In this document: positions 1 to 64,000 of the stretch, one piece after another
How the letters are laid out: each line of letters begins with the position of its first letter
Position numbering within the stretch: the stretch's first letter is position 1
Assembly: GCA_017506865.1 (NCBI GenBank)
Contig: JAFCMP010000022.1
Span: forward strand, 124,001 to 188,000
Direction of reading: 5' to 3'
Length of the DNA stretch: 64,000 nucleotides
Source: Tribonema minus
Lineage: Eukaryota > Sar > Xanthophyceae > Tribonematales > Tribonemataceae
The notes under the pieces: generated by a model
What the model was told of the DNA's origin: nothing
What the model saw: the letters and a program-made list of their open reading frames with translations, nothing else
Databases searched by the model: none
Translations under genes and position numbers: made by a program

Positions 1-2646
1 GCGGCGCCCCTCTCCGGCGGCGTGCAGGCGCTGCGCGCGTCGTCCCGCCGCGCATACAAGCTGCAGCGCCGCAGCGCGCCGCCGGTCCCAGCGGAGCCAG
101 GTAGCGCCGCTGCTGCTCTTCTTTGCTGGCCGCGCAGCGGCGCGGATGTGTGCGAGGACGCAGTCGCCTGCGGCGGCGGTCGCAGTGGCAGCAGCAGCGG
201 CGGTGGCGGCGATGGTGGTGGCGAAAGCGCGGTGACGGCGGAGAAGCGCGACGCGCTCGGCGGCGCAAGCTACTTCAACAGCGACCCGCTCTTAGCCACC
301 TCGTTTTCCACGGCCGCGCCCTCCAGCAGCGCCAGCAGCGCCTGCAGCGACGGCCTGTCCATCTTCATCGCCGCGCCGTCCTGCGGCAGCGCCGCCGCAG
401 CCGCAGCGCCGTGGTCGCCCCGCTCCACGGCGCCATCGCTGCTGCCGCCGCTGACCCCGCTCACGCTGCCGGCCGATCCGTACGGCAGCGCCGGCCGCGC
501 GATAGTGGAGACGGGCGCGCCCGTGCGCCTGTGCGAGGGGCCGACGTGGGACCCGGCGGCGGCGCGCGCGGCGGCGGCGGCGAGCGCGGGCCTGGAGGCG
601 GGCTTCGCGCCGATCCTCGCGGAGGGCTGCGCGAGCGGGACGTATTACCTACGCGGCGCGAGCGGCCGCATGTGCGCCATGTGAGTGATGAGAGCAGGAG
701 CGCGGCGGCGGTGGCCATGTTTAGCAGTGCTGCCCTGCGTGGGGGGTTTGTGTGTGTGTGTGGGGAGGGGGTTGGGTATATGCGACAGCGTGCGTCCAGG
801 CCAACTGTCGCCACAGTGTGCGTACAGATGCGCGCGTGAGTGTGTGCAGGTGTCGCTTCGTGAGCAGCGCCATCACGCGCCGCCGTTGCGTCCCTGAATG
901 AATTCTCACTTCCCCCCCCCCCCCCCCGCAGGACCCTCTCTCCACCACTGCAACCCTAGCCTGCCGCGCACATGCCTCACACCCCCCCCCCCCCCCCCCC
1001 CCCCCCCTCCGCAGCTTCAAGCCCATGGACGAGGAGCCCGGCGCCCCCAACACGCCGCACGCGGCCTACACGCGCGAGATCAAGGAGGGTATCAGCAGCG
1101 GCGCAGGTGCAGTGCGCGAGTGCGCGGCGCGGGTGGTGGACGGCGGCGCCGCCGGCGTGCCGCCGACCGCGATGGCGCGCGCGCGCATCAACGGCAGCAT
1201 CAAGATTGGCTCGCTGCAGGTGCGTCACGCGTGTGTGGGTATGTAGGAGGCTGCAAGGAAGGCATCTCGGGGCGTTGTCACATGGCTGAGCTGCGATGAT
1301 AGCGCTGGCCTGTCTCTGTTTGTATCCGTACATTTGGGGGGGGGGGGGGGGTATCTGCAGTGGTGAGCAGCGCCGTTGGGGTCGCGAGTAGCGCGTGCCT
1401 GGCAGCGCCTCGTTGCCTGTGCGTTGCAGTCTGTCCGCGACGCTCTCGCATATGCATCAGGGGGTCGTCATGTGTACGGTGTCTGGCGGCCACATGTTCA
1501 TATTTTTGCCGACCGTTGTCGCCGTCGCCGCGCGCCCCCGCTGGCGCAGGTGTACGTCCACCACGACTGCTCCGCGGAGGACATGGGCCCCAGCCTGTAC
1601 TCTACGCGCGACGTGCAGGAGATTGCCATGCTCGATATTCGCCTATGCAACCAAGACCGCCACGTTGGCAATCTGCTCGTCGCCACCGGCGGCAGCAGTG
1701 ACGGCGACGACGGCGGCGATGGCTGCAGCGGCGGCAGCGGCAGCGACAGCGGCAGCTCGCGGCGCAGGCTCGTGCCGATCGACCACGGCTACTGCCTGCC
1801 GCGCCCGCTCGCTACAGGTGCGTGGCGACGGACTTGCAGTGAGGAGACTTACCCGTCTTCTATCAGAGACATTGTGTGACTTGGGTATGGATTGGGTGCA
1901 CCGTGTACGGCACACCTGTCTTGCGTGGCGACTGACCTGTTGTGCGATACACAAAGTAAACCGTTTTCGCATGCGTTATGGCCGCTGTCGTGAGCGGCGC
2001 CTGTCGATCGGCTCGCGCATGCAGCACTTTGAGTGTACTGCCGCAAGCGCTGGCGGTGATATTTGGCGACCCCACATTCACGACAAAAAGCATGTATGCA
2101 CACACGCTGCGTGTAGGTACTCAACCCCCCCTTCCCCCCTACCCACGCCACTCCTTCCGCACCGCAGGTGAGGCGGACTTTGCGTGGCTGCGCTGGCGCC
2201 AGGCGGCGGCGCCGCTGCCGCTGGCCGCGCGCGCGCGCATCGCGGCGCTCGACGGCGCCGCCGAAGCCGCGCGCCTCGCGGCGGCGCTGCCGCAGCTGCC
2301 GCGCGACTGCCTGCTCACGCTGCGCATCGGCACGGCGGCGCTGCAACGCGGCGTCGCGCGCGGGCTCACGCTCGCGGAGATCGGCGGCGCGATGACGCGC
2401 TCGCAGCCGGACGCGCCGTCCGCGCTCGAGGGGGCGGTGGCGGCGGCGGCGGCGGCGTGCGGCGGCGGCGTGAGCGACCACGACGCGTTCATGGCGGCGT
2501 TCGCGGCGCCGCTGGAGGCCATGGTGGAGGCGTGCCTCGCGCAGCGCGCGGATGGCAGCGGCGACGGCGGCGGCGGTGGCAGCGGTGGCAGCGGCGGCGG
2601 CAGCGGTCGAAGTGTCTCTGCTGCGGCAGCTGCGGAGCACGAGTAG
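1..2646 (+). CDS. Phosphatidylinositol 4-kinase, plant gamma / type II-like, 5' partial
   Basis: Exons at 1-680, 1015-1219, 1550-1817 and 2168-2646 join in frame (intron phases 2, 0, 1) and end at a TAG; the reading frame runs off the left edge, so the true start lies outside. About 543 residues are visible. The first ~200 are Ala/Ser-rich and unconserved. Exon 1 ends TYYLRG and continues into IFKPMDEEP, the ATP-binding beta strands with the catalytic lysine. Exon 3 carries LDIRLCNQDRHVGN (catalytic Asp and Asn) followed by a Gly/Ser-rich insert and VPIDHGYCLP, the metal-binding motif characteristic of plant PI4K-gamma proteins. Exon 4 is the helical C-lobe (DFAWLRW onward) with a Gly/Ser tail. 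The family phosphorylates phosphatidylinositol at D4 or, for several plant members, acts as a protein kinase, so lipid activity is inferred. No ubiquitin-like domain is visible. The intron-1 acceptor sits behind a run of about 26 C. Confidence 0.88.
982..1007 (+). repeat. Poly-C polypyrimidine tract before an acceptor
   Basis: A near-pure run of about 26 C ends a few bases before the AG at 1013-1014 that begins exon 2 of the PI4K-like gene. A second C run lies at 914-928. Similar homopolymers precede many acceptors in this window. Confidence 0.85.
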
Positions 2647-4785
2647 CGCACTTGCAGCCTTGGCACCTTTCTCTATGGGGGCCGCCATCGACCTGTGCTG
2701 CTTATGTCCATCTGCCTACCTGCGCTGGATGGCGAAGCAGCGCGTGCTGCGCAGCACTCCGTGTGCAGCTGCCAACCCACTGCCACAGAGCAGCACTTGC
2801 GGCGGCGGCGGCAGCAGCAGCAGCAGCAGTGGCGGCAGCAGCGGCGGAGGCAGCGGCGGCGGCGCGGCGGCGGCAGCGCCGGCAGCAGCAGCGGCAGCAG
2901 CGGTGGGCACGGCGGCAGTCCCGCGTGCATTGTGTGCGCCTCGTTATGATGAGGCAGGTGCACGGCATTCGCACGCCAGACCAGACCATGTGTAGCTCGG
3001 CGAAGAGACCGAGGAGAGACAGCAGAGAAACAATCGGTGTATAGCAGCAGCGGCAGTGTATTCATTCTTTAGTTGTCAAAGGTAGGCAACGCGGGGGCAG
3101 GGCTGGGGAGGTTCAGACGGGATCCGCCCCGGCCTGCCCCTGCCCCTCACTTCAAATAGCCTAGCAGCGGTGCAGTTGTGTGTGTCGGTAGCGCCGACAG
3201 TTGTGGCAGCGCAAGAAAAAATCGGTGTGTGTGTATGGATATCTTTACAGTGTAACCGGGCGTTAAGCGGGTTCCCTTTTGCGGCACCTAGACTTCATGG
3301 CGCACGGCATCCCTGCCGTGTGGCCCCCCCACCTTCCCCCGTCCCCCCAACCCCCTTCGGGCCATTAGCTCAGCGTTGAGCATCATCGACACCGCCACGC
3401 CCTCAGAAGACACCCCGCAGTTGTAGTCTCCAACTTCAACTTGAGGGCGACGCAGCGCGCGCGCGCGTGCAGAGTGGTTGCCGCCTCTACTGTCCATCTG
3501 CACACGGCACGTGCGCGCTGCGCCGCAGCCCCCCCCCCCTCTTCCCCCTTGTAGCTACGACCCCTCAGCGCTCAGCACCGGAGCGTCGAGAGCGCGATTT
3601 GCATGTACACGTACGTCTCTTGGTGACGTGAAGGCCCTCGCGGCGCCCCTCAAGCGCGGGCGCGGAGGGACCCGGATTATCTGTCTCTATATGGTATGCA
3701 TATGGTACGTTCCGCCCGTTGGCGCGCGCGCGCGCGCATCGTCGTCTTTTTCTGCTGTTTGTTTGCCGCTGCTGTTGTACATGGCTATTGAATGTGAGAG
3801 ATGTGAGCACTGCGGAAAATTCTGGCGCTGGCAGCCGCGGCGGCTTGGCGTGGCGGCGCCTGCCATCAGCTGCACGCGCCACATTGCCGCGTTGCGCTGC
3901 TTTCGTTTGCATCGTAGGGCGCCTTGTCAAGGCTGCTGTCGGACCGCGCGAAGATGGGTCAAGCAGCATGTGCATTTGGCATTATGCTCACAACACGCAC
4001 CCCAGGACTGAGGTCATCTTCAGCCATTCGCATCGTGGGTGTGCATACTCAAAGCTGGTTGGGAGCTGCAGAGCTGGAGTTGCCTCTCGGCCATCATGTC
4101 AACTCAATGGCAACCCTCTAGACCAGTGGCCGATGACATACATGCTGATTTGTTACACCAAGTGCAACCAATGAAAGGGTTTTTCACGCTCCCTCTCATG
4201 GTGAACGTTGCAGCGTTTTGACCATATTGCTACTACGCAGAGTCCGCCTGCTGGGTCACTGGAGTCCTCTGCTATCTACATGCGGTGTATACGCCTGACC
4301 ACATGCAACGCACCTGAAAAGTAATGGCGGAGGTTCTCGCCGCCACTGCGAGGGCCACCTGTGAGTCTTAAGTGCTGCGATGCGCGCCCTGTAATTGCTG
4401 CCCTTTCTACAGCTGTGAGCAATGGCAGCGTCATTGGAACTGCGTGCGAATGACTCCCTTAGCATAAAGCTCCAGGGGCCCTGACGATACACTGTGAAGA
4501 GACTGTAAGCTCCATTGTAGCATCCCTCGCAAACAGGGGTCCTGCGGGCACACAGCCAACATGCTTCACGCAGGCGCCAAATGTCACTGCTGACGTTTGA
4601 TGTTCTGGTTCAAGGCCGATGTCACTGCTGTGACGTGCGCGAGATGCCATGCTGAACTTCAAGCGACAGCACTGCGCAAAACAGTGCACGAGCTGCGCTC
4701 TAGCAATGGGGCCTTGTGGCACTAGAAGCACGCCTCTGCGTCACCTAAATACGAACGCCCCTGTGGCCATCCTCCACGCACGGGC
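2647..4785. other. Non-coding stretch after the PI4K-like gene
   Basis: No gene is supported. The first ~300 bases are a GC-rich (GCN)n tract (about 2795-2915) that opens long reading frames in several frames with only Ser, Ala, Gly or Arg, so they are compositional. The rest has balanced composition, no conserved motif and no convincing exon. It probably includes the 3' UTR of the kinase gene. Confidence 0.5.
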
Positions 4786-5157
4786 ATGCAGGCACAAGCC
4801 ATCAGAGCACGGGCACCCCTAGCGCAAAACGCGCAGGCGATGCTCTCAGCATTTCACAAAAACCAAACATCAACGGCTCACAGAAAAGTGACATTTCAGA
4901 ACGCGCTCGACAGCGCGCCGCTCAAAACAGTTCCGTACAGGAAACTCGGCATCGGCACGAGCGGCGGCGGCGACGGCGCACCGCCCGCTGCGCGCCGTAA
5001 GCGCGCTGCCTCTACTCTTGCGCGCACAGGCGGCGCGGCGGCGGTGGCGGCGGCAGCGGGCCGCGCTGACATACACGCGGCGTTGGGGAAAGCCCCCTTG
5101 CGCCTCTCGAAGGGAAAACTGCGCCGTGGCACGTCACACGCGACAGTGCGGGCTTGA
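4786..5157 (+). CDS. Possible hypothetical protein, 123 residues, single exon
   Basis: An ATG-initiated frame encodes a basic protein whose N-terminal half has mixed composition (KVTFQNALDSAPLK, then TVPYRKLGIGTSGGG) and whose second half is Ala/Arg-rich and ends KLRRGTSHATVRA. I do not recognise the family. An overlapping minus-strand frame of similar length exists, so coding is not established. It would be convergent with the small basic-protein gene at 5777-5938. Confidence is low because nothing beyond length and composition supports it. Confidence 0.25.
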   Translation: MQAQAIRARAPLAQNAQAMLSAFHKNQTSTAHRKVTFQNALDSAPLKTVPYRKLGIGTSGGGDGAPPAARRKRAASTLARTGGAAAVAAAAGRADIHAALGKAPLRLSKGKLRRGTSHATVRA

Positions 5158-5392
5158 GCGGCGGCGGCGGCGGCGCTGCGCGAGAGCACCGTTGGAGAGG
5201 GGCGCGTCGCTGGTGCTGCTTTATGCGGAGCCCTCCTTCTCGCCGTGCTGCGCGCGCGAGGGGGGGGGGAGGGGGTATTCATCGTGCGGCATGAGGCGAC
5301 GAAGCGTGCATTGGAGCTTGCGTCATCAGAGATGAGTTCTGCTCGCGAATGATCCAGACTGCGACCATCGCTAAAGCTTCCACACTATTTAC

Positions 5393-5856
5393 CAGGGTGC
5401 AAACCTGGTACAGCTTGGCCATGAAGTCTTCCTTCTTTGCGCGCCGTCTGCTGTGATGATTTGATGATTCATGGTAGTGAAAATCACATGTAAAATTCAT
5501 GAATTCACGCACCTAGTATGGCTTGGCCATGAAGTCTTCTCGCGCGCCGTCTGCTAGTCTTTTCACGCACTATCTTCTTAATACTGCTTGGCCACATGTG
5601 ATGATCATACACGTGAAAAATCACACGGTCACATTCATGCATTCACGCACCTGGTACAGCTTGGCCATGAAGTCGGCCTCCTTCTCGCGCGCCGTCTGCT
5701 GGCGCTTGCCGCGCACAATCTTCTTCTTGACTCATACAAATGCACAATCACATGTGCAACTCATGAATTCACGCACCTGGTACAGCTTGGCCATGAAGTC
5801 CGCCTCCTTCTCGCGCGCCGTCTGCTGGCGCTTGCCGCGCACAATCTTCTTCTTGG
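5393..5856 (-). repeat. Four tandem copies of an exon tail plus donor
   Basis: The segment around AGCTTGGCCATGAAGTC lies in the real exon (5761-5856) and recurs at 5635-5729 (one clear mismatch over about 83 bases, spacing 126), 5496-5555 and 5393-5454. The first copy keeps the GTGCGTGAAT donor context; the farther two are shortened and diverged. Confidence 0.85.
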
Positions 5857-5938
5857 ACGTGCCGCGCTTGCGGAACTTGCGCATGTTGTCCTGGTTGCGC
5901 TTGGCCTTCTGCTTCTTGGCGTTGTTACGGCACGCCAT
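5777..5938 (-). CDS. Small Lys/Arg-rich protein, first exon
   Basis: An ATG at 5938 opens a 54-codon exon: MACRNNAKKQKAKRNQDN, then MRKFRKRGTSKKKIVRGK, then RQQTAREKEADFMAKLYQ, ending at a GTGCGT donor (5771-5776). It reads like a short, highly basic nuclear or nucleolar-type protein with a charged C-terminal helix (EKEADFMAKLYQ); I cannot name the family. If the donor were not used, translation would continue for about 14 codons to a stop. No convincing downstream exon was found; instead three decayed copies of this exon's tail and donor follow in the transcribed direction (5393-5730). The exon is nearly intact and its composition differs from the flanking DNA, so I think it is a real gene with its 3' end unresolved. 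Confidence 0.55.
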
Positions 5939-7930
5939 GGTCAGCGGCGACGCCGCCGCTGCGCGCGCGCGCGGAGCGTCACAGGTGAGCGTCACACGCG
6001 CGGCAACAGTTGCAAAGTGCGATTTGAACTGCGCGACTTGAAAGATAAAATGCAGTCTCGTCAACCTCGTGCTTCGCTGCGAGGCGTGTTTGTGAACGGG
6101 CCGTGCAGGAGCGTAACACGCACGGCCACAAAAAGCCGCGCACCCTTGCCGAATTCGGATTTCGATGAGCGGCCCGCGCATGGAAGGCACGCGACGCTGC
6201 GGCACGAAACTGATGGCAGCGGCGCCGGCGGCGCAGCGCCCCACCGCTTCATCGTGCCGCAACGCGATCAACTGAGTCTGAAAATTGTTTCAATCCAAGC
6301 CCCCCGAGTGAGACGCATGCGCACTCGGGTGGTCCGCTCATAACTGCCAGCGCCGTTTGTGCACAATGCAGCCAGGCGCCGCCACCGCAGCAGCACCCTG
6401 GAAGCGATTACCCTAACGCTAACCCTAGCCTTCGCCATAACTCTACCTCTGACCCTAGCCCTGACCCTAACCCTCAGCATACGGGTAACCAGGCGTCTGC
6501 ACACACACGTGCAGGAAGGTGGCTGCGGCGACAGCCTGCAACGTGATGAACCCCCCCTTCCCCCTGCCCCTGCACTCTGACAGACACGCGATGGCTTTAA
6601 TTCGGCGAGCTTCGCGCCGTGCAACTTCAAGTCCTTTTTGTTGGCTGCATTGCTGGGTTTGATGTGGAGGGGGGGGGGGGGGGAGGCTCACTGCACTTGT
6701 CGCACATGCGGCGGCATTCACAGTTGCGCGTGTGGAGCGCTGATAAGCACGACAAACGAGGCAACGCTCGCCCGCACGTGCTCTACGGAAACGGGCGCGC
6801 AGAGCAGGCCAGCTACTGGGGCTGGGGGGGGGGCTCACTGCACTTGTTGCAAGTGCGGTCGCGTTCACAGTAATGAGTTTGGAGCACTGATGAGCACGAC
6901 AATGGAGGCAATGGTCGCTTGCGCATGCTCTGAGCAAACGAAGGCGCAGAGCAGGGCAGCTACGTGAACAGTAAGGTCAGTTTCAGCGTGCGGCATTCCC
7001 TCGGCGGCAGCTGGGTGGTGCCGAGGATGCGCACGTGTTACCTTTGAAGTGGCATGTGACAGCAGGCAGCCCCTACTGTAGCTTTGCAACAACATGCGCT
7101 TTTGCGGCACAACGCAAGTGCTAGGAAGTTTGTAACAGACCTGAAACAATAGTGTGAGGGATATTGGGGGATGCATGCCGGAGGCATGGCAAGTACCGTT
7201 AGTATTTTCGGTTTCAAGTGCCTCTTCTGTGCGAAACTGCACATGTCCCATATGCGACTTTTCTTTAGCAGCAAGTGTAGCAGTCGCAGTGAAGACAGCT
7301 GCAGCGAACATTGTGCAGTCAGCAGCTGAATCACTGTCGCAGAACAGGTATCGTTCGGCCACCCAAGAGAGAACTAGACTTGCTGAGACACTTCAACCGA
7401 CTTGCAGGTGCCAACCGCCACCCCTGCAGAAGTAGCTGAACATCGTTCAGTTGCGGCTGGTTCGATGAATATTACCAGTAAGCTGCTGCAGCATGGAGCA
7501 CTCGCTTGCACACACGCTTGCGATAAGCTGCTCACGCAGACCGCATGCACCCAGTCGCTGGACCCTCGTAACAAATGGCCTGCCAACCTGCCGCTACGTG
7601 ATGATCGCAAAAGCGCGTGCTCTAATGACCGCCGCTTACGAAAACCCCTACACGCGGCACAGGACTACGATGGGCTCAAATTGCTGTCAAACTCACCCGT
7701 GGTGGCGGTGCCCTGGGACAGCGCAGCTCCCGTGAAGGCGCTTGTGAAGGCCGTGGCCATCGCGACCAGGCACAGCACCACGCTGACAAGCAGAAAGCAC
7801 CTCATGACTCCCCCTCTGCCTTTCCTCGCCTGCTGCAGAGCTCCTCTTAGCACTGTCGAAAAAGTATTACAGTTGAAGTTGATGCATGGTGAAATGAAAT
7901 CGTGGCCGCACACACCAAACACCAAACATC
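5939..7930. other. Non-coding upstream regions of the small basic gene and PWP1
   Basis: No exon is supported. It contains degenerate telomere-like CCCTAA units at about 6408-6480, a two-copy tandem duplication at 6684-6965 and short G runs. A 165-residue minus-strand frame at 6865-7362 lacks an ATG start and any recognisable domain and is not called. The last few hundred bases should hold the PWP1 promoter, but no specific element could be identified. Confidence 0.5.
6684..6965. repeat. Two-copy tandem duplication, about 149-base unit
   Basis: Both units begin GGCTCACTGCACTTGT and end at GCAGCTAC or CCAGCTAC (6684-6815 and 6832-6962), with roughly 75-80% identity by eye. The spacer includes a G run. 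No coding role was found. Confidence 0.75.
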
Positions 7931-10900
7931 ATGATCAGCGCCCTGGCATGGGTGCCCAAAGGGGCCAGCAAGGCACGGCCCGTGCGTTATGAGATGAGCG
8001 CCGCGGAATTGGAGGCCATACAGAGGGCGCAGCTCGCCGAGGATGAAGAGAGCCAGGACCCAATTCAGGTGGGGGACACTTGAACTTGTCATGCTCCTGC
8101 GCACCACCGTAGCTTGTGCGGATTCCGCGCAAACAGTAGTATTCCAGCTGCTCGTTAACGTGCTGATCGCCGCGTTGCAGCATGGCTATCGTTGCAGAAA
8201 CAAGCCTTCGGAAGTTGGCGAAGTTCAAATCGGAAGGCCTACATGAGTTACCTCCAGGAAGCAAAGCTATGTGTGTACTATCAGTAGCTCAATCAATTCA
8301 GTACTAATAATTTTCTTCTATGGCTCTGTCACACGCATAGCGCAGTGCGCAGGCCGGAAATGCTTGCTGCATCGCTTTGCCGAAGGCACGCTCTCCCTGC
8401 TCACGCCAGGGTCGAGCCAGCCGTACAATGCACACCTCACAAGCACCTGCCGCGGCCGGCATTTAGCGCAGGCACCTTTGATGATGCCTTTGCCACGGTG
8501 CTTTTTCTCCAAGTTCAACTTCCTTCTTCAAGGAGAGCCTGATGATCACCACTTGTGGCGCGTGCGCCCCGCTGCAGGCCGCCATCACAGCCGCGAGGGC
8601 CGCCGGCGCAGCAGCGGATCACGCGGCGAAGGAGAAGGCGGCTGCTGATGCAGGCCTGCCATCATTCCTGAAGATGGACGACTACGATGATGAAATCGAA
8701 ATGAGCTTGGGGGACGGGGCCGATGACGACGGGGAGGGGAGCGGCGATGACGATGGCGACGACGACTTGCAAGAAAACGGAGAAGAGGAGGTGAGACGCG
8801 GTGCTCCGCATTTCTGCTGATGTGGCACTGTCTTGTGCGATGGCCGCAGCGGTAGCAAAGCAACAGTGCAGAGGAAAGTGCCGTTCGCTGTGCGATGGCT
8901 GAAGCGGTACCAAAGCAACAGAGCTCAGGAGAGTGCTGAGCGCTGTTGATGACCTGCTTCTCCACTGCAGCAGTGACCGGCTTTGGTCACTCCAGGGCTG
9001 GATGTCCACACGCGGGGCCGCTCACACATGGCGGTCGCAGCAGCGCATCAGGCTGCAGCACCTGCCGCTTATGCCGCAGGCGAGGGTCCTGCCACCCTGC
9101 CACACGAATCGCGCACGATGCGCCGCCTGAGTCAGCAGCGCCCAGCAGCTTGTACAACGTGCTGCATGCCGCCAGCAGCAGCACCTAGGTCCAAGCATCA
9201 TTACTCAGAAGGCCACGCTGTCGCGCAGTCAGCTGCGTCATGGCCGCAGCACCGCCGCTCCCGCAGCGCGCACCAGCGGCCGCCGTTGGAGTGCCGCAGC
9301 CGCGCGCATGGCCAGCAATGCCACGCGCGACCACATGCAGTCGCGCGTAGACGCATGACCCACTGCTGCCACCGCACACAGCGCAGCACCGCAGCGGCAA
9401 CAACCGCAGTCATCCGCGCAGCACCGCAGCAGCAACAACCGCAGTCGTCCGCGCGGCACTCTCGCATCGCCGCGCACCCCCACACCCGCCCCGGCCCCCG
9501 CGCGCTCCGCACCGCACGTACTCACAGGCCGAGCCGCCAGACGACGACGAGGAGGAGGACGAGGACATGGACGACGGCGCCGCGGCGCGCGCGGGCATGT
9601 CGTTCGTCGAGCGCCCCGACATAGCGGATGACGATAGCGATGACGGCGACGGCGACGACGCCGAGGACCACGTGATCCAGCCGTCCGACGCGGTGCTGCT
9701 CGCGGCGGCGACGGAGGAGGACGAGCACGCCGTGCTGCTCGTCCACGTGTACGACGCGGCCGCGGGGTCGCTGTACGTCCACCACGACGTCACGCTGCCG
9801 GCGCTGCCGCTGTGCGTCGCATGGATGGACGTGGCGCCGCGGCGGCACGACGGCGGCAGCGCCGCGCCGCTCGCGTCGTACGCCGCCGTCGGCACCTTCG
9901 AGCCCGGCATCGAGATCTGGAACCTGGATGTGCTCGACCCGCTCGAGCCGAGCGCTGTGTTGGGGGGGTGGGCGCCGGGGACGGCGGGGGGGGCGGGGGC
10001 GGGGGGGAAGAAGAAGAAGAAGGGGGGGGCGGCGGCGGTGGTGGAGGGGAGTCACAGCGACGCGGTCATCGGGCTCAGCTGGAACGCGACGCACCGGCAG
10101 GTGCTGGCGAGCGCGGGCGCGGACGAGGTCGTCAAGGTGTGGGACGTCACCACGCAGGTGAGAGGGGAGAGGGAATATGAAACTTCTAAGTATGTACTTC
10201 AAAAGTAGTATGGACTTCAAGTATGAACTCCAAAATAGTTGTGGAATACTGCGAGTCGTGGGCGCGGACGAGGTCGTCAAGGTGTGGGACGTCACCACGC
10301 AGGTGAGCGGGGAGAGTGTGAAACCTCAAGTATGAAGTGTTGGTACACCACGAGTTCAATTGCGGACGAGGTTGTCAAGGTGTGGGACGTCATCATGCAG
10401 GTGAGCGGGGGGAGAGAGAGTATGAAAACTCAAGTATGAAGTTTTGGTACATAGCGCTTTACAAGAAACTCCTCAGGTATGGACTTCGGAATCATTGCGG
10501 AACACCCTGAGTCATGGGTGAAGACAGGGTTGTTCAAGGTGTGGGACATCACCACGCAGGTGAGGCAGAAGAGGGGAAAGTGATTGGTACTTCAAGTATG
10601 AAGCTGAGGGACATGCTTTGAGTCAGTAGCGTGGAACGTCAATCACCGCGGCAGACGATGACGGAGCGAGATGTCTAGCGGGGGGCGGCAGGCGCGCTGC
10701 TCGTCAAGCGCTGCTGCGCCTTGTAGCTGAGCATTGCTGCCGCACTCACCCGCCCGATGGACGCTACCAACCACCATTGCGCCAGATTTAGGAAGCTCGC
10801 TTCTGGATGTGCCGCTGCTGCGCGCTGCCCGCGTTGTTGAGTGCACGTCTCGATCCTATCACAAACTTCAATTGTGAAAGGACCTTTGAAGTTGAAGACA

Positions 10901-13900
10901 CATGCTGCGCCAATGACATGGCCAGCTCAACTGTACCGCAATCTTCAACTGCGAGAGGACTGTCTGAGTGGAAGACGCACAGCACGTGCTTCCCATCGCT
11001 CCGCTTGCCGCTCATCGCCTGAGTCCCTCAGCGCCTGCACTGCACCACCGCGCCCGCCCACTAAACCTTTGCGCCAGTGTCCACCGTGCAATCACATACA
11101 CAGCGGTGTTCATGCGCTGCGGATCATGCACTCACTCATGTCGCCCCGGCGGCACGCCATTGACAACCCATGGCAGCAGCGCTCGCCACTGCCTGCGCGC
11201 AGCCGTGCTCTCGGCCCGCCGCCATGCGCGGCCGCAGCCGGCAGCGCGAGCGCCGCTCGGGGTGATGCGCCGATGCAGACTGCCACCCAGGAATGCCGGC
11301 AAACGCCCCAGTAGCCACAAAGCGCGTACCTGACAGGCACATGTGGAACTGCTGCCCAATTGCGCGCAGCGCACTTGCCAGCACCTGGGTGCTTGTGTAT
11401 CGCTGCCGCCAGCTTTGGTATGGACACAAACTGCTGCGGGACATGCGGCGGAGGCACCAGCGCTCGTGCAACACAGTTGCCGGCTGGAGCGCCGCCGCGG
11501 CGCTGCCGTCGCGCGGCACTTGCGCGCATGCCGCTGCAAGCGTGCACCGCCAGCGCAAACAAGCGCGCACTTGCACGCATCCTGGCACGGTCAGCTGGGA
11601 CCAAGGCGCCTGACCGCCGAATGCATAGAGCACTATCAACAAGCTGCTCTTGATGACTGCAATGCCATCGGGTATGTTGGCATCGCTCAATCTGCGCGCG
11701 CCTCGCGAGTGCTGAACCCCCCCCCCCCACACACCACCACCACCGCCACCACCCGCCCTACCGCAGATGTGCAGCGCCACGCTGACGCATCACTCGGACA
11801 AGGTCCAGAGCGTCGCGTGGCACGCGACGGAGGCGGCAGTGCTCGCGAGCGCGGCGTACGACGGCAAGCTGGCGATCCTCGACGTGCGCGCCGCGGCGGC
11901 AGCGGCGCTGCTGCCGCTCGGCGCGGACCCGGAGTGCCTGATCTGGGACCCGCACGACGGCTCGCGGCTGATGGCGGGGACGGAGGACGGCGCGGTCGCG
12001 TGCTGGGACGTGCGGAAGGTGAGCGCCGCTGCGGGGGGGGGGGGGGGGGGGGGGGGGGGCGCACAGAAAGGGGGGAGGGGGCCGGGCACCTGCCGTTGGA
12101 CCCAGGGTTTTGGATGCGCATCTCGCATGGGAACGTGGGTCTCGCGAACAGCGTACTTGCTGAGCGCTGTTGTACAAGAACTGTCGTGCGCAGCGACAGA
12201 GCTGGTCACTCAGCCTCAACAACGTCGCGACAGCGGCCACCGTGTCTGCAGGTGGTATATTGCAACATTAGCTTTTGAGGGGCGCATGTGCCGCATGGCA
12301 ACCATGCTCTGCTGTCTGCAACAGCGGCTGTCCGCGATGGAATCAGGGCGCCGCCGCAACCATGCCGGTGCTGTCGCGCTTCGCAGCGCGCTCGCATCTG
12401 TACGTGCTCGTGCAGCCACAATTTCGGCCGCTGCACGTTTGCAAGCGCCGCCGCTGTTGAGAGGTCGTCGCTGCTCAGAGGTCTGCTGCGCGCCACGAGG
12501 CGTACGGTGCAAACATGCAGCAATGCGACCTGTGCGCCACACATGTCTTTGTGCCGCTGTTGCGACAAACACTCCCCTTCGTCCTCCTCACACATGTCGC
12601 TGAGCGTACACATTCCACGCCTACTATCAACGCTCGCCATCCTTCCTTCAGCACACGCCGCTGAGCTTCCGCCGTGGCGCACTGCTGCCGCCGCCGCCGC
12701 TGCTACCTCATATATGCCTCCGACTTCGTCACATCGCCGTCTTGTCGGCGCCGCCGCCTGCTATAATAATGCCGCGCTCATGCCGTCGAGCGCTGCCGCC
12801 ACCACGCCGCAGGTCGGAGCGCCGCCGCTCTTCCGCTTCGCCGCGCACGGCGAGGGCGTCGCGGGGCTCAGTGCGTCGCCGCACCACCGCGGCCTGCTGG
12901 CGACGGCGAGCGAGGACAAGACGGTGCGGCTGTGGGACGCGTCGGCGGCGGGCGGCGCGGCGATGCCCGTGCTGCTCGCGGCCAAGCCCATGGCGGTGGG
13001 GCGCCTGTTTGCCGTGTCGTTCTACCCGGGGACGCCGTTTCTGCTGGCGACGGGCGGCAGCAAGGGGCAGGTGCGCCGCCGCTGCCGCTGCCACGCCCGT
13101 TACCTGTGCACGCTCGGCTGCGGCGCTGCATTAGTTTTGTGCGTGTCGCTGCATTGCCGTGCGCTGCGCCGCGCAGTGGGCTTGCTGCGCTGCTCTTTGC
13201 GTCGTTGTCTTGAAGCGTTGAGCACTCCTCATGGACTGCTGCTAGGTTGGCCTGCAATGTGATCAGGCGCAGAGGCATGTGCCTGCCATTATATGTGACT
13301 TGATACACGCCGTTGCAGGCGCTCCTGGCCACCACCAGCGGCGCGAGATAACCACCGCTGCTGCGTGAGGTCCTGCTGAGGGCTTGGGTTTGGTCTAGGA
13401 TTAGCGTGAGGGTGGGCTGCTGGAGGCGGCGCCTGCGCCTGCAAGACTTGCACGCACCGGCGAACGCCTTGATTCAGTTCCAGCTCAGAAAGTGGCGAGC
13501 GGGCTGCAGCTTGCACACTAGTACAGCAAGCAAGCGCATGAGACAAGACATATCTGCAGCTGCCATGTGACGCCGTGCCTGCCTTTGCGCACGCCATGGC
13601 TGCTGCTGCTGCAGGTCGCGCTGTGGCACACGGACGACGAGCCCGCAGTGGCAGCGCGCTTCTTACGCGGCGAGGCGCCGGCGGGCGCCGCTGCAGCGAG
13701 CGCCAACGTCGGCAGCAGCAGCAGCAGCAGCGCCGCCGCCGCGCCGGCGGCGGCGGCGGAAAAGGCTGCACTGAAAAAAGCGCAGCAGGAGGAGGACGAC
13801 AGGGTAGTAGCGGCCATCGAGGGCATGGCGGTGGACGACGGGGAGGCGAAGAAGCAGAAAAAGCACGCCAAGGACGGCAGCAAAAAACATAAGAAAAAGA

Positions 13901-13917
13901 AGGGCAAGAGCGGCTGA
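7931..13917 (+). CDS. PWP1: PWP1, periodic tryptophan protein 1 (WD40, ribosome biogenesis)
   Basis: Exons 7931-8068, 8578-8790, 9528-10157, 11767-12018, 12813-13070 and 13615-13917 join in frame; every exon is a multiple of three, so all five introns are phase 0, giving 597 residues. The start MISALAWVPKGASKARP is diagnostic of PWP1. An acidic linker (residues ~95-140) precedes FVERPDI, then WD40 blades: LYVHHDVTLPALPLCVAW, EIWNLDVLDPLEPS, a Lys-rich loop near residue 278, LASAGADEVVKVWDV, VQSVAWH, ACWDVRK, LLATASEDKTVRLWD and VALWHTDDEP. The C-terminus is Ala/Ser-rich then strongly basic (KKHKKKKGKSG), typical of a nucleolar protein. The yeast and human homologues act in 60S subunit or rDNA chromatin function. 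The exon 3 tail and donor are repeated three more times in intron 3, and a run of 27 G follows the exon 4 donor. Confidence 0.93.
8835..8935 (+). repeat. 55-base tandem duplication in PWP1 intron 2
   Basis: Two adjacent units beginning GTGCGATGGC and ending GAGTGC or AAGTGC (about 8835-8880 and 8890-8935) agree at roughly 85% of positions. Confidence 0.75.
9381..9456 (+). repeat. Two-copy 39-base repeat in PWP1 intron 2
   Basis: Two adjacent units built on CAACAACCGCAGTC and CCGCGCAGCACCGCAG lie just upstream of the exon 3 acceptor (AG at 9526-9527). Confidence 0.75.
10115..10564 (+). repeat. Four copies of the PWP1 exon 3 tail and 5' splice site
   Basis: The real exon end (10115-10162, VKVWDVTTQ plus GTGAG) recurs at 10260-10307 (identical over 48 bases), 10361-10405 and 10518-10564 with increasing mismatches. 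All four keep CAGGTGAG. Spacers also match each other (gaaacttc/gtatgaa blocks), so the whole exon-tail plus intron-head unit was duplicated, with spacings of about 145, 98 and 159. Confidence 0.93.
12033..12059 (+). repeat. Run of 27 G just after a donor
   Basis: An uninterrupted G run starts 14 bases after the exon 4 donor of PWP1 (GT at 12019). It is capable of G-quadruplex formation in the pre-mRNA; any splicing role is inference. Confidence 0.85.
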
Positions 13918-14416
13918 CACGCCGCCGCTGCCATGTTTGCTGTACTTGATGAGGGTCTTGGTCTTCATGCAATGCCTTTTCGTCAATGCATGAGTATTGG
14001 TTGGACAAAAAAAAAGCAAGTGGCTTTTTGAGCCTGGTGCCAACACTTTTGACTCTATTCATGTTTTGAGTTAGATTTTGAGTTTCCGTGATCTGCTCCT
14101 TTGTGCCTCCAAGTTGTATCTATGTAGCAGTTTCTGAACAAGGTGTCACACTTGACTCTGGCACGACATCACTGTTATCAAGTTAGGTTGCTGTAATCCG
14201 TGCTTCTTTGGCACCCATGTGCAAGACTGTATTCAACCAGGTCGCATTTTGCAAGTCATCCAACATCACATCAGAGCTGCAGAAACAGCATTTGGACTTC
14301 GACTGGGGATGCGTTGCACATGTGCATGCATCTATGGTCCAGATTAGGCAGGTGCGGAATATGCGCATGCCTGCATATAAGTGACGGCTACCTAGCTAAG
14401 CCACCGGTTACCCCCA

Positions 14417-17400
14417 ATGACGGTTCAGGATCTTTCCTCGATCCGAACGCCGTTCTCAGGGGTCCGCGGGTCCGCTGCGACTGAGAGCTTGCTACATACA
14501 GCAGCCGGAATGGCGTTGTATGCCTGGGGATTCAATGGAGATGGCGAGGCGGGGCCGGTTACCCGTCTACACCGAGACGTCGAGTGCGTAAAGACACCAC
14601 GGCTCGTCTCTGATGTGCTGGAGGAAGCTTGCATTGTAGAAGCAGGCGACCAGCATACGCTGTGCCTTACGGAGAAGGGACAGGTGCGGCACGCTTGTTT
14701 GATTGCGCATGACGCTGCACGGTCGAATTCGACATGGCCCATCTGTTTTGCGTCAGCGAGGTTCAGAGCACATGCTACAGTGCGAACCGCCTTCCCGGTG
14801 CCTCCTGGATCCTGTCTTGCACCATCTGATCAGTGCAGCATATTGCATAATGCGACTAGCAAGGAAGTCCTTGATCCCTACGCCACCGTATGAAAGCCAG
14901 AAGCACGCCATGAGTCATCTTGCAAGCGAGAACGAGGTCACAATTCAGCGGCGTGTTTCACCTACTGTACCACCAAAAGCATGCGAGGTGCCTGAGGCCG
15001 CTGCCGAAAACGTGCACGCTGCGCAGGTCTTCGCGCTGGGGCGCGGCAAGGAGGGGCAGCTGGGGACGGCAGCCTGGCGCAGCTCCGAGGCCCCGCTGCC
15101 CGTCCTCGGCCTTGAAGACTGCGACGTCGTGCAGCTAGCAGCGGGCGCCTTCCACAGCGTCGCCGTCACCGCCTCGGGAGCGCTGTACCAGTGGGGCCTC
15201 GTGCACGACGATGATGACGACGCTGAAGACCCCGATGCGGCAGGCGCGGGCGGCGGCGGCGGCGTTCACGCGGTGGCGACGGGCATGCTCGTGGGCGTTC
15301 CCGTCCACGACGTCGCGCAGCGCTGGCACGAGGAGTCGCTGCGCATGGTGAGCGCGCGAGGTCGCCGTGCCGCTGCCACGAGACGGCTGTGAGGAGAAGC
15401 TCTGGCGCGCAATCAGAGCGCATGGGCGGCGCCGGGCACTGCCGTGCAAATGCCGCATCAGCACAGCTGCGAGGTGGACTTTGACACCACGCGCACGGTG
15501 CCAATCGCCGCTGGGCACCGCAGTGCAATTGCTGATTCAGCACGCGGCGCCGGCGGCACCACTCTTTGGCGGCGTGCGCAATGGCACTGTGCACGTTGCA
15601 AGTTCAGCCGCGCGCATTCCTGCTTTTCACGCACAAAGCGCCCGCCGCAGTTCATTGCTGCTCAACGCGCTGAAGTTGCTGTTACGTCGCACTCCCCCTC
15701 CCCTGCTTGAGAGGTGTGCAGCATGAGGTACTTGGGTTTCTTGCATTTCAGCCTTGACTTCATACACACCTGCCACAACTGTGACGTGCCGCCGCAGTGG
15801 CTGACGGCGACGGAGAGCGAGCAGGCGGACCCCGCTGCCGGCGGCGGCAGCGGCGGCGGCGCCGCTGCGAGCGAGCACGCCGTGGAGGGCATGTCGCGCA
15901 TGGGCGCGGCGGCAGCGCCGCGCGCCGTCGCGGCGCCGGCGCGTAGCCTGCGCGGCCTGCACGTCGCGGCCGCCGCCGCGGGCTACGGCTTCACGGCGGC
16001 GGTGACCACGGACGGGCGCCTCTTCATGTGCGGCTACAACGACCGCGGCCAGCTAGGTGGGTGGACGCGGTGGGTATGTTTGAACAGAGTGTCACCAAAA
16101 CATGGCTATAGCATGTCATGCAATGCTTCCAGTGTATGCATGCGTTGAGTACTGTACACAGAATCATGGGCGCAGGCTGTGACGGCGGCAGCGGCGGCGG
16201 CGGCGGCGCTGCCGCTGCAGTGAGTGAACACGCGAGCGCGTGTGCGGAAGCGATAGGGCGGGTCGTACGCGACTTCAAGACGTCATCGCCGCGACAGCCG
16301 CCATTGCGCGCATGCAACCAGCTCTCTTTCCCCGCCCGCGCCGGTCTTGCAGGTATCTACAATCATTGCTTTTTGAAGGACTCGTGTGCCTTCGAGTGCT
16401 GACCCGGTAATGCGTTGTCTGTCGCTGCCCGCAGGCCTCGGGCACCGCATGAACATGCCGTCTTTCCAGATGGTCAAGGCGCTGGAGCCTCACAGGGTGA
16501 TGCAGGTGGCGTGCGGGCAGCAGGTGGGTGAATGCCGTTTATCTTTACTGATGTTAGTGTCAACAAAATCTGTCCTCTTTACAACCACATGGTGTTCCGC
16601 CATCTCTTGTGCGCCTCGAAGTTGTCAACACCAACGGCGATCCTATGGTGTTCCGGCATCTCCTGTGCATCGTGAAGTCGGGGATTGCGGCAGGATTCCA
16701 CCTAGCCCCTTCTTCAACTGTATGTTGAGCTTCACATGAGAATGTGATGTTGGCTTGCGGGAGTCCTCAGCTGCTTTGTGGACATGGCTGATGCAGGTGA
16801 TTGCGTTGTGCGCACACGCGCATGCCATACCCCACGTGTATCTGTTGTGAGCATCTCAAAAAGATACGCCATTCGAGTCCCGCGACGTGACTTGAGCGCA
16901 AGCGCGCATCAGCAGCTCCCTCAGAAGCTACCGCTGCAGGTGGCGTGCGGGCAGCAGGGGCGCGGCTGCACGCTTGCGCACCCGCCCGCCGTGCAGGCGC
17001 CCAATCGTGTAATGTTCTTGTCGCGAGAACACAGCGGTATCATACATACCTACCTCACCTACGTACCCTGAAGCGTGACACGACCCGCGGCAGCGCTCAC
17101 CTGCTGGCAGCGCCCCCCGCCGCTGGCGCAAGCATCCTCGCACGATGTCGGTCGCCGCGCAGCTCGGTGGGCTCCTTGGCGGCTTCAGCAATGAACGATG
17201 ATTTCCGTTACTTTGTGATCACAGATCGCTTTCAAGAGCTCTTTGACGTCAAGGCGCACGACACGTGAATTGCGCGCGCCCTCCGCGGCGCGCGCGCCGC
17301 TGCTGCTGTCGCCAGTTCGTGCTGCTCCCCAGTCCTAAGCCTAGCCCCTAACCTAACCCTACTTCTGGCTCGTACAACTGTGTGACCCATCTTGTCATGA

Positions 17401-20400
17401 TCGCGTAGCGGCAGCGGCAGCGCCGGTCATACCGATGTGATCCAAATACCGTATGAGCCTTGGTAGGCGCGCTGACCGGCATCACCGCTCAACCGCGCCG
17501 CGCGCACGCAGCACGTCATCTCGCGCGTCGCGGAGTGCGCGCGCCGCGCCGCTGCTGCCGCTGCTCGCGACAGTCAGCACCGCTCAGCGCCGGCAGCAGC
17601 GCCGGTCAAATACGCACCTCTCGATGCGACGTACATACCGTATGAGCCTCGACATGCGCGCTGACTGTCATCACCGATCAAACGCGCCGCGCGCAGCACG
17701 TCATCGCGCGCGTGGCGGAGGGCGCGCGCCACGCAGCTGCTGCTGCTGCTGGCGACAGTCAGCATCGCTCAGCGCCGGCGGCGACAGCGCTCTACGGATG
17801 GGGCAACGGCAACCTCGGCCAACTGGGCATCGGCATCTATGGCATTGGCCGCAGCAGGTTGCGGCCCTGCAAGATAGAGCTGGTGGCAGACGACGACGCT
17901 GACGATGCCAGAGAAGGTGCCCATAACTGCAATGTTGAAGCGAAAGAGTCCTCGCCTCCGCGCAGCAATGATTTTCTGCCTGCAGTAGTTGCCGTTGGGG
18001 CCTAGCATAGGGGTCGTTGAAGTCAGCCACAGCTTGGGTAACTCTAGCCCTAGGGCAGGGGCTTGTGCTCACGCTTAATAACCCTTGCCCTAGAGTGGCC
18101 GGTTCGATTATGTGCGCCTGGCACGTGGCTGCTTGTGACTTGAAGCGGTGTTGGCTTGAGTGCGTTTGTGTGTGTGGGGGGGGGGAGGGGGCTTCTAGGT
18201 GAACCGACCCTGGCACCAACATGAGGCCAGGGCACAGCTAGACAGTGTTTGATCCTTGACCAAAGCTTGATGAAGTTATCTACTGGACTGAGGCTGCTAT
18301 ATTGAGGCTAGTGGCAAGAGCCAGAGTCTGTTGCTGCACGTCCATCGAACACAAGTCACTATGGACACGTTTTTTGATCGACACCCAGAGAGCCACCTGC
18401 TGATGCATGCATGGTTGCAGTGCATGCGCAGCGCCGCAGTAGCGAACACGTAGCAAAGCTGATGCATGTGTACGGTCAGAGGCAGTACAGCAGTACACTT
18501 GCACTCCAGCAGCGCTACCGCAGAAAAAACGTGTGGTGGTCTAAGAAATGCAGTCTCTGCTGCCTGTACCCCCACAACTGCAACGTTGAAGTGTAAGACT
18601 CCTCGCCTCCACAGCAATAACACGCTGCCTTTGTGGTTGACGCCAGGGCCTAGGGTAAGGATTGCTGAAATAAACCACAGCTTTTGGTCATCACGCGATT
18701 TACGACCTTAATGCCTCCGCAAACGTGCATGGTGCAAATCTCACTGCCCCCCCCCCCCCCCCCCCCCCAGTTGTGCTCACAGTTGCTCGTTGTCGCGTAT
18801 ATAGCGGGTGCCACGATGATACATCACACGTTTGCCACGTAAACATAGTCCACCGACTCCTACTCCTGCCGATCACCTTTGTACACTCCCCTACTGCCCC
18901 CCCCCCCCCCCCCCCTCCCCCCCCAATCCCCCTCCGTTTGCAGCGCCTGTGATCGTGGACATTGCGTGCGGCACCAACCACAATGTCGCCGTCACCGCGG
19001 ACGGCGCCGTCTACGGCTGGGGCCACTCCGAGTACAATCAGCACGGCAATGACGGTACGACAATCTTTCTGCTATGCCGTCACGCCTGCGTCCCCCCTCG
19101 TGTGCAGCACACTAGCCGCTTGTCAAAAGAGGACGCGGCGCACGTGCGTGCGGCGCGGCCAACGAACGTCAAGTAATGAACTTGAAGTTGGGGGTATTAT
19201 TTCTCCCTGCGGCGCGACGACTGCACATAGCAGTCAAGCACAAAGCGCCGTTTTGCAACAATGGGTGATGCGACGCAGGCAGTCGGAACGACCTCCCAAC
19301 TGAGGATTTGACCTGTTGTGCAATAGGGTCCCAGGTCTCCGCATTTTTTCTTGCCGTCCTTGTCATCGCACACCCTGTAAATGGACTGCAATATACAGCC
19401 GACTGCAGTGTGACCTGGTATGCGTGCCCCATCGTCACTTTTTGTGAGTTTTGTCCGAACTGCTGCATGCAGCGCCAGCGCTCCTGGCTGCTGCGAGCAC
19501 CGCCTTAAAGTCGCTGCGCACTCAAGAGTGCCGCTGCAGCTGTGCTGCTGCTGCTGCCGCCGGTGCTGCTGGTGCTGCAGCTGCTGCAGCAGCCGCTGCT
19601 GCTGCTGCCGCTGCTGCTGCCGGTGTGCTGGCCCCTTGAGTCTCGCAATTGTTCTGCCGTCACTCGCAGCACTTTCGGTCTTGAGCCTTTGCAAACCTCT
19701 GCATGGGGCAGCATGTCGCGCCCATGTCCCTGCACCGTCACCTGCCATAACCTCCATCTGTTGCCCCTTCCGCCGCCGTTGCCACTGCCACTGCCCTCCA
19801 CCCGCCTCCCATACCCTATCTTTCAGTCGTCACACCCTGATGGCTGGTGCTCCGCCGCCGCTGCTGCCGCGCCGCAGACGACACGTACCGCGGCAGCCGC
19901 GCGTGCGCCGCCGCTGCGCGCGACCCCTTCTACTACTACCGCCCGCGCCGCGTGCCCGGCCTCGGCGGCGTGCGCATCGCCGCCATCGCGTGCGGCGCCA
20001 ACTTCACGCTGGTGAGGGGATGATTCTGAATCCGTCCAATGGTGCATGATCTGAAGCAGTCAGGCGGCGCAGTGTACCTTAGGGCCAGGCGAGAGGGGGC
20101 GCGCGGTGTGAGAGCAGGCAACACACAGTGGCTTAGGTCGGGCCACGTCAGCATCGGCGCTGGAACTGCAGCCACGACAGCAGCCTGTGCGGCTGCTTGA
20201 GCGTGTGTGTGCAACTTTCACCCTGGCGAGCGGTCTGAATCAGCTATGTAGGTGGCGCACTGCACTTAGGATTAGGGCTAGGGTTAGAGAGGGGGCGGCC
20301 GGTGCGAGCGCAGGCCAACACACTGTGGCCTGGGGTCGGACCGGGCGGTGTCAACGTCGGCGCTGGAACAGCAGCGGCGACGGCAGTCCCCGTGACCGTG

Positions 20401-23400
20401 ACCGTTTTGGGCCGCGCGCGCTGCTACTTCAAATTTGAAGTGAGTGCTCTCGCTGCGTCATGTGAAGGTCGCCCTCATCTCATGTCCAGTGCTAACCTTG
20501 ACTAAAGTCTATGCGGCGTTTGTGTACCAGGGTCAATGAGAACATCAAGCCCTCACTAGGCTCCTAGCCTCAGGGCTTGCTCCTGGCACTCTTCAGGCGC
20601 TGCCGATTGCACTTGCGTGATCCACCCACAGGTTGCCCGGGCGCATTCGCTCGCACCAACCATGCCTTGCTCTGACTTCGCTGACTCATTGACTCATTGA
20701 CTCATTGAATCGCATCGTGCTGCACCCCGCTGCTTGTTGCTTTGGCCACCAGGGCATCACCACCGACCGCACGCTCTACAGCTGGGGGTGGAACGGCCAC
20801 TACGTGCTGGGAGGTGAGAGGCAGCTTGCTGAGCGTCACCTCTGTTGAAGTTTCAACTTGGCAGAGGGGGGCGCGTACACGTGACTCGAGCTTCGCGATA
20901 CGTGTGCGCTGCGTGCTTGCAGGCTGGCTGCCTGCTGGTGCGAGGCTGTTTTAACCTCAACTCCAGTCTTCAACTTTCATTTCAACTACAGTTTTGAGTT
21001 TTCAACCTTGAACCTGTAACCCTCGTCCACGCCTCCACCCCACATGCGCTTTGTCACCCACCAATGCTTCGACCCTAGACACCATTGCGAAGCCTCATGG
21101 CCGCGCCCTAGGGTTAGGGTTGGCTGTGCCCCGCACTCGCATACGCGTCCCCTTGGGCTCAGGGTTATGGTGAGAGTTAGGATTAGTGTTACGGCGTACA
21201 TACGTCCGCGTGCCCTCCTGTGCCCTGCAAACGCGCACACCCCTGATGCACTTCAGCACTCGTAAAGCAGCTGTCCTGCCCCTCTGCGCTGTGTGTGCCG
21301 CCATCGACTTTGGGCACAGTGTGCGAAGCGCGCAGGCAGATGTACGGCCTGAAGCTGCATTGCCACCGTCAGCCAGTACAATGAATGGACCCGAGCGCAC
21401 CCTCGCTCTCTCCGTCCCCCCTGCAGACCCGCCACTTACTCCTTCCCCTGTTACGCTTGCGAGTGGCTTCACAAGCGTTTAACCGCCCGCCCCGGTGAAT
21501 GCACGCAATAAGTTCCTCAAACGCCATTTAGCACGAGTGCACCATCTTGCTGTCGGAATGACACTTTGTCGGGCCTGGAACCACCTGCAAATGGACCCCC
21601 CCCTTCCCCGCCTCGTCACCCGGGAATGCTCATCAACCGCCTTCGTGCCTGCCCCCCCCCCCCCCATGACCATCAACGGCCTTCATGCTGGTCCCCCCTG
21701 CAACAGCCTTCGTGCCTGATCCCCCCCTTCAACCGCCTTCATGCCTGATCCCCCCCCCCCGCCCCCCCCCTGATCCCTCCCCCCCCTCCCCCCCCCAGGC
21801 GGACCGTCACGCGTCTCTCCATCCCCCGCGCGCGTCCTCGGCCTCACGGGCGTCCGCCACGTGAGCGCCGGCATGCGCCATGCCGTCGCCATTGCGGACC
21901 CTCTCGACGGCGCGCCGCTCGGCAGGGGGGCGCTCGCGCCCCTTGTCAACAACGCTCAGCTCGCGGATGCGCGCCTCGCGATCGTCGTCGGCGGCGGCGA
22001 TGACAATGACGACTGCGGCGACGGCGGCGATGGCGACGTGGTCTTTGTGCACAGGTGCCGAACGCTGTGCCGTGCATCGTCAGTGTTTGTGTACCTTTTT
22101 GTGTTCCGAGAGCGCAGCAGCACACGGCTCAGCTCGCAGGCGCGCGCCTCGCGATCATGCGCAGGTGGCGGACGCGGCGCGGTGTGCGCTGTGCCGTGCA
22201 GCAGCAAGTAGGTGTAACTGTTGTGTAACTGTTTGAGGTGTAACTGCTGAGTCGCAGGGCTCAGGTCACACACGCGGACGCGCGCCTCGCAATCGTCGTC
22301 GTTGGCGGCGGCGATGGTGAGGTGTCGAACGCGACCCAGAGCGACATGTGCTGTGCCGCACTGCAACTGTATGTTTGAGGGATATGGCGTGAAGTACATT
22401 AGCAGCAGCGCTCGATACAGAGCTTCGCTCCGCAGGCGCGCTGGCGGTGGTTGCTGGAGGCAGCGGCTGCGGCGCCTCCGGGCGGCGATGTGGTTCATGA
22501 ACACGTGTGATGCATGAGCTATGGTGCTTTAACTCAACTATGTATCAGCTGCATAAGTTCAGGTTCTAGCATCGGCAGCGCTCGGCTCGCAGATGCGTGC
22601 CGCTCGACTGCCGCCGCTGCTGCACTTTGACGGCAATGACATGATCAATGTGTACACGTACTGCTACCGGTGCTCCTTGCCGGTCAGCAGCGTCATGTAC
22701 TGCAGATCATGCTGTACTCTTTTCTGGTTGTACTGTCGGGACTCACGCGAGGTGCCTGCCTCCGCTGCCGCGACGCTGATGCTATCCTGAGCGCTGACGC
22801 CGCTGCCATTGAGCGCTGCCTCAGTTGGTGCTGCTTCCATCTCAAGCACTGACGCCGCTGCTGTTGAGCGCTGCCTCAGTTTGAGCACTGCCATCACTGC
22901 TGTTGAGCGCTGCCGCAGCTGATGCTGATGCGCAGCCGAGCGCTGATGCCACTGCTGCTGAGCGCTGCCTCAGCTGCCGCAAACGCTGACCTCGAGCAAT
23001 AATCCCGCCGCTGCCGCCGCTGCTGCCTGTCGTGCCGCTGCAACGACGGCAGGTGCGTCGTGGCGGCACGCTGCCCGCGGCTGGACGGAAACATCGCCGC
23101 GGCGGCCAGGGCGCAAGCGAGCGAAGGCGAGTGCGCTGCGATTAGGACAAGGGGTAGGGTCAGGGTTAATGGTGATTCGCTCGTAGTGAGGGTTAATGAT
23201 GATTCGCTTATAGTTTGGGCAGGGCTGCCCCGTGGTGGGTTGGGAATGTAACTGCGGCGGCCAGGGAGCACGCGAGCGAATGCGAGTGCGCTGGGGTTAG
23301 AATAAGGGGTGTGAGTGGGTAGTCTGAAGGTTGAGGGTGGGGTCAGGGCTAGTTTGGGGATAAGTTAAGGTTAGGGCTGTCCGCCTGTGGGTGGGAATGC

Positions 23401-26400
23401 TGCCGCGGCCGTCAACACGCACGCAATTGCGCATACTGGGGCAGCTCTTGGGTTAGGGTGAGAGGTTGGTAGCGTTTGGGTGAGGGTTGGTGCAAAGGCT
23501 CTGGGGTAGGGTTAGGGGTTAAGTGTTAGGGTTGGGGTTTGTGCACACAGAAGTGCAGCTCGATGACACGTGCCCAGGCGAGTCCATGCATACACAAGGG
23601 GTAGGCATACATTAATTGTTATTGTCGCGCGCAGGTTGTGGCGCAGCTGCACAGCGCCCACCGCTGCCACAAACGCAGCCAACAGCATTTGCATTGCGTG
23701 AGGCCTGTTGTGTGGGGATTCTGGAGGACAGGTGGGGCTAGCTAAAGAACACCAACAGCCACACCGCTCAGCATGTGCTCGGCGCCCTCCTGAAGCTGCC
23801 GCTGCGGCGCCCTGACTCTAACCCTAACCTAACCCTGTCCCTGATCCTGACCCTACCCCCGTCCCGGACCCTCGCCCTAGCGACCCCCCCAGGCCCGCCG
23901 CACTGTTGACGGCTTTTCTTGCCCCCTGAGGACGTTTTAACGCTGTCACCGTCTGCACATTTCCGCATGCATGCTAGGCGACGCAGTGCTGTCCGCTCGT
24001 ATCTTTGTTATAGCACTGCTGCTGCCGCCGCTGCTGCTGCCGCCGCCGCCACTGCCGCCGTTGCTGCGCGGCGCCCTGCGCCTCTTGGCGCCGCCGCCGC
24101 CGCGCCGCTGACCCCTGCCTGAGCCTAAGCCTAACTCTAGCCCTAAGACGCGGTCGCCGACCGCCGCCCGCAGGCCTGCCCGGACTGCCCACCGCGGAGC
24201 TTCACGCCGACGAGCACCCTGATCTCAATGCAGCCGTCCTGCTGGCGCTCGTGACGTACCTCTACACTGACAGGTGGGTGAGCGCTGCTGCGGCAATGGA
24301 CGCGCGGAGGCGCAGAGCAGAGGCGGGCTGCATGCGTTTGTGGCCTGCGATTACATCAATTGACAGATACGGGTGGCGCAGCTTTGACGTGGCTGTGCGC
24401 CGCCTCGCGTTTTGTGCATGGGTCGGTTGTAGTGGCAGGGGGGGGAGGGGGGGCACTGCGCACTGATTTCAATCGCACGTTATGGCTGGTACAGCAAGGC
24501 GGGTACAGCAGCTCTTGTGACCAGCGCTTTTGGCAGGAAAAGGGCAGCTTCCGGCTTTCATATATGTACGTGTACATACTCCTAGATAATTTTCACTGAG
24601 TGCTTGAATTCACATGCTCACATATGTCATATGGCATGGCACAGAGCTTTGGCTTGCCTCTAGCTACTGCATGCATGAAAGCGGAAGGTGCAATTAGTGC
24701 CTGCTGTTTCAGCAGCCTTCCACTTCCCCTCACTGCAGCGCAGCGGTAATCGTCAGGACATGTGAGTAATAGACACTGCGAGCTGCCCAAGTAGTCACTG
24801 TAGGCGATGGCAATTCAGACCCCCAAATGGATAAGGGCAGGGAATGGTGATTGAAGGTGGGGCTCTGGCGCCTCCCTCAGCGATGAGGCCTGATGGCTAC
24901 CTCAACTTGAAGTTCTGCTGCATTCGCTGCAAACTTAAGAGCAGATCATCTGCAGCAAAGCGCCGCTTGTCAGCGTGCACGATCCGGCAGGGCCGCTCAT
25001 TGTCGCAGCACGCACTGCGCAGCATGCACAAGGCCTCAGGGCCCCATCATCCTACGCATCAATGCCGACGCCTCTCGCAGCGCAGTCGAGCAAAGCCCCC
25101 AATCCCCCCCCCCCACCCCTCCCGACCCCCCCCCGCCCCTCTCCTTCCTCCCCCCCCCCCCCCTCCCCCAACTCAGGCTCAAATGCGCGGACGACGACGA
25201 CCTGACGGCGCTGGGGCGCTTGGCGCAGGCGCTGCGGCTGCCGCGGCTTGCAGCGCTGTGCGCGAAGCGCCAGACGTGGCGCGCGCGGCGCGACTGGTTC
25301 GACGCGCGCGCCAACCCCGGCGCTGACGTGACGGTGCGTGCGCCCCGCTTCTGTGGTATGAGCGCTGCTGCTTCTGCAGCGTAAAGTAGGCTTTTTCTTG
25401 TGAACTACTGAAAGGCTGCCAGACGTGGCGCGCACGGCGCAACTGGTTCGACGCGCGCGCCAACCCCGGCGCCGACGTGACGGTACGCGCCCCTTTTTTT
25501 CTGCGCTCTGAGCTTAGCGCTGCTACTTTAAAGCGTAAAGTAGTGTTTTCTGGAAACTTCTTGAGGACTGGTTTGACACGTTCGTCAACCTCGGCGCCGA
25601 CGTGACGGTGCGCGCCCCCCTGCTTTTCTGTGCTCTGAGAGCTGCTGCCTCTAAAGTGCCAAGTGGTATCTTCTGTACTTCTGAGTACACTAACTGAAGA
25701 CTGGTCCGACGTGCGCGCTACCACCAGCGCCGGCCGACCTGCGTCCGTGCTCTGAGCGATGCTGCCTCTGGAGCATACACTAAGTAGGCTTTCAAGCAGC
25801 ATATGCCGCGCGCCCACCGGTCTCGGCGCTGACGCGCACACACGACTTTACCCATTTCCTCATCGTGGTCGGAAGCACTGGGTGGATGAGTGCTGCCTCA
25901 TTGACTGCAAACGTGCATTGTGCAGCTTTGTGGACAGCGTCATATGCATCGTGCAAAGGCGGAAGCAGAATTGCACGCCTTGCGTCGGCAGGCATACGCC
26001 ACCGGCGATAATGACGGCAAGCTGTGAAGTCCTTGCACGTTTTGCCGCTGCTACTCTACGTGCAGCGGCGAAGCGCTTAGCAGCACGTGTTTTCCCGCCT
26101 GCGTGCTGCACGCTGCTGCTGCTCCTCTACATGTGACTCCCCTACACTCGTGGAAGCATTGCGTGGGGCGTGCTGAGCACTGACAAGTGGGAGCGCCACC
26201 CGCCTTGCCTGCACTTGAACAATGATCAATCTTGCATGGACCTGGTGGTGTGCGGTGCACAGCTGCTTGCACGGCGCCGTTCTGCTTGCCCAGAGAGGCC
26301 TTGTTTTAACATGTGGCATCGAAGCGCTCATATGTTTTCCTGCCTGAGCACTGCCGCAGGTGCCGGAGAGCACGCTCCACGCGGACCTCGAGGGCCTGGT

Positions 26401-28021
26401 GGACTCCTGGAAGCACGCCGACCTCTGCCTCAAGCTCGAAGGTATGCATCAAGCCAGAGGTTATGCATTTGGTATTACATGGGTACCATCATGTCATTGC
26501 GCCCTCGGCGCGTACGCGGTGGTTTCCTGTCCGTCGCCATTCTAGCGAAGGACAGGGCGGGATGGCGCTGAGCAGCGCTGCGTAGTGAGGGGTAGGTAGG
26601 CATCGTGGCTGAGTACGCGCACACGAATGTGCGCTGAGCTTACATGGCACACGCGTGGCGCCTGCGCACGGCAGAACAGCGTGCACCGCTGCACCTCCGC
26701 CGCTGCGAGTCCTGGCTGCGTCGAGCTCTGCGCCCGCTCATCCGTTGCCATCTGAGTGAAAACTGGTCACGTTTGCCCGTAGCCTCGCACCTGCACGCAC
26801 CGAGCACGCCTTTCCTTGCAGGTCAGCGTGCTGTAAGCTTGAGTTGTCATTGGCACTCATCACACGCCTCAGACGTGCCGTGCTGCACTGCCTTACGCAC
26901 GTGCGGCCATGTCACCCCCCCTTCCCCCCTCGCCTCCCTGACCCCCTTTTTCCCCCTCTGGGGTGCCGCAGGCCCCGATGGCGCCGTCACCTTCCCCGCG
27001 CACAAGCCGCTGCTCTGCCGCTTCGAGTACTTCCGCGCGCTGCTCTGCGGCGCCTTTGCCGAGTCGCGCGCCGCCGCCGCCGCCGCGCCGCGCGCCGCCG
27101 CCGCGCCCGCCGCGCCCGCCGCCGCCGCCGCGCTGCCGCTCATCGACCTCAGCGGCTTCGTCGAAGACGGCCTGTGCGATGCGCGCCTGTTTGCGGTGCT
27201 GCTGCGGCACGCGTGCTCGGGCGCGCCGCGCGTGCCGCCGGCGCTGGCGCGCGACGGCGCGGCGCTGGCGGCAGTCGTCACGGCGGCGGCGGCGGCGGGC
27301 ATGGAGGACCTGGTCGCCGCGTGCGAGCGCGCGCTCGTCGCGCACGCCGCCGCTGCCGGTTCCGGCTCTCCAGGTATATGCTGGGTTTTGGTACTGAAGT
27401 GCTGTTGATGCGTGCTTGCTGAGACCGCGACAATGCTTAGGATGATAGACCAAAGTAAGATTTGCTGGCTCATGATCTGCAGGTTGCAGGTTCACATCCT
27501 GCACGCGCCAACATTGCATACGCCTGTGACTACATATATAGACGTATAAACACGTGATGTGTGTGTGAGCATGTGTATGAGCAATCTGCTCTCTGCTGCA
27601 TGCGTGGCCGTCAGGCGCTGCCCGTGAGGTGCGACACGCCGCACGTCGTGGCCAACCGACCACTTCTTTGACTTGGCAGCAAATCCTCTGGGATGGTGTG
27701 CTGCAGCCACCCCAGCTGGGCACGCCATAAGCGGTAGTTGTCCGCACAGCTCACTCGCTCGTGTTCTCAGCAGCTCGCAAGTGCAGCATGCCCCTGTGCC
27801 TCTAATTTGCTTCGATCCATGATTCATCGCTCGACGGCGCCGCAGGCGGCACCGGCAGCGGCGCAGCCGTGGACGTCGCCGAGCTTCACGAGTTCGCCGA
27901 GGCGTACGGGCTGCGGCGCCTCGCGCGCCAGTGCACCGCCATGGCCATGTACAGCAACAGCGGCGGTGGCTGCACGTGCAGCGCCGCCACCTTTGGCCCT
28001 GTCGCCACGCCTCTCTGCTGA
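14417..28021 (+). CDS. RCC1-repeat protein with two C-terminal BTB domains
   Basis: Fifteen exons read in phase: 14417-14683, 15027-15347, 15798-16056, 16435-16523, 17763-17916, 18944-19054, 19878-20011, 20753-20813, 21799-22054, 23053-~23153, 24174-24273, 25177-25333, 26360-26441, 26972-27373, 27846-28021; about 889 residues (858 if the inner ATG at 14510 is used). Residues ~32-520 are RCC1 blades, seen in ALYAWGFNGDGEAG, VFALGRGKEGQLG, LFMCGYNDRGQLGLG, ALYGWGNGNLGQLGIG, VDIACGTNHNVAVT, AVYGWGHSEYNQHGNDD and LYSWGWNGHYVLGGG. BTB 1 follows (DVVFVHRCVVAARCPRL, ALVTYLYTDR), then VDSWKHADLCLKLEG, TFPAHKPLLCRFEYFRALL opens BTB 2. The first BTB carries a Cys/Asp-rich insert. The layout recalls IBTK or RCBTB fused to an ABTB1-like second BTB, so a Cullin-3 substrate-adaptor role is plausible but inferred. 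The end of exon 10 is the least certain join. Several introns carry copies of adjacent exon ends. Confidence 0.85.
16503..16957 (+). repeat. Exon 4 tail of the RCC1-BTB gene duplicated in its intron
   Basis: The block CAGGTGGCGTGCGGGCAGCAG at the end of exon 4 (16503-16523, residues VACGQQ) reappears perfectly at 16937-16957 inside the following intron. The distal copy is not followed by GT. Confidence 0.75.
17405..17785 (+). repeat. Acceptor-side duplication upstream of RCC1-BTB exon 5
   Basis: The segment ending CGACAGTCAG|CATCGCTCAGCG at the exon 5 acceptor (exon starts 17763) is matched by an upstream copy with its junction at 17568-17596. About 180 bases upstream of each junction also match (CCGTATGAGCC, ATCACCG, CACGTCATC blocks), so one unit of roughly 183 bases has been duplicated. 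Confidence 0.8.
17917..18690 (+). repeat. Intron-head duplication in RCC1-BTB intron 5
   Basis: The first ~120 bases of the intron after exon 5 (17917-18036) recur at about 18568-18690, with shared blocks AACTGCAA, GTTGAAG, TCCTCGCCTCC and CCACAGCTT. The copy starts exactly at the intron head. Confidence 0.75.
19541..19626 (+). repeat. (CTG)n-type microsatellite in RCC1-BTB intron 6
   Basis: An imperfect run of GCTGCTGCTGCC units is located between exons 6 and 7. No coding role is seen. Confidence 0.8.
20078..20400 (+). repeat. Two-copy duplication in RCC1-BTB intron 7
   Basis: Blocks shared by 20078-20190 and 20258-20385 include AGAGGGGGCG, CAACACAC, GTGGC and TCGGCGCTGGAAC. The second copy has acquired TTAGGG-like units at 20266-20288. 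Confidence 0.7.
21952..22625 (+). repeat. Exon 9 tail echoes in RCC1-BTB intron 9
   Basis: The exon 9 sequence around CTCAGCTCGCGGATGCGCG (21952 onward) recurs at about 22124-22173, 22258-22320 and 22579-22625. The third copy retains the AATCGTCGTCG and GGCGGCGGCGATG blocks; the last retains mainly GCTCGCAGATGCG. Confidence 0.8.
22788..22973 (+). repeat. Short tandem array built on TGAGCGCTGCCTCAG
   Basis: The 15-mer or a one-base variant occurs at about 22810, 22865, 22904 and 22959, separated by GCTGCTGTTGAG-like spacers. It lies between the exon 9 echoes and exon 10 of the RCC1-BTB gene. Confidence 0.75.
23096..23460 (+). repeat. Exon 10 tail echoes with TTAGGG-like sequence
   Basis: The exon 10 end (GCGGCGGCCAGGGCGCAAG, 23096-23165) recurs at 23252-23315 (GCGGCGGCCAGGGAGCACG) and, faintly, near 23399-23460. 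Each copy is followed by GGGTTAG or GGGTTAGGG-type sequence. Confidence 0.72.
25269..25750 (+). repeat. Four copies of the RCC1-BTB exon 12 tail and donor
   Basis: The exon 12 end (25269-25345, residues RQTWRARRDWFDARANPGAD) recurs at 25418-25493, 25566-25618 and 25699-25750. The first two echoes keep GACGTGACGGT followed by a GCGCGCCCC-like intron start; all are followed by GCTCTGAG-like sequence. Confidence 0.92.
27464..27510 (+). pseudogene. tRNA-Met(CAT)-like 3' half
   Basis: Inside RCC1-BTB intron 14, GCTGG-CTCATGA-TCTGC forms an anticodon-arm-like hairpin with a CAT anticodon and one mismatch. It is followed by AGGTT, a perfect five-pair T-arm (GCAGG-TTCACAT-CCTGC) and ACGCGCCA. No matching 5' acceptor strand or D-arm is found upstream, and the T-loop has C where A58 is expected. 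A dead tRNA fragment or a tRNA-derived repeat is more likely than a functional gene. Confidence 0.35.
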
Positions 28022-29285
28022 GACGTGGCAACTGTGAGCACAGAGGCGCTCCGGCAGCAGCGACGGCGCACGCCGCAGCATTGGCTGCGGCGCGTTTGCC
28101 GACAGCGAGCGCCGACCTCATGACAGCACCTGTAAATAGATTCCGCTGTGCGCTTTACAACAGCATTGGGGGCGACAGAGGCGGCGGCGGCGGCGGCGCC
28201 GCGGCGACGCAGCGGCATCGGCTGCATCAGCTGTGCCCCGCCCCATGCCTGTCGACTCAGTGAGACCGCAAGCGATGGGAGTATGGCGGCGGAAGCAGCG
28301 CTCTGACCGACCGACGCTGCGCCGTTCCGGAGCTGCGCCGCTGTGGTTGGCGGAGTCCATGGCACAAAGATGCGCAGCAGCGGTGCATTGCGCAGCCGAT
28401 GCGAGCGCATGCGTGCCTCGCAGCAGCACCGTCCGCCGCGGCACCGTCCACGCTGACGTGCAGCGGAGCGCGCTGCGGCAGCCACCCGAGTGGAAATGTC
28501 AGACAAGTACAGTTACACGGGCTCATAGATAAAAGTGTGCAGCGCATGAGCAGATGCCTGTTGGTTGCAGCAAACTTCAGGTGGCAGACTGCTTCACAGT
28601 GCCCTGTGCTGGGAGCAACGCCCAAGTACAATGTTGCCATGGCAATGCTCAGATTGCAGTGCCGTGTAGATGCGCGTGCGGAGCTGGCGGCCGTGGGTGC
28701 AGCGCGCCGCCGCACCTCACAACGCATGCTCACTTGTCCTCTGGTGTTTCAAAGGTAATGCAGCTCTGCTACAAGTGTGAGATGAACACACAATTGTGAT
28801 GCAGAAACAGAAGCATCAGGGGAAGTCAGGGCGATGAATATGCTGAGCACTGATTGCGCTCAGGAGGTGCTATACACATTATCCATGTATGCCTTACGGG
28901 CTCACCAGGTGCATATATTGTGTCTTTTTATGTTTTTTGCCTTGAGAAACTCGAGTCATGGATACGATGTTTGAGATGTCATGTTCACGCTTCGATTCGT
29001 TGTTGGGAGCGTCAAGCCTAGCATGTATTTAAACCAAATCGCGATCGTGCTTGGGGGTTGTTACCAAGGTGCTTGTGTACCTGCAATGCGCTGTAGCTAA
29101 CGTTTATCATATTAATGCCAGGCTGCGAAGCTCATGAGCAGACTAACTAACTGCTGCGTCAATCCTCACTTCAAGTTCAACCCCGAGTGGAGAGTCACGC
29201 CTGGCGTGAAGCTAATCAGACGCCGCTTCCCCAGACACCGCCCACACACGGAAGTAGCAGCGACAACCAGTTCCAGAACGCCGAC
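28022..29285. other. Intergenic region between RCC1-BTB and the secreted-protein gene
   Basis: No exon is supported. The first half is GC-rich with shadow frames. The second half (from about 28500) is closer to balanced composition and should contain the 3' UTR of one gene and the promoter of the next. No defined regulatory element is recognised. Confidence 0.45.
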
Positions 29286-29990
29286 ATGAAGTCTTCCACA
29301 CAAAGACGCTATATGCCGCGACGGACATTGACCCTTCTTCTGGTGGCGTTGCTACTCAGCAACGGGGTTTTGGGGTTCGTGCGCCATGGACGAAGCAGTC
29401 CACGGTCCAGCGGCAGGTGCAGTTGAGATTGAACTGCTATTTAGCAATGACACCTCCGGCACCATGATGCGCGTTTCGTGACAGCTTGCCCGGACGCTAG
29501 GGGCTTTTTCAGGAGCTTCGGCCAAGTGGCGTGATCCGATATAGATCGAGCCCCCATGTCGATGACGAGCTCTCCATGGGTCTGCTCGGCGGAGGCACAC
29601 TATTCAAACGCACCCTAGTAGGTGACGTCCGACATCTTGACCTCATTGCCGACGTGCTGCACTCATTGCCAAACACAGGATAAATGAGGTTTTCTTGCCT
29701 CTTCAACATGCATGATGTTACGTACAGACGCCATGCTTGGCAACGTGCATCAGCGCGCTGAGCATGAACGAAACAGGCTTGTTTGAAGCCATGATCCACG
29801 CCAATGACGCCACTTGCCCTTGCACAAACAAAGCGTTACTGCTGTGACAACGCCGTCACTGCACACGGCGGCTCGCGTGCGCAGCGCTCCACCAGCGAGG
29901 ACCAGTGACCGAGCGCGCACTGCGCTGGCGCACGTGTGGCGCTCTCCCTCAAACGCCGAAAAGCGCGACGGCAGCAGCGGCAGCAGCAGC

Positions 29991-30042
<52 letters not shown>

Positions 30043-31309
30043 GGGGGCGCAGCGGCGGCAGCGGCGCTTTGGACGCGTACAAGACCCTCCCGGAGCATCT
30101 GGAGGAATGGGGAGAGAACATGGCGCAGCTGTGCGAGGGCGCCTCGAGCGCCGTGCGGAACGTGGCGCGCGGCACCGCAGCGTGGGTTGCAGGTGAGGGC
30201 TCAGGTTGAGGGTTGGAGTAAGATTTACGTGAGCTGTGTTTCGAGTTACTATCGGCGATTGTCCGTGCATCGAATTCGAATCCAGCGCTGCCAGTGACAG
30301 GCTGGTACATGATGTGTGGCAGCTTGAGTGTCTAACCATAATTTTGCTAGCCCTAACGCTCACCCCGAGACTGTGCGACCGCGTGAACGGAAACGCCTTT
30401 ATGCTCATGGCGCTCGTACGCGTGCTGACTGCGGCGTGCTGCCGGCAAATGCGCCATCTCCACTGATGCTGACTATGTTGCTGCAGTTGCTTCAGCAAGA
30501 GGGCAGCTCCTGCCATGGTCGCGCGGTTCTCTGTGTGCCCCCACTGACCTTGCTGATACCCGGCGCAGCACCCATCACTGCATGCATTACACGTTGGTGC
30601 CACAGAGCCAGCTATTCACGGGGCGTTCCAGCATGGGGGTCCAGACCCCTTGGTTCCCCAAATGCAACTTCACACGATTTTTCTTCTAGTGCGTGTGGCT
30701 GGCGCGCACCTCAACTTGAAGTTTAAGTTGAACAGCAGCATGCGCTTCCGGCTACTCCGCCGCCGCAACAGCGCCGCAGCGCGCGGGGCTCTGTGTGCAC
30801 TGCCTACTGCAGCGACATCAACGCTCAGCAACTGCGCCGGGCTTCCCCCGCACTCGCAGGTGTGAGGAAGGAAACCCTCACTCTCAACCGTGCCCGCCAA
30901 GACGACCAGTGGCGGAACGATCGCAGCGCCTCCGAGGGCGCTGCCGGTGCTGCCGCCGCACCCTCGCCGCACGACTGCAATGCGCAGCACGCGTGGGATC
31001 GCAGCCGCGCACGCGGCGACGCCGCCGCTGCTGCTGCGGCGCCGGCCACGACCTCTGCGCGGCGTGGCGGCGATGGCGGCGGCAGGGACAGCAGCAGGGC
31101 CGCCGCCTTCGCTGCCGAGCTTCCGCTGGAGCCTGCCACGGCGCGCGCCGTCATGCGCGAAGCGGCGGCGCAGCGGCGGCGCGCGCAGGTGCGCGCACGG
31201 CGGCCGCTGCCAGTGTTACGAGACCTGTCACGGCAGCGCAGGGGCGGCCGCGACGGCCGCAGTAGCGGCAGCGGCAGGATCTCTGACAGTGCCAGCAGCC
31301 ACAGCAGCC

Positions 31310-31341
<32 letters not shown>

Positions 31342-31452
31342 GCAGATGGGACCGTGGAGCACGCTGTCGTTGAGCAGATCAAGGATATCGGTGCCGGCGC
31401 GTCGCGTGCCGCGCATGGACTGGGGGAGAGACTGCGGCGCTACTTTCCATAG
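29286..31452 (+). CDS. Signal-peptide-bearing low-complexity protein
   Basis: Exons 29286-29416, 29885-30192 and 30860-31452 join in phase (2, then 1) into 343 residues. The N-terminus MKSSTQRRYMPRRTLTLL then LLVALLLSNGVLG|FVRHG is a clear signal peptide; a Phe directly after the likely cleavage point followed by a basic Ser/Arg stretch resembles bipartite plastid-targeting leaders of secondary algae, which is suggestive only. A long Ser run from (AGC)n sits at residues ~75-95. Two short helical segments stand out: LPEHLEEWGENMAQLCEGAS (about residue 107) and EQIKDIGAGASRAAHGLGER near the C-terminus. Both contain a GAS-x-A motif and are amphipathic. The middle is Ala/Arg/Gly-rich. The function is unknown and no family is recognised. 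The start was chosen because it gives the signal peptide. Confidence 0.62.
29971..30041 (+). repeat. (AGC)n microsatellite encoding a Ser run
   Basis: A CAG/AGC repeat within exon 2 of the secreted-protein gene is read in frame as Ser with a few Gly codons. Its length is likely to vary between strains. Confidence 0.85.
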
Positions 31453-33639
31453 GGCGCTTGCAGCGTGACCGGCGCGCAGTCACAGTTTGATGTGGCAGAG
31501 AGAGGCGTGGCGCGGGGCGACGCCAGAGAGGGCGCGCAGCGTGAGGGGGGGGGGGAGGAGGGGGGGAGGGGGGGGGGCTACTACGTAGGGGGCTGGCGTG
31601 ACTGCTAGTGTGCATGGCGGTGCTGGCGGCCACACAGTCAGCCATTGCATAGCTCGCCAGTGGCAGGATTGCTGCTGAGCCGTGACGTCACGACAGCAGT
31701 GCTCCACGCGCACCTCGCACGCACAGCGCACAAGTCACTGAGCGCGCGCGGCGCGCGCACTGCACCGATGTACTCATATGCATGTTTTGCGGGACCGAAA
31801 CGCCGCAGCCTGCGGCTGCACCATCATACATTTGTTGTGGGGGCAGGGCTCAGCAATGTACAGGACGCGTCCCGCGCCATGATGCGGCGCGTGCTTGTGC
31901 CCCAAGGCTTGGGGTACCAGGCGTCACCGAGTGCTTCGCGCGCGCGGCATCATCATACCATCACACGTCAACAGCTGTGGGCGCAATCACAAGCGCAGAT
32001 GAAAGCGTCAGCTGTGGCAGCGAGCAGTTGTGTAGGGGTAGGCTCTAGCCAGTGTTAGGGTTTGGGTTAGGGTTGCAACAGGGCGCACGGTCACCAGACA
32101 CCATGCAGCCGGCTGTCGCCACCTGGCGCGTCATAGTCCACGAGTACACAAACTGAACTTCAGCGAGTACGCCCTGCACTCTACTTTTTCTAATCCTGTG
32201 AAGCGTTTTGCTGGAGCACTGATATAGCCTGTGCCGACACAGGCCTGCATGACATCGTGCATATGCAAGCTAACCGATGACCGATGACTTTATCGCGCTA
32301 GCATATGCTATGAGTAACCACACAGGCTCTCGAGCTTGTACAATACATTGCACTCAAACCAAGTGCCGGCTTTGATGCATGCCGGCTGTGTCATGAGCGT
32401 GGGTGTCCGACGAGCTGCGCCCAAATAGATGTCGTAAAGTAGAACACCGTACTTCAACGCCAAAGACACGGGGCTGCTGTGGGCTGCGCGCAGAGCAAAG
32501 CGCCATGCAGGACGTGGCGTATTCGCGGCTCCGACCTTGAACAAGGCGGGCACATCTCCGTGCCATGACAACCTCCCTGACATAGGTGCAACGTGGGCAC
32601 CTTCGTGCCACAGGCTCTGAGCAAGTGCCCTCACACACGTGTGTACACGCGCAACACTGCCATGATGCTACTACTCCAGAATGCACTCATCGATTGCCAG
32701 CCTGCAAGCCATCGCAGCGCGTGCGCAGCGATACCGTGCGCATTACGGCCGCGGACTGGCAGAGTGACATGCTGCAATCGTCACAAGCAAGACTTCAAAC
32801 CGTAGCCAGCCAGTAGTGCACAGGAAAGCAGGGCGCGTTGAGCAGCGCGGGTGTCAGATATGACATGCAGAGGAACAGAGGTCACAGACAGAGGCGCGCC
32901 ATCAAAGTATAGGTCAAAATCTGATTATTAGTGACATCTGGTCGAGCCGCTGCACAGGGCTAATTGAAAATTACTCATGAACTGGTGGGCCAACAAGGGG
33001 CCGCTTCAACCACACAGGCAAAGACTGACCATCCCCTGAGAATCAGAGGGAAGGGGGGGGGGCGCTACCCGCTGGCCGCAAATGGGTACCAACTGTGTTC
33101 ACACCACACCGGGAGTGTGAGGGGACGAGCATGAATAAAAGTGTTAGCACGCACAAGGCGTGTATGAAGGAGGGGGGGGGGGGGTCAATCTACAAGGGGG
33201 GGGATGAGTGAGGGTCCGTTAGGGTTACCCTTTGCTACTCGTCACTAGGGCTGCCCCGCTGCCGGCGTCCGCCGCTCGGCCGCCGAAAGCACACCATGCT
33301 AAGAGCGAGAGAAAGACTGTGCGGCCGCGCTGCACATGTGGTCGAACGACGCTGCGCGTGCGCCCCCCCGTCCGCCGCCGCCGCCGCTGCTAAAGCCCGC
33401 CGTCCTCACCGGCGCGGCTTGCTGCTGACTGTAACAGACGCGTCTGTGGGCGCCCCTACCGCCGCAGCTGCCTTGTCCCAGGTTGCCACAGCCGCGCGCG
33501 CGCGCTGTGACGCACAAGCCCACATTACTGATACACTGGGGCGCGCGCGGGGGGGGGGGCTGCAGCTCTCAGCTCTCAGCAGCCCCCTCCCCCCCCCCCC
33601 CCACAGGAGGAGTGGGTGCGTACCTACCTACAGGCTGCA
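31453..33639. other. Intergenic region between convergent genes
   Basis: No gene is supported. G runs occur at 31539-31577, 33053-33062 and 33173-33183, and a TTAGGG-like patch at 32054-32073. The two genes converge here, so it should hold both 3' UTRs. Confidence 0.45.
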
Positions 33640-36600
33640 TCAAGGTGCGCCTGCCTCCAGCGCAATGGGCGGGCCGGCGGGCGGCACCACCGGCTTGCCC
33701 GGCGCCGCCGGCGCCGCGTTCGGCGGGATGGCGGCGGCGCACGCGGCGGCGGTCGCGCCGCACGCCGCGAACGCGAACGAGTCGAGGTTGATGGCGGCGT
33801 CGCCGGCGTCGAAGCACAGCGTGAGCACGTGCGCGCCGGCGGGCAGCTGCACTGGCTGCTGCACGACGTACGGCGCAAAGACGATGTAGGAGCCGGTGCC
33901 GGCGTACGCGGCGTCGGCGACGTTTACGGCCATCGCGCCGGGCGCGGGGACGGCCTGGCCGGCCGCGGGGCACCCCTCGACGTCGACCCAGAGCGTGAAG
34001 GCCATACCGTTGAGCGGCGCTGCCGTCGCCGCCGTGACCGTCATCTGGTAGTACGCCGCTGCCGCGACATTGACACTGTAGCGCATCCACTCGCCACTGC
34101 GGATGAGGCCCACGAAGGTCGTCTGGAGCGCGGGGAGGGTGTCGACCTGAGGGCGAGGGTGGCAGGGGGGGGGGGGGGGGGGTGAGCCCTCTGCATGGTG
34201 CTTTGTCTCAGGTCATGCAAGGCTCTGAAGCCTTGGCTTTACAGCTGCTGATGCACGAGTGCGGTCGCGATGCGCAAAGCAAAGGCCGCGCGTTATCTCT
34301 CTCTCTGTGCAGCCGGAGTGTGGGTGCAGCAGTGTGTACCATATAGCCTGTAAGATGCAGCGCCGTCAACAAACAGCAGGGCACCGTGACGCCTCACGCT
34401 GCCACCAGCCGCAGCAACGCGCGCCGCGCGTTGCGCACGCACACGCGCCGACTCAGCAACACGCAGCGCTTCCTGCAAGCTCATTGACTTGAAGTCAGTG
34501 ACCAGTTACATGAAGTTCGCAGGGGTGACGCACCTCGACGGCGGCGTCCAGGCGCGCGGCGTTGCCCTGGTTGCGGTCGACGTTCTTGTTGTGGTACGCG
34601 ACGCCCTCGCCGCCCTTGTCGAAGTTCTCCGCCTGAATGACGCCCGGCACGGCGGCGGGCAGCGGCAGGTACGGCGTCGACGCAGGCAGCGCCGCGGGGC
34701 ACGTGCCGAAATCGACGACGGTGGGCGGCGCCTCGCCGTCCGCGCCGTTGCCGAGGATGTTGGCGATGCCGATGACGCCGTTGTCGCTGTGCTGCGCAAT
34801 GTGGCAGTGCATGACCATGGGGCCGACGAACCTGCGCAGGGGGGGGGGTGATGGCGGCGAAAAAGGGGGTTAGACGGGGGGTGGCTGGGTGGGGGGTGTA
34901 AAAAACGGCGGAGGGGAGGTGGGAGGGATGAATGGCGCAAGCACAGACTGCGGAGATTCGTATGTGCTCGGCGGCTGAAGATGCGAAAGTGAGCTGAGCA
35001 GTGTGGCGGTCTTGAGCACTGGCATTAGCAATTGAGCAGTGCCATCCACACAGCGGGAGGTAAGAGATTGGGTAAATGCGCGAGGCGCAACACACGCCAG
35101 GAGCAGACGGCATTGCCGGACTTCACAGGTGGTTGCGCAGAGCAGAAAGCATCGCGGCGCGCGTCCCCGACTGCGCAGCGCATGCGCCAAGTGACAAAGC
35201 GCGCACCGTAAACTTCAAGTGTGAACTTCTACTTGTACAAGCGGACGCACCTCTCCGGTCGCATGAAGACGGGGAGGTTACCGAGCGCTGAGATGGTGTC
35301 GATGTAGTCGCCGGGCTGGAACCACCCGGGGACATCCGGCCAGTTGTTGGCGGGGCCGATGGTGGGGCCCAGCTGCATGTGGTTGACGTGGATCTGCGGG
35401 CACGGCAGCGCGGAGCGATGATGATATGAGTGATGCTGAGCGCTGCTTTTGTGCGCGACGAGCATCCAGTGACGACAGCGGCAGCAAAGCGTGGGATGCA
35501 GGGCGCAGCGGGACGCGCTGCACGATATCATGGGCTACTGCTCTGCCATCGCGCAGTAGTAGCAAGCGAAGCTGTTGAGCAGACTACAGGGTCGCCGAGA
35601 AAATGTGCAAGGCGGCGGCGTGCCAGCGGCTGACGCTGCATGATGGTCATGCACAGGCCAGACGCAGTGTCGGTGCGGGCTGCCGTGGCAGAGTCAAACC
35701 ATGCACACTTCAACAGTACACAAATCCAAGTTCAACTGCAGAGCGCCCCCCAAATCATCCTCAGCTACTCACGTGGAAAGGGTGCAGGTCGGACCCCTGG
35801 ATCGTCCACTGCTGCGCAAAGCCGAGGCCGATCTCCGTCACGTAGTTGTCGACGCTGGAGAAGACCTGGCCGCCGACGCCCTCGCGCACCTCCAGCGCCA
35901 ACGTCTTGGGCACCACCTCCGGCAGCGCCGAGATGTCGGCGGGCAGGTACGCGGGGCGGCAGGGACCCCACGCGGGCAGGTCGTCGGCGGCGTCGCGCAG
36001 CGACGGAACCACCGTGATGGTGACCAGGGGGACGGGGGCCTCGGGGGCGGCGGGGTCGTTGATGTGCATCATGGCGAGCGTGTGCGCCTTGCCTGCGGTC
36101 GGGCAGCGCAGCGCAATGTCGAGGCGCGAGGAAATCGAGACGAACATGTTGTTGTCGGGGACGGCGCGCGGCGCGTCGGCGACCCAGACGCCGTCCTTCC
36201 CCAGCAGCAGCACGTCGCACTGCGCGGCGGCGGGCGCGGCGGGAGCGGCGCCCGCGACGGCGGCCTTTATGGTGAGCGCCGAGTTGAAGGCGTTGGCGTG
36301 GTTGAGAATGTGGACACGGACCCACTGGCCCGCCTCGACCGTCATCTCGACGTCGCCGGCGTCGCAGCCGTTGACGAGCGTGAAGGCCTGCGCGATGTCC
36401 GTCTGGAAGAGCTGGTCCTTGGCGGCGTCGGCGTACGTCTGGGGGGGGGGGGTAGGGGGGGGGGGGGGTGAGATGACTTCAAGTGTGACTTGAAGTGCGG
36501 CATATGTTGATGCGCAAGTCACGGCAGCTGACCGCAATGGATGTGACGCATCAGAACATAAGCGCATTTGACCGTGCATCAGGGATACGACGTGCGCTGC

Positions 36601-39600
36601 TGCTGCACAACGTCGGCACTCTGAATGCTGCGATAACCTCACGCATTGCAAGCAGCCAGCGCACACACAACGGGTGTTGCTGCGAAGTCCAGCGGGTGGA
36701 ACACCACGGCACACAAACTGACAGCACCTGCGGAGAGTGAGGCTCTGTGCCCTCGCACTTCACAAAGAGGACCGTCGCTGCTCTGGCACTGCAACAACAA
36801 CGAGCATTCCGCGCACACACACACCTGCAGCGCGATGGGGTCGATCTCCTGAATCACAATGAACTGCTCCGGCATCATCTGGATCTCGGGCGGCATGTCT
36901 TGCGCCTCACGTGGGTTGGACTCCACGATCAGCATGCCCATGGCGCCCGTGCCGGACTGCAGCGCCACGATGCCGTGGTGGTGGGGGTGGTACCTGCAAA
37001 AGGGGCGGGGTGGGAGTGGGGGGGAGGGGGGGGGGGGGAGTTAGCGGTGTCTGGAGGGGGGGGGGGGGGGGATAAGGGATGTCTTGCGTGTGCAGATACG
37101 CATCTTCATGTGAGCTCGAGAAGTGCAACTCAGTCGAGCCAGAGAGGAATAAAGGCCTCTCCATCCTGCAATACTGGTCGCATGCACCGTGCGCGCACGC
37201 GTGACGCGCGTGTGCGAAGGCACTGCTGCCCACAAATCACCCCGACTCCCCTCTGACGACGGGAGCGTCGCCATTTAGCGCCACCAAAACCCGCAAGGAA
37301 CAACGGAAGTGAGAACATGAACAAAAGGCAAGCGCGCACGAGGCTCACCAGTTGGTCCCGCCGGTGTGGTCGCACGGCACCGTGTACACGTACTCCTGCT
37401 CCTCCCCTGCCGCGATGGCTGCAAAGACGTCATCACCGGGCGCCATGCCGCTGATGTGCATGCCGTGGAGGTGGATGTTGGTAACGGTGGGGTCGTGCTC
37501 GCCGTTGACCCCCGCCTCCGGGCCTATGCCCTCCGGCCAGCCCTCGAGGGTGTTCTTGAGGGTCAGGTGGTAGACGCCGCAGGCCTGACAGTGGGGCGGG
37601 TGGGTGGGGGGGCGGGTGAGCAGTGTGCATGTGCGCAGTTTTCAAAAGTGAGTACATGAGGCGGTTGCTGTTGAAGTTTACCAGCATTGCACTGGAGAAA
37701 CCCGCATTTCCTGCATGTACGGTGAGCGAGTGTGCTTGCTAGTAAGCATGTGGTGAAGCGAGTTATGTGTTGCTGAAATTAGGTGCTGCTGGTAAAGCGT
37801 AGTGGATTGAATATAGCACTGAAGCTCTCGGTGCTTGCCGCGGACACAATGTTGCAGCTGGTTCACTGTGAGCACTGGCTTTCTTGATGGTTAAATGAAG
37901 ACGCTGCAGGTGAACTAAGAAGCACGTGCACTCCACTGAATGAGCCCTGGCGGTGTGTATGGAACTGCATGCACCATCAGTGCAAAGCCACAGTGTAGTG
38001 GTCGTGGAACTGACACACAGGCAGTCCTCACTGCAATGCACGACATCACCTTGACAGGCGCTCTACTCGCTCAAGAGGCGTACTGCGACCCCCTAAACTC
38101 CATGCTCTGCATAGCATCAAATGCGTCCAAAGCGTGTGCAAAATCAAGCTGTGTACGCGCGGAAACTTCTGCGCATTGACGCGCCACTGCATGCGCATGA
38201 TGGGCCCCCAGCTGAAGGCCATGGTAATCGGCAACACAAACATGGCCTACAGCACGCCCAGAAATTCAACTGGTTGAAGTACACACAACTTTGAAGTATG
38301 CACAAACTTCCGCAGTGACGCATACCTGCATGCGTGCCATCGGCCCGGGCTGCAGGCCATCGTACACGACAGTACATACATGGCCTGAAGCACGCCGAGA
38401 ACTAGTTGAAGTATGCCCAAAATTGAAGTATGCACAGACTTCTGCAGCGACGCGCGCGCCTGCATGCGCATGATGGGCCCGGGCTGCAGTTTGTTGTAGC
38501 CCACAGCATACAACAGCACAGTACACCTGTCCACTTCAACCGCAGTGACGCGCACCTGCATGCGCATGATGGGCCCGGGCTGCAGTCCGTTGTAGCCCAC
38601 GGTGCGCATCGTGCCCGTCGCGGTCGCAATTTCCACGGCTCCAAACTCCAGCACGCCCGCATACGAGCCGTCCGCTTGGCGCGCCCACTGGAATTCCGGC
38701 ATGTTCTTGGGGTCGAAACACTGGTCCGCAACGACCTGCGCGGCGCGGGCAGAGGCGGGGGCATGGGTAAGTACGTATCGGTCGAACCCTAACCCTAGCA
38801 GCAGCGATGGATGTGCCATGTGCGATAGGCGTCTGCCGCAGGCGCCGCGCGGCGTGGTGGGAGAATGCAGGCACTTGAACATGGGACCGCGTAGTGGTGG
38901 CGTCTGTGCTCGGGGACGGCATGTCGTTGGTTACAGACGGTCAAACGAGATACTCATGCAAAGCATGATGGCATGTGGTGCACCAAACACGGGTGCTGAA
39001 AAGTGCGCTGAGCCGGCGTGTGCCTCAGCACAAGCGAGACAATGCCACGCGCTGAAACCAGCAGCGACAGAACTACGCACACTGACACACCCGACAACTG
39101 CACGCGGCCCGAACAAGCAGCTGCGCATGCCGCGCCGCAACAACGCAGCAGCAGCCAAAAAGCAGAAAAAACAGAACAGCGCGCACAGAAAGCAACAAGC
39201 GCGCGCGCTGAGCGCCGCCGCCGCTGCGCACTCACCACGTTGTCGGGGACGGCGAACGGCGCGGCGGTGGGGGCGGCGGTGGGGGGCTCCGTGGGCCCAT
39301 CCAGCCCCTTGCTCGGGCCCTCCCCCTTGGCGTACATGCGCAGGATGCGGTTGTTGAGGAGGTCCACGCAGTACAGCGCGCCGTCGGGGCCCTCGGCCGT
39401 GTCGACGCAGCCCGTGCCGGCGAGGAGGACGTGCGGGTACGACCCCGGCGCGTCGGGCTCCTTCGTCCCCGGCTTGTTGTCAAAGTACCACACGCACTGC
39501 TTGGCGTAGTCGGCGATGATGAGCTTGCCCGTGTACGCGGCGGGCATGTCGGCGCCCTCGTACACGTGCACGGACGTTATGGCGGCGTTGGAGTACGTGC

Positions 39601-41826
39601 ACAGGCCCGGGTAGTCGGGGTCGAGGAGGCCGACGCGGTACTCAAACACGGGCGCGCGCCACGTGGCGTCGGACAGCGGCCCCGGCGCGTCCCCCGCGAC
39701 GTAGTCCTGCACCGCGTTGTACACGCCGTCGCACACGTCGAGGTTGTTGGTGCGCACGTACGCCTGGCGCTGCTGCTCCGAGTCCGTGTCGAGCGGGTTG
39801 AAGTTGCCCGCGACCTCGTCGTCGACCGTCGAGAAGAGCCCCTCGATGCACGGCCAGCCCCAGTTGAAGGGCTGCGTGACGCCGGGGACGTGCTTGGAGA
39901 CGTCCGTCGCGACAAACAGGCGCTCCGTCGTGCCGCCGTCGCCGAACCCGACGTCCGTGATGTACAGCTTGTCCTGCGACTTCTGGTAGTGCATGCGCAG
40001 CGGCTGGCGCGAGCCGCGCGAGATGAAGGAGATGTCGGCGGGCGTGAGCGGTGCCGCGGCGTCGAGCGCCGCGTACGGGACCTTGATGACCTTGCCGTTG
40101 AGCATGTCGTCGCGCTGCGCGTTGAACACGCCCTGGTCCTTGCCGTTGCCGGGCACGTAGCACGCGTTGAGCGTCGGGAACCCCGGGTCGAACACGACAA
40201 ACTGCGCGCCGTCGCCGACCGCGAACACCATGTCCTTGCCCACCAGCACGAGCTCGCCCGTGCCGTGCGTGGACGACGTGCCGCACATGACCTCCATCAG
40301 CTGCATGTCCTTGGCGGCGGTGCGCGTCGCAGGGTCATACGTGTAGCGGTCGAGGTAGTACACCTGGGGGGGGGGGAGCAGTTGAAGGGGGGGGGGGGGG
40401 GGAGGGGGTGCGTTCGGCAATGTCAGCAAAGGGGGGTCTGATTATCACCGTAACCAAGTTCAATGTCAGCGAGCATTGGCGCGCTCTGCTGCAAGGGCGG
40501 TGCATGCGGATCTGGCAGCAAGCCTGACACCAATCCTCTCGGCATTTTCTGCGCCCTTCGCTCACTCTTCACTAGAGTCGATAAACCACAGCAACGCACC
40601 TTCTCGCAGATGAGGCCGTCCATGTTGTCCTTGCCGAGGTCGGGACATGGGCCATCACCCCACGTGTAGCCCTTTGGATCAGGGGGTCCCGCACCCCACG
40701 TAGGGGGGCGCACCGCGGCAACGACGTCGTTGTTGGGCAGGAGCGTCACATCCTTGGGGTTACCCGAGTACAGCAGGAAGATGTACTTGGAGCCGACGCC
40801 GGCCTTGACGTTGAAGTCGGGGTGGAACTGGAACGACAGCAGGCCTGCGTGAGCGCGCGCGGCGGCGGGAGGTGTTGCAGCGGCGGGCGAGGCGAGTTGC
40901 AGTTGGAGGAGTGCGGCGCGCATTGCTGTACATGCTGATGACCACAGCCAGACCTTGAATGTTATTGAGGGGGCTTGCGGTGCAAGATTGCAATCGTGTT
41001 GTGCAAAGCTCCTGCGTCTTTCACAGTTGACAGCAGGCGTGTGCAGCTCGTGATTGCGTGGTAATGGGCTCACCTCAACTCAGAGTACAGAGTGACAGTG
41101 CCATATCAGCAAAAGCAGAGCTGCCACCATGCAAGAACCATTCAGTTGGTATATATGCGGATGAAATGATGCAATGATGCCGCTGTGCAACAAGAACATC
41201 AGAGCTGCCACGCACCGTGATCGCCTTCCGAGTCCACATCAAGTTGATTGTTGGCGAAAGGGATGAAGTCCTCGACACCTGCATCGATGCTGTCGTACAG
41301 CCGCATCGTGCCGGTTTTATGTGATGTTACCACCTGCTCGGTGCCAGGCAACCATTTGATTTGTGTGGGCTGATCCAAGTTGCCTGCAGGTTGGACGAAC
41401 TGCCAGACCAGCTCCACCACAAGGTCTGGATCTTTAGAAGGCTGCAGGTAAAGGGCATAGCAATGTGACAATGATAAGAGTGAGTTTTGGTTGCTGCTAA
41501 TAGGTGGCGCGTGTCTGGGCGCCGGGTGTCCGCACGTCGCTCTCACTTTTTCTGTACCCCTGCGCGCTCTTCAGTTCAACGAGTCTGGTTGACCTGAAGT
41601 CAAGAGCAGCAAGAGCACTAAGCCATCGTAGAGTGCAACAGTTGTTGTCGTCGTCATGCAGCCTGCAAAGCTGATCGAGGCATATGCGCAGAGAGACGCG
41701 ACTCACCACTATAGGTTTGTTGGCTGTGAAGCCTCGGATCGTCTGCGCGCTGGCTGCTCCAAGGAGCGCTGCGCCCGCCAGACATGCTAACCTCCACCGC
41801 TGCTGCTGTCGCGGCATACGTCCCAT
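33640..41826 (-). CDS. Secreted fusion: PQQ-type sugar dehydrogenase + multicopper oxidase + CBM6
   Basis: Eleven exons from the ATG at 41826: 41826-41707, 41441-41216, 40844-40600, 40363-39236, 38735-38556, 37584-37349, 36993-36825, 36438-35773, 35393-35251, 34831-34534, 34146-33640. They join in phase into 1305 residues. Residues 1-28 are a signal peptide (LACLAGAALLGAASAQ). Residues ~40-560 are a GSDH/sorbosone-dehydrogenase propeller: LVVELVWQFVQPAGNLDQPT, GDHGLLSFQFHPDF, FNWGWPCIEG, AEGPDGALYCVDLLNNRILR. A Pro/Thr/Ala linker follows. Residues ~574-1080 are a multicopper oxidase with all four His clusters: HLHG (671), YHPHHHG (713), HPFH plus HVNHM (~987) and HCHIAQHSDNGV (1046, with Val at the axial position). 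Residues ~1099-1290 are a CBM6-like module (VPGVIQAENFDKGGEGVAYH, later LIRSGEWMRYSV). An extracellular sugar or phenolic oxidation role on cell-wall polysaccharide is inferred. The exon 5 tail is repeated in its intron. Confidence 0.88.
38176..38606 (-). repeat. Four copies of the fusion-gene exon 5 tail
   Basis: The exon end (38550-38606, residues NGLQPGPIMRMQ plus donor) recurs at 38453-38510, 38319-38375 and 38176-38240, with spacings of about 97, 134 and 143. All share TGCATGCGCATGATGGGCC or close variants. Only the copy at 38319-38375 keeps a GT after the CAG; the other two have GC or TG there. Confidence 0.92.
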
Positions 41827-44011
41827 ATCGTCGCTGCCGCCGGTCCTCTAAAGTGCGGCGTGTGTGTCTGGGATGTGAGTGGGGGGGGTCTTTCAAACGC
41901 TTTCAATTGCTGAATCATCGTTCGGCGAAATACTTTGACGTGACCGATCAGGGGGTTGGCAGTTGATAAACTGCCGTGCGGGGTGCTCATGATGGCAACA
42001 GAAATGACCACAGCTTTTGACAGCGGTGACCGAGGCATCAGCGAACGCCGCCACACACAAAGAAGAACTACCTGCAGCCCGTGGCCCGGCAGCGGTGGCC
42101 AATTCTTTCTCGTACAGCTATACATCGTGCCGAACGCAAACCCCGTCCTCCACCAAATGCCATAATTACGGATGATGTGGAGCGCAGAGACGCGATATAT
42201 GAGGCATCCATGCGAGCAGCCACCGGCATTGCGGATTTTGCGTGGTCACAGAATGGCCGCGCAGGCAGCAGCGATGCAGGCAGCATGCAGGGCTCGAAGC
42301 TCGGAACACTCCTCGAACGACTGCTGCAGTGGCGGTGAATCGACAATGAACATGACCTTTATTCTGTGTCAGCGTCACAAAGGAGAGGTCTCGCGCTTTT
42401 CAATGCCCCAGAACTTCCAAGTGTGCCGGCACTCGTTATCAGCCTCCCTCCACCTGACCTGCACGTCTGCCTCGCGCGCTGCTTTGGGGAGACCGATATT
42501 CAAGAGCACTTCGATCGTCTTTGGCCAAGCGAGCAGCAGTCTTAACTACCGCAAGAGGGCATGCGCTGCCCACCTCATGCACGCAGCAGGTACATGCTGC
42601 GGCACGGCACTCAATATGCGTTGTGAATGATACCTTGTGGCATGTCTTGAACTGGCCTGTAGTAATTCTGGCAGTTGTTTTGTCTGCAGGCATGGTGTCA
42701 TTCATGGTGATTTGCTTGTAAGAAACGATGGCACGCGCGTATGCCTGGCGCGCATGAGCTTTCAGCCAGTGCTTCTGTGCGGACATGAAGCACAGAAGCA
42801 GGCAGACCACGCCGGCCAAGGATCCCCGCACCAGCGCTGCATTGTGCAGAATCGCAAGGCGTGCGCTTGCTCGGGTGCGCGCGCGCTGAGCCAGGTGGTG
42901 ACCGTTTTTGAATGCTGTCCAGCGACCTTCTCTGATGGACTTGTGAGCCACTGCCATCGCGGGCTACTTTCTCTCCATGGTGTCTCCTCGTAGAATTGGA
43001 GTGATGTGGAGATCGCGTGCTCATCTCAGGATCACAGCCCCTGGCTGATGCGGCTAGAGCGGCAAACCCACCGACGGCGGCGCTTGCCTCAAACGGTCGT
43101 GAGTTATCAGCATGAGTCAAGAGCCAGTGGGGTTTGTGCTGTATACTACTCACTGTGGCACCAGCGGCTGCAGGCACTGAATGGACCATAAGTTCGCTCA
43201 AGAACAGCTCCTGGGATCAGCCTCTCATGGTGAACAACGTCTTGTGCTTGTGTGCGATGCTAGGCCTTCATGCCAGTCCAGTCACTGCTGGGTGCTGCAG
43301 AGGCTCCACTGTTCCTATCGAACACTGCGGAGTCCTGAGATCTGCTTTCACTGCGACAAGGCATCATGCTTGGATGCGGTGCTTAGCATTTACGCCATTG
43401 ATTGCTGGGTGCTCATATACTGTGCTCGCTGCCTGCTTCTATGTTTTGTGGCGACATTCACAAATCACAAGATCTGACATCTGTTGTGCCAAGTGATCAA
43501 AGGCAGACCCCGAGAGCCACTTGCGGTATGAATGCAAGTGCATGTACCAACAGCGTGCCACCTCAGGGCAGCAACGCATGTAAAGAAGAGCAGAGAAAGA
43601 AGGGGCTCTCCGATGAAGCTGGGCTCTCTGACAAAGCTATACCATGCATTCAAACAGCAAAGACACGTTCGTGACGTTCCGCGAACGACAACGACAACAA
43701 CAACAACCAACAACATACCTTGTTTCGATTGAACTTTGAGGGTGTATCTTTTCCATGCAAATCGAACAAGTCTGTGGGATGTCATTGCTGTGTGCCACAA
43801 CAGTATACACCTTGTCCCCTGGGCCCCTCCCCTTCCCCCTATTTGTCCCTATAGGGGGGTATGTAGGGGGGAGTCCCAAGGGATAAGTATACACCAACAC
43901 AGCAGTTCACAAACTTGAAGCTGGCGTGTCACTACCATCACCATCAGGTTCCTCATGTGCATTTACCATCGTTCTAGCTTAGTGGCGTGAAAGCTGGACT
44001 TGTGTGTCCGC
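41827..44011. other. Divergent intergenic region
   Basis: The fusion gene and RPP40 point away from each other, so both promoters should lie here. No exon, TATA-like element or conserved site can be assigned with confidence. A short direct repeat (TGCTGGGTGCT at about 43289 and 43405) is present. Confidence 0.45.
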
Positions 44012-46250
44012 ATGGCCTGGTTCGAGTTTCCTAGCCACCATACTCAGCATGCAAGCGTGAAGGTGCAGCTATGGCATGACGCCAAGGAGATCACAGTGGC
44101 CAGGCCAAGCCACAGACTGCCTACGGCACAGCCCTTTCTGCGCCAGTGCGATCTGGTGTTTCCCGTGCCAGCCGGCTACTCAGAATTTGCACAGCTGGCT
44201 GAGCCCCTTCTCGTTGGAGCGTGGGCCTCGAATGCCATGCACTGCTACAGAGTGGACGGCCCTCTGCTTGAGATCCTCGAGTGGCTTAGAGGTGCGGATC
44301 ACCCTCAGACATGCGCAGTTGCCCACATTGCACCGCTTGACGGAGGCGCCACCTTCGCTGTCCTGCCTGGCGGCAAGCTCGTCTACAGCCTTGACAGAGA
44401 AGCCTTTCAAACCCTCGGCCTGCCAGCTAAGGCGGTGCGCCCTGCCAGCACCTCGAGGCGGCCCGGCGGCGACAAGCCTCGCCGCTACTTCGGCTCCGCA
44501 GACCTGCACTCGAAGTCATTCAGGCCAGGCAAGCCCCTGCACGACAGACTCGTGCAGTGCCTGGCAAAGGGCGCGCGCGCCGAGACCATGCTGGTCTGGG
44601 ACGGCGGCGGCGCTGGCGCGTTTCCCGCCTCTCTCGCCGCGACGCGCGTGGCCATGGAGCCGCACGCGCGCGTCTTCCAACGCGTCTGCTGCCCGCAGCT
44701 GCGGCGCGCCGCGCTCACACCGGCGCTGCCGCCGCGCGAGCGCTGCCGGCTGATCGCTGACATGTTTGCGTGGCTGGGGGTGGTGGCGTGCGGCCTGGAG
44801 GACTTGCTGGCGCGGCCGCCGCTGGAGCCGTACGTGTCGTCGTTCGAGGTGCCGGCGGGGCTGGCGTACGGAGGCAGCGGCGCGCGCGTGTGCCGCGTAC
44901 GCCTGCGCGGCCTTATACCGGTGCAGGTGAGGGGGGGCGGAAGCGCGCAGCTGCGGCATGCCTCATGCGGCACCATGCGGCCAAGTCGGCTCACACCCTC
45001 GTAAACCGCCGCGCTGAATGCGTGCCCCCCCAGTATGCGCGCACCAGGTACTCCGGCTCTGCGACTGCGAGCACCCTGGGAGGCGTGCTGCCCAGTTGCA
45101 GCTGAAGCTGATTGTATGCCGCCGTTGCGCGCAGCGGGCAAGCGATGCCCGGTGGCCGCTGCTGCTGCGGGGCGGTGGCTGACTCACCTGCGCGCAGCGC
45201 AACTTGTCTTTGCGACACTCACGCACCATCGTACTGCCAAATCAAGCGCAAGCAGCGCTCAGATTGTGCGCAACAATTTTGGATAATCATCTGCGTATGA
45301 CATGCTTGCGCTCACGGGGCGGGAACTTCAGGGCTCGCAGCAGCAGGCCTGGATTTGCACGGCACTTTGACAGCAGCTGTGGCATGCGGACCCATCGCGC
45401 TGTGCGCTGACGTCCGCATTGTCATGCTGCAGTTCGTGTTGTCCCGCTCTGGGGCCCAGCGTGCTGCAGTCAGCCTGCTGTTTCTGATCGGTGCGCTCTC
45501 TACGACGCCGCCGCCGCACATGCGCATAGCATGCTTCCTGATGGGCATGCAGCCGCAGTGATCGCAGAGTGTATTACTTTGCAATGGCTCATGCGCATGG
45601 CATGCTTCCCGGTGTAGGCGCGGCCGCCGCGTCTGCAGCGGTGCATGCAATGCCCTTCACGATCTACACGCACCACGTTGCCACTGTGCGGGATTGCAAT
45701 GGCTGTTGGTCTCTTGCATCCACCTGCGCCAGGTGCTGCAGCAGCCAAATGCGCCATCTGTGATGCCAATTTATGCGCCTCACTGAGCACAAGCCCCCCG
45801 TCCCCAGTGCACCTGCGTCGTCGTCGCCGCCGGCAGCCGAGATTTTTGCATGCTCGAACCCGCAAGGCGCCGCTCGCCTAGTAGACTGCTGGCCTCTTTG
45901 CAAGCATTCACGCCATGCCGCGCTGCCCCAGAGCAGCAGCAGTGACGCCAACGTCCGCCGCGCTGCACGTTTTGCGTCTCTGTTCAAAGGCGGCGCAGGC
46001 GGCGGCGGCGACGGCCGCCGACATCGCCAAGACCACGGGCGCGTGGGCAGCGGTAACGACATGGGGGTTTCAGGACTGCCCCGGGGTCGTGGACGGCCGC
46101 GGCGAAGCGGTGGCGCACGCAGGCGGCGACAGCATACTGGCAGTTATTGCGATAGGGGGAGGGGGGGAGGGGCAGGGGCAGGACGTCGCTGGAGGGGGGG
46201 GCGTATCGCTTGCTGTCGTGGACGCTCAGTGCTTACGGCCGCTGCCATAA
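44012..46250 (+). CDS. RPP40: Ribonuclease P/MRP protein subunit Rpp40
   Basis: Exon 1 at 44012-44926 (305 codons) and exon 2 at about 45999-46250, intron phase 0, give 388 residues; human Rpp40 has 363. The ATG at 44012 starts MAWFEFPSHHTQ. Family hallmarks are LPGGKLVYSLDREAFQTLGL (residues ~118-137), the RYFGSADLHSKSFRPGKPLH block, HDRLVQCL and the C-terminal WAAVTTWGFQDCPGVV followed by GGDSILAVIA, matching the family's conserved HGF-DSP and ENxYTFVV region. Rpp40 is a protein subunit shared by nuclear RNase P (tRNA 5' maturation) and RNase MRP (rRNA processing). Exon 2's acceptor is ambiguous: AG at 45997-45998 or 45988-45989 both keep the frame. The tail after ILAVIA is Gly-rich and probably variable. 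Confidence 0.82.
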
Positions 46251-47576
46251 TATTGTTTGATAACAGTGTGTGTTCTTTTATGTGCATGCAGTCTTTAAAT
46301 ATTTAAATACTTGAATTTTCACAATGCTGTACTAAGCATGCAGTACACCTCGAAAGTCAGCGTCAGCCTGACCGAAGTACGCGATCTCCATACTGCTGCT
46401 ACTCGCAAACGTGCACATGTGAGTATGCTAGAACATAGGAAAGACTGTTGGCAGGCAACACTCCATGCATGTGGGACACTTGCAGATGTGGCATTGCAGT
46501 TGAGCACTGCACCCAGGTGCAGCTTGCTGCAGCTGTAGAGCGCGTCACACAGGGGAAAACCCTGGCCCTATGGATGACTTTGGATAACATGCATGCAGCA
46601 GCGCCAGCGACAGACGTAGCATGCAGCAACGCCCGGGACAGACGGTGCAATGAGATTACCGAGACAGGAGAAGCACCACACGTGCATTTCATTTCATTAC
46701 GTCGGCAGCAGACGCATAGCTCTCACTGATCGATGGTCATTACATTTGCGCCGCCGGCGCCGCTGCCGCCGCCAAACTGCGCGCGCAAACCGAGTGCAGC
46801 AGCAGTAGTGCGTGTCAACAGCCAGGTTCCCCGCGTGTGAGGCTTCGGCGGCGTCGCAGTGCATACAGAACGTGGGCTAGCATCCTTACTTCAACCCTGT
46901 GCACATACTTCAATGCACCTCGCAGCGTTATAAAAAACATATGCGTAGGGGTCAACAAACGGCTTCAACTTCTGGGCGACACCATCTGCGCGTGCACGGC
47001 GCTCATTGTGTTTGTTGAAGCAAGTGCTGGAGCGTCCCATCCTGCGGCAGCAAGTATGTACTTGAAGTACCATCAGCCAATCAACAGCTCGCAGAAGCAG
47101 CACTTGCGTAAGTAACGTGCATGCTGGTCAGAGGCATCAGTGAGTTTGACACGAGAATGGTGCAAACAAGATGGCCGCCATACCGACCAACACACCCTAG
47201 AACAGCCCTTCTGCGCCGCCGCCACTGCACTGCAAACATTGCGTGCACGCTTATGGCATCACTGTCAGGCAGAAGTGGTAGAATTGGTTCAAGTACGTGC
47301 TCAGCGTCGATGCGGCTGCTGCCCAGTGTATCTCCTCAGCAGCGCCCGCATGTCGAGCTCACCCACGTCATCAACAGCTAACCCTAAGCCCTGACCCACA
47401 ACCGCGCGTCTCACGTCCTGTGCACTGCGAGGACTACATACATTTGAGCGAGGAAACCCGGCGAGTTGACCCGACCGACAGCCCCCTGATGTAAGTAGTG
47501 TGTGAGCTCTACCGTAGCTAGCAGGGAATGCTGCGCCTACTGCTAAGCCGCCAATAAAAAAACAGAGCCACAGCGC
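46251..47576. other. Intergenic region between convergent RPP40 and IFT81
   Basis: No exon is supported. Composition is close to balanced. The region should contain both 3' UTRs. One CCCTAA-like patch lies near 47379-47392. Confidence 0.45.
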
Positions 47577-50500
47577 TCAGCGCACCTGCGCGTCCATCGC
47601 CTTGAGGTACGCCTCGTCGCTGCCGAGCGCGCCGCCGCCGCCGCCGCCGCCGCCCTCCGCGGCGGCGCGCCGCCGCAGCGCGAGCTTGCAACGCAGCAGC
47701 GCCTGCAGGTCGCCGTACATGCGCCGCTGCAGCGCGCTGGCGCCCTCCGTCTCACGGATGGTGCGCTGCTGCCGCCGCAGCGCCTTGCTGAGGCCCTCCT
47801 GCTGCCGCAGCTTGTTCTGCAGCCGCGGCGGCGGCAGCAGCAGCGGCAGCAGCGGCGGCGTGAGGCATGAGCGAACCAGCTGGAGGCATGCCGTACTAGT
47901 GCCGTGTGCCAGCGCTAATCCAAACCCTAACTCTTACTGAAACATCAGAATATGATAGCAAGCGGCGGTGAAGATGGCGCTCATCGCTCGCGGCCGCGTC
48001 GTATTTTACAAGACTGGGGCGCGCTTGATGCATGGCGCGCAGCGTCGGGCATGCTCACCGCGTACAGGGCATGCAGAGCAATGCTGTGCAGCATCACGCC
48101 TGCGTATGCAGAACCACTTCTGGAGTACGCACATCCCAGCCACACTTCAAGTTGAAGTTGTACCAGCACGGCAGTATGTCCAGTAGCACTTCAAGATGAA
48201 GCCGCACACGCCATGAGACGGCAGGCACACAGCGGCACTGTGCCAGGGAACGACAGCAAGCAATGACGGCAAATGACGCGCGCCGACGGCAACGCAGCGC
48301 CAGCCGTTACAGACTTGAAGTTATGTGAAAGCATACCTCGTACAGATCCTTCAGGCATTTGAAGTCCGGCAGCAGGCGCCCCTCGCCGCCCTGCCACTTC
48401 CTCTCCTGCTCGATGCGCGCGAGGCGCGCCTCCGCAACGCCCGTCAGCGCGGCGAGGAAGTGGAAGCGGCTCTCCTCCTGCAGCGCCTCCGTCTGCGCGG
48501 CGCGGCAGTGGCGGCAGCGGCGGCGGCGGAGGCGACGACGGCAGCGGCAGCGCGCAGCAGAAGGCATGGTAGCGTTCAGCATTCAGCACAGCGGGTCAAC
48601 ATTGCTGCACAGCGCTCAACGCGCAGCGCCGTCGCCGTGCATAAACCAATGTGCTCTGGAAGTGGAAGCGGCTCTCCTTTTGCAAAACCTACGTCTGCGC
48701 GGCGTGGCAGCAGCGGCGGCGGCGAGCAGCAGAAAGCATGGCAGCGTTTAGCACAGCGGGTCAACAGTGTTGTATCGCACAGCGCTCCACACGCAGCGCC
48801 GCCGCCGTGCATGGGTCAATGTGCTCTGGAAGTGGAAGCGACTGTCCTCCTGCTGCGCCTCCGCCTGCGCGGCGCGGCAGCGGCGGCTGCATGGCAGCGC
48901 TCAGCACCGCGAGTCGCCCCCTCATGTGTCCCCCGCCGATGCACTGCTTGGATGCGGCGCTTCGCCTGCGATGTGCGCTTGCGCCGCCTGCGTTCCTGCA
49001 CTGCAGGTACAGCACCTGTGTGCGCGCCTGATCTGTGCTGTGCCTTGCGTTTTCCCACTCCCGGTGTGGCCAACAAGTGCACGTGGAGGCTACAGTAACA
49101 CTTCAGGCAACACTGTTCTGCGTTGCGCCGCACAGGAATGCGGCCAGCGCGGGCCGCTGCGTGCTGCGCCGCGGCAGAGCGTGCCACAGGAGCACCTGCA
49201 AGCGCGCTGCCTACAAAAGTGCAAGCAGTGACGCTCCCTAGCCGGCTGTTGTTTGCAAGCGGCAGCGCACGCGAACAGTGGCACCTGGTCAGTCCGCCCT
49301 CAGCGCTCACCTGCAGCGCGGTCGCAGCCAACAGGGCTAAGGTTTAGGCTCACCCTAACCCTGAACCTTGCCCTTGTCCTAACCCTAACCCTAACCCTAA
49401 GCAGGGGCAGCGCTCACCTGCAGCGCGTCGCACTCCTGCTCCAGCTGCGAGCGCTCCACCTCCAGACCAACTGCCACCTGATCATGCCCCGAACGGGAGG
49501 GCGGGGGGGGGGAGGAAGCCGCGGCAATACGTCAGCGTGGACTCACCCAATGGGCTTGATTTGCAAGGGTAGACTGTTGTGGGTGCGCCGCTCTGCCATT
49601 CGGTGCCGCAGCATGCACGCTGCGAGAGCGCAGCCCCTGACCCTAACCCTAAGGGCCGTCAGCGCGACGGCCCGCGTGCGCGCAGCCACAAAATGTTGTG
49701 CTGTGTGAATGCATGCCGCGCGCCGCCGCGTTGCGGCCGCATGCGCGCGTACGCGCCAGGGAGCGCAGTGGCGCCGGCGTCAGCAGAAGCAGCAGCAGCA
49801 GCGCAGCGACAGCGCCAAGGTTTTGCGTGCGTGGCGCCACGGACTCCTTTGCGCTGTCAAGCAAATGCCTGCACGCCGACACATCGCCGCCGCAAAAACG
49901 CGCCAGAGCGCGCAGCGGACACGGCGCCAGCAGCAGCAGCAGCAGCGGCAGCGCCATCGCCCAGCAGTGTGGGGTCAGTGTTGAGGGTTAGGGTCAGACT
50001 TGCCTTGTCGTATGCGTTGCGCCTGCGCGCGTATTCGGCCTCCACGTCCTGCGACTCGTGCCGTGCATCCTTGAGGTTCTCGATGAGCGGCCGCAGCCGC
50101 TCCTTGCGGCTCTGGGGGGGGGGGGGGGGGGGGGGGGATGGGGGGAGAGGATGAGGGGCACCAGTGATGCTCAAGCGGCATCGGCGCATGCAGACAGGGG
50201 CGGGGGGGGGGGGGGGATTGGGGGCATAGGGGGGGGGGGGGAGCACCGGGTGATGTTCAGGCGGCATTGACGCATGCAGACATGACAGTCGCAGGCGTGA
50301 CGAGGCATGCTCGTAACCGCCGAGGCGCACGCCGTCATGCAATGTCGGCAAAACACGTATTTTTGGCACTGCTGATCTTGAGTCTTGCGCATGATTGCGC
50401 GTTCAAACAGCATCAGCGCATGCAGACAGGACAGTGCAGGCGTGATGAGGCATGCTATTAACACCGGCGAGGCGCGTAGAGCTGATCCATGCCGACAAAA

Positions 50501-53500
50501 CAAGGACCTTGACCTCGTGTGTGATCTCCACCACCAGTGCGGTAATATTCTCCTAGCAAACTATATCTACATACGTGGGTACCTTGAACTCGTGCCTAAT
50601 CTCCACGCTTGGCAAGTGAACATACCTCTTATTTATGCCGTCACCTGCTCAACCCGAATACCGCTTCACCTTCAGTAACAAATGTGAACCCGGATGTATG
50701 TATGTGTGAACCCGGATGGATGTATATGTTACTTCAAGTCCATACATACATACTTCAAAGCACAACGTACACGAATGAGTACCCTGAGCTCGTGTGTGAT
50801 CTCCACCACCAGCGTGGCGATCTTTTATTGCAGAGTATATGGACATGAATGGTTACCTCGAACTCCTTGCGCTCGTGCGTCATCTCCACGCTTGGCACGT
50901 GAAAATACACCTTCTTTCAGAAGTAAATGTGAATACAGCTACTAATGGTATACTTCTCTATACTTCAAGTACGCACGTACGTACATATACGAAATGAGTA
51001 CCTTGAGCTCATGCGTGATCTCCACCATCAGAGCGGAGATCTCCTCTTGCAGAGTATATGTACATGAACATGCCTGGAACTTGTGCGCCATCTCCACGAT
51101 TGGCACGTGAAAAGAACCCTTCTTCCAAAGATGAAAGTGAAGACAACTAAAAATAATCTATATAATTCAAGTACATACATACATACATACATATACGAAT
51201 GAGTACCTTGAGCTCATGCGTGATCTCCACCACCAGCGCGGAGATCTCCTCGAGCGTCTCCGCCTTGTTGGCGTCCACAGCTGCTGTCTGCTCGGACTTG
51301 GCCACCAGCTCCGCGTGCGCGCGGCGGTACCCTGACACGCCCTGCGCAGTTGAGTGAATCATGGGGCAGCGCTCAGAGTATAATTGTCTGTTTTTTTAAA
51401 CCTTAACGAATTCCATGGACTGGCCACCAGCTCTGCGTGCGCGCGGCGGTAGCCCGACACCCCCTGCGCGGTTGAACAAAACATGCAGTCAGCGCTCAGA
51501 TTTTGGGTACTTTGTATCCTAACCCTAACCCTATGCCTTTGACTTGGCCACCAGCTCCGCATGCGCGCGGCGGTAGCCCGATACCCCCTGCGCGGTTGAA
51601 CAAAAGATGTAGTCAGCACTCAGATTATGGTTGCGTTTGGGTAGTCCTAACCCTAGGTAACTCCATTCAGTTAAAACATTGATTCGGAAATCCCCCTCCT
51701 GGGCCTCAGACAAGTGCGCCGCAGTAGCTCAACGCCCCCTGCGTGGTTGAGCGAATGGTGCAGTCAGCGCTCAGCATGAAAGGCGAGGTCAAAATCAACC
51801 ATAACCCTAACCCTAATCCTAACCCGAACCCTAACCTTGACCCTGATCCTAACTCCAGCCCGAACCCTAATGATGGACTTGGCTATGAACTCCGCATTTG
51901 CGCAGCGGCAGCCCGACACCCTTTGTGCGGTTGAGCACACACCAGCGTTGAGGGTGGGTGAATGATTCTTACGCAAGCCTGACCCTAATCCTGTCCCCAA
52001 GGAAACCCTGCGCGGGCTGGGATTGGGCATCAACGCCGCACTGTCCTCACCCTTACCCTGAGCTTCATGCGCTTTGTGACTTCAGCTGCCCCTCAACCTA
52101 AGTCCAACCCTACTCCCTCGTTGCGTCGCCCGTGCGCCACAGCACTCACGCCCGCATGCAGCCTAACCCTAACCCTGACCACATTGCACAACGCTGCCCT
52201 TACCAGGGCTAAGCTGCTGCAGCAGCTCCTCGCCTGACCCCAACACCAAGCATGCTGCAGCTCAGGGCTTGGGTTAGTGCTAGGGTTAGGGTTTGACTGA
52301 CCTTGTCTCCTACAGCGGCTCCTCGCGTCACCGTAACCCTAAGCACTCAGCAGCTTGGGGTTGGAGTTCCTCACCCGAACCTTGTGCTGGGCACAGTTCA
52401 ACTCAGGGTTAGTGTTAGGATTAGGGTTAGGTGTTGGACTGACCTTGTCCGCCTCTAGCTTCTGCAGCAGCTCCCAGTTCAACTCGTCGCCCCAGCCGAG
52501 CCCCCCTCCGCACACCGCAGCTCAGGGCTAGGTTATCCTAGCCCAGTTCTCGAGCGGAGCACGGTTCAACTCAGGACTAGGATAAGGAGGGCAAAACTGA
52601 CCTTGTCCGCCTCGAGCTTCTGCAGCAGCTCCTCGAGTCGGTCGTCGCGGCTGCGCAGGACCTGCTCTGTGCGCGCCAGGACAACGCTCTCCGCGCGCAG
52701 CTCTGCAAGCTCTGCCTGCCAATGTGCACGCAGGAGGGGCATTTTCATTTGGTTAGGGCAAGGACTAGGACTAGGCGCAAGTACCCTAGGTTCGAGCGCA
52801 CAGGGGGGCATTCTTGGTTAGTTAGGATTAGCCACGCGCTACACCAGGGACAGCCAAAGCGTGCCGCGTTTTGCAGCGCTGGTAGCGGACAAGCAAACGA
52901 TGTGGGTCAGCGCTCACCCCGCAAACTTCAACGCACCCAGCGACGCGCTGTAGGGCCTAGTCCTGCAACTGTTACCCTAGTCCCCTCATCCCAACCCCAA
53001 CGTCACTCCCCTGTGCATCACGCCTCCCCGCGCGTGTGTGCCGCCGTCCTTCATCTGCACGTCGCCAGAGAGGCAGGGGGTGCCCCCGACCCTCGCCCCA
53101 GCAACGCGGCTGGCGCGCCGTGCGCATGCAAACCCAAGCCTAACCCTAATCCTAACCCCGACCAACCGCACAAACTGGCACTGCGCACGCATGACGGAAA
53201 CCGCAGACTGCTGCTGCCCACCGCAGCCAATGACGGCGAGCTAATGAACTTGAGCGTGCGGTTCTGCCTCCCCCGTTGATCACGAGCGCATCTGCCCACA
53301 CACGCACATTCACCTCGCGGCTCTTGCATGTCTGCGCCTACCCTGACCCCTAACCCTAGCCCTAACCCCAAACCCTAACCGTGCTCACACGCGCACCTTG
53401 AGGCGCTTGTACGTCTGCGTCTTCTCGCGCAGCCGCGCGCCGTACGCCTTGAACTCCTCGCGCGTCATGAAGCCGCCGCCGCCGCCGCCGCTGCCGCCGC

Positions 53501-53673
53501 CGCCACCGCCGCTGCGCGCCCCCGCAGAGCTGGCCGCTGCCTCCGCGTCCTCCAGCTGGCGCGCGAGCTTGGCGCGCTCCGCCGCCAGCAGCTCGAACGC
53601 GCTCTCCTTCTCCTCCAGCTTCTGCGCCGCGAGCGCCGCCTGCCGGGGGGGGGGGCGCAGCAGCAGCAGCAGC

Positions 53674-53706
<33 letters not shown>

Positions 53707-56700
53707 GCTCAGAGAAAGCAGAGCGGCGGGTGGCGGGTTCTGGCGGCTACGGTCGTGGCGCCGGCACGATGATGGTGCCGGCTGCGCGAGCCGCTTGAGG
53801 GGGGGCGCTGCACGCTCGCTTGCTGTTGGGGCACGCCATGCGGATGTTGCGGTGCGGAGGGCTTAGCGCCGCCTGCACGGTGTGACACCAGCCCTGCCCC
53901 TGCCCTCGACAACCAACACGTCACGTGTGACATTGCGCCACTGGTGATGACGCGCTCCTGCGCGATGCACACATCCGCAGCTTGCGCCGCCGGCGCCGCA
54001 GCCGCCGCGTGCGAGGCGCGCGCCGCTTGTGGTTGTTAGGGCTAGGGTTTAGCCTTCCCGTACGACTGCACCTTTGCCAGCCCCGCCTCGTGCGTGACAC
54101 AGTATCACCGCAGTCCCCCAGCCCTACCCTAACCCTACCCCTACCCCCCCCCCCCCCCTCTCTGGTGCAATCATTACAGCGAGCTTCAAGGTTCGGCGCG
54201 GCGCCAGCGCTGCAATGGCGCCGCAAACCAGCACATCACAAACCCTCAGCAGCACAAGCAACGACAAAAGCCGACCCGAACCCTCCCCCCCCCACCCCCC
54301 CCCCCGCGCACCTGCTGCCGGAACATGCTCAGGTTGGCGTCGCCACGCGCGGTGTGCGCGTCGTCCGCGGCGGCGCGCGCCGCCGCCGCCTCTGCCGCCA
54401 GCGCCGCCGCGAGCGCGCGCAGCTCGGCAACGTCCTCGCGCGAGCGCGCGGGCTCCGCGGCGTCGCGCTCCGCGCGCGCCAGCTCGCGCCGCAGCGCCGC
54501 CGCCTCCGGCGCCGCCGCCGCTGCGCGCGCTGCCAGCGCCCCGACCTGTGGGGAAGGCGTCACCAGTGGTGAGAGATAACCACGCTGGCAGTGTGCGGTG
54601 GCGGTGAGCTGAGAGCATCGGCGGGTGCCGCGGCGGCGGTGCGTAGTGGTGCGGCAGGGGGGGAGGGGTTTGCAAGCCCCCCCTTCCACAGCGCTTCTCA
54701 AAGCCAAGTGCTGATCACAGGCAACTCATGCGGCGCACGGCGGTGCTCATGTGGGCAGCCACGGGCACGGGGGGCAGCGCTTCGGCTGCGAAGGTTGGTT
54801 CTCGTGGTGCTTCCGATGACATGGCAGATCGTGACCCTGACGCGGGCGTGACCTCCTGCGCAGATGCACTGCATTGACGCCGCCGTCAGCGCGCTGCAGT
54901 CGAGGGACTAGCGCCAGGGTTGGAGTCCGACAAGGGTAGCAAGGGCGCCCTAACCCCAGCCCTAACCCTCACAGTAATCTCAAACCCTAACCCTAACCCT
55001 CAGAGAGGGGCTCACAATGCCGCTGCATTAGCGATAGGGTTAGCGTTAGGGTTGGGGTTAGAGAGGCGGCTCATCTCGCCTACCTACATTAGGGACTAGG
55101 GATAGCGATAGGGTACGGGTTAGAGAGGGGGGCTCACCTCGCCGCGCAGCTGCGCCAGCACGGCGTCCGCGGAGCGCGCGCTCGCGGACATGGCGCGCAG
55201 CGTCTGCAGCCGCCGCTGCCCCTCCGCGAGGTGCTGGTCGGCCTGTGCAGTAGCGGCGGTGGCAGAACATAACCAGGGTCAGATTGAGGCTGAAAAGGTA
55301 CGGGTTGGGAGGTTGAGGGGGCGACGGCCACGGATGATGCAGGCAGGTGTCGTGGTCAGCAGAGCTGCAGCAGCTGGCAGAGACTGCGCGCGCGAACGCG
55401 AGGGCTGCGAGAAAAAGTGCTGTGGTGGATTGCCTCACGCGCGCCGGCTGCACAGCCCGCATGCGCGCGCCCACTTGCTTTCACGCAGCCAGGCGCGCTC
55501 CGGCAGCTGCTGCAGCATGCAGCACGCAGGCGCTGCGCCGACGACGCTTCCATGAGCGCACTGCGTAGCAGCGCTCACCCAATCTGACTTTGCCACCAGC
55601 AGCGCGGCGGCCCCCTCCCCCCCCCCCCCCCCCGGTCGCCTGCCCCCCTGAGAGCTCCTGCACTCAGCCCATGCGTGCCTGCGTCGTATTTGCATGGGCC
55701 GAAAGCGCGGCACCCAGCGCAACCCCAATCCCCAATCGCTGCAGGCTTCGGAGGCGTGCGCTGCGGCGCGCGGCCCTCGGTGCCCTAGCCCCTACTGCCC
55801 TGCTCTGCCCATGTGGCACACACGCATGGCACGTACACGTCCCCTAGCTGCGGCACGCGCGACATAATCGCCTCTCGCCAGAAACAGCGTCACCAGCGCA
55901 TCCGCACTATATCAGCTGCAGCCCGTGTGCTGTTGGAGCGCACGCCGCGTGCCTCCGCGCCCGCTGGCGCTGTACGCCCGCCTGTCCGCCGCAGCAGCGG
56001 CGGCGGCGGCGGCGCATGCACACACAGCGGCGGCGGCAGCGCCCCACAGAGTGCTGCCGCGACGCGCGCCGCCGTGCACGACCGACAGCGCAAACGCGAT
56101 GCGCACGCCCCACTGTCTGAGCCGCACGCGCGCACGCTGCTGCCGCGTCGGCACCGGCGGCGGCGGCGCTCACCTGCTGCAGCAACGCGCGCTGCTCGCG
56201 CGCGCGCTCCGCGAGGCGCGCCTCCTCCTCCTGCGCGCCGCGCAGGCGCCCCGTCACCGCCAGCATCTCCTCGAAGCCGGGCTCGCCGTCGGCGGCGCGG
56301 CGCGCGCGCGCAATCTTTTCCCCCAGCTGGCGCCTCTCCTCCTCCAGCTGCGCGACCTCCGCGCGCAGCTCTGTGGGGCGCAGGTCCGTGCGCCGCAGTG
56401 CGTCGACCGCCTTGTGCGTGACCTTGAAGTCGGCCTGCGGTGGCGGCGGCACAGGGCGGCGGCGGCAGCGGCGGCTTGTGTGCATGGGTGTGTGGCGATA
56501 TACACATGGCGATGCTGAGGCTTGCGCGACGCACAGGCAGATAAAGACTGCACGACAAGACACAAAGCTGCAGGTTGGGCGCGTGGCCTGCATGTCCTGC
56601 AGCGCGGCGTCCTGCGCAAATCGCTGCGCAGCGCTGCAGCTGCCGTCGGAGAGACTCCCTCTGGCAGGGTAGAGTCATAGCGTCACGCGCGCGCTCACCT

Positions 56701-57803
56701 GCAGGTCGGCGTACGCGGCCTGCATGTCCTGCAGCGCGGCGTCCTGCATGAAGTCCGCGGGGACGTCGACGGGCATGAGGAAGCGCGCCAGGTACGCGCG
56801 CTTCTGCAGCTGCGGCAGCCGCTGCAGCGCCCAGTGCAGCACGGGGTACACGGCGCCCCTGCTGCCGCTGCCGAGGCCCGCCGCGAGGTAGTCCGCCTGG
56901 TCCTGCCCGACTTCAAACTTGAGCATCTGCGCGTGCGTGCAAGAGGTGTGGGGGGGGGGCAGATGGCGCGTGTGCTCAAGCAGCCACTGGTGTGAGATGG
57001 TGTTGACTTTGCTGTGACGGAACTGGTGCGCATGGCTGCTGCTGCTGCTGCTGCTGCCGCTGCCCCCGCTGCCGCTGTTGATGCTGCTGCTGCTGCTGCA
57101 ACATGCACTGCCTGGAGTGAAAAATTGCTGTGATGTGCCTCTGAATGGCACACGTACAAACTGAGGGCCTGCACATGGCGACTCTGAGTGCATCTCCGTG
57201 CACCTGCGGTTGCTATTAAAAAAGCCCGTTGTCAGCATGCCAGCACTGCTGCTGCAAGGGTTTTGGCAGCCATGAGATTGCAGATACTTTTACCCAGTGA
57301 AGCAGCACGGTCCCACGGGGAGTGCTCCGCTGCACACCCGCTGCAACGGCAACAGCTTTTCTCTCGACAGCTGGCTTCAGCATGCTAACTTTGCCGGTGA
57401 AAATCATCTTGCGTATATGGCTGCGTGAAGGCAGCCAGCAAAATTATCAAGGCTACTGCAATGCCCATTTCGAAGACATTGCATCAGCTCTAGCATTCCA
57501 GCAATCTCTTGCTTCGAGCGGTGGTTGAGGTGCTTCATCAAAGACATCGACTCAGCGAAAACTGGTGTATCGTGAAGAAGCTAACTTGCGCACCTGTAAG
57601 AAAGCCATGATCCTCTGCGCCCGCACATCCTCTGGCTCGTCCCTTGGTGGCGGAGGGGCATGCTGTGGATCGATAGTGGCGAACACATCGTTGAGGGTCT
57701 GCAGCAGCTCCGCTGGGCTTTGCTCATCGAAGTCCACGAGTCTGAGATCCTTCTTGAATGGAGGCTCATTGAGCCGCTCCACTATGTAGGATATTTCAGC
57801 CAT
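47577..57803 (-). CDS. IFT81: Intraflagellar transport protein 81
   Basis: Twelve exons: 57803-57594, 56926-56699, 56434-56174, 55242-55138, 54545-54312, 53639-53397, 52715-52602, 51341-51207, 50111-50004, 49477-49418, 48492-48337, 47816-47577. They give 697 residues (human 676, Chlamydomonas about 680). Every exon length is a multiple of three, so all 11 introns are phase 0. The N-terminal calponin-homology fold that binds tubulin is clear: AEISYIVERLNEPPFKKDL, then VYPVLHWALQRLPQLQKRAY and LARFLMPVDVPADFMQD. The rest is coiled coil, collinear with animal IFT81: LSMFRQQ, TREEFKAYGARLREKTQTYK, LEADKGVSGYRRAHAELV, VGLEVERSQLEQECDAL, LQEESRFHF. Insertions are a Gly-rich loop in exon 6 and another near the C-terminus. 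IFT81 pairs with IFT74 in IFT-B and carries tubulin into the growing cilium. Exon 9 uses a GC donor. Exons 2, 7, 8 and 11 are echoed in neighbouring introns. Confidence 0.94.
48457..48930 (-). repeat. Three acceptor-side copies of IFT81 exon 11 start
   Basis: The exon 11 start and upstream intron (plus-strand GAAGTGGAAGCGGCTCTCC at 48457) recurs from 48659 and from 48829, spacings about 202 and 170. All keep the CTGCGCGGCG acceptor complement. The spacer blocks AGCGCTC, ACGCAGCGCCG and CAATGTGCTCTG also repeat. Confidence 0.92.
49362..49402. repeat. Interstitial telomeric repeat, CCCTAA orientation
   Basis: Four consecutive CCCTAA-type units (best block about 49378-49401), preceded by degenerate ones, lie in IFT81 intron 10, directly beside the exon 10 donor. 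Confidence 0.85.
49998..50003 (-). promoter_or_regulatory. GC-AG 5' splice site of IFT81 exon 9
   Basis: Exon 9 ends GACAAG and the intron begins GCAAGT on the minus strand. It otherwise fits the U1 consensus (AAG|GCAAGT), as GC donors usually do. The next exon joins in phase 0, collinear with known IFT81. Confidence 0.8.
50503..51250 (-). repeat. Higher-order donor-side echoes of IFT81 exon 8
   Basis: Plus-strand copies of GAGTACCTTGAGCTCATGCG (the exon tail and GTACTC donor) begin at 51201 (real), 50996 (2 mismatches in 50), 50777 and about 50503. Between them lie more diverged sub-copies at 51075, 50857 and 50581 that share ATCTCCACGCTTGGCA-like sequence. The unit is about 205-220 bases with an A and a B sub-copy. 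Confidence 0.9.
51295..51951 (-). repeat. Five acceptor-side copies of IFT81 exon 8 start
   Basis: Copies begin at 51295 (real), 51418, 51541, about 51703 and 51876. Each runs from GACTTGGCCACCAGCTC-like sequence through CCCTGCGCAGTTGA (the acceptor complement) to CAGCGCTCAGA. The first two spacings are both 123. CCCTAA-type units occupy the spacers after the second copy. Confidence 0.93.
51797..51872. repeat. Degenerate interstitial telomeric repeat
   Basis: About ten CCCTAA-like hexamers with substitutions lie between the fourth and fifth exon 8 echoes of IFT81. Confidence 0.8.
52197..52640 (-). repeat. Donor-side echoes of IFT81 exon 7 with telomeric spacers
   Basis: The exon 7 tail and GTCAGT donor (52596-52640) recurs at 52438-52475 (about one mismatch in 35), 52296-52330 and, faintly, 52197-52235. 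TTAGGG-like units directly abut the donor of the second and third copies. Confidence 0.88.
54953..55065. repeat. Facing CCCTAA and TTAGGG telomeric patches
   Basis: CCCTAA-oriented units (54953-55003) are followed within 30 bases by TTAGGG-oriented units (55028-55062), inside IFT81 intron 4 close to the exon 4 donor. Confidence 0.8.
56587..56749 (-). repeat. 30-base perfect copy of an IFT81 exon 2 segment
   Basis: The plus-strand block starting GCCTGCATGTCCTGCAGCGC at 56720-56749 (exon 2) is repeated perfectly at 56587-56616 in the following intron. Confidence 0.85.
57030..57102. repeat. (CTG)n microsatellite in IFT81 intron 1
   Basis: An imperfect CTG/CCG run lies between exons 1 and 2. 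Confidence 0.8.
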
Positions 57804-58722
57804 GGCCGGCACTCAGCAGCAGCAGCTCTCCAGCAAACTCGCAGCACTGCCAGTTGAAAAGTGGATCTCACGAGGCAACTAGAGCCCGGCTTTCGGTGTG
57901 GCCTACACAGGATGTCTGCGAAGGCCTCCTGCGCATGGCAATCGGTTGTACCACATCTTTGTTGTCGAGACAGGGCACCGGAATGCGGAGGTCTTCCTCA
58001 ACACCAGCTTGCAACCTAACGGCAGGCGCCTGAGGGGCAGAGTCCGAGTCACAAGCTTGAGTCAGTTCTAAAGATCGGAGGCTGCCTATTGTATGATGCT
58101 GAGTGCTAGCAGCTTGCAGGAAAAATGTTCATGGGCTGGTGTCTGTGCCAAACTCAGTACATCACTGCAAGAAAAGCTACACTTTGTCCAAAAAAAGGCA
58201 CCTTCTTTTAAAAAAGGTTCACATGGCTTCATCATATGCTCTCAGTAGTGCATTCGATTTGGCGCTTGTAGGCAGGCACAGTCCACACAAGTCACATCAC
58301 AGGGTTGGCTGAGCGGTTGTCACACAGAGTATATTACCAACGAACGCACAGAACAAAGGCAGAGTCTGAAAGCGTGGCCATGCACACGCTGATGCTGCCT
58401 GCATCAGGTAGCCAACTCCAGTACGACGAAGATTCTCAACAGCACTACATCAGAAACAAGCTGTCGCAGACTGCTGCCGACACAATGGCGTGTCAGCCAC
58501 GCCACGCAGCGCCATTCGGCGCTAGCAGCTGACATGAGAGATTTCTCATGCGCGCATGCGCAGCCGTCCGCGCGCGCACGCTGCGCTCCAGCGGTGCTGG
58601 CCGAGCGGCGCTGTGCCATTCTTCAGCTGGGCAGGCGGACACACGACCTTCACAGCGTCGCAGCGCATTGCGCTTGCAACCCTGGTAACGGCGAGATCCG
58701 TGCGCAGCGCCTAGCCCTAGCC
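57804..58722. other. Intergenic region upstream of IFT81
   Basis: It holds the IFT81 promoter and the 3' UTR of the GPS-protein gene. No exon or defined element is seen. Confidence 0.45.
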
Positions 58723-61700
58723 CTAGTTGGCCGCCAGCGCGTCCAGCAGCACGTTGGAACCCTGCTCGACGAAGTCGCCGAGCACTGCGGTGACCATGAG
58801 CACGAGCGGCTGCTGAATGATGGCCTCCACGAGCATCGCGAGGAAGCACGTCAGCAGCCAGCCGCGCCCCGTGCGCGCGTCGAACACGACGCCGTACACG
58901 AGGTTCACGTACAGCAGGCACGCGATCGCGAGCGCCGTGCACGCGTGCGCCAGGTAGAGCAGCGCGGCGCGGTGCGGCGCGCACGCGCGCAGCCACGCCG
59001 CGAACTCCGCGTTGCGGATGGCCGTTGTGCGCGCGCGCCGCGCCCTGCATCGTCACAACGGCAGCAGCACCAGGGGCACGAACCGGGTTCTGCGTCAGTA
59101 GGGGGTTTGCGGTAGCAGTGCCGCCGTGACCGGTCACATGCGTGGCTGTGCGAGCTTCCAGGTGCTTAGACAGCGACGCATACATCTTTGCCAATACGTA
59201 AACGTGCCATGGCGTCACAAGCAGGGCATGGCGTCACAAGCAGGGCATGGTTGAGCAACGGCGCTGAACACATCACGGCAATCACTGGCAATGTCAGTGC
59301 GTGAGGGTGTGGTGATATTTGTTCCTGGACTACTGAGCATGCAGCGCTTCGTGGGTTTGAATGTGTCAGCGTCGGCGGCGTCAAGCGTGTCCGCTGATAC
59401 AAAGCGCAGCAGATGGACACGCTGCGCTGGCCGGCTCGTTTACGGTGGTTCAGTGTTGCTTCAATTGGCTGTGCACAGCCAGCATTTGCGATGATCAATC
59501 TGAGCTCAAGGATGGATGAACCATGCGCCAGGCCCTGGATACAAGCGCAGTTGCATGCACAAAGCCTCAGCGCGGCAAAGAGACAAGGAGAAGGTGCTGC
59601 TTTGCATGGGGTACTGTGGACACTCAACGGTCACGGAAGGTCGTGCCGTTTATTTGGTGGCCATGTGTGCATGCTGTATGCTGTTGCTGTTCTGCTGTCT
59701 GCCCAACTGCGGCAGCTTTTTTGCATGCACGCACAAGGGCACAGTGCAGGCACGCCATTGTCAACATGACCTGGATAAAATTTGTGTACAGCCGCCAGAG
59801 CACAACAAGGCCAACAAAAGCTCAGCGTCCTGTGAGAAGTGCACTACAAAAGCATGCACAGCCAATGCAGAGCATCCTGGTTTGCCGGTTAGACTAGGTG
59901 AATGTCCATTGCAACTTCAACAGCCCTCAAGCCTTGGCGTGTACGATACAACGAAGCTGCAACGATACGAAGCTTAATGCACAAGGATGCTGCGCGTCAT
60001 GCCAGCGCGCTCACCTGAAAGCGCACTGCATCTTCGTGACGGCAGCATGCTCTGCTGGTGTGGGATTTGCCCATCTTAACCGCACCTGCGCAGCCACAAG
60101 GCAGGATCAACAGAAAAACATGATGACGATGGGGGCCCGTGATGCCTTGCAGTGCTCAGCAGCTTGGTGAAGTGCACGCTTTGACAAAGTGTGATGGTAA
60201 CTGCGGATTGGTTTGCTGTCACAACTATTTCACGCGCACATGGCAGCGTCAAAAAGAGGTTCCCCTTCTGCCTGCGGTACACAACGTGTACACGCGTTGC
60301 GTCATGATGTGGACCGTGCTAATGATGCGGAATGATGCGGAATGATGCATAGCATGCCCTGCGATCACCATGTGCCGCAGCGCTCTGCACGTCAGCGTGT
60401 GCTGAATGATCCAGGGAGCAGCAGGTGCGCACCCCATGCCAGGCTGGACTGTAAGCATCTTGGCCCCTGATGCATAGGGTTGCCGGTGCTACACCTTGCA
60501 ACATGTCATCATTTTAATGTGTATCATGCGCATCACAGAATTCTTGCGACGAGGGTCCCTGATGCATAGGCGCGCCAGTGCTGCACCTCACATATCAATG
60601 AACTTCGAAGCACTACGTTTGTGTGCCCAAGGTGCTTCAGACACTTGTGCGCACTTCAGTTCATGAATGACCACTTCAAGTACTCGAACTTCACATGCAC
60701 ATTTCAGCAAGTACTTCGCAAGTATACCACTCTTCAACAACAGAATGCCACAAATCGATATATCATATTATGGTTCAATCAATTACGTTATGTTTCTCGG
60801 TTCTACTTGCTTTGATTTCTTATTTACTATGGCCGTGTATGCGCGCGCGCACCTTGAGTATCTGCAGCCTGTCCAGCTGCGCCTGGCACTTGAGCAGCAG
60901 GCGCACCAGCCACACGGACGCCATCGCGAGCAGCGCCAGCACGACCGCGAACGCCGCAAGCGCCAGCGACACCGCCGCATAGAAGAGGCCCGCCAGCCCC
61001 AGCCCCGTCGCCGCGATGCACTGCAGCAGCAGGTACCGCTGCATGTGGGTGGGGTGGCGCAGGCGCAGCGCGACGAGGCCGTAGCCGGCCAGCACGGAGA
61101 CCATCGCGCCGAACGACGCCGTCATGTTGGCGTGCAGGCCGCCGGCGTGCCGCGTGTAGATGACGACTGCGCGACAGCAGCAGCAGACATGCGGCGAACC
61201 AACGCTGTGAGTTGAGGGGGTGGTAAGGCACTCGGGCAGGGGGAGCGAGTTGGGGGGGGGGGGAAGGGGGGGATGTTGGCGTGCAGGCCACCAGTGTGCC
61301 TTGTGTAGATGACGACTGCGCGGCAGACGAGCGGCGAGCGGCAGCGTCGCGATCCACGCTGTGAGTCGAGGGGACGGTGAGGCACTCGGCGGGGGGGGGT
61401 CGTGGTGGGGGGCAGGAAAGACTTGTGCTGCACGCAGCGCCGAAGCGCAACGGTCAGGCGCAGCGCATGAGCTGCATGAGAGTAAGCTTGAGTGATGACA
61501 TGCAGCGGTAACGACCGCCGGAGGCAAGGCAAGATGGACAAGCAGCACGCTGTACGTAACCGCTTCCATTACAGTAAGCGATGCGGCGACTTGAAGTGCG
61601 AGAGCTGCTGTGCTTGCGTGCAGAGTCTACTACGCGTGGCATTGCGCAGGTAGTACGTAAGAGTATCAGAGCTCGAACACTCGTGCCTCGAGCGCGCCTC

Positions 61701-64000
61701 GCTTTACCCTAACCCTAACACAAACCCCTAAGACGCCGCGCAGCACTCACTCGAAACAATAGCCGCGCCGCCGAGCACGACGGCGGCGGTGCCCATGACC
61801 AGCGCGTGCAGCCGCTCAGCGTCGCGCCACACGTCCGTCGCCGTCATGTCCAGCGACTTGAGGTCCGAGACGCGGTGCATCACCTCCGCTCGGCGCAGAG
61901 GCCATGCAGCGGCGCCGCCGCCGCCGCCGCCGCCCGCCGCTGCCGCGGCGCCCAACCACTCTTCGCCCGCTGCCGCCGCCGCGGCGGCGCCGGCTTTGGG
62001 CCGCACGACGATGGTCGTCGACCGCGACAGCGACGCCGACGCTGCGGCGCCCGTGGCGCTCATTGTAAGCACACTTTTGAGTTTGTCGACGCGGCGTTGC
62101 GCTGGCCCGTGCCTGGCGCGGCGGTGCTGGACGGTGACGGTCGCCGAGCGCGGCGGCGTGTTGGCGCGCAGGTACAGCGCCGGGAACACGTGCACCACAG
62201 GTATCATAAACAACGAGGAGACGACGACCATGGTCGCCTGCGGCGGGGCGGAAAATGAGCAGCGAGGAGGGCAGTGTGTGGATGTGCGATGAGTTCGGTG
62301 GCGTGCTGCCTGTGGCCTCCATGGCATTCAACACGAAAGCGCAGTCATCAGGCTGTAAAGCTGCACCAATTGATGTGCTATGACTCTGAATGCTCGAAAA
62401 ACGTGGTGCACATCGTGTGTTGTATGGTGCCGGGCAAGGCGCCAGTGCTCGCTAGTGCGATGCATGGCATTGCAGACACACAAGTGTACATTATGGTGTG
62501 AGTCTTCATGTTCAAAACTAGTTTGCCCATGTGAGGCCCGCAACATGTTTGAGATGAGGGCTGATCGCTGGTCGCTGCTCATAGTGCTGCAAGGCTACCA
62601 GTATAAATCAGTTCCCCCCCTCACTATCAGTGCAACAGTCAATATCTTCACAAGACCACGAGTGCACGGTCGGAAGACACGCTCCATGTTCCCCGATGCT
62701 GTGCAGACTGTCAGTTGCCTTTGCAGGTCCGAAGCATGAGAAATGGAGCGATTCAGGCAAAGTGGGTGCATCTGAAAGCTATGCTTCAAAAAAACTCACT
62801 TCAAGTGGTACTAGCATCAAGTGCTGGCGTTCAGTTGCCAATGTTTCAAGTGGCTTGCCATGCACAGCGCTCTGCCCATGCTGTCTATGTTTGGCTCTGG
62901 CACGCTGCAAGTGCAGCAGCACAACTGCGAGATCGTCTCTCTTCAGCACGCACCTTTTGCCCCACGCTAAACTGCTTGGTGCCGTAGAAGATGGCCTGCA
63001 TGGCCATGCCCGACAGCGTGTCGCACAGCATGATGACGGCGTGCTGCGGGCGCGTCATGTGAAGATCGTGGCCATCGCCCTGGTACAGCCGCCGCCACGC
63101 GTGGTTGAAGACGATGCCCTTCGCGCCCGACAGCAGCAGCCCCCCATCTTTGAGCGCTGCTTTCTGAAGGTCGTCGCCGTTGCCGTTGCTCAGCACCGCC
63201 GCGTCGTCAGCCCCCCCATCGGCCTTAGCGCCCCCCCCGGGGCCATCTTCCACCACCGGCGGCTGCAGCCGCAGCTCTATGGCGCTGCCCGCCGCCGCAT
63301 CGAAGGTGTCGCCAGCATCGTCGCCGAACCCCAACGCGTCATCAGAGTCGTACAGCGACATGGTGCGCCGCTGCGCCGCGAGCACGGTGTGATGACGCCG
63401 GCGCCGCGCGCCGGACGCGGGGGACGCCGCCGTCGCCTGCCGAACTTCAAGTTCGTTGGCGCGCGCGTCGGCGCGCAGCGCGGCCGCGCCGCGCCGCTCG
63501 ATGGCCGTGTCGGGCGGCAGTTTCGCAGGGGCGATGCGGCCCTCGCCCACGTACGCGCACCGCAGCCGCTGCAGCGAGCGCTGCCGCGCGGCGCCGCGGC
63601 CGAGGCGCCAGTGGAGCGCCGCGGCGTGCCCCAGAAAGAAGGCGAAGATGACCGCAAAGGCGACGAGGACGGCGACGCGCGATGTGCGGTACAGCGACAG
63701 CCTCGCTGAGCTGTCGCGCAGGCTGAACGTGTTGCCCGTGGGCTTGTAGAGCTCGTGCGCGGTGGCGGAGAAGGAGGACAGGTGGCGCGTGCGGCAGTGC
63801 GCGCAGAGGGCGGCGGCGTCTGCAACGCACGGCCCCACGCTCTCTACGACGACGCCGAGCTGGCTCCAGGCCTTTCCCGTGTCGTCCCAGTAGGAGCACA
63901 TGACGCTCATGGACAGCTTGGATAGATCGTACTCGTATGCTACGGGTGGTAGAGGCACCACTATTGTGAGCGGCGCAGGGGGGATGGACACCGCCGCACC
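58723..64000 (-). CDS. GPS-motif multi-pass membrane protein, polycystin-1-like, 5' partial
   Basis: Exons (5' to 3'): >64000-62954, 62237-61751, 61166-60853 and about 59004-58723; the phases (0, 1, 0) are consistent and about 709 residues are visible. Exon 1 holds a GPS motif at the end of a GAIN-like region: MCSYWDDTGKAWSQLG, then CVADAAALCAHC and the cleavage-type HLSSF. A transmembrane helix (VAVLVAFAVIFAFFLG), a ~190-residue Asp/Ala-rich loop and then H-x-W-R-R-L-Y, TRPQHAVIML and a second helix follow. Later exons give helices LFMIPVVHVFPALYL, VMGTAAVVLGGAAIV, several in exon 3, and WLLTCFLAMLVEAIIQQPLV near the end, matching the polycystin-1-like membrane core. No PLAT domain is visible. 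Last-exon acceptor is uncertain (59004 keeps frame; the better-looking CAG at 59045 would not). The extracellular part is off the window. Adhesion-GPCR is the alternative, less likely. Confidence 0.68.
59207..59246. repeat. Two adjacent 19-base repeats
   Basis: GGCGTCACAAGCAGGGCAT occurs twice in tandem in intron 3 of the GPS-protein gene. Confidence 0.85.
60465..60600. repeat. Diverged direct repeat, spacing about 91 bases
   Basis: CCCTGATGCATAGG and CCGGTGCT or CCAGTGCT blocks occur at about 60465-60510 and 60557-60600 in intron 3 of the GPS-protein gene. Confidence 0.6.
61111..61405 (-). repeat. Acceptor-side duplication at the GPS-protein exon 3
   Basis: The exon start plus acceptor (plus strand GATGTTGGCGTGCAGGCC, then GTAGATGACGACTGCGCG, 61122-61262) recurs at 61272-61405, with about 150-base spacing. 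The intronic continuation (CACGCTGTGAGT, GGCACTCGG) repeats as well. Confidence 0.88.
61706..61725. repeat. Short CCCTAA patch
   Basis: Two perfect CCCTAA-type units followed by a variant lie beside the donor of the second visible exon of the GPS-protein gene. Confidence 0.7.

What the first reader, a model, noticed from the sequence alone, without database searches (positions are those of the whole stretch)
5393..61405. Splice-junction echoes: exon ends and their splice sites tandemly copied into introns, in six genes
At about fifteen exon/intron borders a block made of the last or first ~40-90 exon bases, the splice site and ~50-150 intron bases is repeated two to five times into the intron. 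Donor-side blocks spread downstream and acceptor-side blocks upstream, and identity falls with distance from the real exon, from near-perfect to barely recognisable. It occurs on both strands and in unrelated genes (small basic protein, PWP1, RCC1-BTB, sugar dehydrogenase/oxidase fusion, IFT81, GPS protein), so it is a genome-level process, not one gene's domain repeat. Tandem duplication of AG|GT-containing segments is a known proposal for intron birth; ongoing growth of existing introns by repeated junction duplication, with a decay gradient, seems different and may explain the long introns. The copies could also act as decoy or alternative splice sites.
Basis: partly seen in the sequence, partly recalled or inferred. 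Interest (0 to 1): 0.88.

Follow-up and report, generated by a model that had tools for sequence, protein, structure and literature searches.

The report
Introns lengthened by copied exon ends
In this stretch of an unidentified eukaryote's genome, short blocks spanning the border between a gene's coding and non-coding parts have been copied head-to-tail into the neighbouring non-coding part, which is longer as a result while the protein stays the same; if general, this would be a simple way for introns to grow.

Summary
The window comes from an unnamed eukaryote (GC 62%, exon GC3 95%). I curated exons of seven genes and tested 85 splice junctions. At 12 of 85, a junction probe is copied into the adjoining intron far above chance; self-BLAST adds two. 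That gives 14 junctions, 11 donor and 3 acceptor, in the six genes named; one is uncertain. Copies are head-to-tail and lie on the expected side. Spacings have median 145 nt (range 96-275). Where homologues allow a check (IFT81, multicopper oxidase), the outermost splice site is the one used.

The simplest cause is recurrent local tandem duplication of non-coding DNA. Where a unit spans a splice site, only events that leave the outermost site in use should survive, so copies end up inside the intron. The 11 echo introns have twice the median length of the other 31, and repeats account for the excess. Preference for junctions is moderately supported (p about 0.015). The exon part of the nearest copy looks fresher than its intron part, a hint of exon-to-intron gene conversion (p about 0.02, carried by a minority of arrays). 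Decoy splicing and intron birth by AGGT duplication are not supported. No sister genome was available. New variant of a known kind.

The parts
5403..5855 (-). A1: small basic protein, donor of exon 5777-5958 echoed 3 times downstream (junctions at 5776, 5650, 5512, 5404); exon part about 79 nt
10107..10614 (+).
16501..16958 (+). RCC1-BTB donor 16523: isolated exact 24-nt copy of the exon tail at 16935-16958 (uncertain; could belong to an undetected RCC1 exon)
21962..22316 (+). A9: RCC1-BTB, tail of exon 21799-22054 echoed with internal deletions
23099..23310 (+). A11: RCC1-BTB donor echoed once, 155 nt on (donor 23126 as GC donor by reading phase; 23130 as GT donor was used in the tests)
25269..25684 (+). 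A12: RCC1-BTB donor 25333 echoed twice (25482, 25607); exon part about 65 nt
38163..38600 (-). A13: multicopper-oxidase fusion gene, donor 38556 echoed 3 times (38459, 38325, 38186)
48456..48890 (-). A14: IFT81 acceptor 48492 echoed twice upstream (48694, 48864)
49301..49432 (-). IFT81 donor of exon 49418-49477: short echo (about 15 exon + 10 intron nt) 91 nt into the intron, behind a telomere-like filler
50495..51251 (-). A17: IFT81 donor 51207 echoed 3 times (51001, 50782, 50507) with shorter half-copies between
51294..51937 (-). A18: IFT81 acceptor 51341 echoed 4 times upstream (51463, 51587, 51738, 51920)
52258..52632 (-). A19: IFT81 donor 52602 echoed twice (52443, 52301); same intron as A18
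56568..56747 (-). A20: IFT81 donor 56699, exon tail of about 49 nt copied once; splice site not kept
61124..61412 (-). A21: membrane-protein gene acceptor 61166 echoed once upstream (61315)
17394..18683 (+). intron-only arrays A5 (17394-17782) and A6 (17920-18035 with 18571-18683) flanking RCC1-BTB exon 17788-17916
50118..50475 (-). intron-only arrays A15 and A16 upstream of IFT81 acceptor 50111
20079..20386 (+). intron-only array A7
21633..21796 (+). intron-only array A8, C-rich, next to acceptor 21799
22763..22976 (+). intron-only array A10
8834..8946 (+). intron-only array A3
6671..6963 (.). array A2, 147-nt unit, outside curated introns

Best explanation
Recurrent local tandem duplication of segments of about 100-275 nt (median spacing 145) hits the non-coding DNA of these genes. 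When the segment straddles a splice site, the event is tolerated only if splicing keeps using the outermost site, so the extra copy of exon end, splice site and intron becomes intron. Because the reverse outcome, a longer exon, would break the protein, the process works as a one-way ratchet that lengthens introns (inferred). Repeated rounds give arrays of 2-5 copies counting the real one. Purifying selection holds the real exon still while intron copies decay, which gives much of the gradient. In some arrays (most clearly A1, A4, A12, with A13 and A17 similar) the exon part of the nearest copy also seems to have been re-copied from the exon, most likely by short-tract gene conversion (inferred, moderate support).
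For: Head-to-tail only: 38 direct against 0 inverted local repeats at >=50 bits. Junction copies at 12 of 85 probes, on the correct side of the junction only. Arrays of the same kind in introns without exon sequence (8) and outside curated introns (A2), so a general duplication process exists. Outermost sites used: IFT81 spliced there aligns to Chlamydomonas IFT81 (8bd7) without gaps at three exon joins that involve five echo junctions, EADK|GVSG, THELK|SRK and DALQ|TEAL; the oxidase aligns to a laccase without a gap across PIMRMQ|ACGV. Echo introns: median 1,026 nt (11) against 526 nt (31 others), p=0.0015, and 578 nt after removing repeat-covered bases. Real junction against nearest copy: exon side 0.898 identical, intron side 0.679, exon side higher in 10 of 11 arrays with one tie, p=0.002. 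Nearest copy closer to the exon than the second copy is, in exon parts but not in intron parts, 8 arrays, p=0.023.
Against: Exon parts are short (31-93 nt, 12 arrays) compared with random breakpoints (KS p=0.007), and junction arrays are commoner than a uniform model predicts (p=0.015 with exons masked); uniform duplication explains neither. The conversion signal is not general: only 3 of 9 arrays (A1, A4, A12) fall below what exon constraint alone allows at p<0.05, A11, A14, A18, A19 and A21 do not, and the pooled value is p=0.024 on uncorrected distances. Over all 21 pairs of intronic copies the exon-derived side is also somewhat more alike (0.754 against 0.666, p=0.02), which simple neutral decay does not predict. 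Long introns also offer more target, so the length association could be partly exposure.
Confidence: 0.7

Rival explanations
1. The duplication machinery is targeted to splice junctions, for example by breaks or nicks linked to nucleosomes positioned on exons or to co-transcriptional RNA-DNA hybrids, giving units of nucleosome-like length anchored about 30-90 nt inside the exon.
For: 12 of 20 arrays overlap a junction against 25.6% expected, p=0.001; 9 of 17 with exons masked, p=0.015; exon parts cluster at 31-93 nt; 25 spacings with median 145, IQR 126-159; 11 of 43 donors against 3 of 42 acceptors, p=0.038 (by the uniform probe alone it is 9 and 3, not tested).
Against: Eight intron-only arrays and one outside curated introns show copying away from junctions. 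Classing an array as junction-type is easier because the real exon is conserved, even when detection masks exons. Counts are small and from one window. The link to nucleosome length is recalled, not tested.
Confidence: 0.25
2. The copies are kept because they work as decoy or alternative splice sites, or as extra U1-binding sites.
For: The splice dinucleotide is kept in 22 of 25 copies (my count from the list; copies were picked by junction likeness, so this is biased). Exon-derived parts are somewhat more alike than intron parts over all 21 intronic pairs (p=0.02).
Against: Using the nearest copy shifts the frame in 9 of 11 arrays, and 8 of 11 inserts have no stop-free frame. Spliced protein alignments use the outer site. 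Adjacent intronic copies show no clear difference between exon-derived and intron-derived parts (0.752 against 0.704, 14 pairs, p=0.18).
Confidence: 0.07
3. [quoted passage not shown]
For: Units contain exon sequence and AG|GT borders.
Against: That model puts the upstream exon's tail next to the acceptor; here the best donor-tail copies start 71-411 nt from the donor and not at the acceptor, and intron 51342-52601 carries different echoes at its two ends.
Confidence: 0.03
4. Assembly or collapse artefact.
For: None beyond the repetitiveness itself.
Against: Copies diverge from the real junction by 0-40% on the exon side and 20-51% on the intron side, with indels; the curated exons give open frames and match homologues.
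Confidence: 0.02

Closest known systems
Tandem duplication as the main source of short insertions (flies and primates, PMC2374710; passages read)
   Same: Head-to-tail local copying as a general insertion process
   Different: That work concerns short insertions; here spacings are 96-275 nt, with up to four copies at one place, spanning splice sites
[quoted passage not shown] passages of PMC4974935 read)
   Same: Tandem duplication involving exon sequence and splice signals
   Different: There a new intron (in potato also new exon sequence) arises; here existing introns grow and no new intron is seen
Introner elements (recalled)
   Same: Many intron-altering events in one genome
   Different: Introners are dispersed copies of one family; in this window no direct repeat of 50 bits or more joins places over 1.5 kb apart, and the 4 inverted ones look C- or GC-rich and simple
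Tandem exon duplication giving alternative exons (recalled)
   Same: Exon sequence copied next to itself
   Different: Copies carry only one of the exon's splice sites, and 9 of 11 nearest copies would shift the frame

Membership tests
Local tandem duplication | Direct orientation and short distance | tested here: met
   38 direct, 0 inverted within 1.5 kb at >=50 bits
Local tandem duplication | Copies diverge, more so farther from the source | tested here: met
   Nearest copy more similar than the second in 7 of 8 arrays; A14 is the exception
Local tandem duplication | Breakpoints independent of gene structure | tested here: inconclusive
   12 of 20 against 25.6%; 9 of 17 with exons masked, p=0.015
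Intron birth by AGGT duplication | Intron bounded by copies of one exonic segment, the upstream tail abutting the acceptor | tested here: not met
   Best donor-tail copies start 71-411 nt from the donor; different echoes at the two ends of intron 51342-52601
Introner elements | One sequence family dispersed in many introns | tested here: not met
   0 direct and 4 inverted repeats >=50 bits beyond 1.5 kb, the latter C- or GC-rich; only this window was tested
Tandem exon duplication | Copy has both splice sites and keeps the frame | tested here: not met
   9 of 11 nearest copies shift the frame; copies read carry one of the two splice sites
Gene conversion between exon and copy | High-identity tract with discordant flanks | tested here: inconclusive
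   Discordance p=0.023 over 8 arrays; pooled test against constraint p=0.024 over 9 arrays, individually below 0.05 in A1, A4 and A12 only
All | Presence or absence in sister genomes | not testable with these tools
   No genome held; three viral-contig scans found no relative

The most novel reading that the evidence does not exclude
In this lineage, splice junctions are themselves sites of recurrent duplication, and the selected exon acts as a permanent template that both seeds and refreshes intronic copies. Introns therefore grow outward from their own splice sites by a one-way ratchet, which sets intron length in the genome.
Probability: 0.25. Interest if true: 0.8.

Novelty: new variant of a known kind. 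Interest (0 to 1): 0.58.

Why it matters
Here the source of added intron sequence can be read directly, in 11 of 42 introns, and it accounts for their excess length. If general, it gives a simple neutral ratchet for intron growth that needs no transposon, a supply of ready-made cryptic splice sites, and a built-in clock, because copy divergence could date each step. It also warns that gene finders can mistake such copies for exons: my own simple gene finder did so at 25423-25482, 5651-5695 and 38157-38246.

Tried and rejected
Three viral-contig scans for relatives of window proteins found none. The organism was not identified; IFT81 is clearly related to, but not close to, Chlamydomonas IFT81. 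A simple Viterbi gene finder over-predicted small exons and merged genes, so exons were curated by hand from frames, splice sites and homology.

Telomere-like blocks were considered as drivers: by my reading, 6 of 31 lie inside the BLAST arrays (7 with the short echo at 49301-49432), not far from the roughly 15% of non-exonic DNA that the arrays span (hand arithmetic, no test), so this was dropped. Matches at three exons 130-190 nt from junctions were set aside; two were inspected and look low-complexity. A weak match (IFT81 donor 56174, score 30) was not counted. Array A2 and the simple-repeat pair 29969/31245 were left out of the 9-of-17 count because they lie outside curated introns.

The A11 donor was placed at 23130; reading phase later favoured exon 23053-23126 with a GC donor, and those tests were not rerun. 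Exon-part lengths were read from BLAST ends and junctions, and A9's (93 nt) was estimated by eye. One search used the exon set before the last IFT81 correction. The small basic protein has one curated exon; 1,200 nt downstream were taken as its intron. Spacings, and one search cover 11 of the 14 echo junctions (not A9, 16523 or 49418).

Literature: ten searches gave listings with starts of abstracts (one search gave none); by those, none listed describes arrays of junction copies. Passages were read in PMC4974935 and PMC2374710. Introners and tandem alternative exons are recalled.
Full report
WHAT THE WINDOW IS. No whole genome is held for it. It has 62.2% GC and 95% GC at third codon positions over 1,263 seed codons. 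Its genes have spliceosomal introns, so it is a eukaryote; IFT81 suggests one with cilia. Rfam gave no match at gathering thresholds. The names 'GPS' and 'sugar dehydrogenase' did not reach Pfam significance.

THE COPIES ARE REAL. Self-comparison finds 38 local direct repeats at 50 bits or more and no local inverted ones; three shuffles give none even at 40 bits. In one search, 40-nt windows at exon ends match the adjoining intron at 9 of 42 donors and 3 of 41 acceptors. The rate falls to zero at 80 nt or more from the junction, apart from matches at three exons, two of which were inspected and look low-complexity. With a probe of 25 exon and 15 intron bases, 12 of 85 junctions score 40 or more; the best of 5,648 cross-gene comparisons is 37, and none of 429 internal-exon windows reaches 34. 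Two further junctions are seen by BLAST and the exon-window scan only, giving 14: 11 of 43 donors and 3 of 42 acceptors. One of these (donor 16523) is uncertain.

ANATOMY. A unit is 31-93 nt of exon end, the splice site and the neighbouring intron (12 arrays; lengths read from BLAST ends, the 93 by eye). The 25 spacings measured in 11 arrays have median 145 and range 96-275. Copies lie on the adjoining side: 8 of 42 and 3 of 42 on the proper side, against 0 of 33 and 0 of 33 on the other. Intron 51342-52601 of IFT81 has donor echoes at its start and acceptor echoes at its end, and 68% of it is local repeat; the next intron, 50112-51206, is 82% repeat.

WHICH SITE IS USED. IFT81 spliced at the outermost sites aligns to Chlamydomonas IFT81 with no gap at three exon joins that involve five echo junctions. 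The oxidase does the same against a laccase. The WD40 protein aligns across its junction to another WD40 protein with a one-residue gap. Using the nearest copy instead would shift the frame in 9 of 11 arrays, and 8 of 11 inserts have no stop-free frame. The copies are therefore most likely intronic passengers in the normal transcript; no RNA data were available to check this.

EFFECT ON INTRON LENGTH. Among 42 introns, the 11 echo introns have median length 1,026 nt and the other 31 have 526 nt (p=0.0015). Without repeat-covered bases the echo introns have median 578 nt. Local repeats make up 16.7% of intron sequence. Exposure works in the same direction, since a longer intron is a bigger target, but the near-equality after subtraction favours growth by copying.

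IS IT JUNCTION-SPECIFIC? Placing units at random in the genic span, and excluding those inside an exon or containing one, gives junction overlap in 25.6%; 12 of 20 arrays were observed, p=0.001. This is inflated because a conserved exon keeps old copies visible. Masking all exons before detection leaves 9 junction arrays of 17 in introns, p=0.015; which arrays count as junction-type still rests on the exon. Exon parts are also shorter than random (KS p=0.007). So there is moderate support for some preference, against a clear background of purely intronic arrays.

DECAY AND REFRESHING. Between the real junction and its nearest copy, the first 42 exon-side bases are 89.8% identical and the first 42 intron-side bases 67.9%, with the exon side higher in 10 of 11 arrays and one tie (p=0.002). 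Between adjacent intronic copies the two sides do not differ clearly (75.2% against 70.4%, 14 pairs, p=0.18); over all 21 intronic pairs they do (75.4% against 66.6%, p=0.02). Identity is highest next to the junction on both sides, but the alignments were anchored there, so this proves little. Selection on the real exon can explain up to about a two-fold difference in divergence. Pooled over 9 arrays the observed difference exceeds that at p=0.024; A1, A4 and A12 do so individually, and A11, A14, A17, A18, A19 and A21 do not (A13 and A20 were left out because the intron part of their unit is short). In exon parts the nearest copy groups with the real exon, while in intron parts it does not (8 arrays, p=0.023). 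Short-tract conversion from exon to nearest copy fits this in a minority of arrays.

MECHANISM. Shown: local head-to-tail copies, at junctions and elsewhere in introns, decaying with distance in most arrays tested, in longer introns, with the outermost site used where homologues allow a check. Inferred: tandem duplication as the event; survival only when the outermost site stays in use, which makes a one-way ratchet; conversion from the exon. Not known: what starts the duplications, whether they still occur, and how widespread they are in this genome.

COMPARISON. Tandem duplication as the dominant kind of short insertion is known (PMC2374710, passages), and tandem duplication that creates introns is known (PMC4974935, passages). 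In what I searched (open-access papers only, judged from listings) I found no report of arrays of junction copies lengthening existing introns across several genes. I therefore call it a new variant of a known kind.

Noticed in passing
window, 31 places such as 51795-51846, 49349-49404, 54947-55004, 52402-52434: Degenerate telomere-like (TTAGGG/CCCTAA) blocks of 18 nt or more: 31 blocks, none in curated exons (chance 0.0008), while four other hexamers gave 0-2 blocks each. Some lie inside echo units.
   Followed up: partly
50004 (-) and 23126 (+): Probable GC splice donors (AAG|GCAAGT in IFT81; AAG|GCGAGT in RCC1-BTB), by reading frame and homology.
   Followed up: partly
33640-40844 (-): Fusion gene: a large N-terminal part with only a weak DUF7133 match, then multicopper oxidase, then CBM6.
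   Followed up: partly
16935-16958 (+): Isolated exact 24-nt copy of an RCC1-BTB exon tail; it may belong to an undetected RCC1 exon, since the reading phase suggests that an exon is missing between 16523 and 17788.
   Followed up: partly
e.g. 50112-50140 (-), 21770-21798 (+): Very long C runs in front of some acceptors.
   Followed up: no
25423-25482 (+): A nearly perfect exon-tail copy that an automatic gene finder calls as an exon: a hazard for annotation of this genome.
   Followed up: no
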